Assembly (NCBI GenBank): GCA_026874595.1 | Contig: CM049306.1 | Coordinates: 6,753,519 to 6,817,518 of the forward strand | Reading direction: 5' to 3' | Length of the DNA: 64,000 nucleotides | Origin: Sipunculus nudus | Taxonomy: Eukaryota; Annelida; Sipuncula; Golfingiida; Sipunculidae | Shown: in pieces, positions 1 through 64,000 of the stretch | Position numbering within the stretch: position 1 is the first letter of the stretch | Layout: each line of letters starts with the position of its first letter | Position numbers and translations under genes: made by a program | The notes under the pieces: generated by a model | What the model was told of the DNA's origin: nothing | Seen by the model: only the letters and a program-made list of their open reading frames with translations | Database searches by the model: none

Positions 1-1152
1 TGCCAACAGGTGCCTCCTTCCAGTTGGCTCTACAAACTTGAAGCTTTTGTAGAATGCGGTTTCCAGGGCTCTCACAATGTTTTTGTTGGACTCCCAGTTC
101 AGTTTGCCTTTCTCACCCTTACCTTGCTCGTATGTCTTCAGTGCCACTAACACATTAAGAGGATGAATCTTTGCATGCTGGAGGGCTTCATGGTCAGCCA
201 GTTTGCCGACTACGATCTTTTCTTCATCAGATCGCTCAGGCAGCAGACCGATGGAGCTCATTTTACCCAGATTACGTATCATAGCAGTCATGGGCATGTG
301 CTTCAGCAGAGCCTTCCAAACTTCCACAGATTTAAGCAAAGTTGTAGGTATATGTTCTCTCACCAGGTGGTGCTGCTCTATCAGGTACACCATCTGGCTA
401 GGATCTGAACATTTCTTGGCTTTCTCCACGCCCTGTAGGAATCTCAGGGTGTCCAGAACTGATGCTAGAGCTTCAGGCTTATCAAAGTCTTCTTTTGCTA
501 CATCAATCCCCTTTATAATATACCTGGCAATCACAGCCACATTATCCGATGCTGGCTTCAGGTGACACAGTCTGAACAGGTCCCTGTGACACCATCCGTT
601 GCGGTTTTGGTATTTGGTGACATGCAGGGAGAGGCGTTTGGGATCGTCCTTATATTTATTGTACCAGGATTGTACTGCACGTCGATGGGCACGCCCCCAA
701 CCTGTACCCTTACTCAGCTTCTCACAGTATTCCACAAAATGGAACAGATGAGTTGGAATACGACAAATATCTGACAGAGCTTTGTAAGCTTCTGCTTTAA
801 GCTTTATATCTTTGTCCTGCCTTGCACACATGGCCAATGAAAAGATAACAGGGTTCTGCTTAGCAGCAAGACCATTAGTGCTGAAGTCTATCAGCTCTTT
901 TAGGACTTCTTGACCTTTGCCCTCTTCAATAAGGCGGGTAATGCACTGGGCATTTTCGATACCTAGGTCTTGTTCTTTTATGTAGTATGTGCCACCCTCT
1001 GCTCCAAAACACAAGAACCGCCTAAGTCTGTTGAGGTCACTGACTTTCCAGGTGAAACCGCCTGCACTGTTAGGAACTTGACCAGCAGTCAGTGGACAGT
1101 TCTGTGGAATATCCTGGTTGCTGGTGCTATTCTGATTCTCTTCTACATCCAT
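1..1152 (-). CDS. RO60: Ro60 RNA-binding protein (TROVE domain), 5' coding part, runs off the window
   Basis: Ro60 is a ring-shaped cytoplasmic/nuclear RNP protein that binds Y RNAs and misfolded small RNAs. Reading the minus strand from ATG at 1152-1150 gives 384 codons to base 1 with no stop or frameshift. The translation follows vertebrate Ro60 closely: RFLCFGAEGGTYYIKEQDLG near residue 50, CRIPTHLFHFVEYCE near 140, GWGRAHRRAVQSWYN and VTKYQNRNGWCHRDL in the RNA-binding core, HHLVREHIPTTLLKSVEVWK near 265, PMTAMIRNLGKM near 290, and VEPTGRRHLLA at the edge. In the family the VWFA domain with its MIDAS Asp-x-Ser-x-Ser starts immediately after that, so it lies outside this window. The human protein is about 538 residues. 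An in-frame TAA sits three codons before the ATG (1160-1158), which supports this start. Bases CAG at 1157-1155 could be a splice acceptor for a noncoding first exon. The large exon is uninterrupted and conserved, so this looks like a functional gene. Confidence 0.95.
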   Translation of the reverse strand, partial: MDVEENQNSTSNQDIPQNCPLTAGQVPNSAGGFTWKVSDLNRLRRFLCFGAEGGTYYIKEQDLGIENAQCITRLIEEGKGQEVLKELIDFSTNGLAAKQNPVIFSLAMCARQDKDIKLKAEAYKALSDICRIPTHLFHFVEYCEKLSKGTGWGRAHRRAVQSWYNKYKDDPKRLSLHVTKYQNRNGWCHRDLFRLCHLKPASDNVAVIARYIIKGIDVAKEDFDKPEALASVLDTLRFLQGVEKAKKCSDPSQMVYLIEQHHLVREHIPTTLLKSVEVWKALLKHMPMTAMIRNLGKMSSIGLLPERSDEEKIVVGKLADHEALQHAKIHPLNVLVALKTYEQGKGEKGKLNWESNKNIVRALETAFYKSFKFVEPTGRRHLLA

Positions 1153-1159
1153 ACCTGGT

Positions 1160-2380
1160 TATATATAAGGCACTGTAGATATTTCCCATATAACGTCTAG
1201 ATACACAAACAATATTTCAGAAATACCTATGTAGGCCTATCTTCTTTGACAATCTGTTCATGGCTTCAAATCTTGATTAGGCCTACTTGTTTACAAGTTT
1301 GTAGGTAATAAAACACTATTCAATCTGTTGTCATGTGCTGCTAAAATTATTGTTAAACACTAATAACAAGAGGCCCTGCAGTTTGCCCGTCGTCACCTGT
1401 TGTAGTTCAGGCCTGTACCATGTGGCAGTTGATCAAAGGAAGACCAAAGTTCACACTCCGCGTCCTCAAGCCGGGGTCAGTGTGTCGAAGCAGATTCTCG
1501 TCACGTTAAATAACACAACACCCAGTTCACATAAATGGTGGAGATGTGAGCCGTTGATGCGGTATAGATTTATACCTGTACGCTTCGACCAGTGATGTTG
1601 TGCAATCATGTATGGTGTGGCAACACCAGGAAACACTAAAGGCAGAGCAAGCACTTTGTCAGCTCACCGTTGTCATGACCAACAACTCTTACCTTTTCGT
1701 ACATTTCACAGTTCTGACATCAGAAATATAGATTTTCCAAAACACAATGTGTTTTATTAATAAATCAGTTTATAATTATATCCTTATGTTCTTAATTCTG
1801 TGCGATTGAAGAGTGAAGGAATTCCCCCAACAACACGACACCAAACTTTGTTTACTTCCTTGCCGACCACTTCCCCCATTATCGCCTACCAATTAAATCA
1901 TACCAGAGGCGGATCCAGAATTTTGGAAAGGGGAGGGTCAAACCCAGGAAGACTTGATGTAAGCCTAAAAAAAATGTCCTAAGCTCCGAAAAGGAGGGGG
2001 TCAGGGTTACCAAATTTGGTTAATTAAATTAAACCCCTATAAAGGCTGTTCGGCTCAAAAAGGGCCCCCCCCCCCCTTGACCCGCCACTGCATACAAAGA
2101 CCTCACTTGTAATTAACCGTAAGGGCCCCTGCATCCAGTTAGGAATTTATAACAGTCTACTGGAGCAATGCTGTCTTTATATCAAAGAGATTTCACTCCC
2201 GCCAAATTTTTCATAATCTGCATGTCAACCACAGAATGAAGGATGTACCCAATATCAGGGTAGGGGGTGGTAGGTTTCATGGTTATGTAATAATCTTGTG
2301 TGCCCGATGGTTTGTGGTTAACAGAGGAAGGGTGATTGTACATAATGGGCTCTCCTGGGTGGAGCAGTACTGAGTGGACA
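1160..2380. other. Intergenic region upstream of RO60, nothing firm
   Basis: No conserved coding sequence seen. The stretch 1330-1660 is richer in C+G than its surroundings and could hold the RO60 promoter and first exon, but no element can be pointed to. A C run lies at about 2067-2077 in a short degenerate repeat. Confidence 0.4.
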
Positions 2381-2399
2381 ATACGTAAGAGATCGAGTC

Positions 2400-2562
2400 A
2401 TGGAAAGCGCAATCAGATCGATCTTAACTCCCTTGATAAGAGCGCCCCCAATAAAATGCGGGAAATAAGGAAACTATAATCTGAGCGCCCATTGTAGATA
2501 CCCGCGTGATCGCCAAGTGACATCTGTCAAACGGCGTGGACGGAAGGAAGCCATCAAGGAAG
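2400..2562 (+). other. Possible noncoding first exon of the nucleoside transporter gene
   Basis: A CG-richer patch in AT-rich DNA ends in a consensus 5' splice donor, AAGGAAG followed by GTAAGA, with GT at 2563-2564. The first coding exon of the transporter (30036) begins with an acceptor and carries only 16 bases of UTR, so at least one upstream noncoding exon must exist. This patch is one candidate. It is only an inference: it lies 27 kb away and no transcript evidence is available. Confidence 0.25.
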
Positions 2563-2569
2563 GTAAGAA

Positions 2570-5240
2570 ATGACCATAAGACAACACCACTATTTCAAAT
2601 TTAAGTACTGTTGGATTTATTTTTGCAAATGATAATTTGCCGTTTGACACGTGGTCCTTGTGTAGAATCATTTTTGTGGGGTCATGTTTACTATTGACGG
2701 TGTATTATCGCTCATAAGGCATCGTTGACACAATGGGGATGATGAAGGAATGATATCCACGGCTCAGCCTATACGCACAATATCGTGTATATTGTGTACT
2801 GCATACAAGATTTCATGTATATTGTGTACTGCATACACGATATCGTGCGTACAATTTCTTATGTACACGAATTATCGTGTATATTGCTCCTTATAGTTAT
2901 ACGCAGGGAGTTTGGGCTCGACTTTTTACAGGAACTGACCGAAACTGAGTTCATATTACCGGAACTGACCAAAACTTACTGCATTTTATCAGAACTTAAA
3001 AGAAAATAAAGAACTTGTTAAGTTATTTTAAAACATATTTTATAATAACATAATTTGATGAGTTATAACCAAGTGTGACTACCAATATCTTAAGTGAATC
3101 TGCTTAAAAATAAAATGATACTTGAACTAACTTGAACACACATTTGACCTTGCTTTACTTCACCCCAAATTGTTTTTAATAGTAAAATTGCAAATCAGCA
3201 GATCAGTCAGCATGGATACACCAGTATCAAAATAATTAAAAAAAAAAACAAGCAAAAGATGAACACTTTTATAATACTTCCCAATATTCTATAAATCCAT
3301 GTATAATGACATTAATGTTATTATAAATTACATTTCTTTGTCAACAAAAAATACCTCATGAGGCAAGTAAACTTAAGATATGGACCATGCCAATTTACTG
3401 ATCTACATTATCTACCCCTAGCTCTTGTGCTCTCTCTCTCTCTCCGGAGATATCCATGGAAACAGATACATAGCCTACACCGCAATATTTGCAGTTATAA
3501 TACAGTATCCAGATTATTACAAAGACAGTGACCAACAGCTCATGACTCCTGTTTTAAAATCTATTTCATCTGGACCTATCGATGTTAAGCATCTAATTTC
3601 TTGGTTTTATGATTAAAATTTGTATCATTTTAAAAACAAATGTGAAATTTCACTATACAGTCAGTCATTGTCAGTTTGAGTAAGAATTCATTCAAACAGC
3701 TTATTTATTCATGACAAATGCATGGAATGCCTTGGACATTCCTGTCCTTATCACCTTGGATTGTTTAAGATTTATTTATTTCTAAGTGTTGCACATGTAC
3801 CATATTTAAAATTTAAATTAAGAAATAATTATGTGAACGCAAAGGAGAAGTTTTCTTTTTAACATCGTTTTTTGCATTAATTTTAAAACCTGGGCAATCA
3901 GGAATCTACAAATACTAAAAAAATAGTCCTGTGGGGATGCTGCTATATATATAGGCCCTTCCAGTCGATAAAATTTGTCCCACCAAGGGGTGCCCATCAT
4001 TTTTTGGCAATATTCAGGACATGATGTTACAATGGCAGAACATTTTAGATAAACTTATTAATGTATACTTTGCAACTTTCTATATGTTCCTTCATAAATT
4101 GACAGCGCTAGATGGTGTCTTTCAGCTGCTGATGTATTTTATCATTTCAGATAATTAAGTCAAATTGTCAAAATAAACTGCTTTCTCAAATATTAAAATA
4201 AATGTTTCACTCAAAGTTTTGCAGAGTATAGTGGGGGTTTCCTTGTATAGAGCTGCAGAAAATATGTCTTCTTTTTATTCACTCAGAACTATACTGTTAA
4301 CCAGTAAAAAAGCATCAATGAGCAAACTCATTAATGCCTCAACAGCTCAGAGTCAAGGGTTGAGGGCAGCTAGCCAGTCATTAGCACCCCTAATCAACTC
4401 ATCACACCCTGCAGTTGCCCAAAGAGAACAAAAACAGATCAATCAAAGGGTGATGAACTAATCAGCATTGTTTCTTTCATTCTAAAATTATGTAATTCTG
4501 CTTTAATTGTTTGTTCAGAATATTCAAAATTGTTTTCGAATAGATGCTGAAAATATTATAATTTTACTGAGGAAATTATACTTGTCCAAATGTAAATTAA
4601 ATTGAAAATTACATGAAATTGTCTGCTTTACATCAAAATTGAAAGATTTTATAAAACTGAACAAATATTCACAAATGAACATAAATGGAAAATGAGGTAC
4701 TTTTATGTTATGATAATTTCACAAAACCTTGTATTTTATTCTGTTTATTATGTTGTGTTGTTACTGTATTACAGTATGTTTCACATTGTCTGAGAATATG
4801 GAAATAAAAAATGTAAATTAAATGTAATTTAACATATTTTAAAGTCAGTTCCGGTAAAAGAGGTCAGTTTCGTGTAAAAGTCGAACCGGGGAGTTTCGTG
4901 CACACAGAAAGTTGCACGCACGTTTGTCTGCACACGAAAATACACGACTGTTAGAAATACTGTGGTCGGTAATGATAACCTGTATTATTTTCCAGTACAC
5001 ATTCAAAATAGCAAAATCAACACATCTTTCTTTCTTTTCTTTCTTTCTCTGGCCAACCGATAACGTCTGCAATTTGAGTTACTAGAACTAAAATTTATTC
5101 AGATATAGCCTCAGAACCCACATAGACCTTGTCCAAGAAATGACCAGCGACCCTGATAATGTGTAAAAAAATAAAGATAAATCAAAATTACATAAAAGAA
5201 TGAGTCAAAAAGCTTCTGACTGCCTAATATTAACATATTA
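2570..5240. other. AT-rich intergenic or first-intron DNA
   Basis: No conserved coding sequence seen. At 2781-2885 a short unit (TGTATATTGTGTACTGCATA) is repeated and mixed with the palindrome ACGATATCGT. A TTTC/TTCT microsatellite-like patch is at about 5029-5048. Confidence 0.5.
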
Positions 5241-5534
5241 ATAAAATATTTTCTAAAAATATAATAAAAATATTGTGTAACAGGATAAAATTGTATAAAT
5301 ATATAATTTTGTGTAAGAAAAAAAATATATGATATTTAAAAAAGTATAAAAAAATATATATTATAATTTTAAACATATAAAATGTTTTTAAATATAAAAT
5401 ATTGATTAAAAGTATAGAATATTACGATGAATATGGAGTTAGTATAATGTAGATAGTATAATAAAATATTATTATTATTATTAATGATAATTATATTGGT
5501 ATCTGTATTATCATTAATATTTTATGCATATCTG

Positions 5535-5573
<39 letters not shown>

Positions 5574-5931
5574 AATATCTTTAACATATATTGGTAAAAA
5601 GAATAAAACATACTACTAAGTAAAAAATATGATTAATATAAACATGTAATAACATCATAATTTTAGGTATAATTCAATAACTAAATCCCTAAACATATTA
5701 TACATTATGCAGAATAATAGAGTATATTAAATAGAATGTGATAGTAATCCATAAAATAAAATATAAATGGGTAAAAATATTACATTGAACACAACACAAT
5801 GTAACACAGAATAATATAATATTTATCATGCTAACACAATTGAATATAACTTTATATTTTTATTTAATTTTATTCCTCCTTCACTATATAATATACAATA
5901 TATATAATCATATTAAACAATCTTAGATTAG

Positions 5932-6016
<85 letters not shown>

Positions 6017-6017
6017 G
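5240..6017. repeat. Extremely AT-rich block with two (TA)n microsatellites
   Basis: Almost no G or C for nearly 800 bases. Dinucleotide TA runs lie at about 5537-5571 and 5934-6017. The second ends directly at the left inverted repeat of the 5.6-kb element that starts near 6020, so that element is inserted in, or bounded by, TA repeats. Confidence 0.85.
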
Positions 6018-7230
6018 ACATATGTCACAGGCCAGATCTAAATCCAGTCCAGTTTAGAACTGGCCTAGGCCAGATCTCCATTGGGATCTGGTCTAGGTCA
6101 ATTCTAAACTGGACCAGGCCAGTTTACGATTGGGATCTGGACTAGGCCAGATCAAAATTAGCTTCTCAATTTACATCTGGTCTAGGCCAGTTCTAAACTG
6201 GACCAGGCCAGATTGCGATTGGGATCAGGACTAGGCCAGATCAAAATTCACCATCTCAAAATGTTCTCCATGTAATATATTTGTCAGAAGTATATATCAT
6301 GTTTATATATTTTTTTACATATATTTAGATATAAGCTATATTTTGGTGATATATTATATTGCGCATTTATTTATGATTACTTTTTATTGTTTAACAAACA
6401 TATATGACACTGGTATTAGTTCATTTTCATATCTCATAACTATGACCCTGAGTAAGCTTAACTAATTCAAATAAAGTTTAAAGTATTTTTTGTGCTTTAT
6501 TATATATTATATATATTCTTTATTATATATCATAAATTTTAAGCTCAGTGGCTTTTTGTCTGTCTGTCTTTCCAGCTCCCAGCCTGTCTTGAATTCTGTT
6601 TAAGTGACAAAACAATTTTAGTTTCTGATCTGAAATTTTGCAAACAGATGGTTAGAGGCAACAATATTACCATACCTGAAACTAGGTCATGCTGACCTCC
6701 TCCCTTTGAGAAATTAAACAGGGGTGCTGTTTACACTAAATATCTTTGTATATTGTAGTATCTGCTTAATAAATAAAACACCAATGTTGCACAATTTTGG
6801 AATTAAGTCCATATTGGGTACTGTTTTGAGAACTCATGGGCTTGGAAATAATGTATCTGGTAAGCCACAGCAGCATGACAGATTTTCATATGATTAATAT
6901 GTTAACTGCTGAATGTATTTCAGAATATATAACTTGATTTAATTTAGATTTAAGTGTAAACCAGAAAATGTATGCAAATTATTAAGTTATTGGCAATATA
7001 TTTAAAATTCCACCTTAAATTTTGTACTACTTTAACCACATTTTTGTGAATTTTGTCCTGTAAACATTGAAAATCAACATACCAGGAGGTGGGGGGGGGG
7101 GTTAATTCTTCATTGTTAACAGACTTTGATGAAATTTTTTATCCCTTTGTGCTTCTCATGTAACTTACGTGCTTGATTGTGATTTTATATCACAATAATA
7201 TGGCTTTTATCTAGATAATGTGTAAAAAAT

Positions 7231-7714
7231 ATGGGTCATGACGCTCAGCTGACAAGCATGACCTGTATTTAAAGCCTGATGGTATACCATATGGTATCTG
7301 ACCATACTTGGAAGATGGAAGGTTTGGGATGAAAAGTCTGACTTGAAATGCATCCACAACTTTTTTCAAGAAGCTGGTCCTGTGACATTGACCTTTGACC
7401 CTAAGACCTAAATATCAAAAGGTTTGTTCCTCTATTGACATGTAAGATTTGGGATGATTATTTTTGCTATAAGAATTAATTCTGGGAGGTGCAACACACC
7501 CCGTAACTCAGAGAATATAGGTCACAGTGACCTTATTTCAGATCTGCAAGGAGATCTTTTTAGAACCTCTAAGACTGCATAGGGTTCATTTATCTAGCCC
7601 TTACAGTTACAATTTGTGCCCTGCTTACGGCTGGCCGGAGGGACAGACGGAAGGACGACGGACAAAGACCCATCGCTATAGCACAGCATGACTGAAAGTC
7701 AGCTGAGCTAAAAA
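7231..7714 (-). mobile_element. Family C (HINE-like) element, short copy
   Basis: On the minus strand it starts TTTTTAGCTCAGCTGACTTT (about 7714), followed by the TCCGTC-rich leader and the GGGCACAAATTGTAAC motif. It ends with CAGCTGAGCGTCATGACCCA at about 7232. The ends are inverted with respect to each other, as in the longer family C copies. Confidence 0.7.
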
Positions 7715-8339
7715 TCCCTGAAACTGCACTGACAAAAGGGTTTCTAAGGTGGCTAACTGGCAGACATAATGGATTTCTGACAAGTCTGACATTTGATATC
7801 ACACATACTCCAATAAGAGACCAATAAGAGCAAATTCTTCAAAGGATGTTACAGTAATGAATGTCCAAAACAATTCAAAAGGCATTTTCAGGCCCTCATA
7901 TTAGATTTATAAATATGCAAATGTAAAAAGTGTAAGTCCAATATTTTTTTTTATCACTCTGCTTTTCAATGAGATCAGCAGGGTAGGTAAACTGCAATAC
8001 CTGAAAGAAAAGAAATGCAGAAAGGATGACTAAAGGTCTTGTAATAAAAAAAAAGCCATCCTAAATCCAGGTACACATCCACATATTATGAGAACAAACA
8101 TTTGCTTTTATATCTGGAGATTTATATAAAAATATTCAGATATCTCGGAAACTAAGTTTATTGCTATGATTCCATAAAATAAACTGCAAAATGTTCCCAC
8201 CATCTTATAAATCAGTAGCTAAACCTTAATACTATACTTTCACAGTCTTAATGCCTGGCTGAAGCATTCCGCAACAGTGTTTTTGTTATGCAGTAACGAG
8301 GTATTTATCACTCTGCCTTATCACTTAACAGGCTGATAC

Positions 8340-10936
8340 AAAAAAGAGTCATATGTCACCAGCATCACTCACAATAACAGCCACACAGTGAGATGTACCA
8401 TAACCAATGGTTATATATACAAGCAAAATAGAGATGGTCTACAAAATAAGTTATTGTGAACATCCCTGACCTATGACCTTGCCCACATATCAACTGGATT
8501 CATTCTTAATGATGGGTGACTACTAACCACTTACATCTGGCCGGGTGTAATTACTTGGCAACCAATGAGTGAATAACTTAGACCTTCAACCTTTAACCTC
8601 CTGACCAGCTGACCTCAAAATCAACTAGAATACAGGTAGTCGACAAGCGACTACTTGTATCCGCCTAAATCAGAGTGGAACGGGTGAAGTGTTGCATATT
8701 AGCATGGATGTCTGCAGCCAAATTGTGTATGTAGGTTGCGCTACCTACCAAAAAATCCAGAAAGCTCTATACACATGCAAAACTTTGGCCCAATCGGTCA
8801 AACGGTTCCCAAGATATGAGCTTGGATATCTGCTGCATAAACTAGAATGCAGGTGGCGCCACCTGTCATAAAATCAAGAGAGCTGTCGGGGATGTATAAA
8901 CTTGCAAAATTTTAGGCAGATATGTCAAACCACTGCCGAGATATGAGTGATTTTATCCCATGGCAGACAAACAGATGGGAGCTGTGCAAACATGGCTGCA
9001 GGTGGCGCCACCAGTTTTGCGTATGATAAAGAGCTATGTGGTATTTATACACATGCAAAATTTTGGCCCAGTCGGTCAAACGGTTCCCTAGATATGAGCT
9101 TGGATGTCTGCAGCGTAAACTTGATTGTAGGTGGCGCCACCTGTCATAAAATCAGAAAAGCTATCCAGGATGTATAAGCATGCCGAATTTCAGGTGAATT
9201 AGTCAAACCACTGCAGAGATATGAGTGATTTTTACCCAAGGCAGACAAACAGATGGACACTGTGCAAACATGGTTGCAGGTAGCGCAACCATTTTTGGTG
9301 TATGTTATAAAGCTCTCCAAGGGCTACATTTGTGCAAAAGAATTTTCCTGATCGGTCAAACGGTTCCCGAGATATGAGCTTTGATGTCTGCAGCGTAAAC
9401 GTGAATGTAGGTGGCGCCACCTGTCATAAAATCAGAAAAGCTATCCAGGATGTATACGCATGCCCAATTTCAGGTGAATTAGTCAAGTCACTGCAGAGAT
9501 ATGAGTGATTTTAACCCAAGGCAGACGAACATATGGACACTGTGCAAACATGGTTGCAGGTGGCGCCACCATTTTTGGTGTATGTTATAAAGCTCTCCAA
9601 GGGCTACATTTGTGCAAAAGAATTTTCCTGATCGGTCAAACGGTTCCCGAGATATGAGCTTGGATGTCTGCAGCATAAACGTGAATGTAGGTGGCGCCAC
9701 CTGTCATAAAATCAGAAAAGCTATCCAGGATGTTTACGCATGCCCAATTTCAGGTGAATTAGTCAAGTCACTGCAGAGATATGAGTGATTTTAACCCAAG
9801 GCAGACGAACAGATGGACACTGTGCAAACATGGTTGCAGGTGGCGCCACCATTTTTGGTGTATGTTATAAAGCTCTCCGAGGGCTACATTTGTGCAAAAA
9901 AATTTTCCTGATCGGTCAAACGGTTCCCAAGATATGTGGGTTTATGTGTGGAAACAGACGCACAAACGGACGCAGAGCGCAGAGGAAAGGTCAGAGGTCA
10001 AAACAAAATCGGGGCGCAGCAGTTCACATGTGACCCGAACATAATCCCGGGTTTCGGAAAATTCCGCCCAGCGGTTACGGAGGAGTTCTCCGGACACCTA
10101 CGCGGCGGCGGCGGCGTCCAGCTGAAAACATAGTATCCGCAAAACTCTGTTTTGGCGGATACAATTAGTTATTTCTTCATGCAAAAAGACCCATAAATAT
10201 GAAGTTTGAATCACATTCAGTGATGCATAGATGTGGCATATGTGAAAGACTGAAGGTTTGGGTTGATCAGTTTCACTTGAAATATGTTCACAAACATTTA
10301 GAACAATATTGTGACCTTGACCTTTGACCTTTTGAACTCAACATCAATAGGCTTCTTCCCTTATTGGTAGGTAAGCCATATATGACAGATGGAAAGTATA
10401 GATTGAAAAGTTTGCCTGAAAATGACTCCACGCAAGAAGAGGGTGCTGTGAACTTGACCTTTGACCTCAAAATCAACAGGTCTTTTCCCTTGTTGGCAGA
10501 GAAGCGATATCAGTGCTGAAAGGTTTGGAATGAAAGGTCTAGCTTAAAATGCATCCACAGGCTTTTCAAAGAAGTTGGTTCTGTGACCTTGACCTTTGAC
10601 CTTGTGACCTCAAAATAATTATTGTTCTTCCCCTGTTGGTAGGTGAGCTGTATGTGAAAGATGGAAGGTTTGGGATGAAAATTTTGGCTAAAAGAATTAT
10701 TTCTGGGGGGTGCAAACACACCCCATAACTTCGAGAATATAGGTTGCAGTGACCCAATTTCAGGTTTGCAAGGAGATCTTTTTAGAACCTCTAAGACTGC
10801 ATAGGGTTCATGGCCCTAGCCCCTATGGTTACGATTTGTGCCCTGCTAACAGATGGCCGGCCGGACAGACAGACGGAAGGACGCGGACAAAGACCCATCG
10901 CTATAGCCAAGCATGACTGAAAGTCAGCTGAGCTAA
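8340..10936 (-). mobile_element. Family C-related element split by a family A insertion
   Basis: The 5' end on the minus strand is at about 10936 (TTTTTAGCTCAGCTGACTTT). The body has roughly 120-base units with TGACCTTGACCTTTGACCTT, present at 10200-10900 and again before 8622. A complete family A element (8623-10165) separates the two parts. The far end near 8340 is uncertain. Confidence 0.55.
8623..10165 (-). mobile_element. Family A HINE-like element, copy 1
   Basis: On the minus strand it begins GTATCCGCCAAAAC at 10165. It carries a tandem array of about 260-base units, each with two 12-base palindromes GGTGGCGCCACC. It ends with GGCGGATAC (inverted copy of the start), the hairpin GTAGTCGCTTGTCGACTAC and the tail TCTAGTT at 8623. 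No protein-coding capacity is seen; open frames here repeat with the unit. Confidence 0.8.
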
Positions 10937-11669
10937 AAAGCAAATTTAAGAATTTTATATCTCTTACCACATTGCAGATAGGAAGTACTTAATTTATTTA
11001 CAAAATATACTTTTAATTTAAATTGATTTGCACTGTATGAATGTCATGTTTATAACTTTTTCATAAAAATATAAATCCAAGGTATGTATGTGATACTGTT
11101 TAAAAGTACAAAAATTAATAGACTGTGTATAAAATAAAAGTTTTTTTCAATTACTTTGTCATCATTATTTTATATTCCTTTGTGCTTCTCATGTTCTCAT
11201 GTAACCTGACATGCTCGATTCTGATTTTATATCACATATTATGGCTTATATCTAAATAATATATAAAAATTATTATGTCTTATTAAAAAACTATATTTAA
11301 GAATTGTATATCTCTTACCACATTGCAGATAGGAAATGCTTAGTATATGGAGAAAATATACTGTTAATATTTTAAAATTATTTTAAAAGATATTTATATA
11401 CCGGATATTATACACCTCTTATAATCATATTACACCGAGATAATCATATTACACTGAGAACATTCTGAGTTCAATCTGGTCAGATTTTATTTTGAGAGGA
11501 TGAATTTTAAACCAGCCTAGTCCAGATCCCAATCGCAATCTCGCCTTGTCCAGTTTAGAACTGGCCTATACCAGATCTTAATTGAGAAGCTTGATTTTGA
11601 TCTGGGCTAGTCCAGATCCTATTCCTAAACTGGACTGGATTTAGATCTGGCCTGTGACATATACATAAG

Positions 11670-12400
11670 GATTTAATCTTTTAAAATCTGAAATTTAAAA
11701 GGAATTGATTGAAAAGATAAGCTTTAATTTAAGTTTTTATACACCATGTCAAGTGATTTTTACATCAAGTCCACCCAGTAGTACTGCCTTCACTTGTGTT
11801 ACGTAACCCACTCCAGGCAGCTTGCCTTGGCTTCAGCTTGGCCACTACCGGCAGGCCGCCCAGTTGGTGCATAAACTAGATGAATTTTATAATTTATTGT
11901 ATTTTATTCATACTTTTTCTAGGCTATGCTGCTTTTTAGATTTTGTATTGTACCACCAGGGTTACAATGATTAAAGTGCACATTTGATTGTGTCCACAAG
12001 GTCGTATTTTCTATGAAAGTGTGGATGTTCATCAGATAAGTAACTCCTTACTTCAGAAGAGTAAAAACTTAACCAGGTGTGAAATTGACTATTAATTCTA
12101 GTAATAAATTATAGCTGAGATAGTAATTAGCACAATGATATTGTTTGTCCACTAATTCAGTGTGTATACTTTATTTGAAAAGATGTTTTATTTTATCAAA
12201 TTTACTGAATCTTTTATTTTTGTGAATAAAATTAAGCATGTTCTGAACTCCAGTGTCCAAATCTTGTTAAAAGTGATTCAAGGAATTATCTTGAAGATGC
12301 CATGTTGTGTCATTATTTTCTGTTAAATTCAGTTTAAACAATGATTTAAATCAAACAACCCTGGTGATTCGTTGCATGAATATTGATCATGGAGTGGTCC
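11670..12400. other. Non-coding stretch between elements
   Basis: No gene or intact element seen. The part at 11740-11880 resembles the interior of the family C' copies (CACCATGTCA followed by TACATCAAG), so it is probably old element debris. Confidence 0.4.
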
Positions 12401-13625
12401 ATCAGTTCCTTCAGACTGGTGGGGCCATCTGTATTTTTCTTGAATTTTTACACATTTTTACCCCGCCCCCCCCCCCCCCCCCCAAAGTGGCTGGGGCATA
12501 CAGTTTTGCCCTAGCAATGACAACATGACACTCGGGCCTTTGGTGAAAAACTGAAGGGCATGGAGACATGATGCTAGTCAATACAGAACTACCATTCTAA
12601 GGATTGTATCAAAATGTTTTCTGTCTGGTATTATTTGGCATCACATGCTTATATGGTCGTATTATATGTGCACAAAAATAATGATATTATTACCTCCTTT
12701 CATTACTGGGGCACCAAATCCGTGAAGCGGTTCTTCTGGTTCAAATATGAAAGTATCACGGCGGGGTCGTTTATGTAAAACTTTGAAGTCGGAAACCAAA
12801 TAAATAAAGCAGTTTAAGGCATCTACAAAATGCTAACGCTTCAATAAATTTTTTTTTCCATTGAATAAGATCTGTATTATCATTCTGTGAAGAATCATAG
12901 ATATCCATTCTGTAATCTGAATTGTGCTCGGATGCCATCTCAGAAGTCACACAGAAGTGCTGGGATGTGATCCAAATGTGTATTAACTCTGAAGTCACAG
13001 AGACGCACTGGTTAACTTATGGTTGGTTAAGAGCCACAGTCCGAATGCAGTTTCATTATAATTATAATTGCATGCATATTTTTAAATTGCTTATGCATGA
13101 TTCTGCTTTTAATGAGTGTATAATACAATACAGACTTTTTTGAAAATAGAAATTTTCATAGTAAATGCACATGTATGTACTGACATTTTTTTTGCAGTGC
13201 TTGCAGATATTGGCCTTATTTTGGTGTGTGGGCTCATAATGACAACTTACAGATAGAGTTCGAGTTTTGTCCCAGTTGACCTACTTCTGACTGTAGGACT
13301 GCTCCTGAACAGAGAAAATTTCATGAAAATTGAAAATTTTCATGATTAATGCTCATGTACTGACTTTTTTTGGCAATGCCTGCAGTAATGGCCTAATTTT
13401 TGGTGTGTGGCAGCAAAATGACCACTTACGGATGGAGTTCACGTTTCGTCCCGGTTGACCTACTTTTGACCCGGATAATTAAAAATTTGATACCAAGGCT
13501 TCTGTATCTGAATAACTAATGCATTGATGATTCTTTGTGTTCATAATCATCATTGAGTGTTCCATAATTTCCTGCAGACTGGTTGTGCCACCTGTATTTT
13601 TTCTTTAATTTTACGTAATTTTTAG
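12400..13625 (+). mobile_element. Fragments of family B and C elements
   Basis: A fragment at about 12461-12510 has a C run followed by AAAGTGGCTGGGGCATA, a decayed family B 5' end. At 13170-13480 there are two family B units (GCAATGCCTGCAG, TTTTTGGTGTGTGG, TTGACCTACTTTTGACC). At 13575-13600 there is CTGCAGACTGGTTGTGCCAC from family C. These are broken copies in the same orientation. Confidence 0.6.
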
Positions 13626-13972
13626 CTCATTTGACTGAAAGTCATCCAAACCTTAGTGATCACCATTTGTCCTTGTCCAGCCAGCCAGCCTGCAGTTCGT
13701 TAACAGGGCACAAATCATAACCATAAAGCCTAGAATCGTTATCCTATGTTTAACCCCCAAGAATAATTAAGAAACACTAATTGCCAGGTTTCTCAGGAAA
13801 GGCTAGATCAGTAGATGGCTTGTTATTAAACTGGGTGTGCTAATGAGTTTTGAAGAACTTAAGCTGATATACATGAATGATGATGCCACCTGCAGTATCT
13901 TAAGTTGCCTGTGCAAGGCCATATGGTCAACATGTCAGTTTGCTGAGCGCCGTGACCAATGGGTCACTTGTT
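13622..13972 (+). mobile_element. Family C element, minimal copy
   Basis: It starts TTTAGCTCATTTGACTGAAA, continues with a short leader and GGGCACAAATCATAACC, and ends GTGACCAATGGGTCACTTGTT. Only about 350 bases, so the internal tandem array is almost absent, which shows the minimal unit with both ends. Confidence 0.65.
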
Positions 13973-13974
13973 AT

Positions 13975-14950
13975 TTCCTTAGAATCAAATTATTTTCATA
14001 ATCAACCCCAGAACATTTTAAAGTTTTTAGCATAACATTTTGATATATGTGACAATAGTGCTTGCGGGTTTTGTTTTGCAATGCAGTCAAATCACATGAT
14101 CATGTCATCGACCAGACAGGTTTATCAATTACACTATTTATATAGATTCATGTTTTTATTCCGTTGATGTTCTTAAATGTAGACTTTTAATCTTAAGGTT
14201 TCAAAGACAGACAGAACCTCTTCACCTGCTGGTGAGGTCCCATGGGTTTTTAAACGCACTAAATGTTTCTTATCTTATCTCAGACTTGACACAAAACTTA
14301 AACATTGTAAAATATACTCTCTCATGGCCTTAGTGAGTGTTGTGTATATTTTGTAGGACAGGAGAGATACATTGTAGCTGTGTTCTGATTCTGATAACAG
14401 ATAGTTATTTACTCTATAACTATTTGAAGGTGAAGGATGTGCTGTCTCAATACCAGATGGTGTATGATATCTATAGAACATCGCAGAATTAAATGTTAAG
14501 GACGAGCCATTCTACTCAGTCCATTATCTGTACAGGAACTGTTGCTTTGCAGCTGTGGGGAGATTTTGGAGTGTAAAAGACTTGGGCAGAGCAGGTTTTG
14601 TATAATTAATATTATAATTTCATTATTTATTACTTTGGTGATTTACCACATTGTATTACAATATTAGCAAAATCATAACTGTTTATTTGTTTTGCGTAAT
14701 GTGCCCTTTCTTTTGTGACCACTCAGCAGAACTGGATCGAATTTTGTTGTTTCAAGAAATCTGTCAAATGTCTCACCTCTGAGCTGAATATTTGGCTCCA
14801 AAGATTTAATAATATTGATTAAAATGGTTTTTAGAATTAATCATTCAATTGTCATAATTAAGCATAGGTAAGAATGTTTCAGGGAGCAGCCTGTAAGCCC
14901 ATTTGTGGCTTAAGTTGTTAGTTTGTCACTTGTATTTATGTGATGACATT
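13975..14950. other. Non-coding, nothing recognised
   Basis: No conserved coding sequence, RNA gene or repeat end was found between the two flanking elements. Confidence 0.4.
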
Positions 14951-14952
14951 CA

Positions 14953-16976
14953 ATAATTGTATCCGCCAAAATAAAGTTTTGTGGATACTAAGTTTTTGAC
15001 CGGGTTCCGCTGCCGCCGCCGCGTTCGTTTCCGGAGAACTCCTCAGAGACTACTGGCAGATTTTTCCAAAACTTACACCAGTTATCGGGTCACACGGGTG
15101 AACTGGTGCCTAACCAATTGGCCTTGACCTCTGACCTTTCCTCTCTGCCCAACTTCAGTTTGTGCGTCTGTTTCCACACATAAACCCACATATCTTGGGA
15201 ACAGTTTGACCGATCAGGAAAAAAATTTGGTACAAATGTAGCCCTTGGATAGTTTTATAACATACACAAGAAAATGGTGGCGCCACCTGCAACCATGTTT
15301 GCTCAGTGTCCATCTGTTCATCTACCTTGGGTTAAAATCACTCATCTCTGCAGTGGTTTGACTAATTCACCTGAAATTCGGCATGCGTATACATCCTAGA
15401 AAGCTTTCTTGATTTTATGACAGGTGGCGCCACATACATTCATGTTCACGCTGCAGACATCCAAGCTCATATCTCAGGAACCTTTTGACCAATCAGGAAA
15501 GAAAATTTACACAAATGTAGCCCTTTGATAGCTTTTTAACATACACAAATATGGTGGCGCCACCTGCAGCAATTTTTGCACAGCGTCCATCTGTTTGTCT
15601 TCCTTGGGTTAAAATCACTCATATCTCTGCAGTGGTTTGACCAAATTACCTGAAATTCGGCATGCGTATACATCCCGCATAGCTTTCTTGATTTTATGAC
15701 AGGTGGCGCCACCTACATTCACGTTCACGTTGTAGATATCCATGCTTATATCTCCGGACTCGTTTGACCAATCATGAAAAAAATTTTACTCAAATGTAGC
15801 CCTCGGATAGCTTTATAACATACACAAAAATGGTGAGCCACCTGCAGCCATTTTTGCACAGCGTCCATCTGTTTGTCTGCCTTGGGTTAAAATCACTCAT
15901 ATCTCTGCAGTGGTTTGACTAATTCACCTGAAATTTGGCATGCGTATACATCCTAGATAGCTTTCTTGATTTTATGACAGGTGGCGCCACCTACATTCAT
16001 GTTCACACTGCAGACATCCAAGCTCATATCAGGAACCGTTTGACCAATCAGGAAAAAAAATTTACACAAATGTAGCCCTTGGACAGCTTTATAACGTACA
16101 CAAATATGGTGGCGCCACCTGCAGCAATTTTTTGCAAAGCTTCCATCTGTTTGTCTGCCTTGGGTTAAAATCACTCATATCTCTGCAGTGGTTTGACCAA
16201 ATTACCTGAAATTTGGCATGCATATACATCCCGCATAGCTTTCTTGAATTTATGACAGGTGGCGCCACCTTCATTCACGTTCACGCTGTAGATATCCATG
16301 CTTTTATCTCCGGACTCGTTCGACCAATCAGGGAAAAAATTTGACACAAATGTAGCCCTTGGATAGCTTTATAACATACACAAATATGGTGGCACCACCT
16401 GCAGCAATTTTTGCACAGCGTCCATCTGTTTGTCTTCCTTGGGTTAAAATCACTCATATCTCTGCAGTGGTTTGACCAAATTACCTGAAATTCGGCATGC
16501 TTATACATCCTAGATAGCTTTCTTGATTTTATGACAGGTGGCGCCACCTACATTCACGTTCACGTTGTAGATATCCATGCTTATATCTCCGGACTCGTTT
16601 GACCAATCATGAAAAAAATTTTACTCAAATGTAGCCCTCGGATAGCTTTATAACATACACAAAAATGGTGAGCCACCTGCAGCCATTTTTGCACAGCGTC
16701 CATCTGTTTGTCTGCTGTGGGATAAAATCACTCATTTCTCTGCAGTGGTTTGACTTTTCCACCTGTAATTTTGCATGGGTATACATTTTGGATAGTTTCT
16801 CATTCAAATAACAGGTGGCGCCACCTACAATCATGTTTACCTGGCAGACATCCATTCTAATATGTAACACATGTAATTTATTTCCCATTGCCACTCAATC
16901 GATGCTTCACTTCACCCGTCCTACTCTGATTTTGGCGGATACACGTAGTCGCTTGTCGACTACCCGTATTCTAGTT
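14953..16976 (+). mobile_element. Family A HINE-like element, copy 2
   Basis: It starts TTGTATCCGCCAAAATAAAG and has about seven half-units with GGTGGCGCCACC or a one-base variant. It ends TTTTGGCGGATACAC, then the hairpin GTAGTCGCTTGTCGACTAC, then CCGTATTCTAGTT. The orientation is opposite to copy 1. Confidence 0.8.
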
Positions 16977-16979
16977 GGT

Positions 16980-19575
16980 ACACTTGCTGTTAGTAACTTG
17001 TTGCTGTATTATATATCTAGTCTTTTTGTCCCATTGACTGATATTCTGGGTCACAGCTTCATTTTATGCAGGATTACTGTTTTTCTTGATACTCCATGAA
17101 TATAAATCCATCATTACTGTGTGTGGGCTAGCCGTACTGAAGCAGCACTGTTCATAATGGCCATACTTTGTAGTTGGCACAATGTGTACTGTGCTGTATC
17201 ATGTATTTACATGGTGGTGTAGTCACAATATATGCTGTCGGCTCTGGTGAAAAATTGATGCATAATGCAGTGATTGACTTGTCGCACACTCTGGTCCGGG
17301 GAAGGTGTCTCAGACGTACACGAAGAAGACATTTTTTCATGTTGTTTATTCTGACAGGCTTATATCATATGTACCAGGTATACACATGAGCTCTACATCT
17401 TGATCATCATTTGATCGAATAACCTTGTACCGGCTCAAAATCTTCTGAAATATTTATATAAATTACATCACGTCCCCATTGTTAGTTACTTATTTTTTGT
17501 CAGAGGAAAGTCTGTTTACATTCTTTACAGATAAATTGGGCAAAGGACCATTTGGGGTAAGATGGGATCATATACAAACAGGAGTGGGTTATTGATGTGC
17601 CCAACAATGTAGAGTGCTCTTGTATAATAAGGGTATAAGAGATGACATACATGGCACACTGAATTAGTGAATGAGTCTAAAAGGGGCGTTTTTGGACCCT
17701 GATAAAGAGAGCTTCGACAGAGAAGAATGGTTTGATATATGGCAGACTAATAGGTCATGTACATCATTAATTATCTTGGTTTATTATTAGTAGTATACAG
17801 GACCTTTCTTTGCTTGAGTAAGGTTGTTGATATTTGTCCATTTATCAGGACGAGAGTAAGTACAGCTTGTGTGGGTCTGTTTAAGTAATTAATATTTACT
17901 CATCCCAAGCCAGCTAGATCTATATGTCAGTGAGTCAACACCTCTGAACTCCATAGTGCTTTGCATACTGAGTTCGTTCCTGAGGCTGTTACCTTTTAGA
18001 AAGTGCTCAAGGGATCACACATTTCTTTATTTACAATATAAATAAGCTTGCACAGTTTGCTGATTTCTGAAAGAACTGTTTGAACACAGTATACTAATAG
18101 TGCTAGGAAAATATGAATATTGTATTAATACATCACACTGTACAATACAACTGACCTGGTAAACTCTGAAAATGTGGCATAGTAACTTTATATGATATCT
18201 ATAAGAATGCATTCTCATGTACACCAGAGATTGTTGTTAATTATATATGAAGAGTTACTTCTACACCTGAGATATGATTACCTGGGCAAAGTCTTACTGT
18301 ATGGCACTGAACAATGGTACATTGAGCTGGAGTCAAGGTCCGCTAATAGTTTACCTGTGGTGGCATAATCAACAAGACCCTGGTGGTCAGTATATAATCA
18401 ACAAGGCCATGGTCCAGGTGGTCAGTATTACATGTAGTACAGGTGTGGTCAGTGTAAAGCCAGTACAGAAAATTGGGAACAACCATTAACAACTGTCAGG
18501 TGAGGCTAGGTTCTGTAAGGTATTAATGAATTATCTGTTCATGTAATGGTGCACATGTTCATGCCCAAGCCAGGTATTTATATTAAACATGGATATAAGA
18601 TGCAATAAATTTAAATATGTGTATTTAACTATAATGTGTTTGCCCAGCCTACATGTTTAACGTTATGATTTGGTGAAAGCCAGATTCTAGTGCACATGCA
18701 TGGCACGTTTTTGCATGTGTATGCTCCAACTAACATATATAGGTGTTTATGTTGTGTGAAATGGATTAAATTGTAAAGACACGTCTTCGCATAGTTGTTT
18801 AAATGATAAAATCTCACAAATTTTGCACTAAAGTGAGCAGCTTTCTAAATGTTTCTTTAATTAGCTACTTTAGTAACCATGTATGATGGATGACCATTTA
18901 TTAAACAGTAACACAATTCATAAACTGTGGCAAAATGTATGAGTAAAAGTTTATTTGTAAATCCAACAACCTTTGCATTCCATCAGGGTTTGTATGGGCC
19001 CTTCAGAATCATGAAAGTCCCAGAATTCAGAACTGCAGAGTAAGTTGAAGTGCATATATACAGAAAAATGACCAGAAGTCCTTAAAATTCCTAAAATAGT
19101 TGCATTTGTGCAGTTCTATCTTTAAATTTTATTGCTGGTGAATGCTGTTAGAATTATTTGAACAGTGAAAAGTTGGACAGCGTGGCTTTTCAGTGTAGTC
19201 TTGGTCCCTGTAAATGTGTACTCCCAGTCCCCGAGTCTTGTCATGTGACTGTTTCAAGTGACCTCGGTTAACTTTGTCACCAGACAGGGATGAGGGTGTC
19301 AGTCATCTGCATGATAATGGTTTTGTCAGAAATCTACACCATTTTCCAGCAATATGGATATGTATATTGGTGTTTAATTGTTAAGTGAAGTAGTAGATTT
19401 GCCCCATTCTCTGACAAGCTCTGAATAAAGAAATAATTCCACAATCTTTCAAAATTATTTGAAATGATTGTCATCATTACAGCTCTTTCCTGAACAGTGT
19501 AATAATTTATCAGTCTTTTATGTACAGCATAACAGGTATGTGTTTGTGGACTACACAAACGTCTTTTTTTTTTTT
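16980..19575. other. Non-coding DNA, no feature recognised
   Basis: Only short chance frames. No domain-like translation was seen on either strand. It probably belongs to the 5' intron of the transporter gene or to intergenic DNA. Confidence 0.4.
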
Positions 19576-20047
19576 AATGACCCCGCAACAAAGTGGCCGG
19601 GGCATATAGTTTTACCCATGTCCGTCATTCTGTCATTCAGTCCTTCCGTCATTCCGAAATGAAACGGTTGAACAGACTTTTTTTCGCAATGCCTGCAGAT
19701 ATTGGGCCTGATTTTTGGTGTGTGGGCATATTATGACCAGTTACAGATTGAGTTGGTTGACCTACTTTTGACCGTATGACAGCTCCTGCACATAGAAAAT
19801 TTCATGAAAAATAGAAATTTTCATGACAAATGCACATGAACCGACTTTATTTCGCAATGCTTGCAGATATTGGCCTAATTTTTGGTGTGTGGCAGGAAAT
19901 GACCACTTACAGATCAAGCATTTTGTCCTGGTTTACCTTCTTTTGACCGTATGACAGCTCCTGAACATAGAAAAGTTTACAAACTTTAACAAATATTTCT
20001 AATTTGCTGTAGGCGGGGGCATTCGTGTCTTTCCGTCACATCTGGTT
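19576..20047 (+). mobile_element. Family B HINE-like element, short copy
   Basis: It starts ATGACCCCGCAACAAAGTGG and GGCATATAGTTTTACCC, has about two 180-base units, and ends AGGCGGGGGCATTCGTG followed by a decayed hairpin and TCTGGTT. Same design as the longer copies at 40067 and 52181. Confidence 0.75.
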
Positions 20048-20049
20048 TT

Positions 20050-23000
20050 TTTTGTGTTTTTTTTTTACCATGCAGTATACATTTTGTGACTTGCAAGTAC
20101 CAATACAGATTTGTCACCGAGCAGCTCAGACCCCTTCCCTGAGAAGCACTGAGTGACCCAGGGTGCAGTCACATGACAATGACTCTACTGCAGCATGTCA
20201 CGTGACTCCCGGCTGTTACCTCAGAGAGATCCCAGAAATTCCCCTTTGACCATATGATGCTCAGCTGATCGCACAATGAGAGAAAACTGTGGTTATTATG
20301 TAAGTTGGGTAATAAACCAGGATGGCAGTGGTTTGAAATGTTGACTCTGTCAGCTTTTTATTAGGTTTTTGTCTCCATGCACATGACATTCAAGTTGTCT
20401 GTGGTCCCTGTGTTGAGTGAAACTTTGACATCTGCCACATAGCCACATCAGCAGAAAATATGAGCCCACCCTAGTGAATAAAATAAATTGCAATCCCTGT
20501 CATCATTATAGCCACGTTAACCAGGTATCATGTAATCAGCCTCCCGGATATCTAAAATAATTCAACTGTTATGCCTGGATTTCAGTGAAAATTTGTGGAC
20601 TCGTTGATCAAAAAAAGAAGAATGTGTACATTAAATTTTGGAGTTTCTTTCTATCTGGTATGTGTGCAGGATTGATTTTGTCTGAGATCATGTCATCGAA
20701 GTCTCCTGTAATAATTTTTTACCATCAACATTTTAACAAGCTAGCTGAGGGATTATCTCTGCTGACTGGTTCATTCCTTAGCCACATCTGTGACTATATA
20801 GTCCTCAGTATCAGGGATACATAAATTCATAATGATCTACATAATGTGAGAACCACAGGCAGGTTTATTACAGACCCAGATGACAGTATCCTGGGCTTTA
20901 TATATAACCAGCAGTTGTTTTTATGGTCGTGTTGTTGTCATCTGGCTGTTACTACAGGATCATGGGTGTAACATATCAGCTGTACAGACTATGTACATAA
21001 TAAACCCTGATCTGCCTGTTACGACATTTATCACACACAGTGACACACATGTGCAGTTAGCAAGGTAAGCCTCAATCTGTGATCATGTTTTCTTCTCAGT
21101 ATTTTTTTTTTTGGACCAGTAACTGTCAAGTGACTAATAAAGTTCAGGAATAACTTTTGATTTATTCCGGCATATAAAGAAGAAAATTTTCAGTGTATCA
21201 TCTCAACTTGCTTAGTTAATAAGCTCTTTCATAAAATCTCCTCTCTGTCTCAGCCTGTCAGCCCCATTTTGTCTGTTTTTATGCATATCACCCAGAAATT
21301 AAATCCTGCTGAATTTTACATACATTTTGTTTAGGGGTGGGTCTTGAGAAGGGGAAGAAGTGGTTTGAACCCCCATGAGCACTGTCACTCTCCCAGCACC
21401 ATCTGACTGATAGATTGTGTCATGTAAGCCATGCATCAAGTATGGATATGGTGTCAGAATATGGAAGTGAAATGGTCTTTGAGGGAGAATGATTTTTTTT
21501 TTTTTTTGCATCCTGACTGCATCACCTAACAAGATCTCTGTGCCATGTCTCCTGCTTAGAGACACATGAAAAACAGATGAAAAGCTCAAAAAGACAACTT
21601 TTAAATATGATAAAAATCCAATAATAACTAAATCTTTTTAAGTAAAAGTCTTTTTAAAGTTTATTTCATCAATAATTCAGTTATCACCTGATAAGTTAAG
21701 GAGGGTTTAAATCCTTCATTTACTAATGCCATTCATTAATATGAAATTATAATGTAATAACTAAATGAGCTGAAAATAATGTTACAGATGAGATATGATC
21801 TGTGCTTAAGTGTAACATTATAAGTGTCGGATATCATTTCTTACAGTCTAGCTTTTCTTCACAGAATCAAGATCCATGGGAGAGAGATCACCTGTAGTAA
21901 GGACTGTTAAATCATTTCTGGAGCTTAAATTCTGTCTATAGGGTTTAGAATAATCCAGTTGCTGTGACCTGTATCTGATACAGTAGGGCAACTCATTACG
22001 GTTCCTGCTTAGACTATACACAGAGTGTTTATGTAAAATTCACCTTTATCGTTTTCAGCTTTGTGATGGTATGGGATGGGAACTGACAGCTTCCAAGTAC
22101 AGTATCTGTACAAGTATGCCACGCCCCTCCCACTCTTCTGGTACTTACCTGTAGTTGTTGTACTAACTGTCCAGGAGAGGGGCCATGGTCTGACCTTACG
22201 GTACTGCAGTTTGTACTGTTGTTTTCATGAAATACTTTGAATAGGATCGGCACAGCCGTGTGACAGCCTGTTATGTTCTTATAAAATTCTGATATCTCCT
22301 GTTGTGTTCTCAGAACCTACAGCTGACCATGAACTCCTGCTGTTAAAACTAAGACTGACATTTGTTTGTGGAGAACTTTGTTATATATATAGCAGTCCAT
22401 TCCCTGGCTTAAAATTATTATAGTTTGCATACAATTACGGTGAGGCTCATGTATACAAGGCTGTATGCTGTCATATATAGGGCTATGTGCTGACAGAAAT
22501 TCCATATAGAAGTCGCAATATGGGAAACTAACAAGGGAGAAACCCTTGCAGAAGACAGATTGTGCTGTGTATGGAAAAATTTAATAAAATTGTAAATTGA
22601 TGGACACATTTCCTTCAGTTCATACAGAGTTGTTCATGTACTGTGATATATCTCTGCTTAACAGGCATGGTCCATTAGTCAAATGTAAATTCTTTCATGA
22701 TCAGGTGCAAATCAGTCACCTATGACTAATAGTTTGCCCAAAGGTGATTTTAAAAAGTAGGCTTTATTTGAGATATAGGGCAAACAGGGACAAAAATTGG
22801 CAACACTGGAGAATCAGCTTAAAATTTAAATTGTTGTAGTGTTATTGTGTGGTATCATATCATATATGTATCATTTCATAAAACATAGGTTAAGGTGTTT
22901 ATCAGATATTGCTGTCCTTTTCAAATTTTAGGGAATGGTAAATGGATGTTATGGTTTTGTTAGTGCTGATGACATGCATTGTATTTAACCTGAAAGTACC

Positions 23001-24035
23001 CAGTTCAGATGTTGTTTGAATTCATCTTCATCTTCATATATACAGCAGGCAGTGCCCCGGTCACTCTCCTCTTCTTTAAAATTTGTTGATGTTTTACTCT
23101 TTTGAAAAGTGTTACAAGGGGGTGTGTTTATACTGCTTTTGTAGTATTATAGATTTAGGAAGCCGGCGACGACCACCCTGTTATGACAAGCACTCCTATT
23201 AAGACGACCATTTCTTTTAGGTCTCTGACTCATATAAATCATCATAAAAACTTCCTGCTAACATGACCAGCCCACTCACACACCACTGTGGCTGGTCCCA
23301 CAGGTGGCTGTGTTTGCCAGATTTCCCTGTATATTGTATTTAAACAAGAGCTTTAGTTCTGTATAACTGATCACTCCAGTTGCTGTTTGAGTGGGTTTTG
23401 GTCCAGATTTAATGTTTACATATTTAAAGATAGATAGGGACAGTTCTTTGACATTTTAATCATTGGATTAGCTGCTACAGTTATGAAACTCAGACTCTTC
23501 AGCCAATGGTGTTTGTTTACCACACAAAGTAATGCTCAGAGACCTGTCATTGGCAAGAGAGAGTCACACACAACAGTATTTATAAACATTGAATGTTTGT
23601 TGTGTTACTTTGTTAAGAGTAAGTTGTGTGTGACCCCCATAATGAGGCCTGCTAAGATTGTATCATTTGTTGAGATTAGATTTTATTCACGGAAAATGAT
23701 AAGATAACCGTGTGATGTACAGAACCGGTACCATAACCCTGTTCTCCTGTCTTCAAGTGTGTGACCATGCCACTAGCTGGCTGCATGTACTGACTTTATC
23801 ATCAGGTCAGGGACCGTATGTACCAGTAAATCATCAGGTGAAATTAATAAACAATAACCTGTTTTGTGTTTAAACAGTCATGCTGATTTAATAAAGCATA
23901 CATACGGTGATGAGCATGCAGGTAGGAGGTAACTTTCCTTAACCTGGTCTCTATATGTCATATTGTGGTGAAGCAACCAAATAAATAACCAGGTTATTGA
24001 CCAGATATTTTGAGGAAAGGGCTTCAGAAATTACC
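20050..24035. other. Non-coding DNA, no feature recognised
   Basis: Many short open frames exist, but none gives a recognisable protein and none has convincing paired splice sites. A T run interrupts it at about 21491-21507. Confidence 0.4.
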
Positions 24036-24420
24036 CATTAGTAGGGTCCCGCTTGAAAAGCGGTGCCCTTTTGTGATCACCATGTCAGTCTGTCCATTCT
24101 TCTGTCTGTCAGTGACACTTTCTTTCAAGCATGGTATCTCATCAAGGACATGCCTGATATTTCTCATTTTCACAAGGATGATTGGTATCTATGAGGGCTC
24201 CATCGCTATTGAATTAAAGACCGGTCAGAATTCCAATATGGCCATCACAGCACAATCATTGATATTCTTTTGAGCGCAATAGCTCAACAAGAACATGCTT
24301 GATCTTTCTCAGGGATGATTGGTACTTATGAGGGCTCCATCCCCGTACAATTACACAACCCCCAAGAATCCAGTATGGCGGCCAGACCACAATTGGAGAT
24401 TTTCTGACCCAACTTGACAA
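24036..24420 (+). mobile_element. Family J repeat, truncated copy
   Basis: The start AGGGTCCCGCTTGAAAAGCG, the leader with CTGTCTGTCAGTGACACTTT and units with ATGAGGGCTCCATCGC match the longer copy at 28338-29186. It breaks off at the minisatellite that begins near 24420. Confidence 0.65.
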
Positions 24421-24682
24421 TGATGGACTCTTGTGTATTTCCTAATCATCTTGAAAATGATGGACTCTTATAAAGGTCCTTAAGTTTTATCTTGACAGTG
24501 ATGGACTCTTATAAAGGTCCTTATTATCTTGACAATGACAGACTCTTGTATAGGTCCTTAATAAGTTATCTTAAAAATTATGGACTCTTGTATAGGCCTG
24601 TATCATCCTGTGAATGGTGGACATTTGTATATATATAGGTTCTTATCATCTTGACAGTGACGGACTTGTACAGGTCCTTATT
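24420..24682 (+). repeat. Minisatellite (about 50-bp unit), left part
   Basis: Degenerate units of the type GATGGACTCTTGTATAGGTCC plus TTATCATCTTGACAGT. The same array resumes at 26592, so the family C' element between was inserted into it. Confidence 0.8.
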
Positions 24683-26591
24683 AGCTCAGCTGACTATAAG
24701 TCATCTGAGCTATAGTCGTGGTCCATTGTCCGTCGTCCGTCCGTCTGTCCGTCCGTCCGTCCGTCCGTCCGTCCGTAGATGTGGCACGTTTTGAAACCGT
24801 AAGACCTAGGAATCCAAAATTCAGCATAATGTTAGATGTCCCCAAGATCTCCTACCAAGCCGAAAACTGGGTCTTTGCGACTTCGTTCCTTTGAGAAATT
24901 AAAGAAAAACCTCAATTTTTTATTAAAATCCTATTTTCACACTTCAGGACTGCCTAATATCAAAACCACTCATCTGTTTTTCCTCATATTTACCATAAAT
25001 ATTCCTCTATATAGTTCCTATGTACATGCCAGAAATTAAGTCTGTAAAGTATAATTTCTTTAAGTTATGGGCCCAAACAATTTGGACTTTGTAAAAAATC
25101 AAGAAAAATAATAACTCACTTAAAATTAAAAATTTTGAAAACTAGATTCTATTTTCTCAATTATATAACTATGTTTAATTAAGATTCAATTGTTTACCCA
25201 AAATTAGATCTGAATTTTGTAAATTTTTTAAGTTATTAGCAAAAAAAAAAATCAGTACCTTAAATTTTGCCCAACTTTGACCATGGCACGTTTTTTCCCT
25301 GTAAGCACCATTGATTTAATTTTCACAGCATGTAAACATAAATATTTAGTTTGTCTAAATCTGAAATTTGAAAATAAAAGCTTGAAAATTAAGCTAGTTA
25401 TTGATTTTTTTTCTGTAGTCACTTGCTTTGATTACAGATGCAGGGTCCCACTCCAGGTCACTGGAAGTCAGCTATGCCAGGGTTTCTGATTTGTTACAGT
25501 CACTGGGGGAGATCCCCTGCTGTGACAGGTGTACAGTTATTCTCATATCACCACCCCAATCACCCCCCCCCCCCCCCCCCCCCCCCGCAAACCCAACCCA
25601 CCAAGTGTTATGCAGTAATTGTTATTGTTTTCACTGTATCTCCTTAATTGTAATGCTGTTTCCACTCCGATATGCAAAAACTTCCCTTGAAAAAATAATT
25701 CAAGGTGTAATCCAGAAGATGCAATGTTGTGTAATGTAGCAATTTTAAAGAAATCAATTTTCTTTTAAATGATTTTAACAAATATAAATGAACCCATCAG
25801 TATGCTTAAATTATTATAAAATATGAAGCACATTATGGATAAATAAAGACACAATTAAAAATTGTGAAATCTAAATCAAGTATTATTTTTAGATATTTAT
25901 TGTTTTGCAGATTTAAAAGATATATTTTTGTGGTAAAAAATAAATAAACATTTGTATGCATGATGTGGTGTTATCTGACAAGATTGAGATTTATGATGAT
26001 GCAGTTGAGAATTATGAATCAACTTTTATATTCAGATATATATGTTAAATTGGAAATGTATAGAAATATAAACTTAAATTAGAAAATAATTGATGTGATA
26101 AAAAAATGAGGATTTAATACAAACATTTGTTCATTATTTTCCTGCCTCAGCAGAATTTGAGATCAGGCTTTGTTTGCCCTGTTTTATGTTGTTAATTAGC
26201 TATATTTCAGCTGTATACATTTCATAAAAAAATACATATATAATTAAAAATATATATTATGCAAAAAAATAGATTCAATTGAACAAATGTGTAAACTACT
26301 GAAATGTCAACAGTTAATCGAAAAAAAACCAACTAATGATCATGTAAATAGTACAGATCATTTGTTCACAAACTGCTCACATGCTTTAGTTTCAACATTA
26401 GGAAACACATGGTCAGGTCACAAAATATTTTTTGCAACAATATCTTGTTCATCAATACAAACCAATCATATAAACCAACCATGGCCTTTATTACCTCTTC
26501 CTCTTACACTTTATCTCCATTAAATATTATTTTAGATTTTTACCTTCAAGGTTAACGTCAGCTGAGCACAGTGACCCATAGGTCCCTTGTC
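24683..26591 (+). mobile_element. Family C' HINE-like element inserted in a minisatellite
   Basis: It starts TTAGCTCAGCTGACTATAAG with a run of TCCG/CCGT at 24728-24778. The long body shares GATGTGGCACGTTTTGAAAC and TTAAATTTTGCCCAACTTTG with the copies at 47080, 50215 and 56410. It ends CAGCTGAGCACAGTGACCCA then TAGGTCCCTTGT. A C run lies at 25563-25586. Confidence 0.75.
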
Positions 26592-27235
26592 TTGAAACTT
26601 ATGGACTCTTGTATAGGCCCGTATCATCTTGACAGTGGTGGACACTTGTATATATAGGTTCTTATCATCTTGACAGTGACAGACTTGTACAGGTCCTTAT
26701 CTTGAAACTTATGGACTCTTGTATAGGTCCTTATCATCTTGACAGTGATGGACTCTTGTGTATGTCCTAATCATCTTAAAATGATGGACTCTTATAAAGG
26801 TCCTTATCATCTTGACCGTGGTAGACTCTTGTATAGTCCTGTCCTTATCATCTTGACAATGACAGACTCTTGTATAGGTCCTTAGTAAGTTATTTTGAAA
26901 ATTATGGACTCTTGTATAGGCCTGTATCATCCTGTGAATGGTGGTCTCTTGTATAGGCCCGAATCTTCTTGACAATGGTGGACACTTGTATATATAGGTT
27001 CTTATCATCTTGACAGTGATGGACTTGTACAGGTCCTTATCTTGAAACTTATGGACTTTTGTATAGGCCCGTATCATCTTGAAAATGGTGGACACTTGTA
27101 TATATAGGTTCTTATCATCTTGACAGTGATGGACTTGTACAGGTCCTTATTTTGAAAATTAGGGACTCTTGTATAGGCCTGTATTATCTTGACAGTGGTG
27201 GACTCATGTAATTGTATAAGTCCTTATCAGTGATA
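26592..27235 (+). repeat. Minisatellite (about 50-bp unit), right part
   Basis: Roughly a dozen degenerate units of TATGGACTCTTGTATAGG and TCATCTTGACAGTG. The 128-codon minus-strand open frame here simply follows the repeat and is not a gene. Confidence 0.85.
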
Positions 27236-27239
27236 TGTA

Positions 27240-28335
27240 AAGATGGTTGGAGGTCTTTCTCATTGATATTTTCATTAATTAGATGTTCCACATCAGCTGG
27301 ACATACAAAGATAAAAATATCATTTGAATTTTGTAGGGTCTGGTAGATATTATTAATTTAGAATTCTGCCCAGTAATAGCAAGAGGAAGAAAGAAATAAC
27401 ACCATGTATTTAAAAAGAAATTATTGGTAAGTTGAAATTGTATGAGGTCAGGCAGATTCAATTTTGTACTACACATTACTTGTGGTGTTAAAATTGTTTG
27501 TGCTTTGTGCTTCACAACAGGCGTTGGGTATTTCAGAAGTAAACATCCCTCCATGTGTGTCCTGGACTCACATCCATACTTGTATCTGGTTAAGTAAATG
27601 AATGAATCAGACACCACAATGTGGTACAGTACATTTATGAACAGTAAACTGATCCAGTGATATTGCTGAGAGCTTAATCGTATGCTGCCAAGTACAAAAA
27701 GTACAATACCCACCTGACTGAACCAGCCCTAGATCACTGACACAGGTGTGTGAACCAGGTGACCCCGTGAACTGTGTGATAGCAGATGTTTATCCAGGTG
27801 TTAATGTACATGTAGCTGACCTAAGTTAAATATTATCTTTGTTGGACATCATCCTGGACACTGTCCCTGGCCTGTCCAGTTCATTGTTGCACTAATCATC
27901 AACAAGTGTGCTGATTTCAGCTTAGTTTTAGATTTATACCACAGACTGCCAAGTTGCACAGTATGTGTGCTTTTATAAAGTTGTATATACTGTATAGTCT
28001 GATAGTTAAATAGCCTTCTGGGTATGTATGCATGTGTATTGGTGGTATGTAGCTGAGCACACATTAAGCTTATCTGTATTGTAACCATTACCTGTGGGAC
28101 AGTTGAGAGTATGGCACATTTTCTCATCAAGAATGATGTATATTTTTATCCCAAGTCACTACCCAACAGGCGAGGGCTATGATCATTGTCTTGTCTGATA
28201 TATTTTCATATAAGACAATATATCTGAAAAAGGAGTCCTTCAGATCCAGATCTGACAAAATAGTAGGTGTATTACATGGGTCTCACCTGAAGAGGTTTGG
28301 TCAGATTATTTTCTGATTTTTCTCCAGATTTTACA
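27240..28335. other. Non-coding DNA, no feature recognised
   Basis: The longest open frame here is 144 codons on the minus strand (27713-27279). Its composition and lack of any familiar motif suggest chance. Confidence 0.4.
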
Positions 28336-28337
28336 TA

Positions 28338-29186
28338 ATTAGGGCCCCACTTGACAAGCGGTGCCCTATAGTGATCACTGTGTCAGTCCGTCCCTCCATC
28401 CGTACTTCCATCCTTCCGTCAGTGACACTTTCTTTCCCACGGTAACTTAACAACAACATACTGCAGCTTTCCCAAATTCACAGAGATGATTAGTACCTAT
28501 GAGGGCTCCAGACCTATCAAATTACAGACTTGTCCGAATTCCAATATGGCTTCCACAGCCCAATCGCTGATTTTCTTTTGCACGCAATAGCTCAACAACA
28601 ACATACTGCAGCTTTCCCAAATTCACAGGGATGATTGGTACCTATGACGGCTCCAGATCTATGGAATTACAGACTTGTAGGAATTCCAATATGGCTGCCA
28701 CAGCCAAATCCCATATTTTCTTTCGCGGGAGATAACCCAACAACAATATACTGCAGCTTCCGAAATTCACAAGGATGGCTGGTACCTATGAGGGCTCCAG
28801 ACCTATTGAATTACAGACCTGTTGGAATTCCAATATGGCTGCCACAGCCAGATCGCTGATTTTCTTTCTACCACGATAACTCAACCTACTGCAGCTTTCC
28901 CAAATTCACAGGGTTGGTTGGTACATATGAGGGCTCCAGACCTTTTGAATTACAGACTTTGCTCAAAATCAAGTATGGCTTACAGACTACATTCTGTGAT
29001 TTTCTATTGCACAAATTATTTCAGACATATCTTCTTAAATATCATTTGCTCCAGTAGGATTTTTTCCCTTATGCATAAGGATAAAAACCTGTTTCTGTTT
29101 GTCATATTTTTCAAATTTAACTTAATTTTTCACCCATATGTAAACGAGTCCAGCACTAGCAGAAATTGTCCAACCACATCTAGTTT
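28338..29186 (+). mobile_element. Family J repeat with four about 150-bp units
   Basis: It starts TTAGGGCCCCACTTGACAAG with a TCCGTCC-rich leader. Four units follow, with CATACTGCAGCTTTCCCAAA, TATGAGGGCTCCAGACC and GAATTCCAATATGGC. The end reads CCACATCTAGTT, the same tail as families A, B and I. Family J inverted repeats and hairpin are not clear. Confidence 0.7.
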
Positions 29187-29649
29187 TGACTGTTTATATC
29201 CTACACAGTATTTGAGTAACCCTTGCTCACATCCATAATTCATATATTAAACAGGAGCCATATCTTATAGGTCTGTTCTATTTTGGTCATATTAGAGGCA
29301 GTTCACAAATTTTTCCAGATTGTTCAACTGTTCTTACCACACATTTTCGTACTAACCTTGGCTGAATGAACTTTTATGTCCTTGCTTGTGTATCTCATCA
29401 CTCTTCTCAGCTGACAAATGATATATTGATCAGCTGTTTGTCCATCCATAAAATGTTCATGAACAAATATCTGTAGAGGGATTACTCACAAACATTTCTG
29501 ATCACCTTAAGTTAACCAAACTGACATTTTCTTACTTCCTTACACAAGGACATACTTGTATATCATATTGATAAAATGATTGGTATGGATCACTGTTCTA
29601 AAAAGATGTTAACAATGCACCTATAATGAAAAATAGTATAACAGAATGA

Positions 29650-29735
29650 AAAGGGGTCTGACGTAGCTAAGTGGTTAAGGCTATGGTTTTCGGAGCTGAA
29701 GGTTACCTGTTCGAACCCCACTGACTTCTGGATTA
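29650..29735 (+). mobile_element. tRNA-derived SINE-like unit (or tRNA pseudogene)
   Basis: An A-box-like stretch TAGCTAAGTGGTTAAGG lies at about 29666 and a B box GTTCGAACCCC about 35 bases later, the spacing of an internal RNA polymerase III promoter. The flanking stems do not make a clean cloverleaf with a 3' acceptor arm, so it is more likely a SINE head than a functional tRNA gene. The transporter's first coding exon starts about 300 bases downstream. Confidence 0.55.
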
Positions 29736-30035
29736 TTCCTAATAACCCTGTACATATGAAATCAGAAATCCAAAAAGCTTGATTACAACATGTCATTCTT
29801 ATTGTATGGATACTTTCATCTTCATTCAATAGACAGTGCCACCAACAGGCCATGACCTATCCTTACTTACAAAGAATAAATAAACTCAATTGCAGTCAGG
29901 AATCATCTATGTGTGTGCAACTGATTCAAATTTTAGCTTGTGATGGCTGCATATAATTAATTTTTGCCTGACAAAGAAACCATCATACACAATATATGTT
30001 GCATCATAGTTCAGTTGTAAACATTTTGCTTTCAG

Positions 30036-30187
30036 AAAGAGCTGAGAGATCATGTCAGAGAAAGCAGAGATTCAGAATGGCCCCAAAGAGAATGGGGATA
30101 AGAAGGGTTTGCTGGACCAACAAAACCACAATGAATACCCACCAGAGCCAGTACTCCCCAACAAAAATAAAAACTACTCTGAGAAAG
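30036..30187 (+). CDS. SLC29A: Transporter exon 1 (first coding)
   Basis: The acceptor TTTTGCTTTCAG ends at 30035. Sixteen UTR bases precede the ATG at 30052. It codes for 45 residues of polar N-terminal tail and ends phase 1 at AAAG with donor GTAAGC (30188). This donor region is the first unit of the 41-bp array that follows. Confidence 0.9.
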
Positions 30188-33100
30188 GTAAGCATTCACC
30201 AAAAAAACATAATCACTACTCTCAGAAAGGTGAGTACCCACCAATAAACATAATAACTACCCTCAGAAATTGAGTACCCACCAACAAACATAATCACTAC
30301 TCTCAGAAAGGTGAGTACCCACAAACAAACATAAAAAATACACTCAGAAAGGTGAGTACTCACCAACCAACATAATCACTACTCTCAGAAAGGTGAGTAC
30401 CCACCAACAAACATAATAAATACTCTCAGAAAGGTGAGTACCCACCAACAAACATAATCACTACTCTCGGAAAGGTGAGTACCAACCAACAAACATAATA
30501 AATACTGTCAGAAAGGTGAGTACCCACCAACAAACTTAATCACTACTCTCAGAAACCTGGGTACTCACCAACAAACATAATCACTACTCTCAGAAAGGTG
30601 AGTACCCACCAACAAATATAATCACTTCTCTCAGAAAGGTGAGTACACTCCAACAAACATAATCACTACTCTCTGAAAGGTGAGTACTCACCATCAACAA
30701 ACATAATAAATACTCTCAGAAAGGTGAGTACCAACCAACAAACATAATAAATACTGTCAGAAAGGTGAGTACACTCCAACAAACATAATCACTACTCTTG
30801 AAAGGTGTGTACTCACCACCAACAAACATAATAAATACTCTCAGAAGGGTGAGTACCCACCAACAAACTTAATCACTACTCTCAGAAACCTGGGTACTCA
30901 CCAACAAACATAATCACTACTCTCAGAAAGGTGAGTACCCACCAACAAACAATAAATACTCTCAGAAAGGTGAGTACCCACCAATAACATAATCACTACT
31001 CTCATAAAGCTAAGTACTCACCAACAAACATAATAACTACTCTCAGAAAGGTGAGTACAGAATATTCTGAAACTTACCATAACTTACCCAATAGATTGTC
31101 TGATTCGGGTTCAATTATAGGCAAAATCCATACATTTTAATGAGGTCACAGGCTACTTTACGGTGTCGCCGCAATAACTAACCAGGAATATGATTTTTTT
31201 TTTAAGAAATTAAACAGAAATATTAACCATTATATCTCAACTCGGTTCTATTCCTGGCAAAAGGTATGCAGATTTGAGGTCAGAGGTCACCAGACTGGTT
31301 GCGTTCTAACGCATACCAAAATTCTGATGCATTCTCATAATTACCAAAATTAAATTTTTAGCAAACCCATGCATATGTGAGGGGGGGGAGAGTATTATGC
31401 ACCTTTGCCGTGCTCTTGTTTTCTGTGTGTGTTTTATTTTTTTTTTTTTTTTTTTTTCAGAATGGTAACTGAACATTTCAAAATATCTTAAAATTCTTAA
31501 TGTCTTTAAAACAAAATGGCTAAAGCATGAGATTATCATTCACATTTTGATGCAGACATCACACTAGTATTGTGACAATAAATTATTTGTATTTTTTTCT
31601 ATTAGATTTTTTGCCTTTTCTTACTAACTCCCTTTTATACAGTGCTGACATGTTCATTGTTTGTTGCCTCTAACTACTGTGGTGACATCTGTTGACAGAG
31701 AAGGAAGCTAACGGAGAGGGGCATGGTTTGTTAGAAGATGGCAAGGTGCTAATTAAACCTTTGGACGAGTCACAAGCGCCAAATGACAGGTAATAATTAC
31801 TTATCACACTAATCATTGATTCTCTATTGGAGTCTGTTTATGTGTGGCATTTTATGATGATTACTTTTTGAGTAAATTCACTTACTGGCCAAAATTCCTT
31901 ATAACAAAACTATCTTCATTTCTGAATTTTAAAGTATCTTGTAAAATGATGTGGCGATATAATTGAAATTGACATGATTTTAATATCTTTGTTGACCAGA
32001 AGTTAATATTTTCACTGGTTTTACCTAGTGTTCCTGGTGGTTAAATTGTCAGGAGCTGAGTGAATTCTGTGTAACATTAGAATATCAGGGTATTTCTGGT
32101 TGTTGCTTGTAGAGATGAGTGCATTCTGTGTAACATTAGAACATCAGGGTGTTTCTGGTTGTTGCTTGTAGAGATGAGTGCATTCTGTGTAACATTTGAA
32201 CATCAGGGTGTTTCTGGTTGTTGCTTGTAGAGATGAGTGCATTCTGTGTAACATTAGAACATCAGGGTATTTCTGGTTGTTGCTTGTAGAGATGAGTGCA
32301 TTCTGTGTAACATTAGAACACCAGGGCATTTCTGGTTGTTGCTTGTAGAGATGAGTGCATTCTGTGTAACATTAGAACACCAGGGTATTTCTGGTTGTTG
32401 CTTGTAGAGATGAGTGCATTCTGTGTAACATTAGAACACCAGGGTATTTCTAGTTGTTGCTTGTAGAGATGAGTGCATTCTGTGTAACATTAGAACATCA
32501 GGGTATTTCTGGTTGTTGCTTGTAGAGATGAGTGCATTCTGTGTAACATTAGAACACCAGGGTATTTCTGGTTGTTGCTTGTAGAGACGAGTGCATTCTG
32601 TGTAACATTAGAACACCAGGGTATTTCTGGTTGTTGCTTGTAGAGACGAGTGGATTCTGTGTAACATTAGAACATCAGGGTGTTTCTGGTTGTTGCTTGT
32701 AGAGATGTGTGCCTTCTGTGTAACATTAGAATATCAGGGTATTTCTGGTTGTTGCTTGTAGAGATGAATGCATTCTGTGTAACATTAGAACATCAGGGTA
32801 TTTCTGGTTGTTGCTTGTAGAGATGAATGCATTCTGTGTAACATTAGAACATCAGGGTATTTCTGGTTGTTGCTTGTAGAGATGAGTGCATTCTGTGTAA
32901 CATTAGAACATCAGGGCATTTTTAGTTGTTGCTTGTAGAGATGAGTGCATTCTGTGTAACATTAGAACATCAGGGTATTTCTGGTTGTTGCTTGTAGAGA
33001 TGAGTGCATTCTGTGTAACATTAGAACATCAGGGTATTTCTGGTTGTTGCTTGTAGAGATGAGTGCATTCTGTGTAACATTAGAACATCAGGGTATTTCT

Positions 33101-36100
33101 AGTTGTTGCTTGTAGAGATGAGTGCATTCTGTGTAATATTAGAACATCAGGGTATTTCTGGTTGTTGCTTGTAGAGATAAGTGCATTCTGTGTAACATTA
33201 GAACACCAGGGTATTTCTGGTTGTAGAGATGAGTGCATTCTGTGTAACATTAGAATATCAGGGTATTTCTGGTTGTTGCTTGTAGAGATGAGTGCATTCT
33301 GTTTAACATTAGAACATCGGGGTATTTCTGGTTGTTGCTTGTAGAGATGAGTGCATTCTGTGTAACATTAGAACATCAGGGTATTTCTGGTTGTTGCTTG
33401 TAGAGATGAGTGCATTCTGTGTAATTGTTGTTCTGTTGTTTGTAGATTCCTGCTGGTTTACCTGATCATGATGCTCAATGGGGTGGCCATCTTGATGCCG
33501 TGGAACATGTTTATCACTGCCACAGGGGTAAGTAACAGGAAATACAATATGTAGCAACAAGAGTGACAGCTCTAAGTGAAATAGTACAGAGACACATGGA
33601 ATAGAAATTACTGTTCAGGGATTGATCCACAAAATAATATACTGATATATACAGATTGATTCAGAGGGAAAAGTGTTTAGTTCTAATATCAGTTTTTTTA
33701 AGTGATTGTTGATTGTATTTAGTTGCATATATTTAATACCTAAAGGAAGTATATGGAATGTTAATGAATGAAATGTATAACTGCTAAAAGAAATGGTTTT
33801 TGACTCTTAATATGTAAATCCAGAAAACTTGAGAATTTGTTTTTGGTTTTCAAGTGTCACTATGATGCAAGGGAAATATTCTTATTTTCATCATTTCATT
33901 TCAGTATTTCACAGAAAAATTATCCACTAAAGATGGGAAACCTACTGAATACAAAGATAATTACCTGAGCTATCTTGGGATTGCTGCTCAGTTGCCAAAT
34001 GTCATCCTCAACTTGATCAATGTGTTTGCTCATTGTGGGGCGTAAGTAAACACTCAATTTACCATTGACACAGAGTGATGAGTACAATTAAATCCTCATA
34101 AAAATTAAATGTGTGAAGTATCTGTTCTTTTCTAATGGAATGGGTTTTTAGCTCAGCTGACTGAAAGTCATCTGAGCTATAGCGATCACTCTTTGTCCGT
34201 CGTCCGTCTGTCCGTCCGTTAACCAGGCACAAATCGTAATCGCTGAACCTAGAACCTTGTAACTTGGGATTCTGAGAGGTCCATGAAAAATCTCCTTGGA
34301 AACCAGAAATTAGGTCTCTGTTACCCATATCCTTCGAGCTATGGGGCCCCAAAGTACCCCCCAGAAAAGTCAAAAATTTCATACAAAAACTCCAATATCT
34401 CATTAACTACTTGACTGATGGTCATGATTTTTGGCATACATATTGATCATGAGATGTTCCATCAGTTCCTGCAGACTGGTGGCGCCACCTATATTTTTTG
34501 ATTTTTTACAAATTTTTTTCTCTATTTTTGAGACCTTTAAAAATGTGAACATCTGTTAACAAGGCACAAATCGTTAAGCCTAGACCTAGAATCTTAATTC
34601 TTGATACACTGAGAGGTCCATGAAAAATCTCCATGGAAACCAGAAATTAGGTCTCTGTTACCCATATCCTTCGAGCTATGGGGCCCCAAAGTACCCCCCA
34701 GAATAGTAAAAAATTTCATACAAAAACTTCAATATCTCAATAACTACAACACTGATGGTCATGATTTTTGGCATACATATTGATCATGAGATGTTCCATA
34801 AGTTCCTGCAGACTGGTGGCGCCACCTGTATTTTTGATTTTTTAGCTCAGCTGACTTTCAGTCATGCTGAGCTATAGCCATCACTCTTTGTCCGTCGTCC
34901 GTCTGTCCGTCCGTCTGTCCGTTAACCTGGCACAAATCGTAACCGCTGGACTTAGAATCTTGTAACTTTACATTCTGAGAGGTCAATGAAAAATCTCCTT
35001 GGAAACGAGAAATTAGGTCTCTGTTACCCATATCCTTCGAGCTATTTGGCCCCAAAGTACCCCCCAGAATAGTAAAAAATTTCATACAAAAACTTTAATA
35101 TCTCATTAACTACATCACTGATGATTATGATTTTTGGCATACATATTTATCATGAGATGTTCCATCAGTTCCTGCAGACTGGTGGCGCCACCTGTATTTT
35201 AAGATTTTTTACGAATTTTTTTCTCTATTTTTGAGACCTTTAAAAATGTGAACAACTGTTAACACGGCACAAATTGTAAAGACTGGACCTAGAATCTTCA
35301 TTCTTGACACAGTGAGTGACCTATAAAAAGTCTCCATGGAAACCAGAAATTAGGTCTCTGTTACCCAAATCCTTTGAGCTATGGGGCCCCAAAGTACCCC
35401 CCAGAATAGTGAAAAATTGTACAGGGTACAAATTGTAATGACTTGACCTAGAATCTTTATTCTTGACACACAGGGAGACCCATGAAAAGTCTCCATGGAC
35501 ACCTGAAATTAGGTCTCTGTTACCCATATCATTTGAGCTATGGCACTCTAAAGTACAGCTCGGAATAATGGAACATTTGATACAAAAGCTGAAGTATCTG
35601 AACAACTAATGCAGAGATCACCATAATTGTGTGCATGGATATTGATCATTGAGTGTTTCATCAGTTTTTGCAGAATGGTGGCACCACCTGTATTTGTTTG
35701 GGTTTTTTTACAATTTTTTTCTCCATTTTTGAGACCATTAAAGATATGAACATCTGTTTACAGGGCACAATTCATAACAATTGGACCTAGAATCTTCATT
35801 CTTGATGCATAGGGAGACCCATGAAAAGGACCCACCTCTATTTTGTTTTTTAAAGTTTAGGCATTTTTTCTCTATTTTTGAGATATATAAATACAGACAT
35901 AATCTTAACCTTTTGGTTAATCTGTTTGATGCTTCAGTTGAATGGTTATATACTACCATTCAGATCATAAAATTTCCTTTTGCAAATCTCTCACCATTCA
36001 GCTGAGCGTCATGACCCATGGGTCACTTGTTTACAATTTTTTCCTCTATTTTTGAGACGTTTAAAGATGCTGTCATCTGTTTATGTGGCACAAATCGTAA

Positions 36101-39100
36101 CCGCTGGACCTAGAATCTTCATTCTCGACACACTGAGAAACCTATTAAAAGTCTCTGTGGAAACCATAAATTAGATCTCTGTTACCCATATCCTTCGAGC
36201 TATGGGGCCCCAAAGTACCCCCCAGAAAAGTCAAAAATTTCATACAAAAACTTCAATATCTCATTAACTACTTGACTGATGGTCATCAATTTTGGCATAC
36301 ATATTGATCATGAGATGTTCCATCACTTCCTGCAGACTGGTGGCGCCACCTGAATTTTTCGATTTTTTACGAATTTAAAAATGTGAACAGCTGTTAACAG
36401 GGCACAAATCATAAGACTGGACCTAGAATCTTCATTCTTGACACACTGAGAGGTCCTTAAAAAGTCTGCATGGAGCCCTGAAATAAGGTCTCTGTTACCC
36501 ATATCCTTTGAGCTATGGGGGGCTCCCAATAACCCCCCAGAATAATGGAAAATTTGATAAAAACAAACTGCAACATCTCAATAACTACAACACTGATGGT
36601 CATGATTTTTGGCATACATATTGATCAAGAGGTGTTTTATCAGTACCTGCAGACTGGTGGTGCCACCTGTATTTTTTCAAATTTTCACAATTTTTTTTTC
36701 TCTATTTTCGAGACCTTTAAAGTTATGAACATCTGTTAACAGGGTACAAATCGTAAGGACTGGACCTAGAATCTTCATTGTTGACACACAGGGAGACCCA
36801 TGAAAAGTCTCCATGGAAACCTGAAATTAGGTCTCTGTTACCCATATTCTTTAAGCTGTATAGCTCCAAATTACCCCCCAGAATAATGGAAAATTTGATA
36901 CAAAAACTGCAGTATCTCAATAACTACAACACTGATGGTCATGATTTTCGGCATACATCTTGATCATGACCTGTTCCATCAGTTTCTGCAGACTGGGTGT
37001 GCCACCTCTATTTTTTTCAAATTTTTACGATTTTTTTTCTCTTTTTTTGATACCTTTAAAGATGTGGTTATCTGTCAACAGGGTACAAATCGCAACAACT
37101 GGACCTAGAATCTTCATTCTTGTCATGCAAGAAGGCCCATGAAAAGTGCCTGTGGAAACTTAAAATTAGGTCTCTGTTACCCATATCCTTCAAGCTATAG
37201 GACTCCGAAGTATCCCTCAGAATAATGGACAATTTGATACAAAAGCTGAAGTATCTGAACAACTAATGGGGAGATCACCATGATTCTTTGCACGGATATT
37301 GATGTTTGTAAGTGTTTTTATTAGTTTCTGCAGACTGGTGGAGCCACCTGTATTTTTGTACCTGCCAAAACGAAGTTTTGTGGATACTATGTTTTTGACC
37401 GGGTTCCTCCGCCGTTGCCGCGTTCGTTTCCAGAGAGTACCTCTGGGACTTGATTTTATCAGCTTTCCAAGCTCATATCTCGGGAACCATTTGACTGATC
37501 AGGAAATAAAATTTATACTAATGTAGCCCTTGGATAGCTCCATAACATACACAAAAAATGGTGGCGCCACCTCTAGCCATGTTTGCACAGTGTCCATCTG
37601 TTCATCTGCCTTTGGTTAAAATCACTCATATCTCTGCAGTGAATTGACTAATTCACCTGAAATTCGGCATGCGTATACATCCTGGATAGCTTTCTTGATT
37701 TTATGACAGGTGGCGCCACCTACATTCTCATTCACGCTGATGACATCCAAGCTCATATTTCGGGAACCGTTTGACCGATTGGGCCAAAATTTTGCATGTA
37801 TATAGATCTAACATAGCTCTTTATCATACACTAAACTGGTGGCGCCACCTGCAACCATTTTTGCACAGTGTCTGTCTGTTTGTCTGCCGTACAATAATGT
37901 CACTCATATCTCGGCAGTGGTTTGACATATCTGCCTAAAATTTTGCAGTTTTATACATCCTGGGTAGCTTTCTTGATTTTATGACAGGTGGCACCACCTA
38001 CATTCACGTTCACGCTGATGACATCCAAGCTCATATCTCGGGAACCGTTTGACGGATCGGGCCAAAATTTTGCATGTGTATAGATCTAACATAGCTCTTT
38101 ATCATACACAAAACTGGTGGCACCACCTGCAACCATTTTTGCACAGTGTCTGTCTGTTTGTCTGCCGTGCAATAAAGTCACTCACATCTTGGCAGTGGTT
38201 TGACATATCTGCCTAAAATTTTGCAGTTTTATACATCCTGGATAGCTTTCTTGATTTTATGACAGGTGGCGCCAGCTTTATTCTAGTTTATGCTGCAGAC
38301 ATCCAAGCTCATATCTCGGGAACCGTTTGAACGATTGGGCCAAAATTTTGCATGTGTTTAGATCTCACATAGGTCTTTATCATACACAAAACTGGTGGCA
38401 CCACCTGCAACCATTTTTGCACAGCGTCTGTCTGTTGGTCTGCAGTGGCCTAAAATCACTCATTTCTCTGTAGAGGTTTCACATAACTGCCTAAAATCTT
38501 GCAGGTTTATACATCCTGGATAGCTTTCTTGATTTTATGACAGGTGGCGCCACCTACATTCTAGTTAACGCTGCACACATCCAAGCTAATATCTCAGGAA
38601 CCATTTGACCGATTGGGCCAAAATTGTGCTTGTGTTTAGATCTCACATAGGTCTTTATCATACACAAAACTGCAACCATTTTTGCACAGCGTCTGTCTGT
38701 TTGTCTGCCGTGGGCTAAAATCACTCATATCCATGTAGTGGTTTCACTTTTCTGCCTAAAATTTTGCATATGTATACAACTTGGACAGCTTTCTGGATTT
38801 GTGGTAGGTTGCACAACCTACATACACATTTAGGCTGCAGACATCCATGCTAATATGCAACATACCTCACTCTGTTTCCCCTTGCCACTCAATCCATGCC
38901 TCACTTCACTCTGATTTTGGCAGATACACGTAGTCACTTGTCGGCTACCCGTATTCTAGTTTTTAAAGTTTACACATTTTTTCTCTTTTTTTCAGATATA
39001 TAAATACAGACTAAATCTTGGCCTGTTGGTTAATCTGTTTGATGCTTCAGTTGAATGGGTATCTACCATTCTGATGATAAAATTTCCTTTTGTGAATCTC

Positions 39101-42100
39101 TTCCCAGTCAGCTGAGCGTCATGACCCATGGGTCACTTGTTATCTATCCCCTTTATGAAGGTGGTATTAGAATTTTAAATAAAGTACAAGCCCTCTTATT
39201 TCAAAAGGGGCCAGCTGTGAACCAGTATCATATCTGACTTTCAGCACATACAGGTTTACTTGGAAACACTTAAGTTTTTAGTTACCCATAGTTCACACCC
39301 ACTAGAGGGGGAGTTATTTGACAAAAGCAGCTTTGGCACAGATATGTTAATATATAATTTCTTTGACCTACTTTACAAACTTGAAAATATAGTTTTTTAA
39401 AAATAAATTAAGACAGTTAATTCACTGGTTAATTTTTTATCATATTTTTACATTTCCTGACAATTTGTATGTTTATGATGACAGGGGCAGCCTCAGCATC
39501 AGAATCATCGTCAGCATCATCATAGTCCTCTTGATGTTCATCGTCACTGTCATCCTTGCTATGGTGGACAGCTCTGGATGTGAGTTGATTTCTCTGGTTT
39601 AAGAAATTCCCTACATTCCTACCCACAGTAAATGTCTTGAATAACTGATTACTAAGCTGAGTGGATGTTTCAACATCCCAATGAACATTGTCATATTTAT
39701 CAGAATGGTTATTTTCCTGTCATAAAACCAGTAAGTATTGGTATCATACATCAACATGAAGCAAGAACTGTTTAATTCTGGCACACAGTGTAGGTTGATT
39801 TATCATCACAATGTAAAACATTTAGCACCTTCTGTAGATTACCTTTGTAAATGTCCCATGTCACCCTATTTGGAGATTGCCTTTTAAAATCAAGTTATTT
39901 ACTCTTAGAAAACCTGTGGAATGTTCAGAACAGCCAAATACTGATGTGTAATTTAGTCATAAACTTAAAGTGTTTTGAAAAGTAATTTTAAAGCTCATTG
40001 GAAAAGTTGTTCATTCCTAACATAACTGTGCATCTGTCACCCATTATCCAACATGAACGAATTTTTATGCCCCCGCCACAAAGTGGCCGGGGCATATAGT
40101 TTTACCAATGTCCGTCCTTCCGTCATTCCGAAATCAAACAGTTGTACGGACTTTTTTTCGCAATGCCTGCAGATATTGGCCTTATTTTTGGTGTGTGGGC
40201 AGATATAGACCAGTTACAGAACGAGTTCGCGTTTCATCCCGGTTGACCTACTTTTGACCTATTTACAGCTCCTAAACTTAGAAAATTTCATGAAAAATAG
40301 AAATATTCATGACAGATACACATGTACGGACTTTTTTTCGCAATGCCTGCAGATATTGGCCTGATTTTTGGTGTGTGAGCAGATATAGACCAGTTACAGA
40401 TCGAGTTCGCGTTTCGTCCTGGTTGACCTACTTTTGACTGTTTTACGGCTCCTGAACATAGAAAATTTCATGAAAAATATGAAATTTCATGACAAATACA
40501 CATGTACGGACTTTTTTTCGCAGTGCCTGCAGATATTGGCCTGATTTTTGGTGTGTTGACAGATATAGACCAGTTACAGATCAAGTTCGCGTTTCGTCTC
40601 GGTTGACCTACTTTTGACCGTTTTACGGCTCCTAAACTTAGAAATTTTCATGAAAAATAGAAATATTCATGACAGATACACATGTACGGACTTTTTTTCG
40701 CAATGCCTGCAGATATTGGCCTGATTTTTGGTGTGTGGGCAGATATAGACCAGTTACAGATCGAGTTCACATTTCGTCCCAGTTGACCTACTTTTGACTG
40801 TTTTACGGCTCCTAAACTTAGAAAATTTCATGAAAAATAGAAATATTCATGACAGATACACATGTACAGACTTTTTTTCGCAATGCCTGCAGATATTGGC
40901 CTATTTTTTGGTGTGTGGGCAGATATAGACCAGTTACAGATCGAGTTCGTGTTTCGTCCCGGTTGACCTTCTTTTGACCGTTTTACGGCTCCTGAACATA
41001 GAAAATTTCATGAAAAATATGAAATTTCATGACAAATACACATGTACAGACTTTTTTGCAATACCTGCAGATATTGGCCTGATTTTTGGTGTGTCGGCAG
41101 ATATTGACTAGTTACAGATCGAGTTCGCATCTCGTCCCGGTTGACCTAATTTTGACTGTTTTACGGCTCCTGAACATAGAAAATTTCATGTAAAATATAT
41201 ATTTTCATGACAAATACACTTGTACAGACTTTTCTTCACAATACCTGCAGATATTGGCCTGATTTTTGGTGTGTGGGCAGATAATGACCAGTTACAGATC
41301 AAGTTCACATTTTGTCCCAGTTGACCTAATTTTGACCGTTTGACGGTGCTCTAACATAGAAAATTTCATAAAAAGGTGCACATGTATGGACTTTTTTTCG
41401 CAGTGCCTGCAGATACAGGCCTGATTTTTGGTGTGTAGGCAGATAATGACCAGTTACAGATAGAGTTCTTGTTTTGTCTCAGTTGATCTACTTTTGACCA
41501 TATAACTGCTCCTGAGCATAGAAAGGTTCATGAAAAATATAAATTTTCATAACAAATGCATATGTACTGACTTTTTTTCCTCAATGCCTGCAGATACCAC
41601 CCTGATTTTTTTTTGTGTGGGCAGATAATGACAGTTACAGATCGAGTTTGCGTTTCATCCCGGTTGACTTACTTTTGATTGTTTTACGGCTCCTAAACAT
41701 AGAAAATTTCATGAAAGACAGAAATTTTTATGGAAAATGCACATGTATGGACTTTTTTTCACAATGCCTGCATATACTGGCATGATTTTTGGTGTGTTGC
41801 TTGATAATGACCCGTTACAGATCGAGTTTGCATTTTGCCCTTGTTGACCTACTTTTGACCATACGACACCTCCTGAACTTAAAAAATTTTTCCAAATTTT
41901 ACGTTTCTAATTTGCCCAAGGCGGGGGCATTTGTGTCGTTCCGACACATCTAGTTTTATAATATTTTACTTTTTTTGTGTGCCAAGTACAGCGTTTATCC
42001 CAGGATATTAAACAGTGAGGCCTTACATTTGTGAAAGGTTTAATACACATTGGGGTATAATAGATCAGTAATTAAATAACTTAGAATTCTAAAAATTGTC

Positions 42101-45100
42101 CTTTATGTTTTTGAGACTTCTGGAAGTTGCAGCAAAGCTGGGCCTTCAATATCCTTCAGTTATAAAACAAATTCTTTTCTCTTTAAGGGCCTGGGACCTT
42201 TTTTGCCATCACCATGGTTACAGTTGTCATCATTAATAGTAAGTTTCATCTTCTTCCTTTCTAATGTTTTCATATTTTTTATATTGCTTAATGTTCATTA
42301 ACTTTGCTGTAATCAAGCACTGTATTAGTTAAGAGCATGTAGTTATATTACAGGTTAACTTATTCTTATTAAGTATTTGAACACAATAATTTCATAAAAT
42401 AATTTTATTAAATATATGGGGAATTTTTTTGTATTCTTACTGTAATCATTGATAATTAAGTTCTGTGTTACATGTATTTAGTACATTTGCTGACCATTTT
42501 GTATGTCTAAATCTTTTGAGGTAAATCAGCCTTTTGATATTTTGTTTTTCAGTGGCTAATGGTGTGTACCAGAACTGTGTGTATGGTATGGCAGCTGGTC
42601 TTCCCATGAAGTACACTAATGCTGTTGTCCTTGGATCAGTAAGTGGGTCCTCTATGATTGACAGGCTGATTGACAGGCTGATTGACAGGCTCACTGTACC
42701 TTGTGCCACTAACCCTGTCTGTTCATTCTCAACAAATTTTATAACTGCTCTACGGATCAAGTGTTTATTACACTTTTCATAAGAGTGGAGCTTGGCGAGT
42801 AATACTCTCCCTTGTATGAATTCCTTTATGTGAATTTGAAATAAAGTATGACAGAACAGTCTATTGTATTGCACCATTTCACTGACAGAACCGGCTATTG
42901 TAATGCACCATTTTACTGACAGAACAGTGTATTGTAATGCACCATATACTGACAGCCTGATAATAATAACCATCTCTTTTCTTTCCAGAACCTTAGTGGT
43001 ACTATCACATCTGTCGTCGCCATCCTGTCTCTGGCTTGTAAGTATATATGCATAAATCCTGTCATATTTTAAAGTTGATATATATAATAATTAGTTGTTG
43101 AAGTAAACATAAATCAGTGTATAAGAGTCTATTTCCTGATGATCTTCATTGTGGCTTTTTATGTGAAACCCACATCACAGAATCCACAGATAGTGTCACA
43201 ATGGAGACCATGGGCCAAAATACTTTAATTCCGATTATAGAGTAAGAATTGGTTGCGTTAGATATTCAAAGATATGATCTCTGAATTTTAACTGGCTACA
43301 TATGTTAAAATATGTTGAAAATTGTTTGTATGGGAAGCAGCCAGTAAAATGCTTTTGACTGATCCATCACAATTCTGAAATTTGAGGTTGTCCACTTATA
43401 AAGCTACCAGTCTTTGCGGAGAATTTATTTTCTACCAAGTATTATATGAAGTTTTTTCTTGAATACTTCTTCAAGTGTCTTTTGAACAGAGGTGCCTATT
43501 TGTAAATTTATGTTGTATATATGTTTTGCTCACTTATGAAACTGGGAAATCCTATAATTCACTGAACAAGTGAAAAAATGTGTAATAGATCTCTGTGTAT
43601 GTGTACAGGTTTGATTGATTACCTAATTAATTTAACTGATTTTACCTTGTATTATTTTAACTTCAGTTGCTCCAACTGCTCGCACAGCAGCCATATACTA
43701 CTTCCTGTCTGCCATCTTTATGTTGCTCGTAGCCTTTGACACCTACTTTGCGCTGCCACTGATAGTAAGTATGACATAGCAAACAACAAAGCAAAGCTTT
43801 TATTAATAATCCAGTAACTGCTGTAGTTATTTTCCCAAATGAATTACAGTTACTTAAAACGGAAATAAAATATTCAGAGGGAAGTCTAATGTGTGTAGTT
43901 TAAGGATGAAGGGAAGCATATTATTATTCATTTTAATTGTAGATGTTTGGTGCGTCTGTCTGTCCCTCTGGATTAGCTTGTGTACAGATTGTAATCCAGG
44001 CTGTCTGACCAAAACCTTTTCATCTTTCACATATGTCTTAGATGTGTCTTTCACACCCACAGATGAAGAACCAGATCAATTTTGGGGTCAAAGCCACTGG
44101 ACCCACTTCTTGTGGACCCATTTCAAGCCAAACCCTCTGACTAAACCCTTTCTGTCTTTCACATATGGCTCACCAACCCACCCACAGGTGAAGAACCCTT
44201 TTGATTTAAGGTCAAAGGTCAAGGCCACAGGACCCACTTCTTTGAAAAATCTTGTGGATCCATTTTAAGCCAAACTATTTGACCAAAACCTTTCAACTGA
44301 CACATATGGCTCACCCACCCAAGGATGAAGAACCCTATTGAGTTAAGGTCACAGGGTCAAAAGTCATGGTCACAGAACTGCCCTCCTCCTTTTCACACTG
44401 TAATACACCCAGTATAATTATGCTTCCCTGCAAGGTGAAGCTCTGCTTTGCGGTACCATTGTTTAAAAAACTGTTGCACCAGTTAATAAACTTCATAGGA
44501 ACTGTGATTTTGAGTTATTGTTGCTGTGACATCTGATATAAAGAATTTTATATTGCCTCTCTGTACATATTACATAGGTTTGTATATTACTTAAACTCCT
44601 ACCTGGCTTGTTTATATCTTACCTTAACTAGTACATTTGCCTGGCCAAAGCTATTACCTAGGTTTGTGTTTAGCTGGCCTATTGCAGGACCTGGCTTTGT
44701 ATAATACCTGTGTTTATTAAGGTGAGTTTCATTGTACAATAACCTGTCGTTTGTATTCCAGCCTTTCTTTCGGTTCTACAAACAGCGGGCCACCGCCCAT
44801 CATGATGACACACCAGCGGCAACACAGACGAGACCTCCTTTTTTGAAAATTTTCAAGCAGGTAGTGTTGTAAATGTTTTACTTGTACAAGTCTAGTTGGT
44901 TTGCTCTAGAGTAATTAAGACATAAATGTAATGCTAAAGTTTTGTAAATTTGAGGTGTAAAATGTATGTCGTTAAATATATATATATATGTTTGTTTTAC
45001 TGAATAAGGTATTAATGAAAAGGGGTTTCCCAGATCCAGTCATCAGAGAAATTGGGGAAACTAGAAAATAATTTTTTCATTTTTACTAGTCAGGGAAAAT

Positions 45101-48100
45101 AATTACAGTTTAAAAAAAAAATCTGGAACCATGAAAAGTCAAGACAGTTAAATGGGCCAATAGATAAATTAGTCAGACATTGTACCTGTCTGACAACATT
45201 TATTGCCTAAACAGCGTAATACCCCTGGATAACTGACTTTTGTTGTTTTTTTTTTAATGATGACTACCTTAACTACTTGAAAATTACAAAATTCCATTTT
45301 TTCCATGTTTTTCTCTTTTTAACTTTTTTTTTTACAGTAACACTTTCATTAAAATCAAAAACTTTTGAGGGCCCATTAATCCTGGTTAGCACTTTACCTG
45401 GCTGGTGTTACTGTCAATCATTTCCAGTATAAACACAAGTTAAGTTGTATTTTTGAAACTCTATGAATAGCAGTCCCAGCATAGTTTCAGCTTAGCAATC
45501 AGGTAAATTGGATTGCACCATGATTTTGGAAAACAGTTCCTCTTTCAAGTATATATCAATTTGCCACAGTCCAGCTCATCAGCTGGGCATTGTGACCTTA
45601 CTTTGTTTATGTTCTTGTTTTCAGAGCTGGGTTCAGTGCCTCAGTGTATTCTGTGTCTTCTTTGTCACGTTAACCTGCTTCCCAGCTATTATGGCTGACA
45701 TCGAAAGTACTGAGGGACTTTTGACAGGTAAATCATAAAAAACAATAATCTCAGTATCCATGACAACATGTTCATTAACAAGAAGTACAAGAATAATGAT
45801 TTTTAACATGTTACTTTGAAAAATATTACTTCACTTATTTAAAGTCATGAAAAATTGATCATGAAAGTTGTGTAATTAGATAATTGTTTTAAATGTATTT
45901 TACCAGTCTATAAGAATTCCCTTCTTACCTATTATATATAAAAGATCACATTGAGTCAGTTTTTTACCATCCCAATATGATTCATATCAGATTGAACGTA
46001 TATGAGACTTGTATCTGTCTGCTTCTTTGTAGAGAAGTACTACACTCCAGTCACTTGTTTCCTCTTCTTCAATGCATTTGCTATGTTTGGTAACCTGGCA
46101 ACAGAGGCTATTAAAAAGGTAAGCTACTAGATGTCCTACCCTCTTTATTATCATTATAAAAGCATTACGTTTCAGTAAACGGTGGCCTGCATGTAGTGCA
46201 GTCTGGACTTTTCTTCGTTTTGTTTATGACCAGTATTATTAACTGTTGTTTATAAATGAATGATTTTATTTATTAGAATGTCATGTACAATAATACAAGA
46301 AGAAATGTACAATAAATGTCTGCTTATAGTACCCAACCCCCCCAGGGGTTTATATGACACTCAGTACTCTAGTAGATAATGGTAGAACAGGCGTACAAAC
46401 AGTTCTTTCTAATCTTGCATGCTTTGGCTACAAAGTCACTGATTTCTTTAACACAGTTTTGCAGCAGGGATATAAATTAACTTTTAGGAGATAATCCTAA
46501 CAACTGGGTTTCACTGTTATGAATAGATTTTTAAAGATCCTTTCTAATTTCCCCATATTTTGGACATGAGCGTTTGAAATGGATTTCATCTTCAACTGAA
46601 TTGTCCTCACACGATGTGCATATTCTTGCCTCGGGTTTTAATTTTCTAAATTATGTGTGTTACCTGTGATTGCGTCTCGAATATTTAAATAAATTATAAT
46701 CCCAAGTGCTCTTGAACCAGTGTCGGATGAAACATCAGTTCCAGTTTTATAACCCATATGCTCCGAAAGCTAAAATCCTAAATATTTATACTCCTTGGCA
46801 GCTATTAAATTCAACCCATTTAAATTAAATTTGAACAGAGTAAGCAATTTTTTTACGATCACGGAAATGGATAACATTACTATTAATCAAATTCGGATAT
46901 AGCTGCCATAACTTACACCTCAAGTTTAAGTACAAGAGCATACATTGTAGGGCACTGACAGTTAGAATGGAATTATGAATTAATGATGCAAGTATTCCAT
47001 GATATTTTGCATTTGAAGTACTTCTAATATTAACCTGAAATAGCATGTGTACAAGTGTTGTAAAATGCAATATATTATTAGCTCAGCTGACTATAAGTCA
47101 TCTGAGCTATAGTCATGGTCCATTGCCCGTCGTCCGTATGTAGATGTGGCACTTTTTGAAACCGTAAGACCTAGGAATCCAAAATTCGGCATAATGTTAG
47201 ATGTCCCCAAGATCTCCTACCAAGCCGAAAACTGGGTCTTTGCGACTTTGTTCCTTTGAGAAATTAAGGAAAAACCTCAATTTTTTATTTAAAACCTATT
47301 TTCACACTTCATGACCGCCTAATATCAAAACCACTCATTTGTTTTTCCTCATATTTGCCATAAATATTCCTCTATATGGTTCCTATGTACATGCCAGAAA
47401 TTAGGTCTGTATTATATAATTTAAAAAAGTTATGGGTTCATAAAAAATGCATTTTGTAAAAAATCAGGAAAGATATTTGATCACTTAACACAAAACCTGT
47501 TAAAACTAAGGAATTTTTTCCAGTAATATAACTTTAATTAATCAAAATTAAGTTGTATTACCAAAATTAGATCAAAATCTTTTAAATTTTAAAAAAAATA
47601 CTAGCAAAAATAAAAAATTGGTACCTTAAATTTTGCCCAACTTTGGCCACGGCACATTTTTTTCCTGTAAGTAGTGTGCATTTAATTTTCAGAGCATGTA
47701 CACATAAGGATTTCATAGTGGTGGACCGATCATCAAGTTTTTTCGGAAGTCAGTCGGTTTGCTGCCACTTTTAAGCGCTCGATTACCAAAGGCAACTATC
47801 GATTACATCATACTTGTGATTGTTTTTTTCCAGAATATCTTAATGTTATAGACAAAAATTATTCTTATATTTTTTCAACATTCCGCGCTTCATACAATGA
47901 GTCTGTGTTTCCAAATAACCTCCGTATCTAACTGAGTATGACACGGTAGATGAGAGAATGGAGGACAAATTAAACCTCTGTGAACTGGCAGGGAGCTGCA
48001 GAATTAGCGAAGAGTTTTCTAACGAGATGTTCATTGCAAAATATGGGCGATATGGCGTTAAAATGCTCCAAAATTCTCCAGTTCTTTGCCAATTTTGCGA

Positions 48101-51100
48101 GGTTCTCTTAGAAATAATCTCTTCAACTGATGCCAGCTGCCGTTGCCGCATGAGTAATAATATATATTTAGCTTTCAATTACTTTTTTAGCCCTCAGCCC
48201 TTAGGCTGATGGGCTATTGTCGTCACCCAAGCTGTCCGTCCGTCCGTCCGGCGTCCGTTAACTTTTACCTTGTGAGCGGGATATCTTGAAAAGGATTCAC
48301 CGTCAGAATTTTATTTCCTCGGTAAAGATGTATATCAACAAAATCTCGGTCAAGTTCGAAGATGGGTGACCTTGACCTATTTTTCTACGTTTTAGAGCTG
48401 ATTATAGAAAAACACTTAGATGCTTATTACTCAGGAACCATTTGGTGGATTTTCACAAAACTTACTATGGTTATTGGGACTGATAGTCTGTACCTGCTAT
48501 ACAAGTTTGGTGGCGCCACCTACAATTTCTGATTTTTAATGAATTTTTATCGGATTTTTCAACTTTGGGCTTGTGAGCGGGATATCTCGAAAAGGATTCA
48601 CCGTAAGAATTTTATTTTTTCAGAGAAGATGTATATTGACAAAATCTTGGTCAAGTTCGAAGATGGGTGACCTTGACCTATTTTTCTACGTTTTAGAGCT
48701 GATTATAGAAAAAACACTTAGATGCTTATTACTCAGGAACCATTGGGTGGATTTTCACAAAACTTACTATGGTTATTTGGACTGATAGTCTGTACCTGCT
48801 ATACAAGTTTGGTGGCGCCACCTACAATTTCTGATTTTTAATGAATTTTTATCGGATTTTTCAACTTTGGGCTTGTGAGCGGGATATCTCGAAAAGAATT
48901 CACCATAAGAATTTTATTTTTTCGGAGAAGATGTATATTGACAAAATCTCGGTCAAGTTCGAAGATGGGTGACCTTGACCTATTTTTCTACGTTTTAGAG
49001 CTGATTATAGAAAAAACATTTAGAAGCTTATTTCTCAGGAACCATTGGATGGATTTTCACAATACTTACTATGATCATAGGGACTGATGGTCTGTAACTG
49101 CTGCACAAGTTTGGGGGCGCCATCTGCAATTTCTGATTTTTTATTGAATTTTTCTTGGATTTTTCAGCTTTGGCCTTGTGAGCGGGATATCTCTAAAAGG
49201 ATTCACAATAGGAGTTTTATTTCTTTGGTGAAGATGTATATCGACAAAAATCTTGTTCATGTTTGAACATGGGTGACCTTGACCTACTTTTCAAGGTCAC
49301 AGAGCTTATAATAGAATAAAACTTAGAAGCTTATTTTTAAGGAAGCATTTGGTGGATTGTTATGAATCATGGTACATACCTCTCCATTTTAAATTTATAA
49401 CTGAGATATGTACAGATATCAACCATGTGAGAACAGATATTTAGTAATTGTTACTGTTACCACCTCTAAACACTGTTCTTTTGGCTGAGGGCTTTTGTCA
49501 GCTTTTGCTGATATTCTAGTTAAAAATTTTATTAAAAATATAAGGCCTGTAATTTTCCTGGCGGGGTTGTGAAACCAGTATGCATGTAGGCAGTTGTCAT
49601 AATTGTTATAAAATGGAAGTCCTTGCTTGTTGTGAAGTTAAAATGATACTCGGGAGTATTCATGGGGGCCAGCGAGTAGATGTCCTGGACTGTGGTTTAA
49701 TCTTGATTATTATAATTCATTAAAATGAAACTTTGAATAGCATAACTTAGTAATAATAGGAAAATATAAAAAAGGCAAAGACTTCTTTTCATAAGGTAGA
49801 ATTACTAAGACATACGGGCTGGGTTAAGAGAGTACAGTTTCACAGATCATTGCATATTTCATTTTATTTGTCTGAACCGATAAATAATCGATCATCGATC
49901 TGTTTGCCAAAACCGATGATTGATTATGAAATAGGAACCGACTCCCACCACTAGGATCTAATCTGTTAAAATTTGAAATTTGAAAATAAAAGCAGCAAAA
50001 TTAGGCTAGTTATTGAATTTATTGGGAGGCTCTTGTTGTATTCCCTCACATTGTCAAGCAGTCCACTTTGGTCACAGTAGGGTATTCAGTGCAGCTCTCT
50101 ATGCTCCCCAGGCTGTTGGCATAATGTTGGATGTCCCCAAAATCTCCTACCAAGCTGAAAACTGGGTCTTTGCGACTTTGTTCCTTTGAGAAATTAAGGA
50201 AAACCTCAATTTTTAGCTCAGCTGACTATAAGACATCTGAGCTATAGTCGTGGTCCATTGTCCGTCGTCCGTCTGTCTGTCTGTCCGTCCATAAGACTGG
50301 CACGTTTCGACACCATTGGACCTACGAATCTGAAATATGGCATACAGTTAGATGTCCCCAAAATCTCCTACCATGCCGAAAATTTGGTCAATAGGACTTC
50401 ATTCCTTCGAGATATTTAGGAAAAACCTCAATTTTTTATTAGAAATCTATTTTCACACTTCAGAACTGCCTAATATCAAAACCACTCATCTGGTTTCCTT
50501 CATATTTACCATAAATATTCCTCTATATAGTTCCTATATACATGCCTGAAATTAAGTCAGTATTATTTAATTTAAAAAAGTTATAGGCCCAAACATAATG
50601 AACTTTTAAAAAAAAATCAGGAAAGATATTTGGTCACTTAAGACCAAAAGTATAAAAGGTAGGGACTTTTTCTCAGTAATACAACTTTAATTAATCAAAA
50701 TTTAATTGTATACAAAAAATTAGATCAAAATCTGTTAAATTTTTTTAAATATTGGCAGAAATATAAAATTGGTACCTTAAATTTTGCCCAAGTTTGACCA
50801 TGGCACGTTTTTTTCCTGTAACTGCTGTGGATATAATTTTCAAAGCATGTTTTTAATTGCATTTCAACTGTTAACACCAAAAATTTGAAACCAGTTGATC
50901 AAAAACTGTAGATTTTATTCAAGTTTTCAAACACCATGTCACATAATGTGTACATCAAGCTAGTGTTATGCAGTTAGCTAGAGCTCAGCTCCCCAGCTTC
51001 AGCTCTAAGTTCCTTAAATTTGGCATACAGTTAGATGTCTCCAAAACCTCCTACCATGCCAAGAATTTGGTCACTAGGACTTAATTCCTTCGAGATATTA

Positions 51101-54100
51101 ATGAAAATCTTCATTTTTCCATTAAAAACCCATTGTAACACTTTAAGACTGTCTAATATCAAAACCACTGATCTGACTTTGATCATATATAATATACATA
51201 TTTTTCTATACATTCGCTATGCACATGCCAGAAATGATGTCAGCATTGCGTAATTGTTTTAAGTTATTGGCCCAAACAAAATGCACTTTTTAAAAAATCA
51301 AGAAATATATTTACTCCCTTAACAAGAGGATTGCTGAAGCTAGAGATTTGTTGTCAGGGATGTAACATTATTTAATCAAGATTCAATTGAATACCCAAAA
51401 TTAGTTCTGAATTTTTCAAATTTTATAAGTTATTAGTATAAATATAAAATTAGTACCTTAAATTTTGCCCAACTTTGACCATGGCACGTTTGTTTCATGA
51501 GAGCACTGTTGATATAATTTTTATATCATGCACACATAAGGATTTCATCTTTGTAGTTTAGAAAGCTGAAAGAAATTGGCAAAATATTGTAGCTTTTATT
51601 AATGTTTTAATGAGACTATGTCAGACCCAGGCTAGCTAGCCCCTCTTCAGTCACCTGTATGTTGACCTTGTTGACCTTTCATCAAATTATGCATGCTTGA
51701 GGCAAGATATACACTGGGCCAGCCAGGCAGCTAATGCCCAGCCACAGTTTATCAAGGTGTCTAACCCAACTCATCTAATAGTTGTTTTGAAAAACAACAA
51801 TAAACAATAATTTAAAAATTTATATTGGTTTTTAATAAAAAATTAAAGAAAATATTAATTGAAAGGAATTTGTAAGTTGATGAGTAACAGAAAATTAACA
51901 TGCAGTTACTGATGATGTAAGAATCTTGTATGGATGGATAGAATGTTAATGTCAGTGTTATTCCAAATAACACCATGCAGTCACCTATGGTATTTTTTAG
52001 TTCAATTTTAATGATAAAAAAAAATAAATCATATTATTCATTACTAATCATTAGGGATCATATGAAGGAAATTAATGATAGACAAAGATGCAGTTGATAA
52101 TATTAATCTAGATTCCTGCTGTGTCTAGTGTGTAGATTGATGTGAAAGTAGTCCAAAGTTAATATATTAATTTATTTTTTATGCCCCCGCCACAAAGTGG
52201 CCGGGGCATATAGTTTTACCCATGTCTGTCCTTCCGTCATTCCGAAATCAAACAGTTGTACGGACTTTTTTTCGCAATGCCTGCAGATATTGGTCTGATT
52301 TTTGGTGTGTGGGCAGATAATGACCAGTTACAGATCAAGTCCACGTTTCGTCCCGGTTGACCTACTTTTGACCGTTTTCCGGCTCCTAAACTTAGAAAAT
52401 TTCATGAAAAATAGAAATTTTCATGACAAATACACATGTACGGACTTTTTTTCGCAATGCCTGGAGATATTGGCCTGATTTTTGGTGTGTGGGCAGATAA
52501 TGACCAGTTACAGATCGAGTTCGCGTTTCGTCCCGGTTGACCTACTTTTCACCGTTTTACGGCTCCTAAACTTAGAAAATTTCATGAAAAATAGAAATTT
52601 TCATGACAAATACACATGAACGGACTTTTTTTCGCAATGCCTGCAGATATTGGCCAGTTTTTTAGTGTGTGGGCAAATAATGACCAGTTACAGATCGAGT
52701 TCCCGTTTCGTGGCAGTTGACCTACTTTTGACCGTTTTACAGCTCCTAAACTTAGAAAATTTCATGAAAAATAGAAATTTTCATGACAAATACACATGTA
52801 CCGACTTTTTTTCGCAATGCCTGGAGATATTGGCCTGATTTTTTGGTGTGTGGGCAGATAATGACCAGTTACAGATCGAGTTTGCGTTTCGTGGCAGTTG
52901 ACCTATTTTTGACCGTTTTACGGCTCCTAAACTTAGAAAATTTCATGAAAAACAGAAATTTTCATGACAAATACACATGTATGGACTTTTTTTCGCAATG
53001 CCTGCAGATATTGGCCTGATTTTTGGTGTGTCGGCAGATATAGACCAGTTACAGATCAAGTTCGCGTTTTGTCCCAGTTGACCTACTTTTAACCACTTTA
53101 CGGCTCCTGAACATAGAAAATTTCATGAAAAATATCAACTTTCATGACAAATACATATGTACAGACTTTTTTTTCGCAGTGCCTGCAGATATTGGCCTGA
53201 TTTTTGGTGTGTGGGCAGATAATGACCAGTTACAGATTGAGTTAATGTTTCTTTCCAGTTGACCTACTTTTGACTGTTTTACGGCACCTATTTTTGACCA
53301 TATGACAGATCCTGAACATAAAAAATTTCATGAAAGACAGAAATTTTTATGTAAAATGCACATGTATGGACTTTTTTCACAATGCCTGCAGATAATGGCC
53401 TGATTTTTGGTGTGTTGCTTGATAATGACCTGTTACAAATCAAGTTTGCATTTTGCCCTTGTTGACCTACTTTTGACCATACGACACCTCCTGAACTTAA
53501 AAAATTTTTCAAAATTTAACAAATGTTTCTAATTTGCCCCAGGCGGGGGCATTCGTGTCCTTCCGACACATCTAGTTCCTCATATTTACCATAAACATTC
53601 CTCTATATAGTTCCTATGTACATGCGGGAAATAAGGTCTGTATTATATAATATAAAAAGGTTATGGGCTCAAACATAATGCATTTTGTAAAAAATCAGGA
53701 AATATATTTGATCTCTTAACTCAAAATATGTTAAAACTAAGGACTTTTTTTCCAGTATTATAACTTTAATTAATCAAAATTAAATTGTATACCCAAAATT
53801 AGATCAAAATCTTTTAAATTTGTTTTAAATATTAGCAAAAATAAATAATTGGTACCTTAAATTTTGCCCAACTTTAGCCATGGCACGTTTTTTTCCTGTA
53901 AGTACTGTGGATTTAATTTTCACAGCATGTGCACATAAGGATTTAATCTGTTACAATCTGATATTTGAAAATAAAAGCTGCAAAATAAGGTTAGTTATTA
54001 AATTTTTTTTTTAGGCTCTTGTTGTATTCCCTTACATTGTCAAGCAGTCCACTTTGGTCAATGTAGGTCATTCAGTGCAGCTCTCTATGCTCCCTAGCTA

Positions 54101-57100
54101 GGCTGCTGGCATAATGTTATGCAATCCCATCACTAGGGCAAGCCCTCTCTGGATAGAGTTGAGCTTGATCAGGCTGTCTGCAGTTAATACCATATCACAG
54201 GGAGCCTTTTTCTCTCCCCCTTCCCCCCTCACCCCATTCTGTTGACAGACCTGTACTATGAACTAGATGAATCTTAAGATTAAATTTTTTTCAGCAACGA
54301 GCAGTAACAATGGAAACCTCTCTCCCCCCCCCCCCCCACCCACCCCTTTAATACACAAGACTTATAAACAAGATGAATCTTATAATTTTAATGTTAAATA
54401 AATTCTTTTTGATTAGACTTGGACAATTTTGATTTTTTTTTAAGAAAACAATTTCGGGAATTTAATCCTAATATTCAAATGTTATAAAATATTAGGATCT
54501 AATGTAAGTGCTAACTGACAAGATTTAAAAAGATATAAATACTTTGTAGCATTTCATTCATATCTCTTAAAGTTAGCAGGGCCTAGGTGTGAATAACACC
54601 GTTAACTTTGTATTAGAATTAGGAATATTGGTCAAACATCGGATTAATTTTTAACTCATATGGCCATATATTTAACTTTTGAAAACTTAATTACCTTCAC
54701 ACATCATTTGTTTATGAAATGTTACTTTTATATAACACTTACCATAGGCCTATTTGTTCCCTTGGTGCATCACTAAATGGTTTAGCTCATGTCCATTATT
54801 CTATAATTTACAGAGTTTCATTTAAGCAGGGCCATTTTCTCATAGCTTTTCCAAAGAAAATATACATGAAAAACCAAAAGAAATAAAAATATTTTGCAGT
54901 TGACCAAAGGCTTCATGTAGTTGAAGTGGTTGCCACAGAAATGAATTCATAATTTAATTTAATTTTGACATAACGTGATGGAAATGTCATGAGAGTATAA
55001 AAGGTAATGATAAATGCTGTTAAGTTCTTTTTTAAAAATTCAGGATTGGTCCCTTCGTTTAAAACCTGAATGATATTGCATCCACCTGGTCCAGAAGAAA
55101 ACATCTTATAAATCTTTGGAGAGAATAAAGCTTGGCTTATGTTTTGTTTCTTTCTTTCAGCCTGGACCTCGCTTGGTGTGGCTTCCTGTCGTTCTGCGGC
55201 TCCTCTTCATCCCGTTCTTCATGCTGTGTAACTTCCGCCCATACACGGGTAGTATACCCGTGTTGATCATATGTTTTGTTTGTTTCAGCCTGGACCTCGC
55301 TGAGTGTGGCTTCCCGTTGTTCTGCGGCTCCTATTCATCCCATTCTTCATGCTGTGTAACTTTCTTCCGTACATGCGTAGTATACCTGTGTTGATCGTAT
55401 GTTTTGTTTGTTTCAGCCTGGACCTCGCTGGGTGTGGCTTCCCTTCGTTCTGCGGCTCCTCTTCATCCAGTTCTTCATGCTGTGTAACTTCCACCCGTAC
55501 ACGCCTAGTATACCCGTGTTGATCGTATGTTTTGTTTGTTTCAGCCTGGACCTCGCAGGGTGTGGCTTCCCGTCGTTTTGCGGCTCCTCTTCATCCCGTT
55601 CTTCATGCTATGTAACTTTTGCCCGTACATGCGTAGTATACCCATGTTGATTGTATGTTTTGTTTGTTTCAGCCTGGACCTCGCTGGGTGTGGCTTCCCG
55701 TCGTTCTGCGGCTCCTCTTCATTCCATTCTTCATGCTGTGTAACTTCCGCCCGTACACGCGTAGTATACCCGTGTTGATTGACAACGACTATGTGTACAT
55801 GGCGGGCGTCATCCTGATGGCCTTTACCAGCGGCTACTTCAGCAGTCTGGCGATGATGTATGCTCCAGGGTAAGATATTAAATTGGTACACTCAAATACA
55901 CTAAAACTTGTTGTGTCCAAGGTGAAGAGACCTGCAGAAAGTTGTGACACATGCAGGTTTTATTTTATAGTAATTTAACTACAACTTGACAAACAACGAG
56001 CTTGAAACTTTGACACAAGGGAGGTTTATAGCTTAAAAGAGTTGACACAATGACATTTTACTGTATGATGACGTTCTCTTTGTTTGTTAATTGGATATAT
56101 TTGTATATAAGTGTAAAACTGTATCTACAGCTCTATGTAGGTTGAATGTTTATTAATTTAGACCATTGTTAATAAAGGTGTAATCCTCATTGGGCATGTT
56201 TTCTTAACAATTACATTGAATCAGAGGAAATCACCATCAGTAAAGTAGAAATTAAAATAGCAGATCAGAAGTCATTATTAATATATTGCTATTGAATTTG
56301 ACCAAATTGTTCTCTATGTAAAACAAATTAGGTGTTTGAACAGATGATACAGCGTAATGTAGAGAGCACACACAGTAAATTTCTACATTCATTGAACTGC
56401 CAGTTTTATTAGCTCAGCTGACTAAAAGTCATCTGAGCTATAGTCATTGTCTGTCGTCCGTCCATCTGTCCGTAGATGTCGCACGTTTTGAAACCGTAAG
56501 ACCTATGAATAAAAAAATTCAGCATAATGTTAGATGTTCCCAAGATCTCCTACCAAGCCGAAAACTGGGTCTTTGCGACTTCGTTCCTTTGAGAAATTAA
56601 GGAAAAACCTCAATTTTTTATTAAAAACCTATTTTCACACTTCAGGACTGCCTGATATCGAAACCACTCATCTGTTTTTCTTCATATTTACCATAAATAT
56701 TCCTTTATATAGTTCCTATGTAAATGCCAGAAATTAGGTCTGTATTATATACTTTTAAAAAAAATTTGAGCTCAAACAATGCATTTTGTAAAAAATCAGG
56801 AAAGATATTTGATCACTTAACACAAACTTGTTAAAGTTAAGGACGTTTTTTCCAGAAATATAATTATAATTAATCAAAATTAAATTTTATACCTAAAATC
56901 AGATCAAAATCTTTTAAATTTAAAAAAAATATTACAAAAATAAAAAATTTGTACCTTAAATTTTGCTCAACTTTGGCCACGGCACGTTTTTTACCTGTAA
57001 GTACTGTGGATATAATTTTATGAGGCTCTTGTTGTATTCCCTTGCATTGTCAAGCAGTCCACTTATGGTGACTGTAGGTCATTCAGTGCAGCTCACTATG

Positions 57101-59931
57101 CTCCCTATCTAGGTTGCTGGCATAATGTTATGCAATCCCATCACTAGGGCAAGCCCTCTCTGGATAGAGTTGAGCTTGATCAGGCTGTCTGCAGTTAATA
57201 CCATATCACAGGGAGCCTTTTTCCCTCCCCCTTCACCCCATTCTGTTGACAGACCTATACTATGAACTAGATGAATCTTAAAATTAACATTTTTTTCAGC
57301 AACAAGCAGTAACAACGGAGACTTGAACAATTTTGATTTTCTTAAAGAAAAAAATGTTCAGGAATTTAATCCTAATATTCAAATGTGATAAAATATTAGG
57401 ATCTAATGTAAGTGCTAACTGACAAGATTTAAGAAGATATAAATACTTTGTAGCATTTCATTCTTATCTCTTAAAGCTGGCGGGGCCTAGGTGTGAATAA
57501 CACTGTTAACTTAGTATTAAAATTAGGAATATTGGTCAGACTTTGTGGGATTAATTTTTAACTCATATGGCCATATATTTAACTTTTGAAAACTTAATTA
57601 CCTTCACACATAATTTGTCTATGAAATGTTACTTTTATATAACACTTACCGTATGCCCATTTTTTCCCTTGGTGCATCACTAAATGGTTTAGCTCATGTC
57701 CATTATTCTATCATTTACAGAGTTTCATTTTAGCAGGGCCATTTTCTCATAGCTTTTCAAATGATAATATACATGAAAAACCAAAAGAAATAAAAAAATT
57801 TTCCAAAATTCAGCTGAGCGATGTGACCCATGGGTCCCTTGTTTTCACTGGATCCCTCCACCATGTAATTATTATACATACTGTAATTTAATTCATGTCT
57901 TGAAATTCCTTATCAATATGTGATTATTGTATCCGCCAAAACAGAGTTTTGCGGATACTATGTTTTCAGCTGCATGCCGCCGCTGCGTAGGTTTCCGGAG
58001 AACTCCTCTGTAACCGCTGGGCGGAATTTTACGAAACCCGGGATTATGTTCGGGTCACATGTGAACTGCTGCGCCCCAATTTTGTTTTGACCTCTGACCT
58101 TTCCTCTGCGCTCTGTGTCCGTTTGTGCGTCTGTTTCCACACATAAACCCACATATCTCGGGAACCGTTTGACGGATCAGGAAAATTTTTTTGCACAAAT
58201 GTAGCCCTTGGAGAGCTTTATAACATACACAAAAAATGGTGGCGCCACCTGCAACCATGTTTGCACAGTGTCCATCTGTTCGTCTGCCTTGGGTTAAAAT
58301 CACTCATATCTCTGCAGTGACTTGACTAATTCACCTGAAATTTGGCATGCGTATACATCCTGGATAGCTTTTCTGATTTTGTGACAGGTGGCAACCACCT
58401 ACATTCACGTTTACGCTGCAGACATCCAAGCTCATATCTCGGGAACCGTTTGACCGATCAGGAAAATTTTTTTACACAAATGTAGCCCTTGGAGAGCTTT
58501 ATAACATACACAAAAAATGGTGGCGCCACCTGCAACCATGTTTGCACAGTGTCCATCTGTTTGTCTGCCTTGGGTTAAAATCACTCATATCTCTGCAGTG
58601 ACTTGACTAATTCACCTGAAATTTGGCATGCGTATACATCCTGGATAGCTTTTCTGATTTTGTGACAGGTGGCACCACCTACATTCACGTTTACGCTGCA
58701 GACATCCAAGCTCATATCTCGGGAACCGTTTGACCGATCAGGAAAATTTTTTTGCACAAATGTAGCCCTTGGAGAGCTTTATTACATACACAAAAAATGG
58801 TGGCGCCACCTGCAACCATGTTTGCACAGTGTCCATCTGTTTGTCTGCTTTGGGTTAAAATCACTCATATCTCTGCAGTGACTTGACTAATTCACCTGAA
58901 ATTCGGCATGCCTATACATCCTGGATAGCTTTTCTGATTTTATGACAGGTGGCGCCACCTACATTCACGTTTACGCTGCAGACATCCAAGCTCATTTCTC
59001 GGGAACCGTTTGACCGATCAGGAAAATTTTTTTGCACAAATGTAGCCCTTGGAGAGCTTTATAACATATGCAAAACTGGTGGTGCCACCTGCAGCCATTT
59101 TTGCACAGCTCCTGTCTGTTTGTCTGCCATGGGATAAAATCACTCATATCTCGGCAGTGGTTTGACATATCTGGCTAAAATTTTGCAGGTTTATACATCC
59201 CCGACAGCTCTCTTGATTTTATGACAAGTGGAGCCACCTGCATTCTAGTTTATGCAGCAGACATCCAAGCTCATATCTTGGGAACCGTTTGAACGATTGG
59301 GCCAAAATTTTGCATGTGTATAGTTCTCACAATGCTCTTTATCATACGCAAAACTGGTGCCGTCACCTGCAACCATTTTTACTCAGCGTCCATCTGATTG
59401 TCTGCCACGGGCTAAAATCACTCATATACATGTAGTGGTTTGACTTATCTGCCTTAAATTTTGCATATGTATACAACTTGGACGGCTTTCTGGATTTTGT
59501 AGTAGGGGGGGGGGGCAACCTTCATACACAATTTGGCTGCAGACATCCATGCTAATATGCAACACTTCAGTCTATTTCCCCTTGCCACTTAATCCATGCC
59601 TCACTTCACCCGTTCCACTCTGATTTAGGCGGATACACGTAGTCGCTTGTCGACTACCCGTATTCTAGTTCCATATGTAATGAACGTTGATTTTTTTTTT
59701 TTCAGGAAAGTTGAACCTCAGCACCAGGGCATTGCTGGAATGATGGCTGCCTTCTTCCTAATTCTTGGCATATTTTGTGGAGTTAACTTCTCACTAGTGA
59801 TTGCAAAAATCGCCACCTATGGAGCGCCATACTATGAGAGACCTCTAGCAAATGGGACGCTCTTTAACGTTACAGCAACGCCTGCACTTGCCAAGTTCAC
59901 CACAACATTTTCTGAGCGCACAACCTTATAG
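30052..59931 (+). CDS. SLC29A: Equilibrative nucleoside transporter (ENT1-like), 14 coding exons, 511 residues
   Basis: ENTs move nucleosides down their gradient across the plasma or organelle membrane. The exons join in phase to 1536 nt including the stop. Landmarks: a hydrophilic N-terminus of about 76 residues; TM1 (77-99) with PWN at 94-96; TM2 about 120-145; TM3 about 153-176; TM4 with NGVYQNCVYGMAAGLP (200-215), keeping the Gln of the human substrate site; TM5-TM6 to 272; a short cytoplasmic loop 273-308; TM7 from 309; TM8 346-369; TM9 with LRLLFIPFFMLCN; TM10; TM11 with GIAGMMAAFFLILGIFCGV; and a tail to 511 with NGT (486) and NVT (491). Human ENT1 is 456 residues. Odd: TM8 reads FNAFAMFGN where human ENT1 has FNIFDWLGR, so the family's Asp and Arg are missing. 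Three junctions lie in tandem arrays. The family call is firm; the paralogue is not. Confidence 0.93.
30165..31060 (+). repeat. 41-bp minisatellite built from the exon 1 splice donor, about 22 units
   Basis: The first unit is the 3' end of exon 1 and its donor (CTACTCTGAGAAAGGTAAGC). Later units read CTACTCTCAGAAAGGTGAGT plus ACCCACCAACAAACATAAT. About 15 units keep AAAGGTGAGT, a strong consensus 5' splice site; a few have it destroyed (CCTGGGT, ATTGAGT, GCTAAGT). The unit is 41 bases, so each step changes phase by two, and the exon 1 frame meets TGA at 30271. Use of any downstream donor would therefore truncate the protein. Confidence 0.92.
31060..31698 (+). other. Rest of intron 1
   Basis: Non-coding. 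It contains a G run (31381-31388) and a long T run (about 31437-31457) on the transcribed strand, and ends with the acceptor TGTTGACAG. Confidence 0.7.
31699..31789 (+). CDS. SLC29A: Transporter exon 2
   Basis: 91 nt between acceptor GTTGACAG and donor GTAATA (31790). It completes Glu46 and codes for the rest of the hydrophilic N-terminus, ending in PNDR just before TM1. Enters at phase 1, leaves at phase 2. Confidence 0.88.
32050..33425 (+). repeat. 59-bp minisatellite carrying acceptor-like sequence, about 23 units
   Basis: The unit is GAGATGAGTGCATTCTGTGT, AACATTAGAACATCAGGGTA and TTTCTGGTTGTTGCTTGTA. Each unit holds a T-rich tract and TAG (TTGTTGCTTGTAG), a plausible 3' splice site. The array ends about 20 bases before the true exon 3 acceptor, which looks like a diverged unit (TTGTTCTGTTGTTTGTAG). 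One unit at about 33210 has lost six bases. Confidence 0.92.
33446..33527 (+). CDS. SLC29A: Transporter exon 3 (TM1)
   Basis: 82 nt. It codes for RFLLVYLIMMLNGVAILMPW and onward to FITATG, the first membrane helix with the ENT-typical PWN. Donor GTAAGT at 33528. Leaves at phase 0. Confidence 0.93.
33905..34041 (+). CDS. SLC29A: Transporter exon 4 (first extracellular loop and TM2)
   Basis: 137 nt after acceptor CATTTCATTTCAG. It codes for YFTEKLSTKDGKPTEY, a short loop, then LSYLGIAAQLPNVILNLINV (TM2). The loop is much shorter than in human ENT1 and has no N-glycosylation sequon. Donor GTAAGT at 34042, phase 2. Confidence 0.93.
34844..36031 (+). mobile_element. Family C element nested inside the outer family C element
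   Basis: A full 5' end (TTAGCTCAGCTGACTTTCAG) appears in the middle of a repeat unit after GTATTTTTGATTTT. The matching 3' end with TGACCCATGGGTCACTTGTT is at 36010-36031. Directly after it the interrupted unit continues (TACAATTTTTTCCTCTATTT), so the boundaries are clear and the target was a T run. Confidence 0.8.
37357..38961 (+). mobile_element. Family A HINE-like element, copy 3, nested in family C
   Basis: It begins TGTACCTGCCAAAACGAAGT with TGTGGATACT, has half-units with GGTGGCGCCACC, and ends with TTTTGGCAGATACACGTAGT, a slightly decayed hairpin, and CGTATTCTAGTT. Flanking sequence on both sides is family C. Confidence 0.8.
39485..39579 (+). CDS. SLC29A: Transporter exon 5 (TM3)
   Basis: 95 nt between acceptor TGATGACAG and donor GTGAGT (39580). 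Together with the phase-2 end of exon 4 it codes for AGSLSIRIIVSIIIVLLMFI and VTVILAMVDSSG, the third helix, and leaves one base that forms Trp181 with exon 6. It sits between two repeat elements and has no open frame with its own ATG on the plus strand, so it is easy to miss. Confidence 0.92.
40067..41955 (+). mobile_element. Family B HINE-like element, copy 2
   Basis: It starts ATGCCCCCGCCACAAAGTGG and GGCATATAGTTTTACC. About ten 180-base units follow, with CAATGCCTGCAGATATTGGC, TTTTTGGTGTGTGG, TTGACCTACTTTTGACC and GAAAATTTCATGAAAAATAG. It ends AAGGCGGGGGCAT, the hairpin TGTGTCGTTCCGACACA and TCTAGTT. The start and the GGCGGGGGCA near the end are inverted copies. Confidence 0.85.
42188..42238 (+). 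CDS. SLC29A: Transporter exon 6 (start of TM4)
   Basis: 51 nt after acceptor TTCTCTTTAAG. It codes for WPGTFFAITMVTVVIIN and leaves one base completing Met198. Donor GTAAGT at 42239. Confidence 0.92.
42553..42638 (+). CDS. SLC29A: Transporter exon 7 (TM4 and start of TM5)
   Basis: 86 nt after acceptor TTGTTTTTCAG. It codes for MANGVYQNCVYGMAAGLPMK and YTNAVVLGS. Gln204 aligns with Gln158 of human ENT1, and Asn200 with the human Gly154 position, which influences inhibitor sensitivity. Donor GTAAGT at 42639, phase 0. Confidence 0.93.
42989..43037 (+). CDS. SLC29A: Transporter exon 8 (TM5)
   Basis: 49 nt after acceptor TTTCTTTCCAG. It codes for NLSGTITSVVAILSLA. Donor GTAAGT at 43038, leaving one base for Phe243. 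Confidence 0.9.
43667..43764 (+). CDS. SLC29A: Transporter exon 9 (TM6)
   Basis: 98 nt after acceptor TTTTAACTTCAG. It codes for FAPTARTAAIYYFLSAIFML and LVAFDTYFALPLI, the sixth helix. Donor GTAAGT at 43765, phase 0. Confidence 0.92.
43905..44463 (+). mobile_element. Family E (HINE-like) repeat in intron 9
   Basis: It starts GAAGGGAAGCATATTATTAT and ends with TATAATTATGCTTCCCTGCA, so the ends are inverted copies. Between them are about four 110-base units with CTTTCACATATGGCTCA and GGTCAAGGCCACAGGACCCA. The units resemble, in reverse orientation, the body of the element at 10200-10936. Confidence 0.65.
44762..44860 (+). CDS. SLC29A: Transporter exon 10 (cytoplasmic loop TM6-TM7)
   Basis: 99 nt, phase 0 to 0. 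It codes for PFFRFYKQRATAHHDDTPAA and TQTRPPFLKIFKQ, a polar loop clearly shorter than the roughly 60-residue loop of human ENT1. Acceptor TTTGTATTCCAG, donor GTAGTG at 44861, the weakest donor of the gene. Confidence 0.9.
45625..45727 (+). CDS. SLC29A: Transporter exon 11 (TM7)
   Basis: 103 nt after acceptor CTTGTTTTCAG. It codes for SWVQCLSVFCVFFVTLTCFP and AIMADIESTEGLLT. The FPA motif after TM7 is typical of ENTs. Donor GTAAAT at 45728, phase 1. Confidence 0.93.
46033..46118 (+). CDS. SLC29A: Transporter exon 12 (TM8, motif residues changed)
   Basis: 86 nt after acceptor CTTCTTTGTAG. It codes for EKYYTPVTCFLFFNAFAMFG and NLATEAIKK. Phe352 and Asn356 match Phe334 and Asn338 of human ENT1, but the Asp341 and Arg345 positions are Ala359 and Asn363. 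Donor GTAAGC at 46119, phase 0. Confidence 0.92.
46290..47070 (-). pseudogene. Fossil non-LTR retrotransposon (LINE), 3' part of the reverse transcriptase ORF
   Basis: On the minus strand, broken frames give KLWQLYPNLINSNVIHFRDR near 46870, then a KYLG-like stretch. After several stops comes RICTSCEDNSVEDEIHFKRS followed by CPKYGEIRKDL (about 46555-46640), the C-x2-C...H-x4-C knuckle often found at the C-terminus of LINE polymerases. There are frameshifts and stops throughout, so it is inactive. Confidence 0.65.
47718..49953. mobile_element. hAT-like non-autonomous transposon
   Basis: The left end TAGTGGTGGACCGATCATCA and right end CGACTCCCACCACTA are inverted repeats. Both ends carry CGATCATCGAT/CGATGATTGATT motifs often seen at hAT termini. 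The flanks GGATTTCA (left) and GGATCTAA (right) look like a diverged 8-bp target duplication, since undisturbed copies of the host repeat read GGATTTAA once. No transposase motif was recognised in the short open frames at 47846-48209. A family I element is inserted inside. Confidence 0.7.
48186..49521 (+). mobile_element. Family I HINE-like element inside the hAT-like transposon
   Basis: It starts TTTTTTAGCCCTCAGCCCTT and has a GTCCGTCCGTCC leader. Four units of about 300 bases follow, beginning TTGTGAGCGGGATATCT, three of them with GGTGGCGCCACC or a close variant. It ends GGCTGAGGGCTTTTG, the hairpin TCAGCTTTTGCTGA and TATTCTAGTT. Start and end are inverted copies. Confidence 0.8.
52181..53577 (+). 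mobile_element. Family B HINE-like element, copy 3
   Basis: It starts ATGCCCCCGCCACAAAGTGG, has about seven 180-base units, and ends CAGGCGGGGGCATTCGTG with a hairpin and TCTAGTT. It interrupts the C' body: the C' sequence TCCTCATATTTACCATAAAC resumes directly after the tail. Confidence 0.85.
55161..55672 (+). repeat. Four upstream copies of the exon 13 acceptor and 5' exon part (128-bp pitch)
   Basis: CCTGGACCTCGC follows TTCAG at 55161, 55289, 55417, 55545 and 55673, an exact 128-base pitch. Each copy codes for the TM9 segment (LRLLFIPFFMLCN in most) and ends near GTGTTGATC before the next polypyrimidine tract and TTTCAG. Since 128 is not a multiple of three, reading from one copy into the next hits TGA at the end of the following copy, so only the fifth copy leads into the rest of the exon. 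Copies differ by a few substitutions each, so they are not simple assembly clones. Copies 2, 3 and 4 also have GTATGT exactly 108 bases after their acceptor. Confidence 0.92.
55673..55869 (+). CDS. SLC29A: Transporter exon 13 (TM9 and TM10)
   Basis: 197 nt starting at the fifth acceptor copy. It codes for PGPRWVWLPVVLRLLFIPFF, MLCNFRPYTRSIPVLIDNDY and on to FTSGYFSSLAMMYAP. This matches TM9-TM10 of ENT1, where LCN and SNGYLASL stand at the same places. Donor GTAAGA at 55870, phase 2. Confidence 0.93.
55870..56409 (+). other. 5' part of intron 13
   Basis: Non-coding; no repeat end or conserved motif seen. Confidence 0.5.
56409..57842 (+). mobile_element. Family C' HINE-like element, complete copy in intron 13
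   Basis: It starts TTAGCTCAGCTGACTAAAAG with a hairpin to AGTCATCTGAGCT. The body matches 24683-26591 and 47080-54910. It ends TTCAGCTGAGCGATGTGACC, then CATGGGTCCCTTGTT. This copy is not interrupted and defines the family's length of about 1.43 kb. Confidence 0.8.
57923..59670 (+). mobile_element. Family A HINE-like element, copy 4, adjoining the last exon
   Basis: It starts ATTGTATCCGCCAAAACAGA. About six half-units with GGTGGCGCCACC or one-base variants follow. It ends TTAGGCGGATACAC, the hairpin GTAGTCGCTTGTCGACTAC and CCGTATTCTAGTT at 59670, only 35 bases before the exon 14 acceptor. A G run lies at 59505-59514. Confidence 0.82.
59706..59931 (+). CDS. SLC29A: Transporter exon 14 (TM11, C-terminal tail, stop)
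   Basis: 226 nt after a 12-base T tract and CAG. It codes for GKVEPQHQGIAGMMAAFFLI and LGIFCGVNFSLVIAKI (TM11), then a tail of about 39 residues with NGT and NVT sequons, ending ERTTL and TAG at 59929-59931. Human ENT1 stops almost directly after TM11. Confidence 0.94.
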
Positions 59932-60543
59932 TACACATAAGAGCTATAGGAGCTGAGAAGCATGCTGTGTTTGAGTTTAAACCTGCTACATGTGACTGAG
60001 GTTTGGGAGGTTGATGTGTTTGTAGCCTTGTGATGCCCCCATATCGTGATTTTGTGGCAAATTGCCATATCATACAGGAACTCTCTGTCATGGTCTCCAC
60101 ACCATGCTGTCTCGTTTATCTAGTTTATATCTGTGAATAGTCTGGGTTGCATGGGGTCTTGTATATGTTGTCTTGGGTTAAGTGGGGTCTCAATACTAAA
60201 ATCCCTGCCACCGAAAGGCCAGGGTTAGAAATGGTTATATTGGTTAAACATGAGCTAGTACCTGACCTGTATGTCTCTAGTTTAGCTAGCAGCATTGTTA
60301 TGTAACATTAAAAAACAATGTAGAGATTATATATTTCAACCTAACAATAAGGATACACATGCTTGTGACAAGCAGATTGAAAAGCATTACCTTATAACAT
60401 TTGTTGAACATGTATGTTGCAGTCTGTATTAGGAAATTAGGAGATGAATTCGATAATTTATTATCAGTGGCAGAAATATAAGAAACTCAGATAATGTCAT
60501 GGGTATTATGGTTACTTGATTTATCTGAAGTCTGTTAGGTTGA

Positions 60544-60549
60544 AATAAA
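60544..60549 (+). terminator. Proximal polyadenylation signal candidate
   Basis: AATAAA, 613 bases after the stop codon. The hexamer is seen directly; its use is inferred. Confidence 0.4.
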
Positions 60550-60699
60550 GAAAATTATAATTTAAACACTGATACACATTGGCAGCAGTATATACTTTAC
60601 AACCAGGCAGTCATTGCGTAGCAAGGAACTTGGCCAGTTGATAGGTGGATGCTTTCTCTATGGGGCGTTCATGTTAATAGCTGGTGATCAGCATGGCTG

Positions 60700-61020
60700 A
60701 AAGTTGGATAGCTCAGTCTCGGTTGACAGCTGGATAGCTCTGTCTCTGGTTGACAGCTCTGGATAGCTTAGTCCAGGTTGACAGCTCTGGATAGCTCAGT
60801 CTCTGGTTGACAGCTGGATAGCTCAGTCTCTTGTTTACACCTGGATAGCCAGGACTCTGGTTGACACCTGGATAGCTTGGTCTCTTGTTTACACCTGGAT
60901 AGCTCAGTCTCTCGTTGACAGCTGGATAGCTCAGGCTCTTGTTTACACCTGGATAGCTTGGACTCTGGTTGACACCTGGATATCTTGGACTCTGGTTGAC
61001 ACCTGGATAGCTTGGTCTCA
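60700..61020 (+). repeat. Minisatellite in the 3' UTR (about 27-bp unit)
   Basis: About twelve units of GGATAGCTCAGTCTCTGGTT plus GACAGCT or TACACCT. The 105-codon minus-strand frame here (YPGVN repeated) only reflects the repeat. Confidence 0.88.
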
Positions 61021-61304
61021 GTCTGTTCAACAGTTGGTGTGAACTAGTAAGTTTTAAACCTGAATGTAGTGCTGCTCAAGATCTCATTTAAAATGGAAAC
61101 ATGCTACCACGTTAGTTGAAACATAAATAGTTGTATACTGTTATTGCTGTTACTCTCAATGATCTCATGTAAATACTGAGTATAAATCCAATGTTACAGA
61201 GGTAATAGGAAACCATGTTCTACTCTGTATCACATTCTTCCAGTAATTGTATAATCAACAATCCACTTGTACTTCATCTGTTGGTTTACCAATTATAACA
61301 GATG

Positions 61305-61310
61305 AATAAA
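61305..61310 (+). terminator. Distal polyadenylation signal candidate
   Basis: AATAAA followed about 20 bases later by CAATAAAAAAAAAAA. The A run may be genomic, so the cleavage point is not exact. Confidence 0.45.
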
Positions 61311-61319
61311 GTTTACTTG

Positions 61320-64000
61320 AATATTGCAATAAAAAAAAAAACTCGCAGGTCTATTATTAAAGCTGAAACATGCTGTTTTGAAAGTTGCTGTTGAGTATCT
61401 ATTTTATTAAAATAAACTAACTTTACATGATTTTTGTAGGTCTTTAAATATACCTTGTGAACTGCTTCAGATGCATTGGGCCAGATTTTGCTCAATGAAA
61501 TATCAGTTTTTTTTTAATTTGTATATACGGCACAAATCAGTCATTGATTTGTTTATCAAAAATACATAGAAATATAAGCGGTGAACATTCATATGGCTTT
61601 TGTATGTCTTCATTTTAATATTTATTTTGTTATTGATATGTTTATGATTGGCAATAATTCAGACATCAGGAAAATACTTTTTTATCATTTCTCATACAGG
61701 GATATATAAAGGCACATTTTGCACTCTTGTTACATGTAAAAGTCAAACTAAGTTTATCCTTTAAGGGATATTGTCATTTGGAACATTCAGTCATTATTAT
61801 AGGATCTGATGCTTTTCTTGAAGTCTTTAAATTTTAGATTTATTCCATTTAAGAGTCAAATTTGCATAACTTTTGTTAAGAACATAGGGGTCTGCAAAAA
61901 TATTGTCTTCCATTAGTGAGTGAAATAACTCATAAAAAAGATTGTTTCATATAATGCATTTAATACAGATATTTTAAATCTGCTGAAATATGGTATATTA
62001 TCTGCCTGAGTATATTATTCATTGCCAGGACTAGACTGGTTCATGATGGATGTCCTGTTTTCTTTGTTTGTCGGTTGCTTTGTTAATTGATACTCAAGTG
62101 GGTGATGGTTCATGACTTTAGTCAAATCCATAGGATTTCTTAATTTGGATCCTTAAGGTATCAAAAGTAATATCTCTTGTCAGCTTTATGGTTACACATC
62201 CATCATATCTTAGGACCCTCAGATAAAAACAGCTCTTCAGGCAGGTTCTTGTTTGCTCTTAATCTGCTTGGTGATATTGGTTCATTACTCCCGGGTTCAA
62301 ATCCTGGTGAACGCTTGTTAACACAGGTCTAAATAACATGTTCTTCTTGATGATGTTTTGTACCGGCACAAATATTTACCTCAGCTGAGTGAATATGGTT
62401 TAAATGTCATGAAGTCCTAAAACTCAGATTAATGTATAAATAAACCACATTCAAAGTATGTTGATCAGCAGAAACTGCAATTAATGAGCTCATCAGTAGC
62501 TACTGCTGTACCACCTTGTCTGATGGTGTCTGTAAAGTACAAGTGTGTATATTCCAGTGGAATCTAATGCAGGCAAATGTTCATTGTTTATCATGTTCAT
62601 TGTTTATTATGTTTATTACAAAATAATCCAACAGTATTCACTGGATTAAGTTATATTCATCAATACTTGAATCAGCAGGTATTTTTTTAAATTGAACATT
62701 TTTGATATATCAACATAGTTCCCAGTAAAGGCAGCTTTTATCTGTTGCGGTATCAGGGTTTGCTTTACAAGTACTGATATGGAGATTTTTGCATGACATT
62801 GGGAAACATGCAGTGTATTCAGAATTACAGGCTTTAAACGTAGACTGGAATTTACTTTCGTCACTCAAGAGAGCAGGAAGAAAACAATGTTGTGTTGTGA
62901 ACTTGTGTTGTCTCCATACCCAGCATTATCGGAAACTTGATTTGTCCCAGGTAACTAAAAACTATATTTTTAATACTGTCCTTTGGATTAAATTCAAAAT
63001 GTTTTATTTAAACTAAGTTTGCTGTTTTAAGCTAGCATTTCACATATGCCTAATTTGTGTATGCATTACAAATGCATATCTTGTATGTTCACATAATGCA
63101 GCTAGAAAACATACATATATGATTCCGTTAATTCTTGTGTATTGGGGATGTATGCAGAAAACTGGGGATAAGTGCTGCAGGTGCCAGAGGAACACCGCAT
63201 CACTTGTGTCAAAGTGTGGAATTCCCCCATCTATTTTCATGCATATGTACTTTCAGTCCTTAAATTGGCAATCAAAATGTGCTGCATACATATGCACTGG
63301 TAGGCATACATGTAATAATGATATCGCTACCAGAGAATGTGTCAGATTTTTATACAGTAATGCATCCATAATGTATATGTCATGTACGCCCATATATGGA
63401 ATGCCATCTTTAATGTGTAGGATTTCCTTAAAGGACATGTGATTCATGGTTGATTAACACATGTTTCAGCTTAAGTTTGCATCATTTCTGCATGAAATAA
63501 TTAGAAAAAGACTGTGTTCATGAGAATTCGTAGTTGGTACACAAAGTTGGATGCTTGTTTTGTTAAACAGTAAGTCAGATGTTGCCAGGAACGTTCATCA
63601 GTAATAACATAGAGGTCATTCCTGTCAGCAAGTTGCTCTAAAGCTGCAGTTCTTGGTTTATTGTATTTTAATGCTGCATTTTGTGTTTACAGGGGTTAAC
63701 CTGAAGTTTTGTTGCAGTTTAAGCTAATTGATTTGCTGTATAAATTATAGGTTTTATGATTTGTGAAGAATTGTTTGGATTGCAGTGGTGTATTGGTGTT
63801 GTAGATTTTATATGTAAAGTGTAATTAAAAATATCTTATATCATTGAACCTTAGTAGTTTAAACATTGTATTACACACTTTTGTTGGTATACTTTTGTCT
63901 CATTTTTTTGTACCCTCAGATTTTTTTAATTTAGGGTTTTAATTATCTTGCTGCTTAAGTTTGAGTGCACATCCATAAATATAAATGCTGTTTTGTGATA
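61320..64000. other. Downstream flank, no gene recognised
   Basis: AT-rich non-coding DNA. At 62290-62315 there is CGGGTTCAAATCCTGG, a B-box/T-arm-like motif without a matching A box at the right distance. A 107-codon open frame at 63119-63442 is cysteine-rich but matches no family I know. Confidence 0.4.

Follow-up and report, generated by a model that had tools for sequence, protein, structure and literature searches.

Several genes of the genome studied here carry tandem arrays whose repeat unit copies a splice junction. We give a probability of about 70% to the reading that these are minisatellites of the type called mirages in lancelets, local tandem duplication being favoured at 3' splice sites and tolerated since splicing would use the copy attached to the exon body. 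Mirages are said to have been described first in Adh, in 2002. In the window, by which we mean the whole stretch of 64,000 nucleotides that was analysed, an ENT transporter gene has two such arrays. Other genes carry junction arrays too, which ruled out an explanation specific to the ENT gene and suggests that arrays copying junctions are a habit of this genome and not a peculiarity of one gene.

The ENT gene and its arrays

Positions 30052-59931 of the window (+ strand) hold an SLC29/ENT nucleoside transporter gene of 14 exons, with a single intact frame of 511 aa and GT-AG at 26/26 internal junctions, which bears out the gene span proposed by a sequence-only reading of this DNA. When partial joined ENT exons were compared with solved structures, no distinct sequence other than human ENT1 (6ob6) matched at E <= 0.01, and the exon 13 stretch was the top of five PF01733 matches in the whole 1.43-Gb genome (153 contigs). 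The exons and arrays that matter here are the following.

30052..30187, + strand: exon 1, coding from the ATG; its frame and phase agree with those of exon 2 and the exons that follow, and the N-terminal part is without homology support
30150..31058, + strand: 41-bp array, 22.1 copies (TRF), containing the exon 1 donor
32053..33424, + strand: 59-bp array in intron 2, 23.4 copies (TRF), with 21 bp between its end and the exon 3 acceptor
33446..33527, + strand: exon 3, its acceptor (33445/33446) outside the 59-bp array
42849..42955, + strand: 34-bp array, 3.2 copies; lies next to the exon 8 acceptor (42988/42989), 33 bp away on the upstream side, without reaching it
55147..55779, + strand: 128-bp array, 4.9 copies (TRF), containing the exon 13 acceptor
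55673..55869, + strand: exon 13 (PGPRWVWLPVVLRLLF...), starting at the last of five acceptors; placed by PF01733 and ENT1 matches and by frame
59706..59931, + strand: exon 14, in which the coding sequence ends

The 41-bp array opens in exon 1 with a diverged copy, to which the last 38 bp of the exon belong and inside which the donor (30187/30188) lies, so that this junction is indeed multiplied by the 41-bp unit as had been claimed. Where the donor of exon 1 lies, the unit reads AGGT. A donor and frame scan found 17 GTRAG donors in the array. The first, at 30187 (AAAG/GTAAGC, score 7.2), leaves the frame open. The second, 42 nt further on at 30229, scores 7.9, above the first, and is in frame; a variant of the N-terminus longer by 14 residues is therefore possible between window positions 30187 and 30229 through this higher-scoring donor. 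With the remaining 15/17, translation would stop at codon 74.

The exon 13 acceptor (55672/55673) sits in the last copy of the 128-bp array, and here too the claimed multiplication of the junction holds. Four decoy acceptors precede it, with exon starts at 55161, 55289, 55417 and 55545, and a premature stop follows from each of the four. The first decoy scores 6.0, versus 4.6 for the true acceptor. When one site was varied at a time in the frame scan, the frame stayed intact only with donors 1 or 2 of the 17 and with the last of the five exon 13 acceptors. Decoy sites that can match or outscore the true site are a warning for gene predictors.

The third array on which the sequence-only reading relied does not reach its junction. 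Each 59-bp unit has TTGTAG, and the true exon 3 acceptor lies beyond the array, which stops 21 bp short of it and is adjacent only. A DNA search of the genome that skipped very common words gave no other match for the 41-bp, the 59-bp or the 128-bp array, the further matches from the 41-bp search falling downstream of that array, within a dispersed repeat.

Other arrays lie near junctions of this gene family. In the window, a 12-bp unit is repeated three times at 42655-42691, 17 bp past the exon 7 donor. In an ENT paralogue (L017, G000:C3:890000-891499), a 51-bp x9 array at gene-strand positions 296-751, unrelated to the arrays of the window, ends 27 bp upstream of a predicted acceptor, and the exon behind that acceptor looks equivalent to exon 13.

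Junction arrays beyond the window and the role of chance

One reading of the ENT gene is chance by length: the genome may be so rich in arrays that some must fall on junctions. Arrays make up 36.7% of the gene, and by present-day coverage 9.5 of its 26 junctions would be expected inside them and 2/26 are. We did not accept this coverage test as a null: an array enters it as often as it has copies, whereas the junction is older than the array copying it, so that each array should count once. Much of the coverage, moreover, comes from dispersed families common to other loci. The test that the sequence-only reading had put forward as a possible refutation, a comparison with random intronic positions, would mislead for the same reason, since arrays would be over-counted by copy number. 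In the collapsed test, every array is reduced to one unit and the units are placed at random.

The dispersed tandem families have units of about 180, 280 and 302 bp. They lie at 8793-9936, 15204-16863, 37534-38856, 40143-41889, 48269-49358, 52257-53507 and 58152-59500 of the window, and also recur in several of the sampled loci.

Sample 1 comprised 37 pieces (234,007 letters), chosen by convenience from the match lists of chaperonin (PF00118) and SLC6 (PF00209) and including the ENT paralogues. Exons were predicted from profile matches, paralogue cross-matches and splice consensus. The total was 294 junctions, of which 151 are acceptors and 143 are donors; two, in L005, were added by hand. With a cut-off of at least 2.5 copies and a TRF score of at least 150, there were 15 local arrays, L005/L006 being counted as one. 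Acceptors are spanned by arrays in L012, L019, L020, L022, L027, L031 and L033, and donors by those in L032 and L005/L006; the arrays in L013, L017, L023 and L025 and second arrays in L022 and L031 span no junction. L019 had been chosen because tandem rows were visible in it, and it was left out of the statistics. Its SLC6 paralogues L023 and L024, on the same chromosome, have no array at the matching exon, from which it appears that arrays come and go.

Without L019, 8/14 local arrays contain a junction, compared to 1.38 expected on unmasked sequence (P = 1e-5), 1.59 with dispersed repeats masked (P = 1e-5) and 2.12 with masking and units taken at x1.4 (P = 2.3e-4). Two of these cases are doubtful: the L005 exon was added after the array had been seen, and the L032 unit had one match elsewhere. 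Taking L005 as non-spanning leaves 7/14 (P = 1.3e-4), dropping L032 as well leaves 6/13 versus 1.22 expected (P = 3.6e-4), and removing both with units at x1.4 leaves 6/13 versus up to 1.6 (P = 2.1e-3). The excess of junction arrays on collapsed sequence in this sample is thus about 4-6 fold.

The P450 family had been considered as a sample and was set aside, its list being headed by uninterrupted full-length matches (intronless genes). Positions 1-242 of L022 hold a 41-bp x6 array, with unit TTTTCCAG then AAGTCATAC, that resembles the predicted acceptor and first exon bases 98 bp downstream; this array is perhaps a decayed mirage.

Sample 2 consisted of 94 of the 96 stop-free kinesin matches with 250-bp flanks, for which the calling rule was fixed beforehand; homology and splice consensus served to predict 94 acceptors and 91 donors in them. 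The mechanical calls were L081 (strict) and L093 and L125 (lax), all of them acceptors. Two more strict calls, L064 and L072, both acceptors, departed from that rule and were made by eye: in L064 the mechanical call had missed the true acceptor, which lies further upstream, within the array, and in L072 diverged copies extend past the TRF span. Strictly counted, 3/94 pieces have a junction array versus 0.30 expected (P = 0.0036, two of the three by eye), and laxly counted 5/94 versus 0.49 (P = 0.00016, two of the five by eye). The mechanical calls alone give 1 strict (P = 0.26) and 3 lax (P = 0.014). If exon flanks were 2.5 times richer in arrays, P would be 0.041 strict and 0.0084 lax, and with mechanical calls alone under the same assumption 0.53 and 0.13. 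Sample 2 supports sample 1, more weakly on the mechanical calls, and leans on reading by eye.

That the arrays go beyond chance fails by present-day coverage and stands by the collapsed count in other genes. Chance by length could accommodate the mechanical strict calls of sample 2 (1 versus 0.30), but it is distinctly unlikely given the collapsed excess in sample 1. Of the two explanations given by the sequence-only reading, a preference of new repeats for splice junctions in this genome finds support in sample 1, with 8/14 arrays versus 1.4-2.1 expected, and sample 2 points in the same direction, less strongly when called mechanically. The sequence-only reading also called three such arrays in one gene unusual. 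Only two truly span a junction; at the sampled rates the ENT gene would be expected to hold 0.70 junction arrays, with a probability of 0.155 for two or more on 26 junctions, and the gene is not exceptional in this respect.

When both samples are pooled without L019, arrays lie on 11/242 acceptors and 2/231 donors (Fisher P = 0.021). The bias toward acceptors has P = 0.28 in sample 1 and 0.059 in sample 2 and is not significant in either alone.

Two observations concern other loci. Nine uninterrupted chaperonin frames of 547 codons and equal score lie on the small contigs C61, C62, C66, C72, C73, C75, C89 and C99 of G000, two of them on C89; they are probably bacterial sequence in the assembly, from a symbiont or a contaminant. 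I-type lysozyme (destabilase) has 11 matches in the genome, and G000:C13:40146841-40231407 holds a cluster of its exon matches, for which the best solved-structure match is 8bbu ('Lysozyme'). We take 8bbu to be a leech lysozyme and 2dqa a clam lysozyme.

Birth, survival and selection

We envisage that a short tandem duplication arises with a unit that would span an exon-intron boundary, its exonic part ranging from a few bp to about 100 bp and some intron making up the rest. The resulting array could then expand and be homogenised via slippage or unequal exchange. Splicing would take the copy directly joined to the body of the exon, that is, the first donor or the last acceptor, as exon definition would favour. 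With the exon-body copy in use and the protein thereby unchanged, the array should be nearly neutral. The excess would have its origin in a mutational bias, with births more frequent at exon ends and most of all at 3' splice sites; selection for redundant sites would not be its cause. Microhomology at the breakpoints, judged by eye, is suggestive in L020 and L027, and none is clear at exon 13.

The main rival places the bias in survival: births would be uniform, and arrays that are anchored in an exon or adjoin one would be deleted less often than those deep in introns. Consistent with it, local arrays also occur in the 250-bp exon flanks of sample 2 without spanning the junction (L043, L085, L090, L096, L112 and L113). 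Biased survival does not readily explain an excess of acceptors over donors, however, and copies of junction arrays would presumably be lost as freely as others. We regard it as unlikely, if the most serious of the alternatives.

Selection that maintains redundant or tunable splice sites was the other explanation offered by the sequence-only reading. The second exon 1 donor, which has the higher score and would lengthen the protein by 14 aa in frame, is what such selection might favour. Across ten acceptor arrays, among them those of L019 and L072, decoy AGs are kept in 45/49 cases compared to 2706/3439 for other dinucleotides, with a nominal P of 0.013, but the comparison is biased because a working AG cannot change; measured against the decoy consensus, AG columns deviate in 4/95 cases versus 273/3213 elsewhere, so that AGs are not clearly better kept. 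As an argument for selection we set this conservation of decoys aside, since it is both biased and too weak. Similarity within units is 0.885 in the intron part and 0.882 in the exon part, and in the 41-bp units the GT (G 82%, T 100%) is conserved no better than neighbouring positions. Early stops from 15/17 donors and 4/5 exon 13 acceptors make decoys a potential cost. There is no good evidence of selection on the decoys, and this explanation is very unlikely.

An assembly artefact, in which collapsed or mis-joined reads produce false tandem copies, has a precedent in a lancelet draft that mis-assembled one such array (PMC3087553). The copies here are about 3-29% off the working copy, the unit is distinct in each array, and several independent loci are involved, all of which makes an artefact hardly credible.

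Within the preferred reading of biased birth, a bolder version may be offered tentatively; it is possible and falls short of probable. The 3' splice sites would be mutational hot spots for the birth of minisatellites, with about 4-5% of acceptors, several times the share of donors, carrying an array grown from the site. Local duplications would be made there by some process linked with transcription, with splicing or with the polypyrimidine tract, and would feed new exons and introns, in animals remote from lancelets. If it is true that a few per cent of the acceptors of another animal are affected, the rate of tandem duplication at 3' splice sites could be measured as that of a mutational process, and a part played by it in intron gain, exon birth and variable splicing could be tested directly.

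Comparison with known systems

The sequence-only reading knew of no described system of this kind, and the mirages of lancelets are one. In two papers (PMC3087553, PMC3902484), mirages are described as repeats resembling minisatellites that copy intron-exon boundaries, whether 5' or 3', many with AG/GT. They are reported gene by gene, in Adh3, the globins BflGb6 and BflGb9, troponin C and PGBD5. Splicing was regular by RT-PCR and the length of the repeats was unstable, differing between haplotypes and even somatically. The literature that we searched, outside whose scope most subscription papers fall, yielded no report of mirages outside lancelets.

The present arrays share the anatomical features of mirages. 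The unit spans the exon-intron boundary in the 41-bp and 128-bp arrays and not in the 59-bp array. Splice signals are kept, as seen in the 17 GTRAG donors of the 41-bp array, the 5 acceptors of the 128-bp array and the 45/49 decoy AGs. Both kinds of boundary are hit, with 1 donor and 1 acceptor in the window and 11 acceptors and 2 donors in the samples (L019 left out). The difference from the lancelet work is that rate and acceptor bias were estimated here over many genes; what appears to be new is this estimate of enrichment, together with the preference for acceptors, in an animal other, in all probability, than a lancelet. As a marker of lancelets, the GFP family gave no match in the genome, which falls short of demonstrating its absence, and the i-type lysozyme matches point away from lancelets too.

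Further systems invite comparison. In intron gain by tandem duplication of AGGT, the new intron is bounded by the two AGGT copies; in the present gene AGGT occurs in the 41-bp unit, at the donor of exon 1. In potato RdRp (PMC4974935), tandem duplication of an intron-exon structure, including the polypyrimidine tract and the 3' site, produced a new intron. Splice signals are likewise multiplied by tandem duplication in the present case, but the arrays sit in existing introns and leave the predicted protein unchanged. CeRep25B of C. elegans is a named minisatellite family near the splice regions of several genes and is associated with alternative splicing (PMC4039745). It resembles the arrays described here in placing a minisatellite close to splice decisions, and it differs in being a family, whereas the present repeats would have grown from the junction itself.
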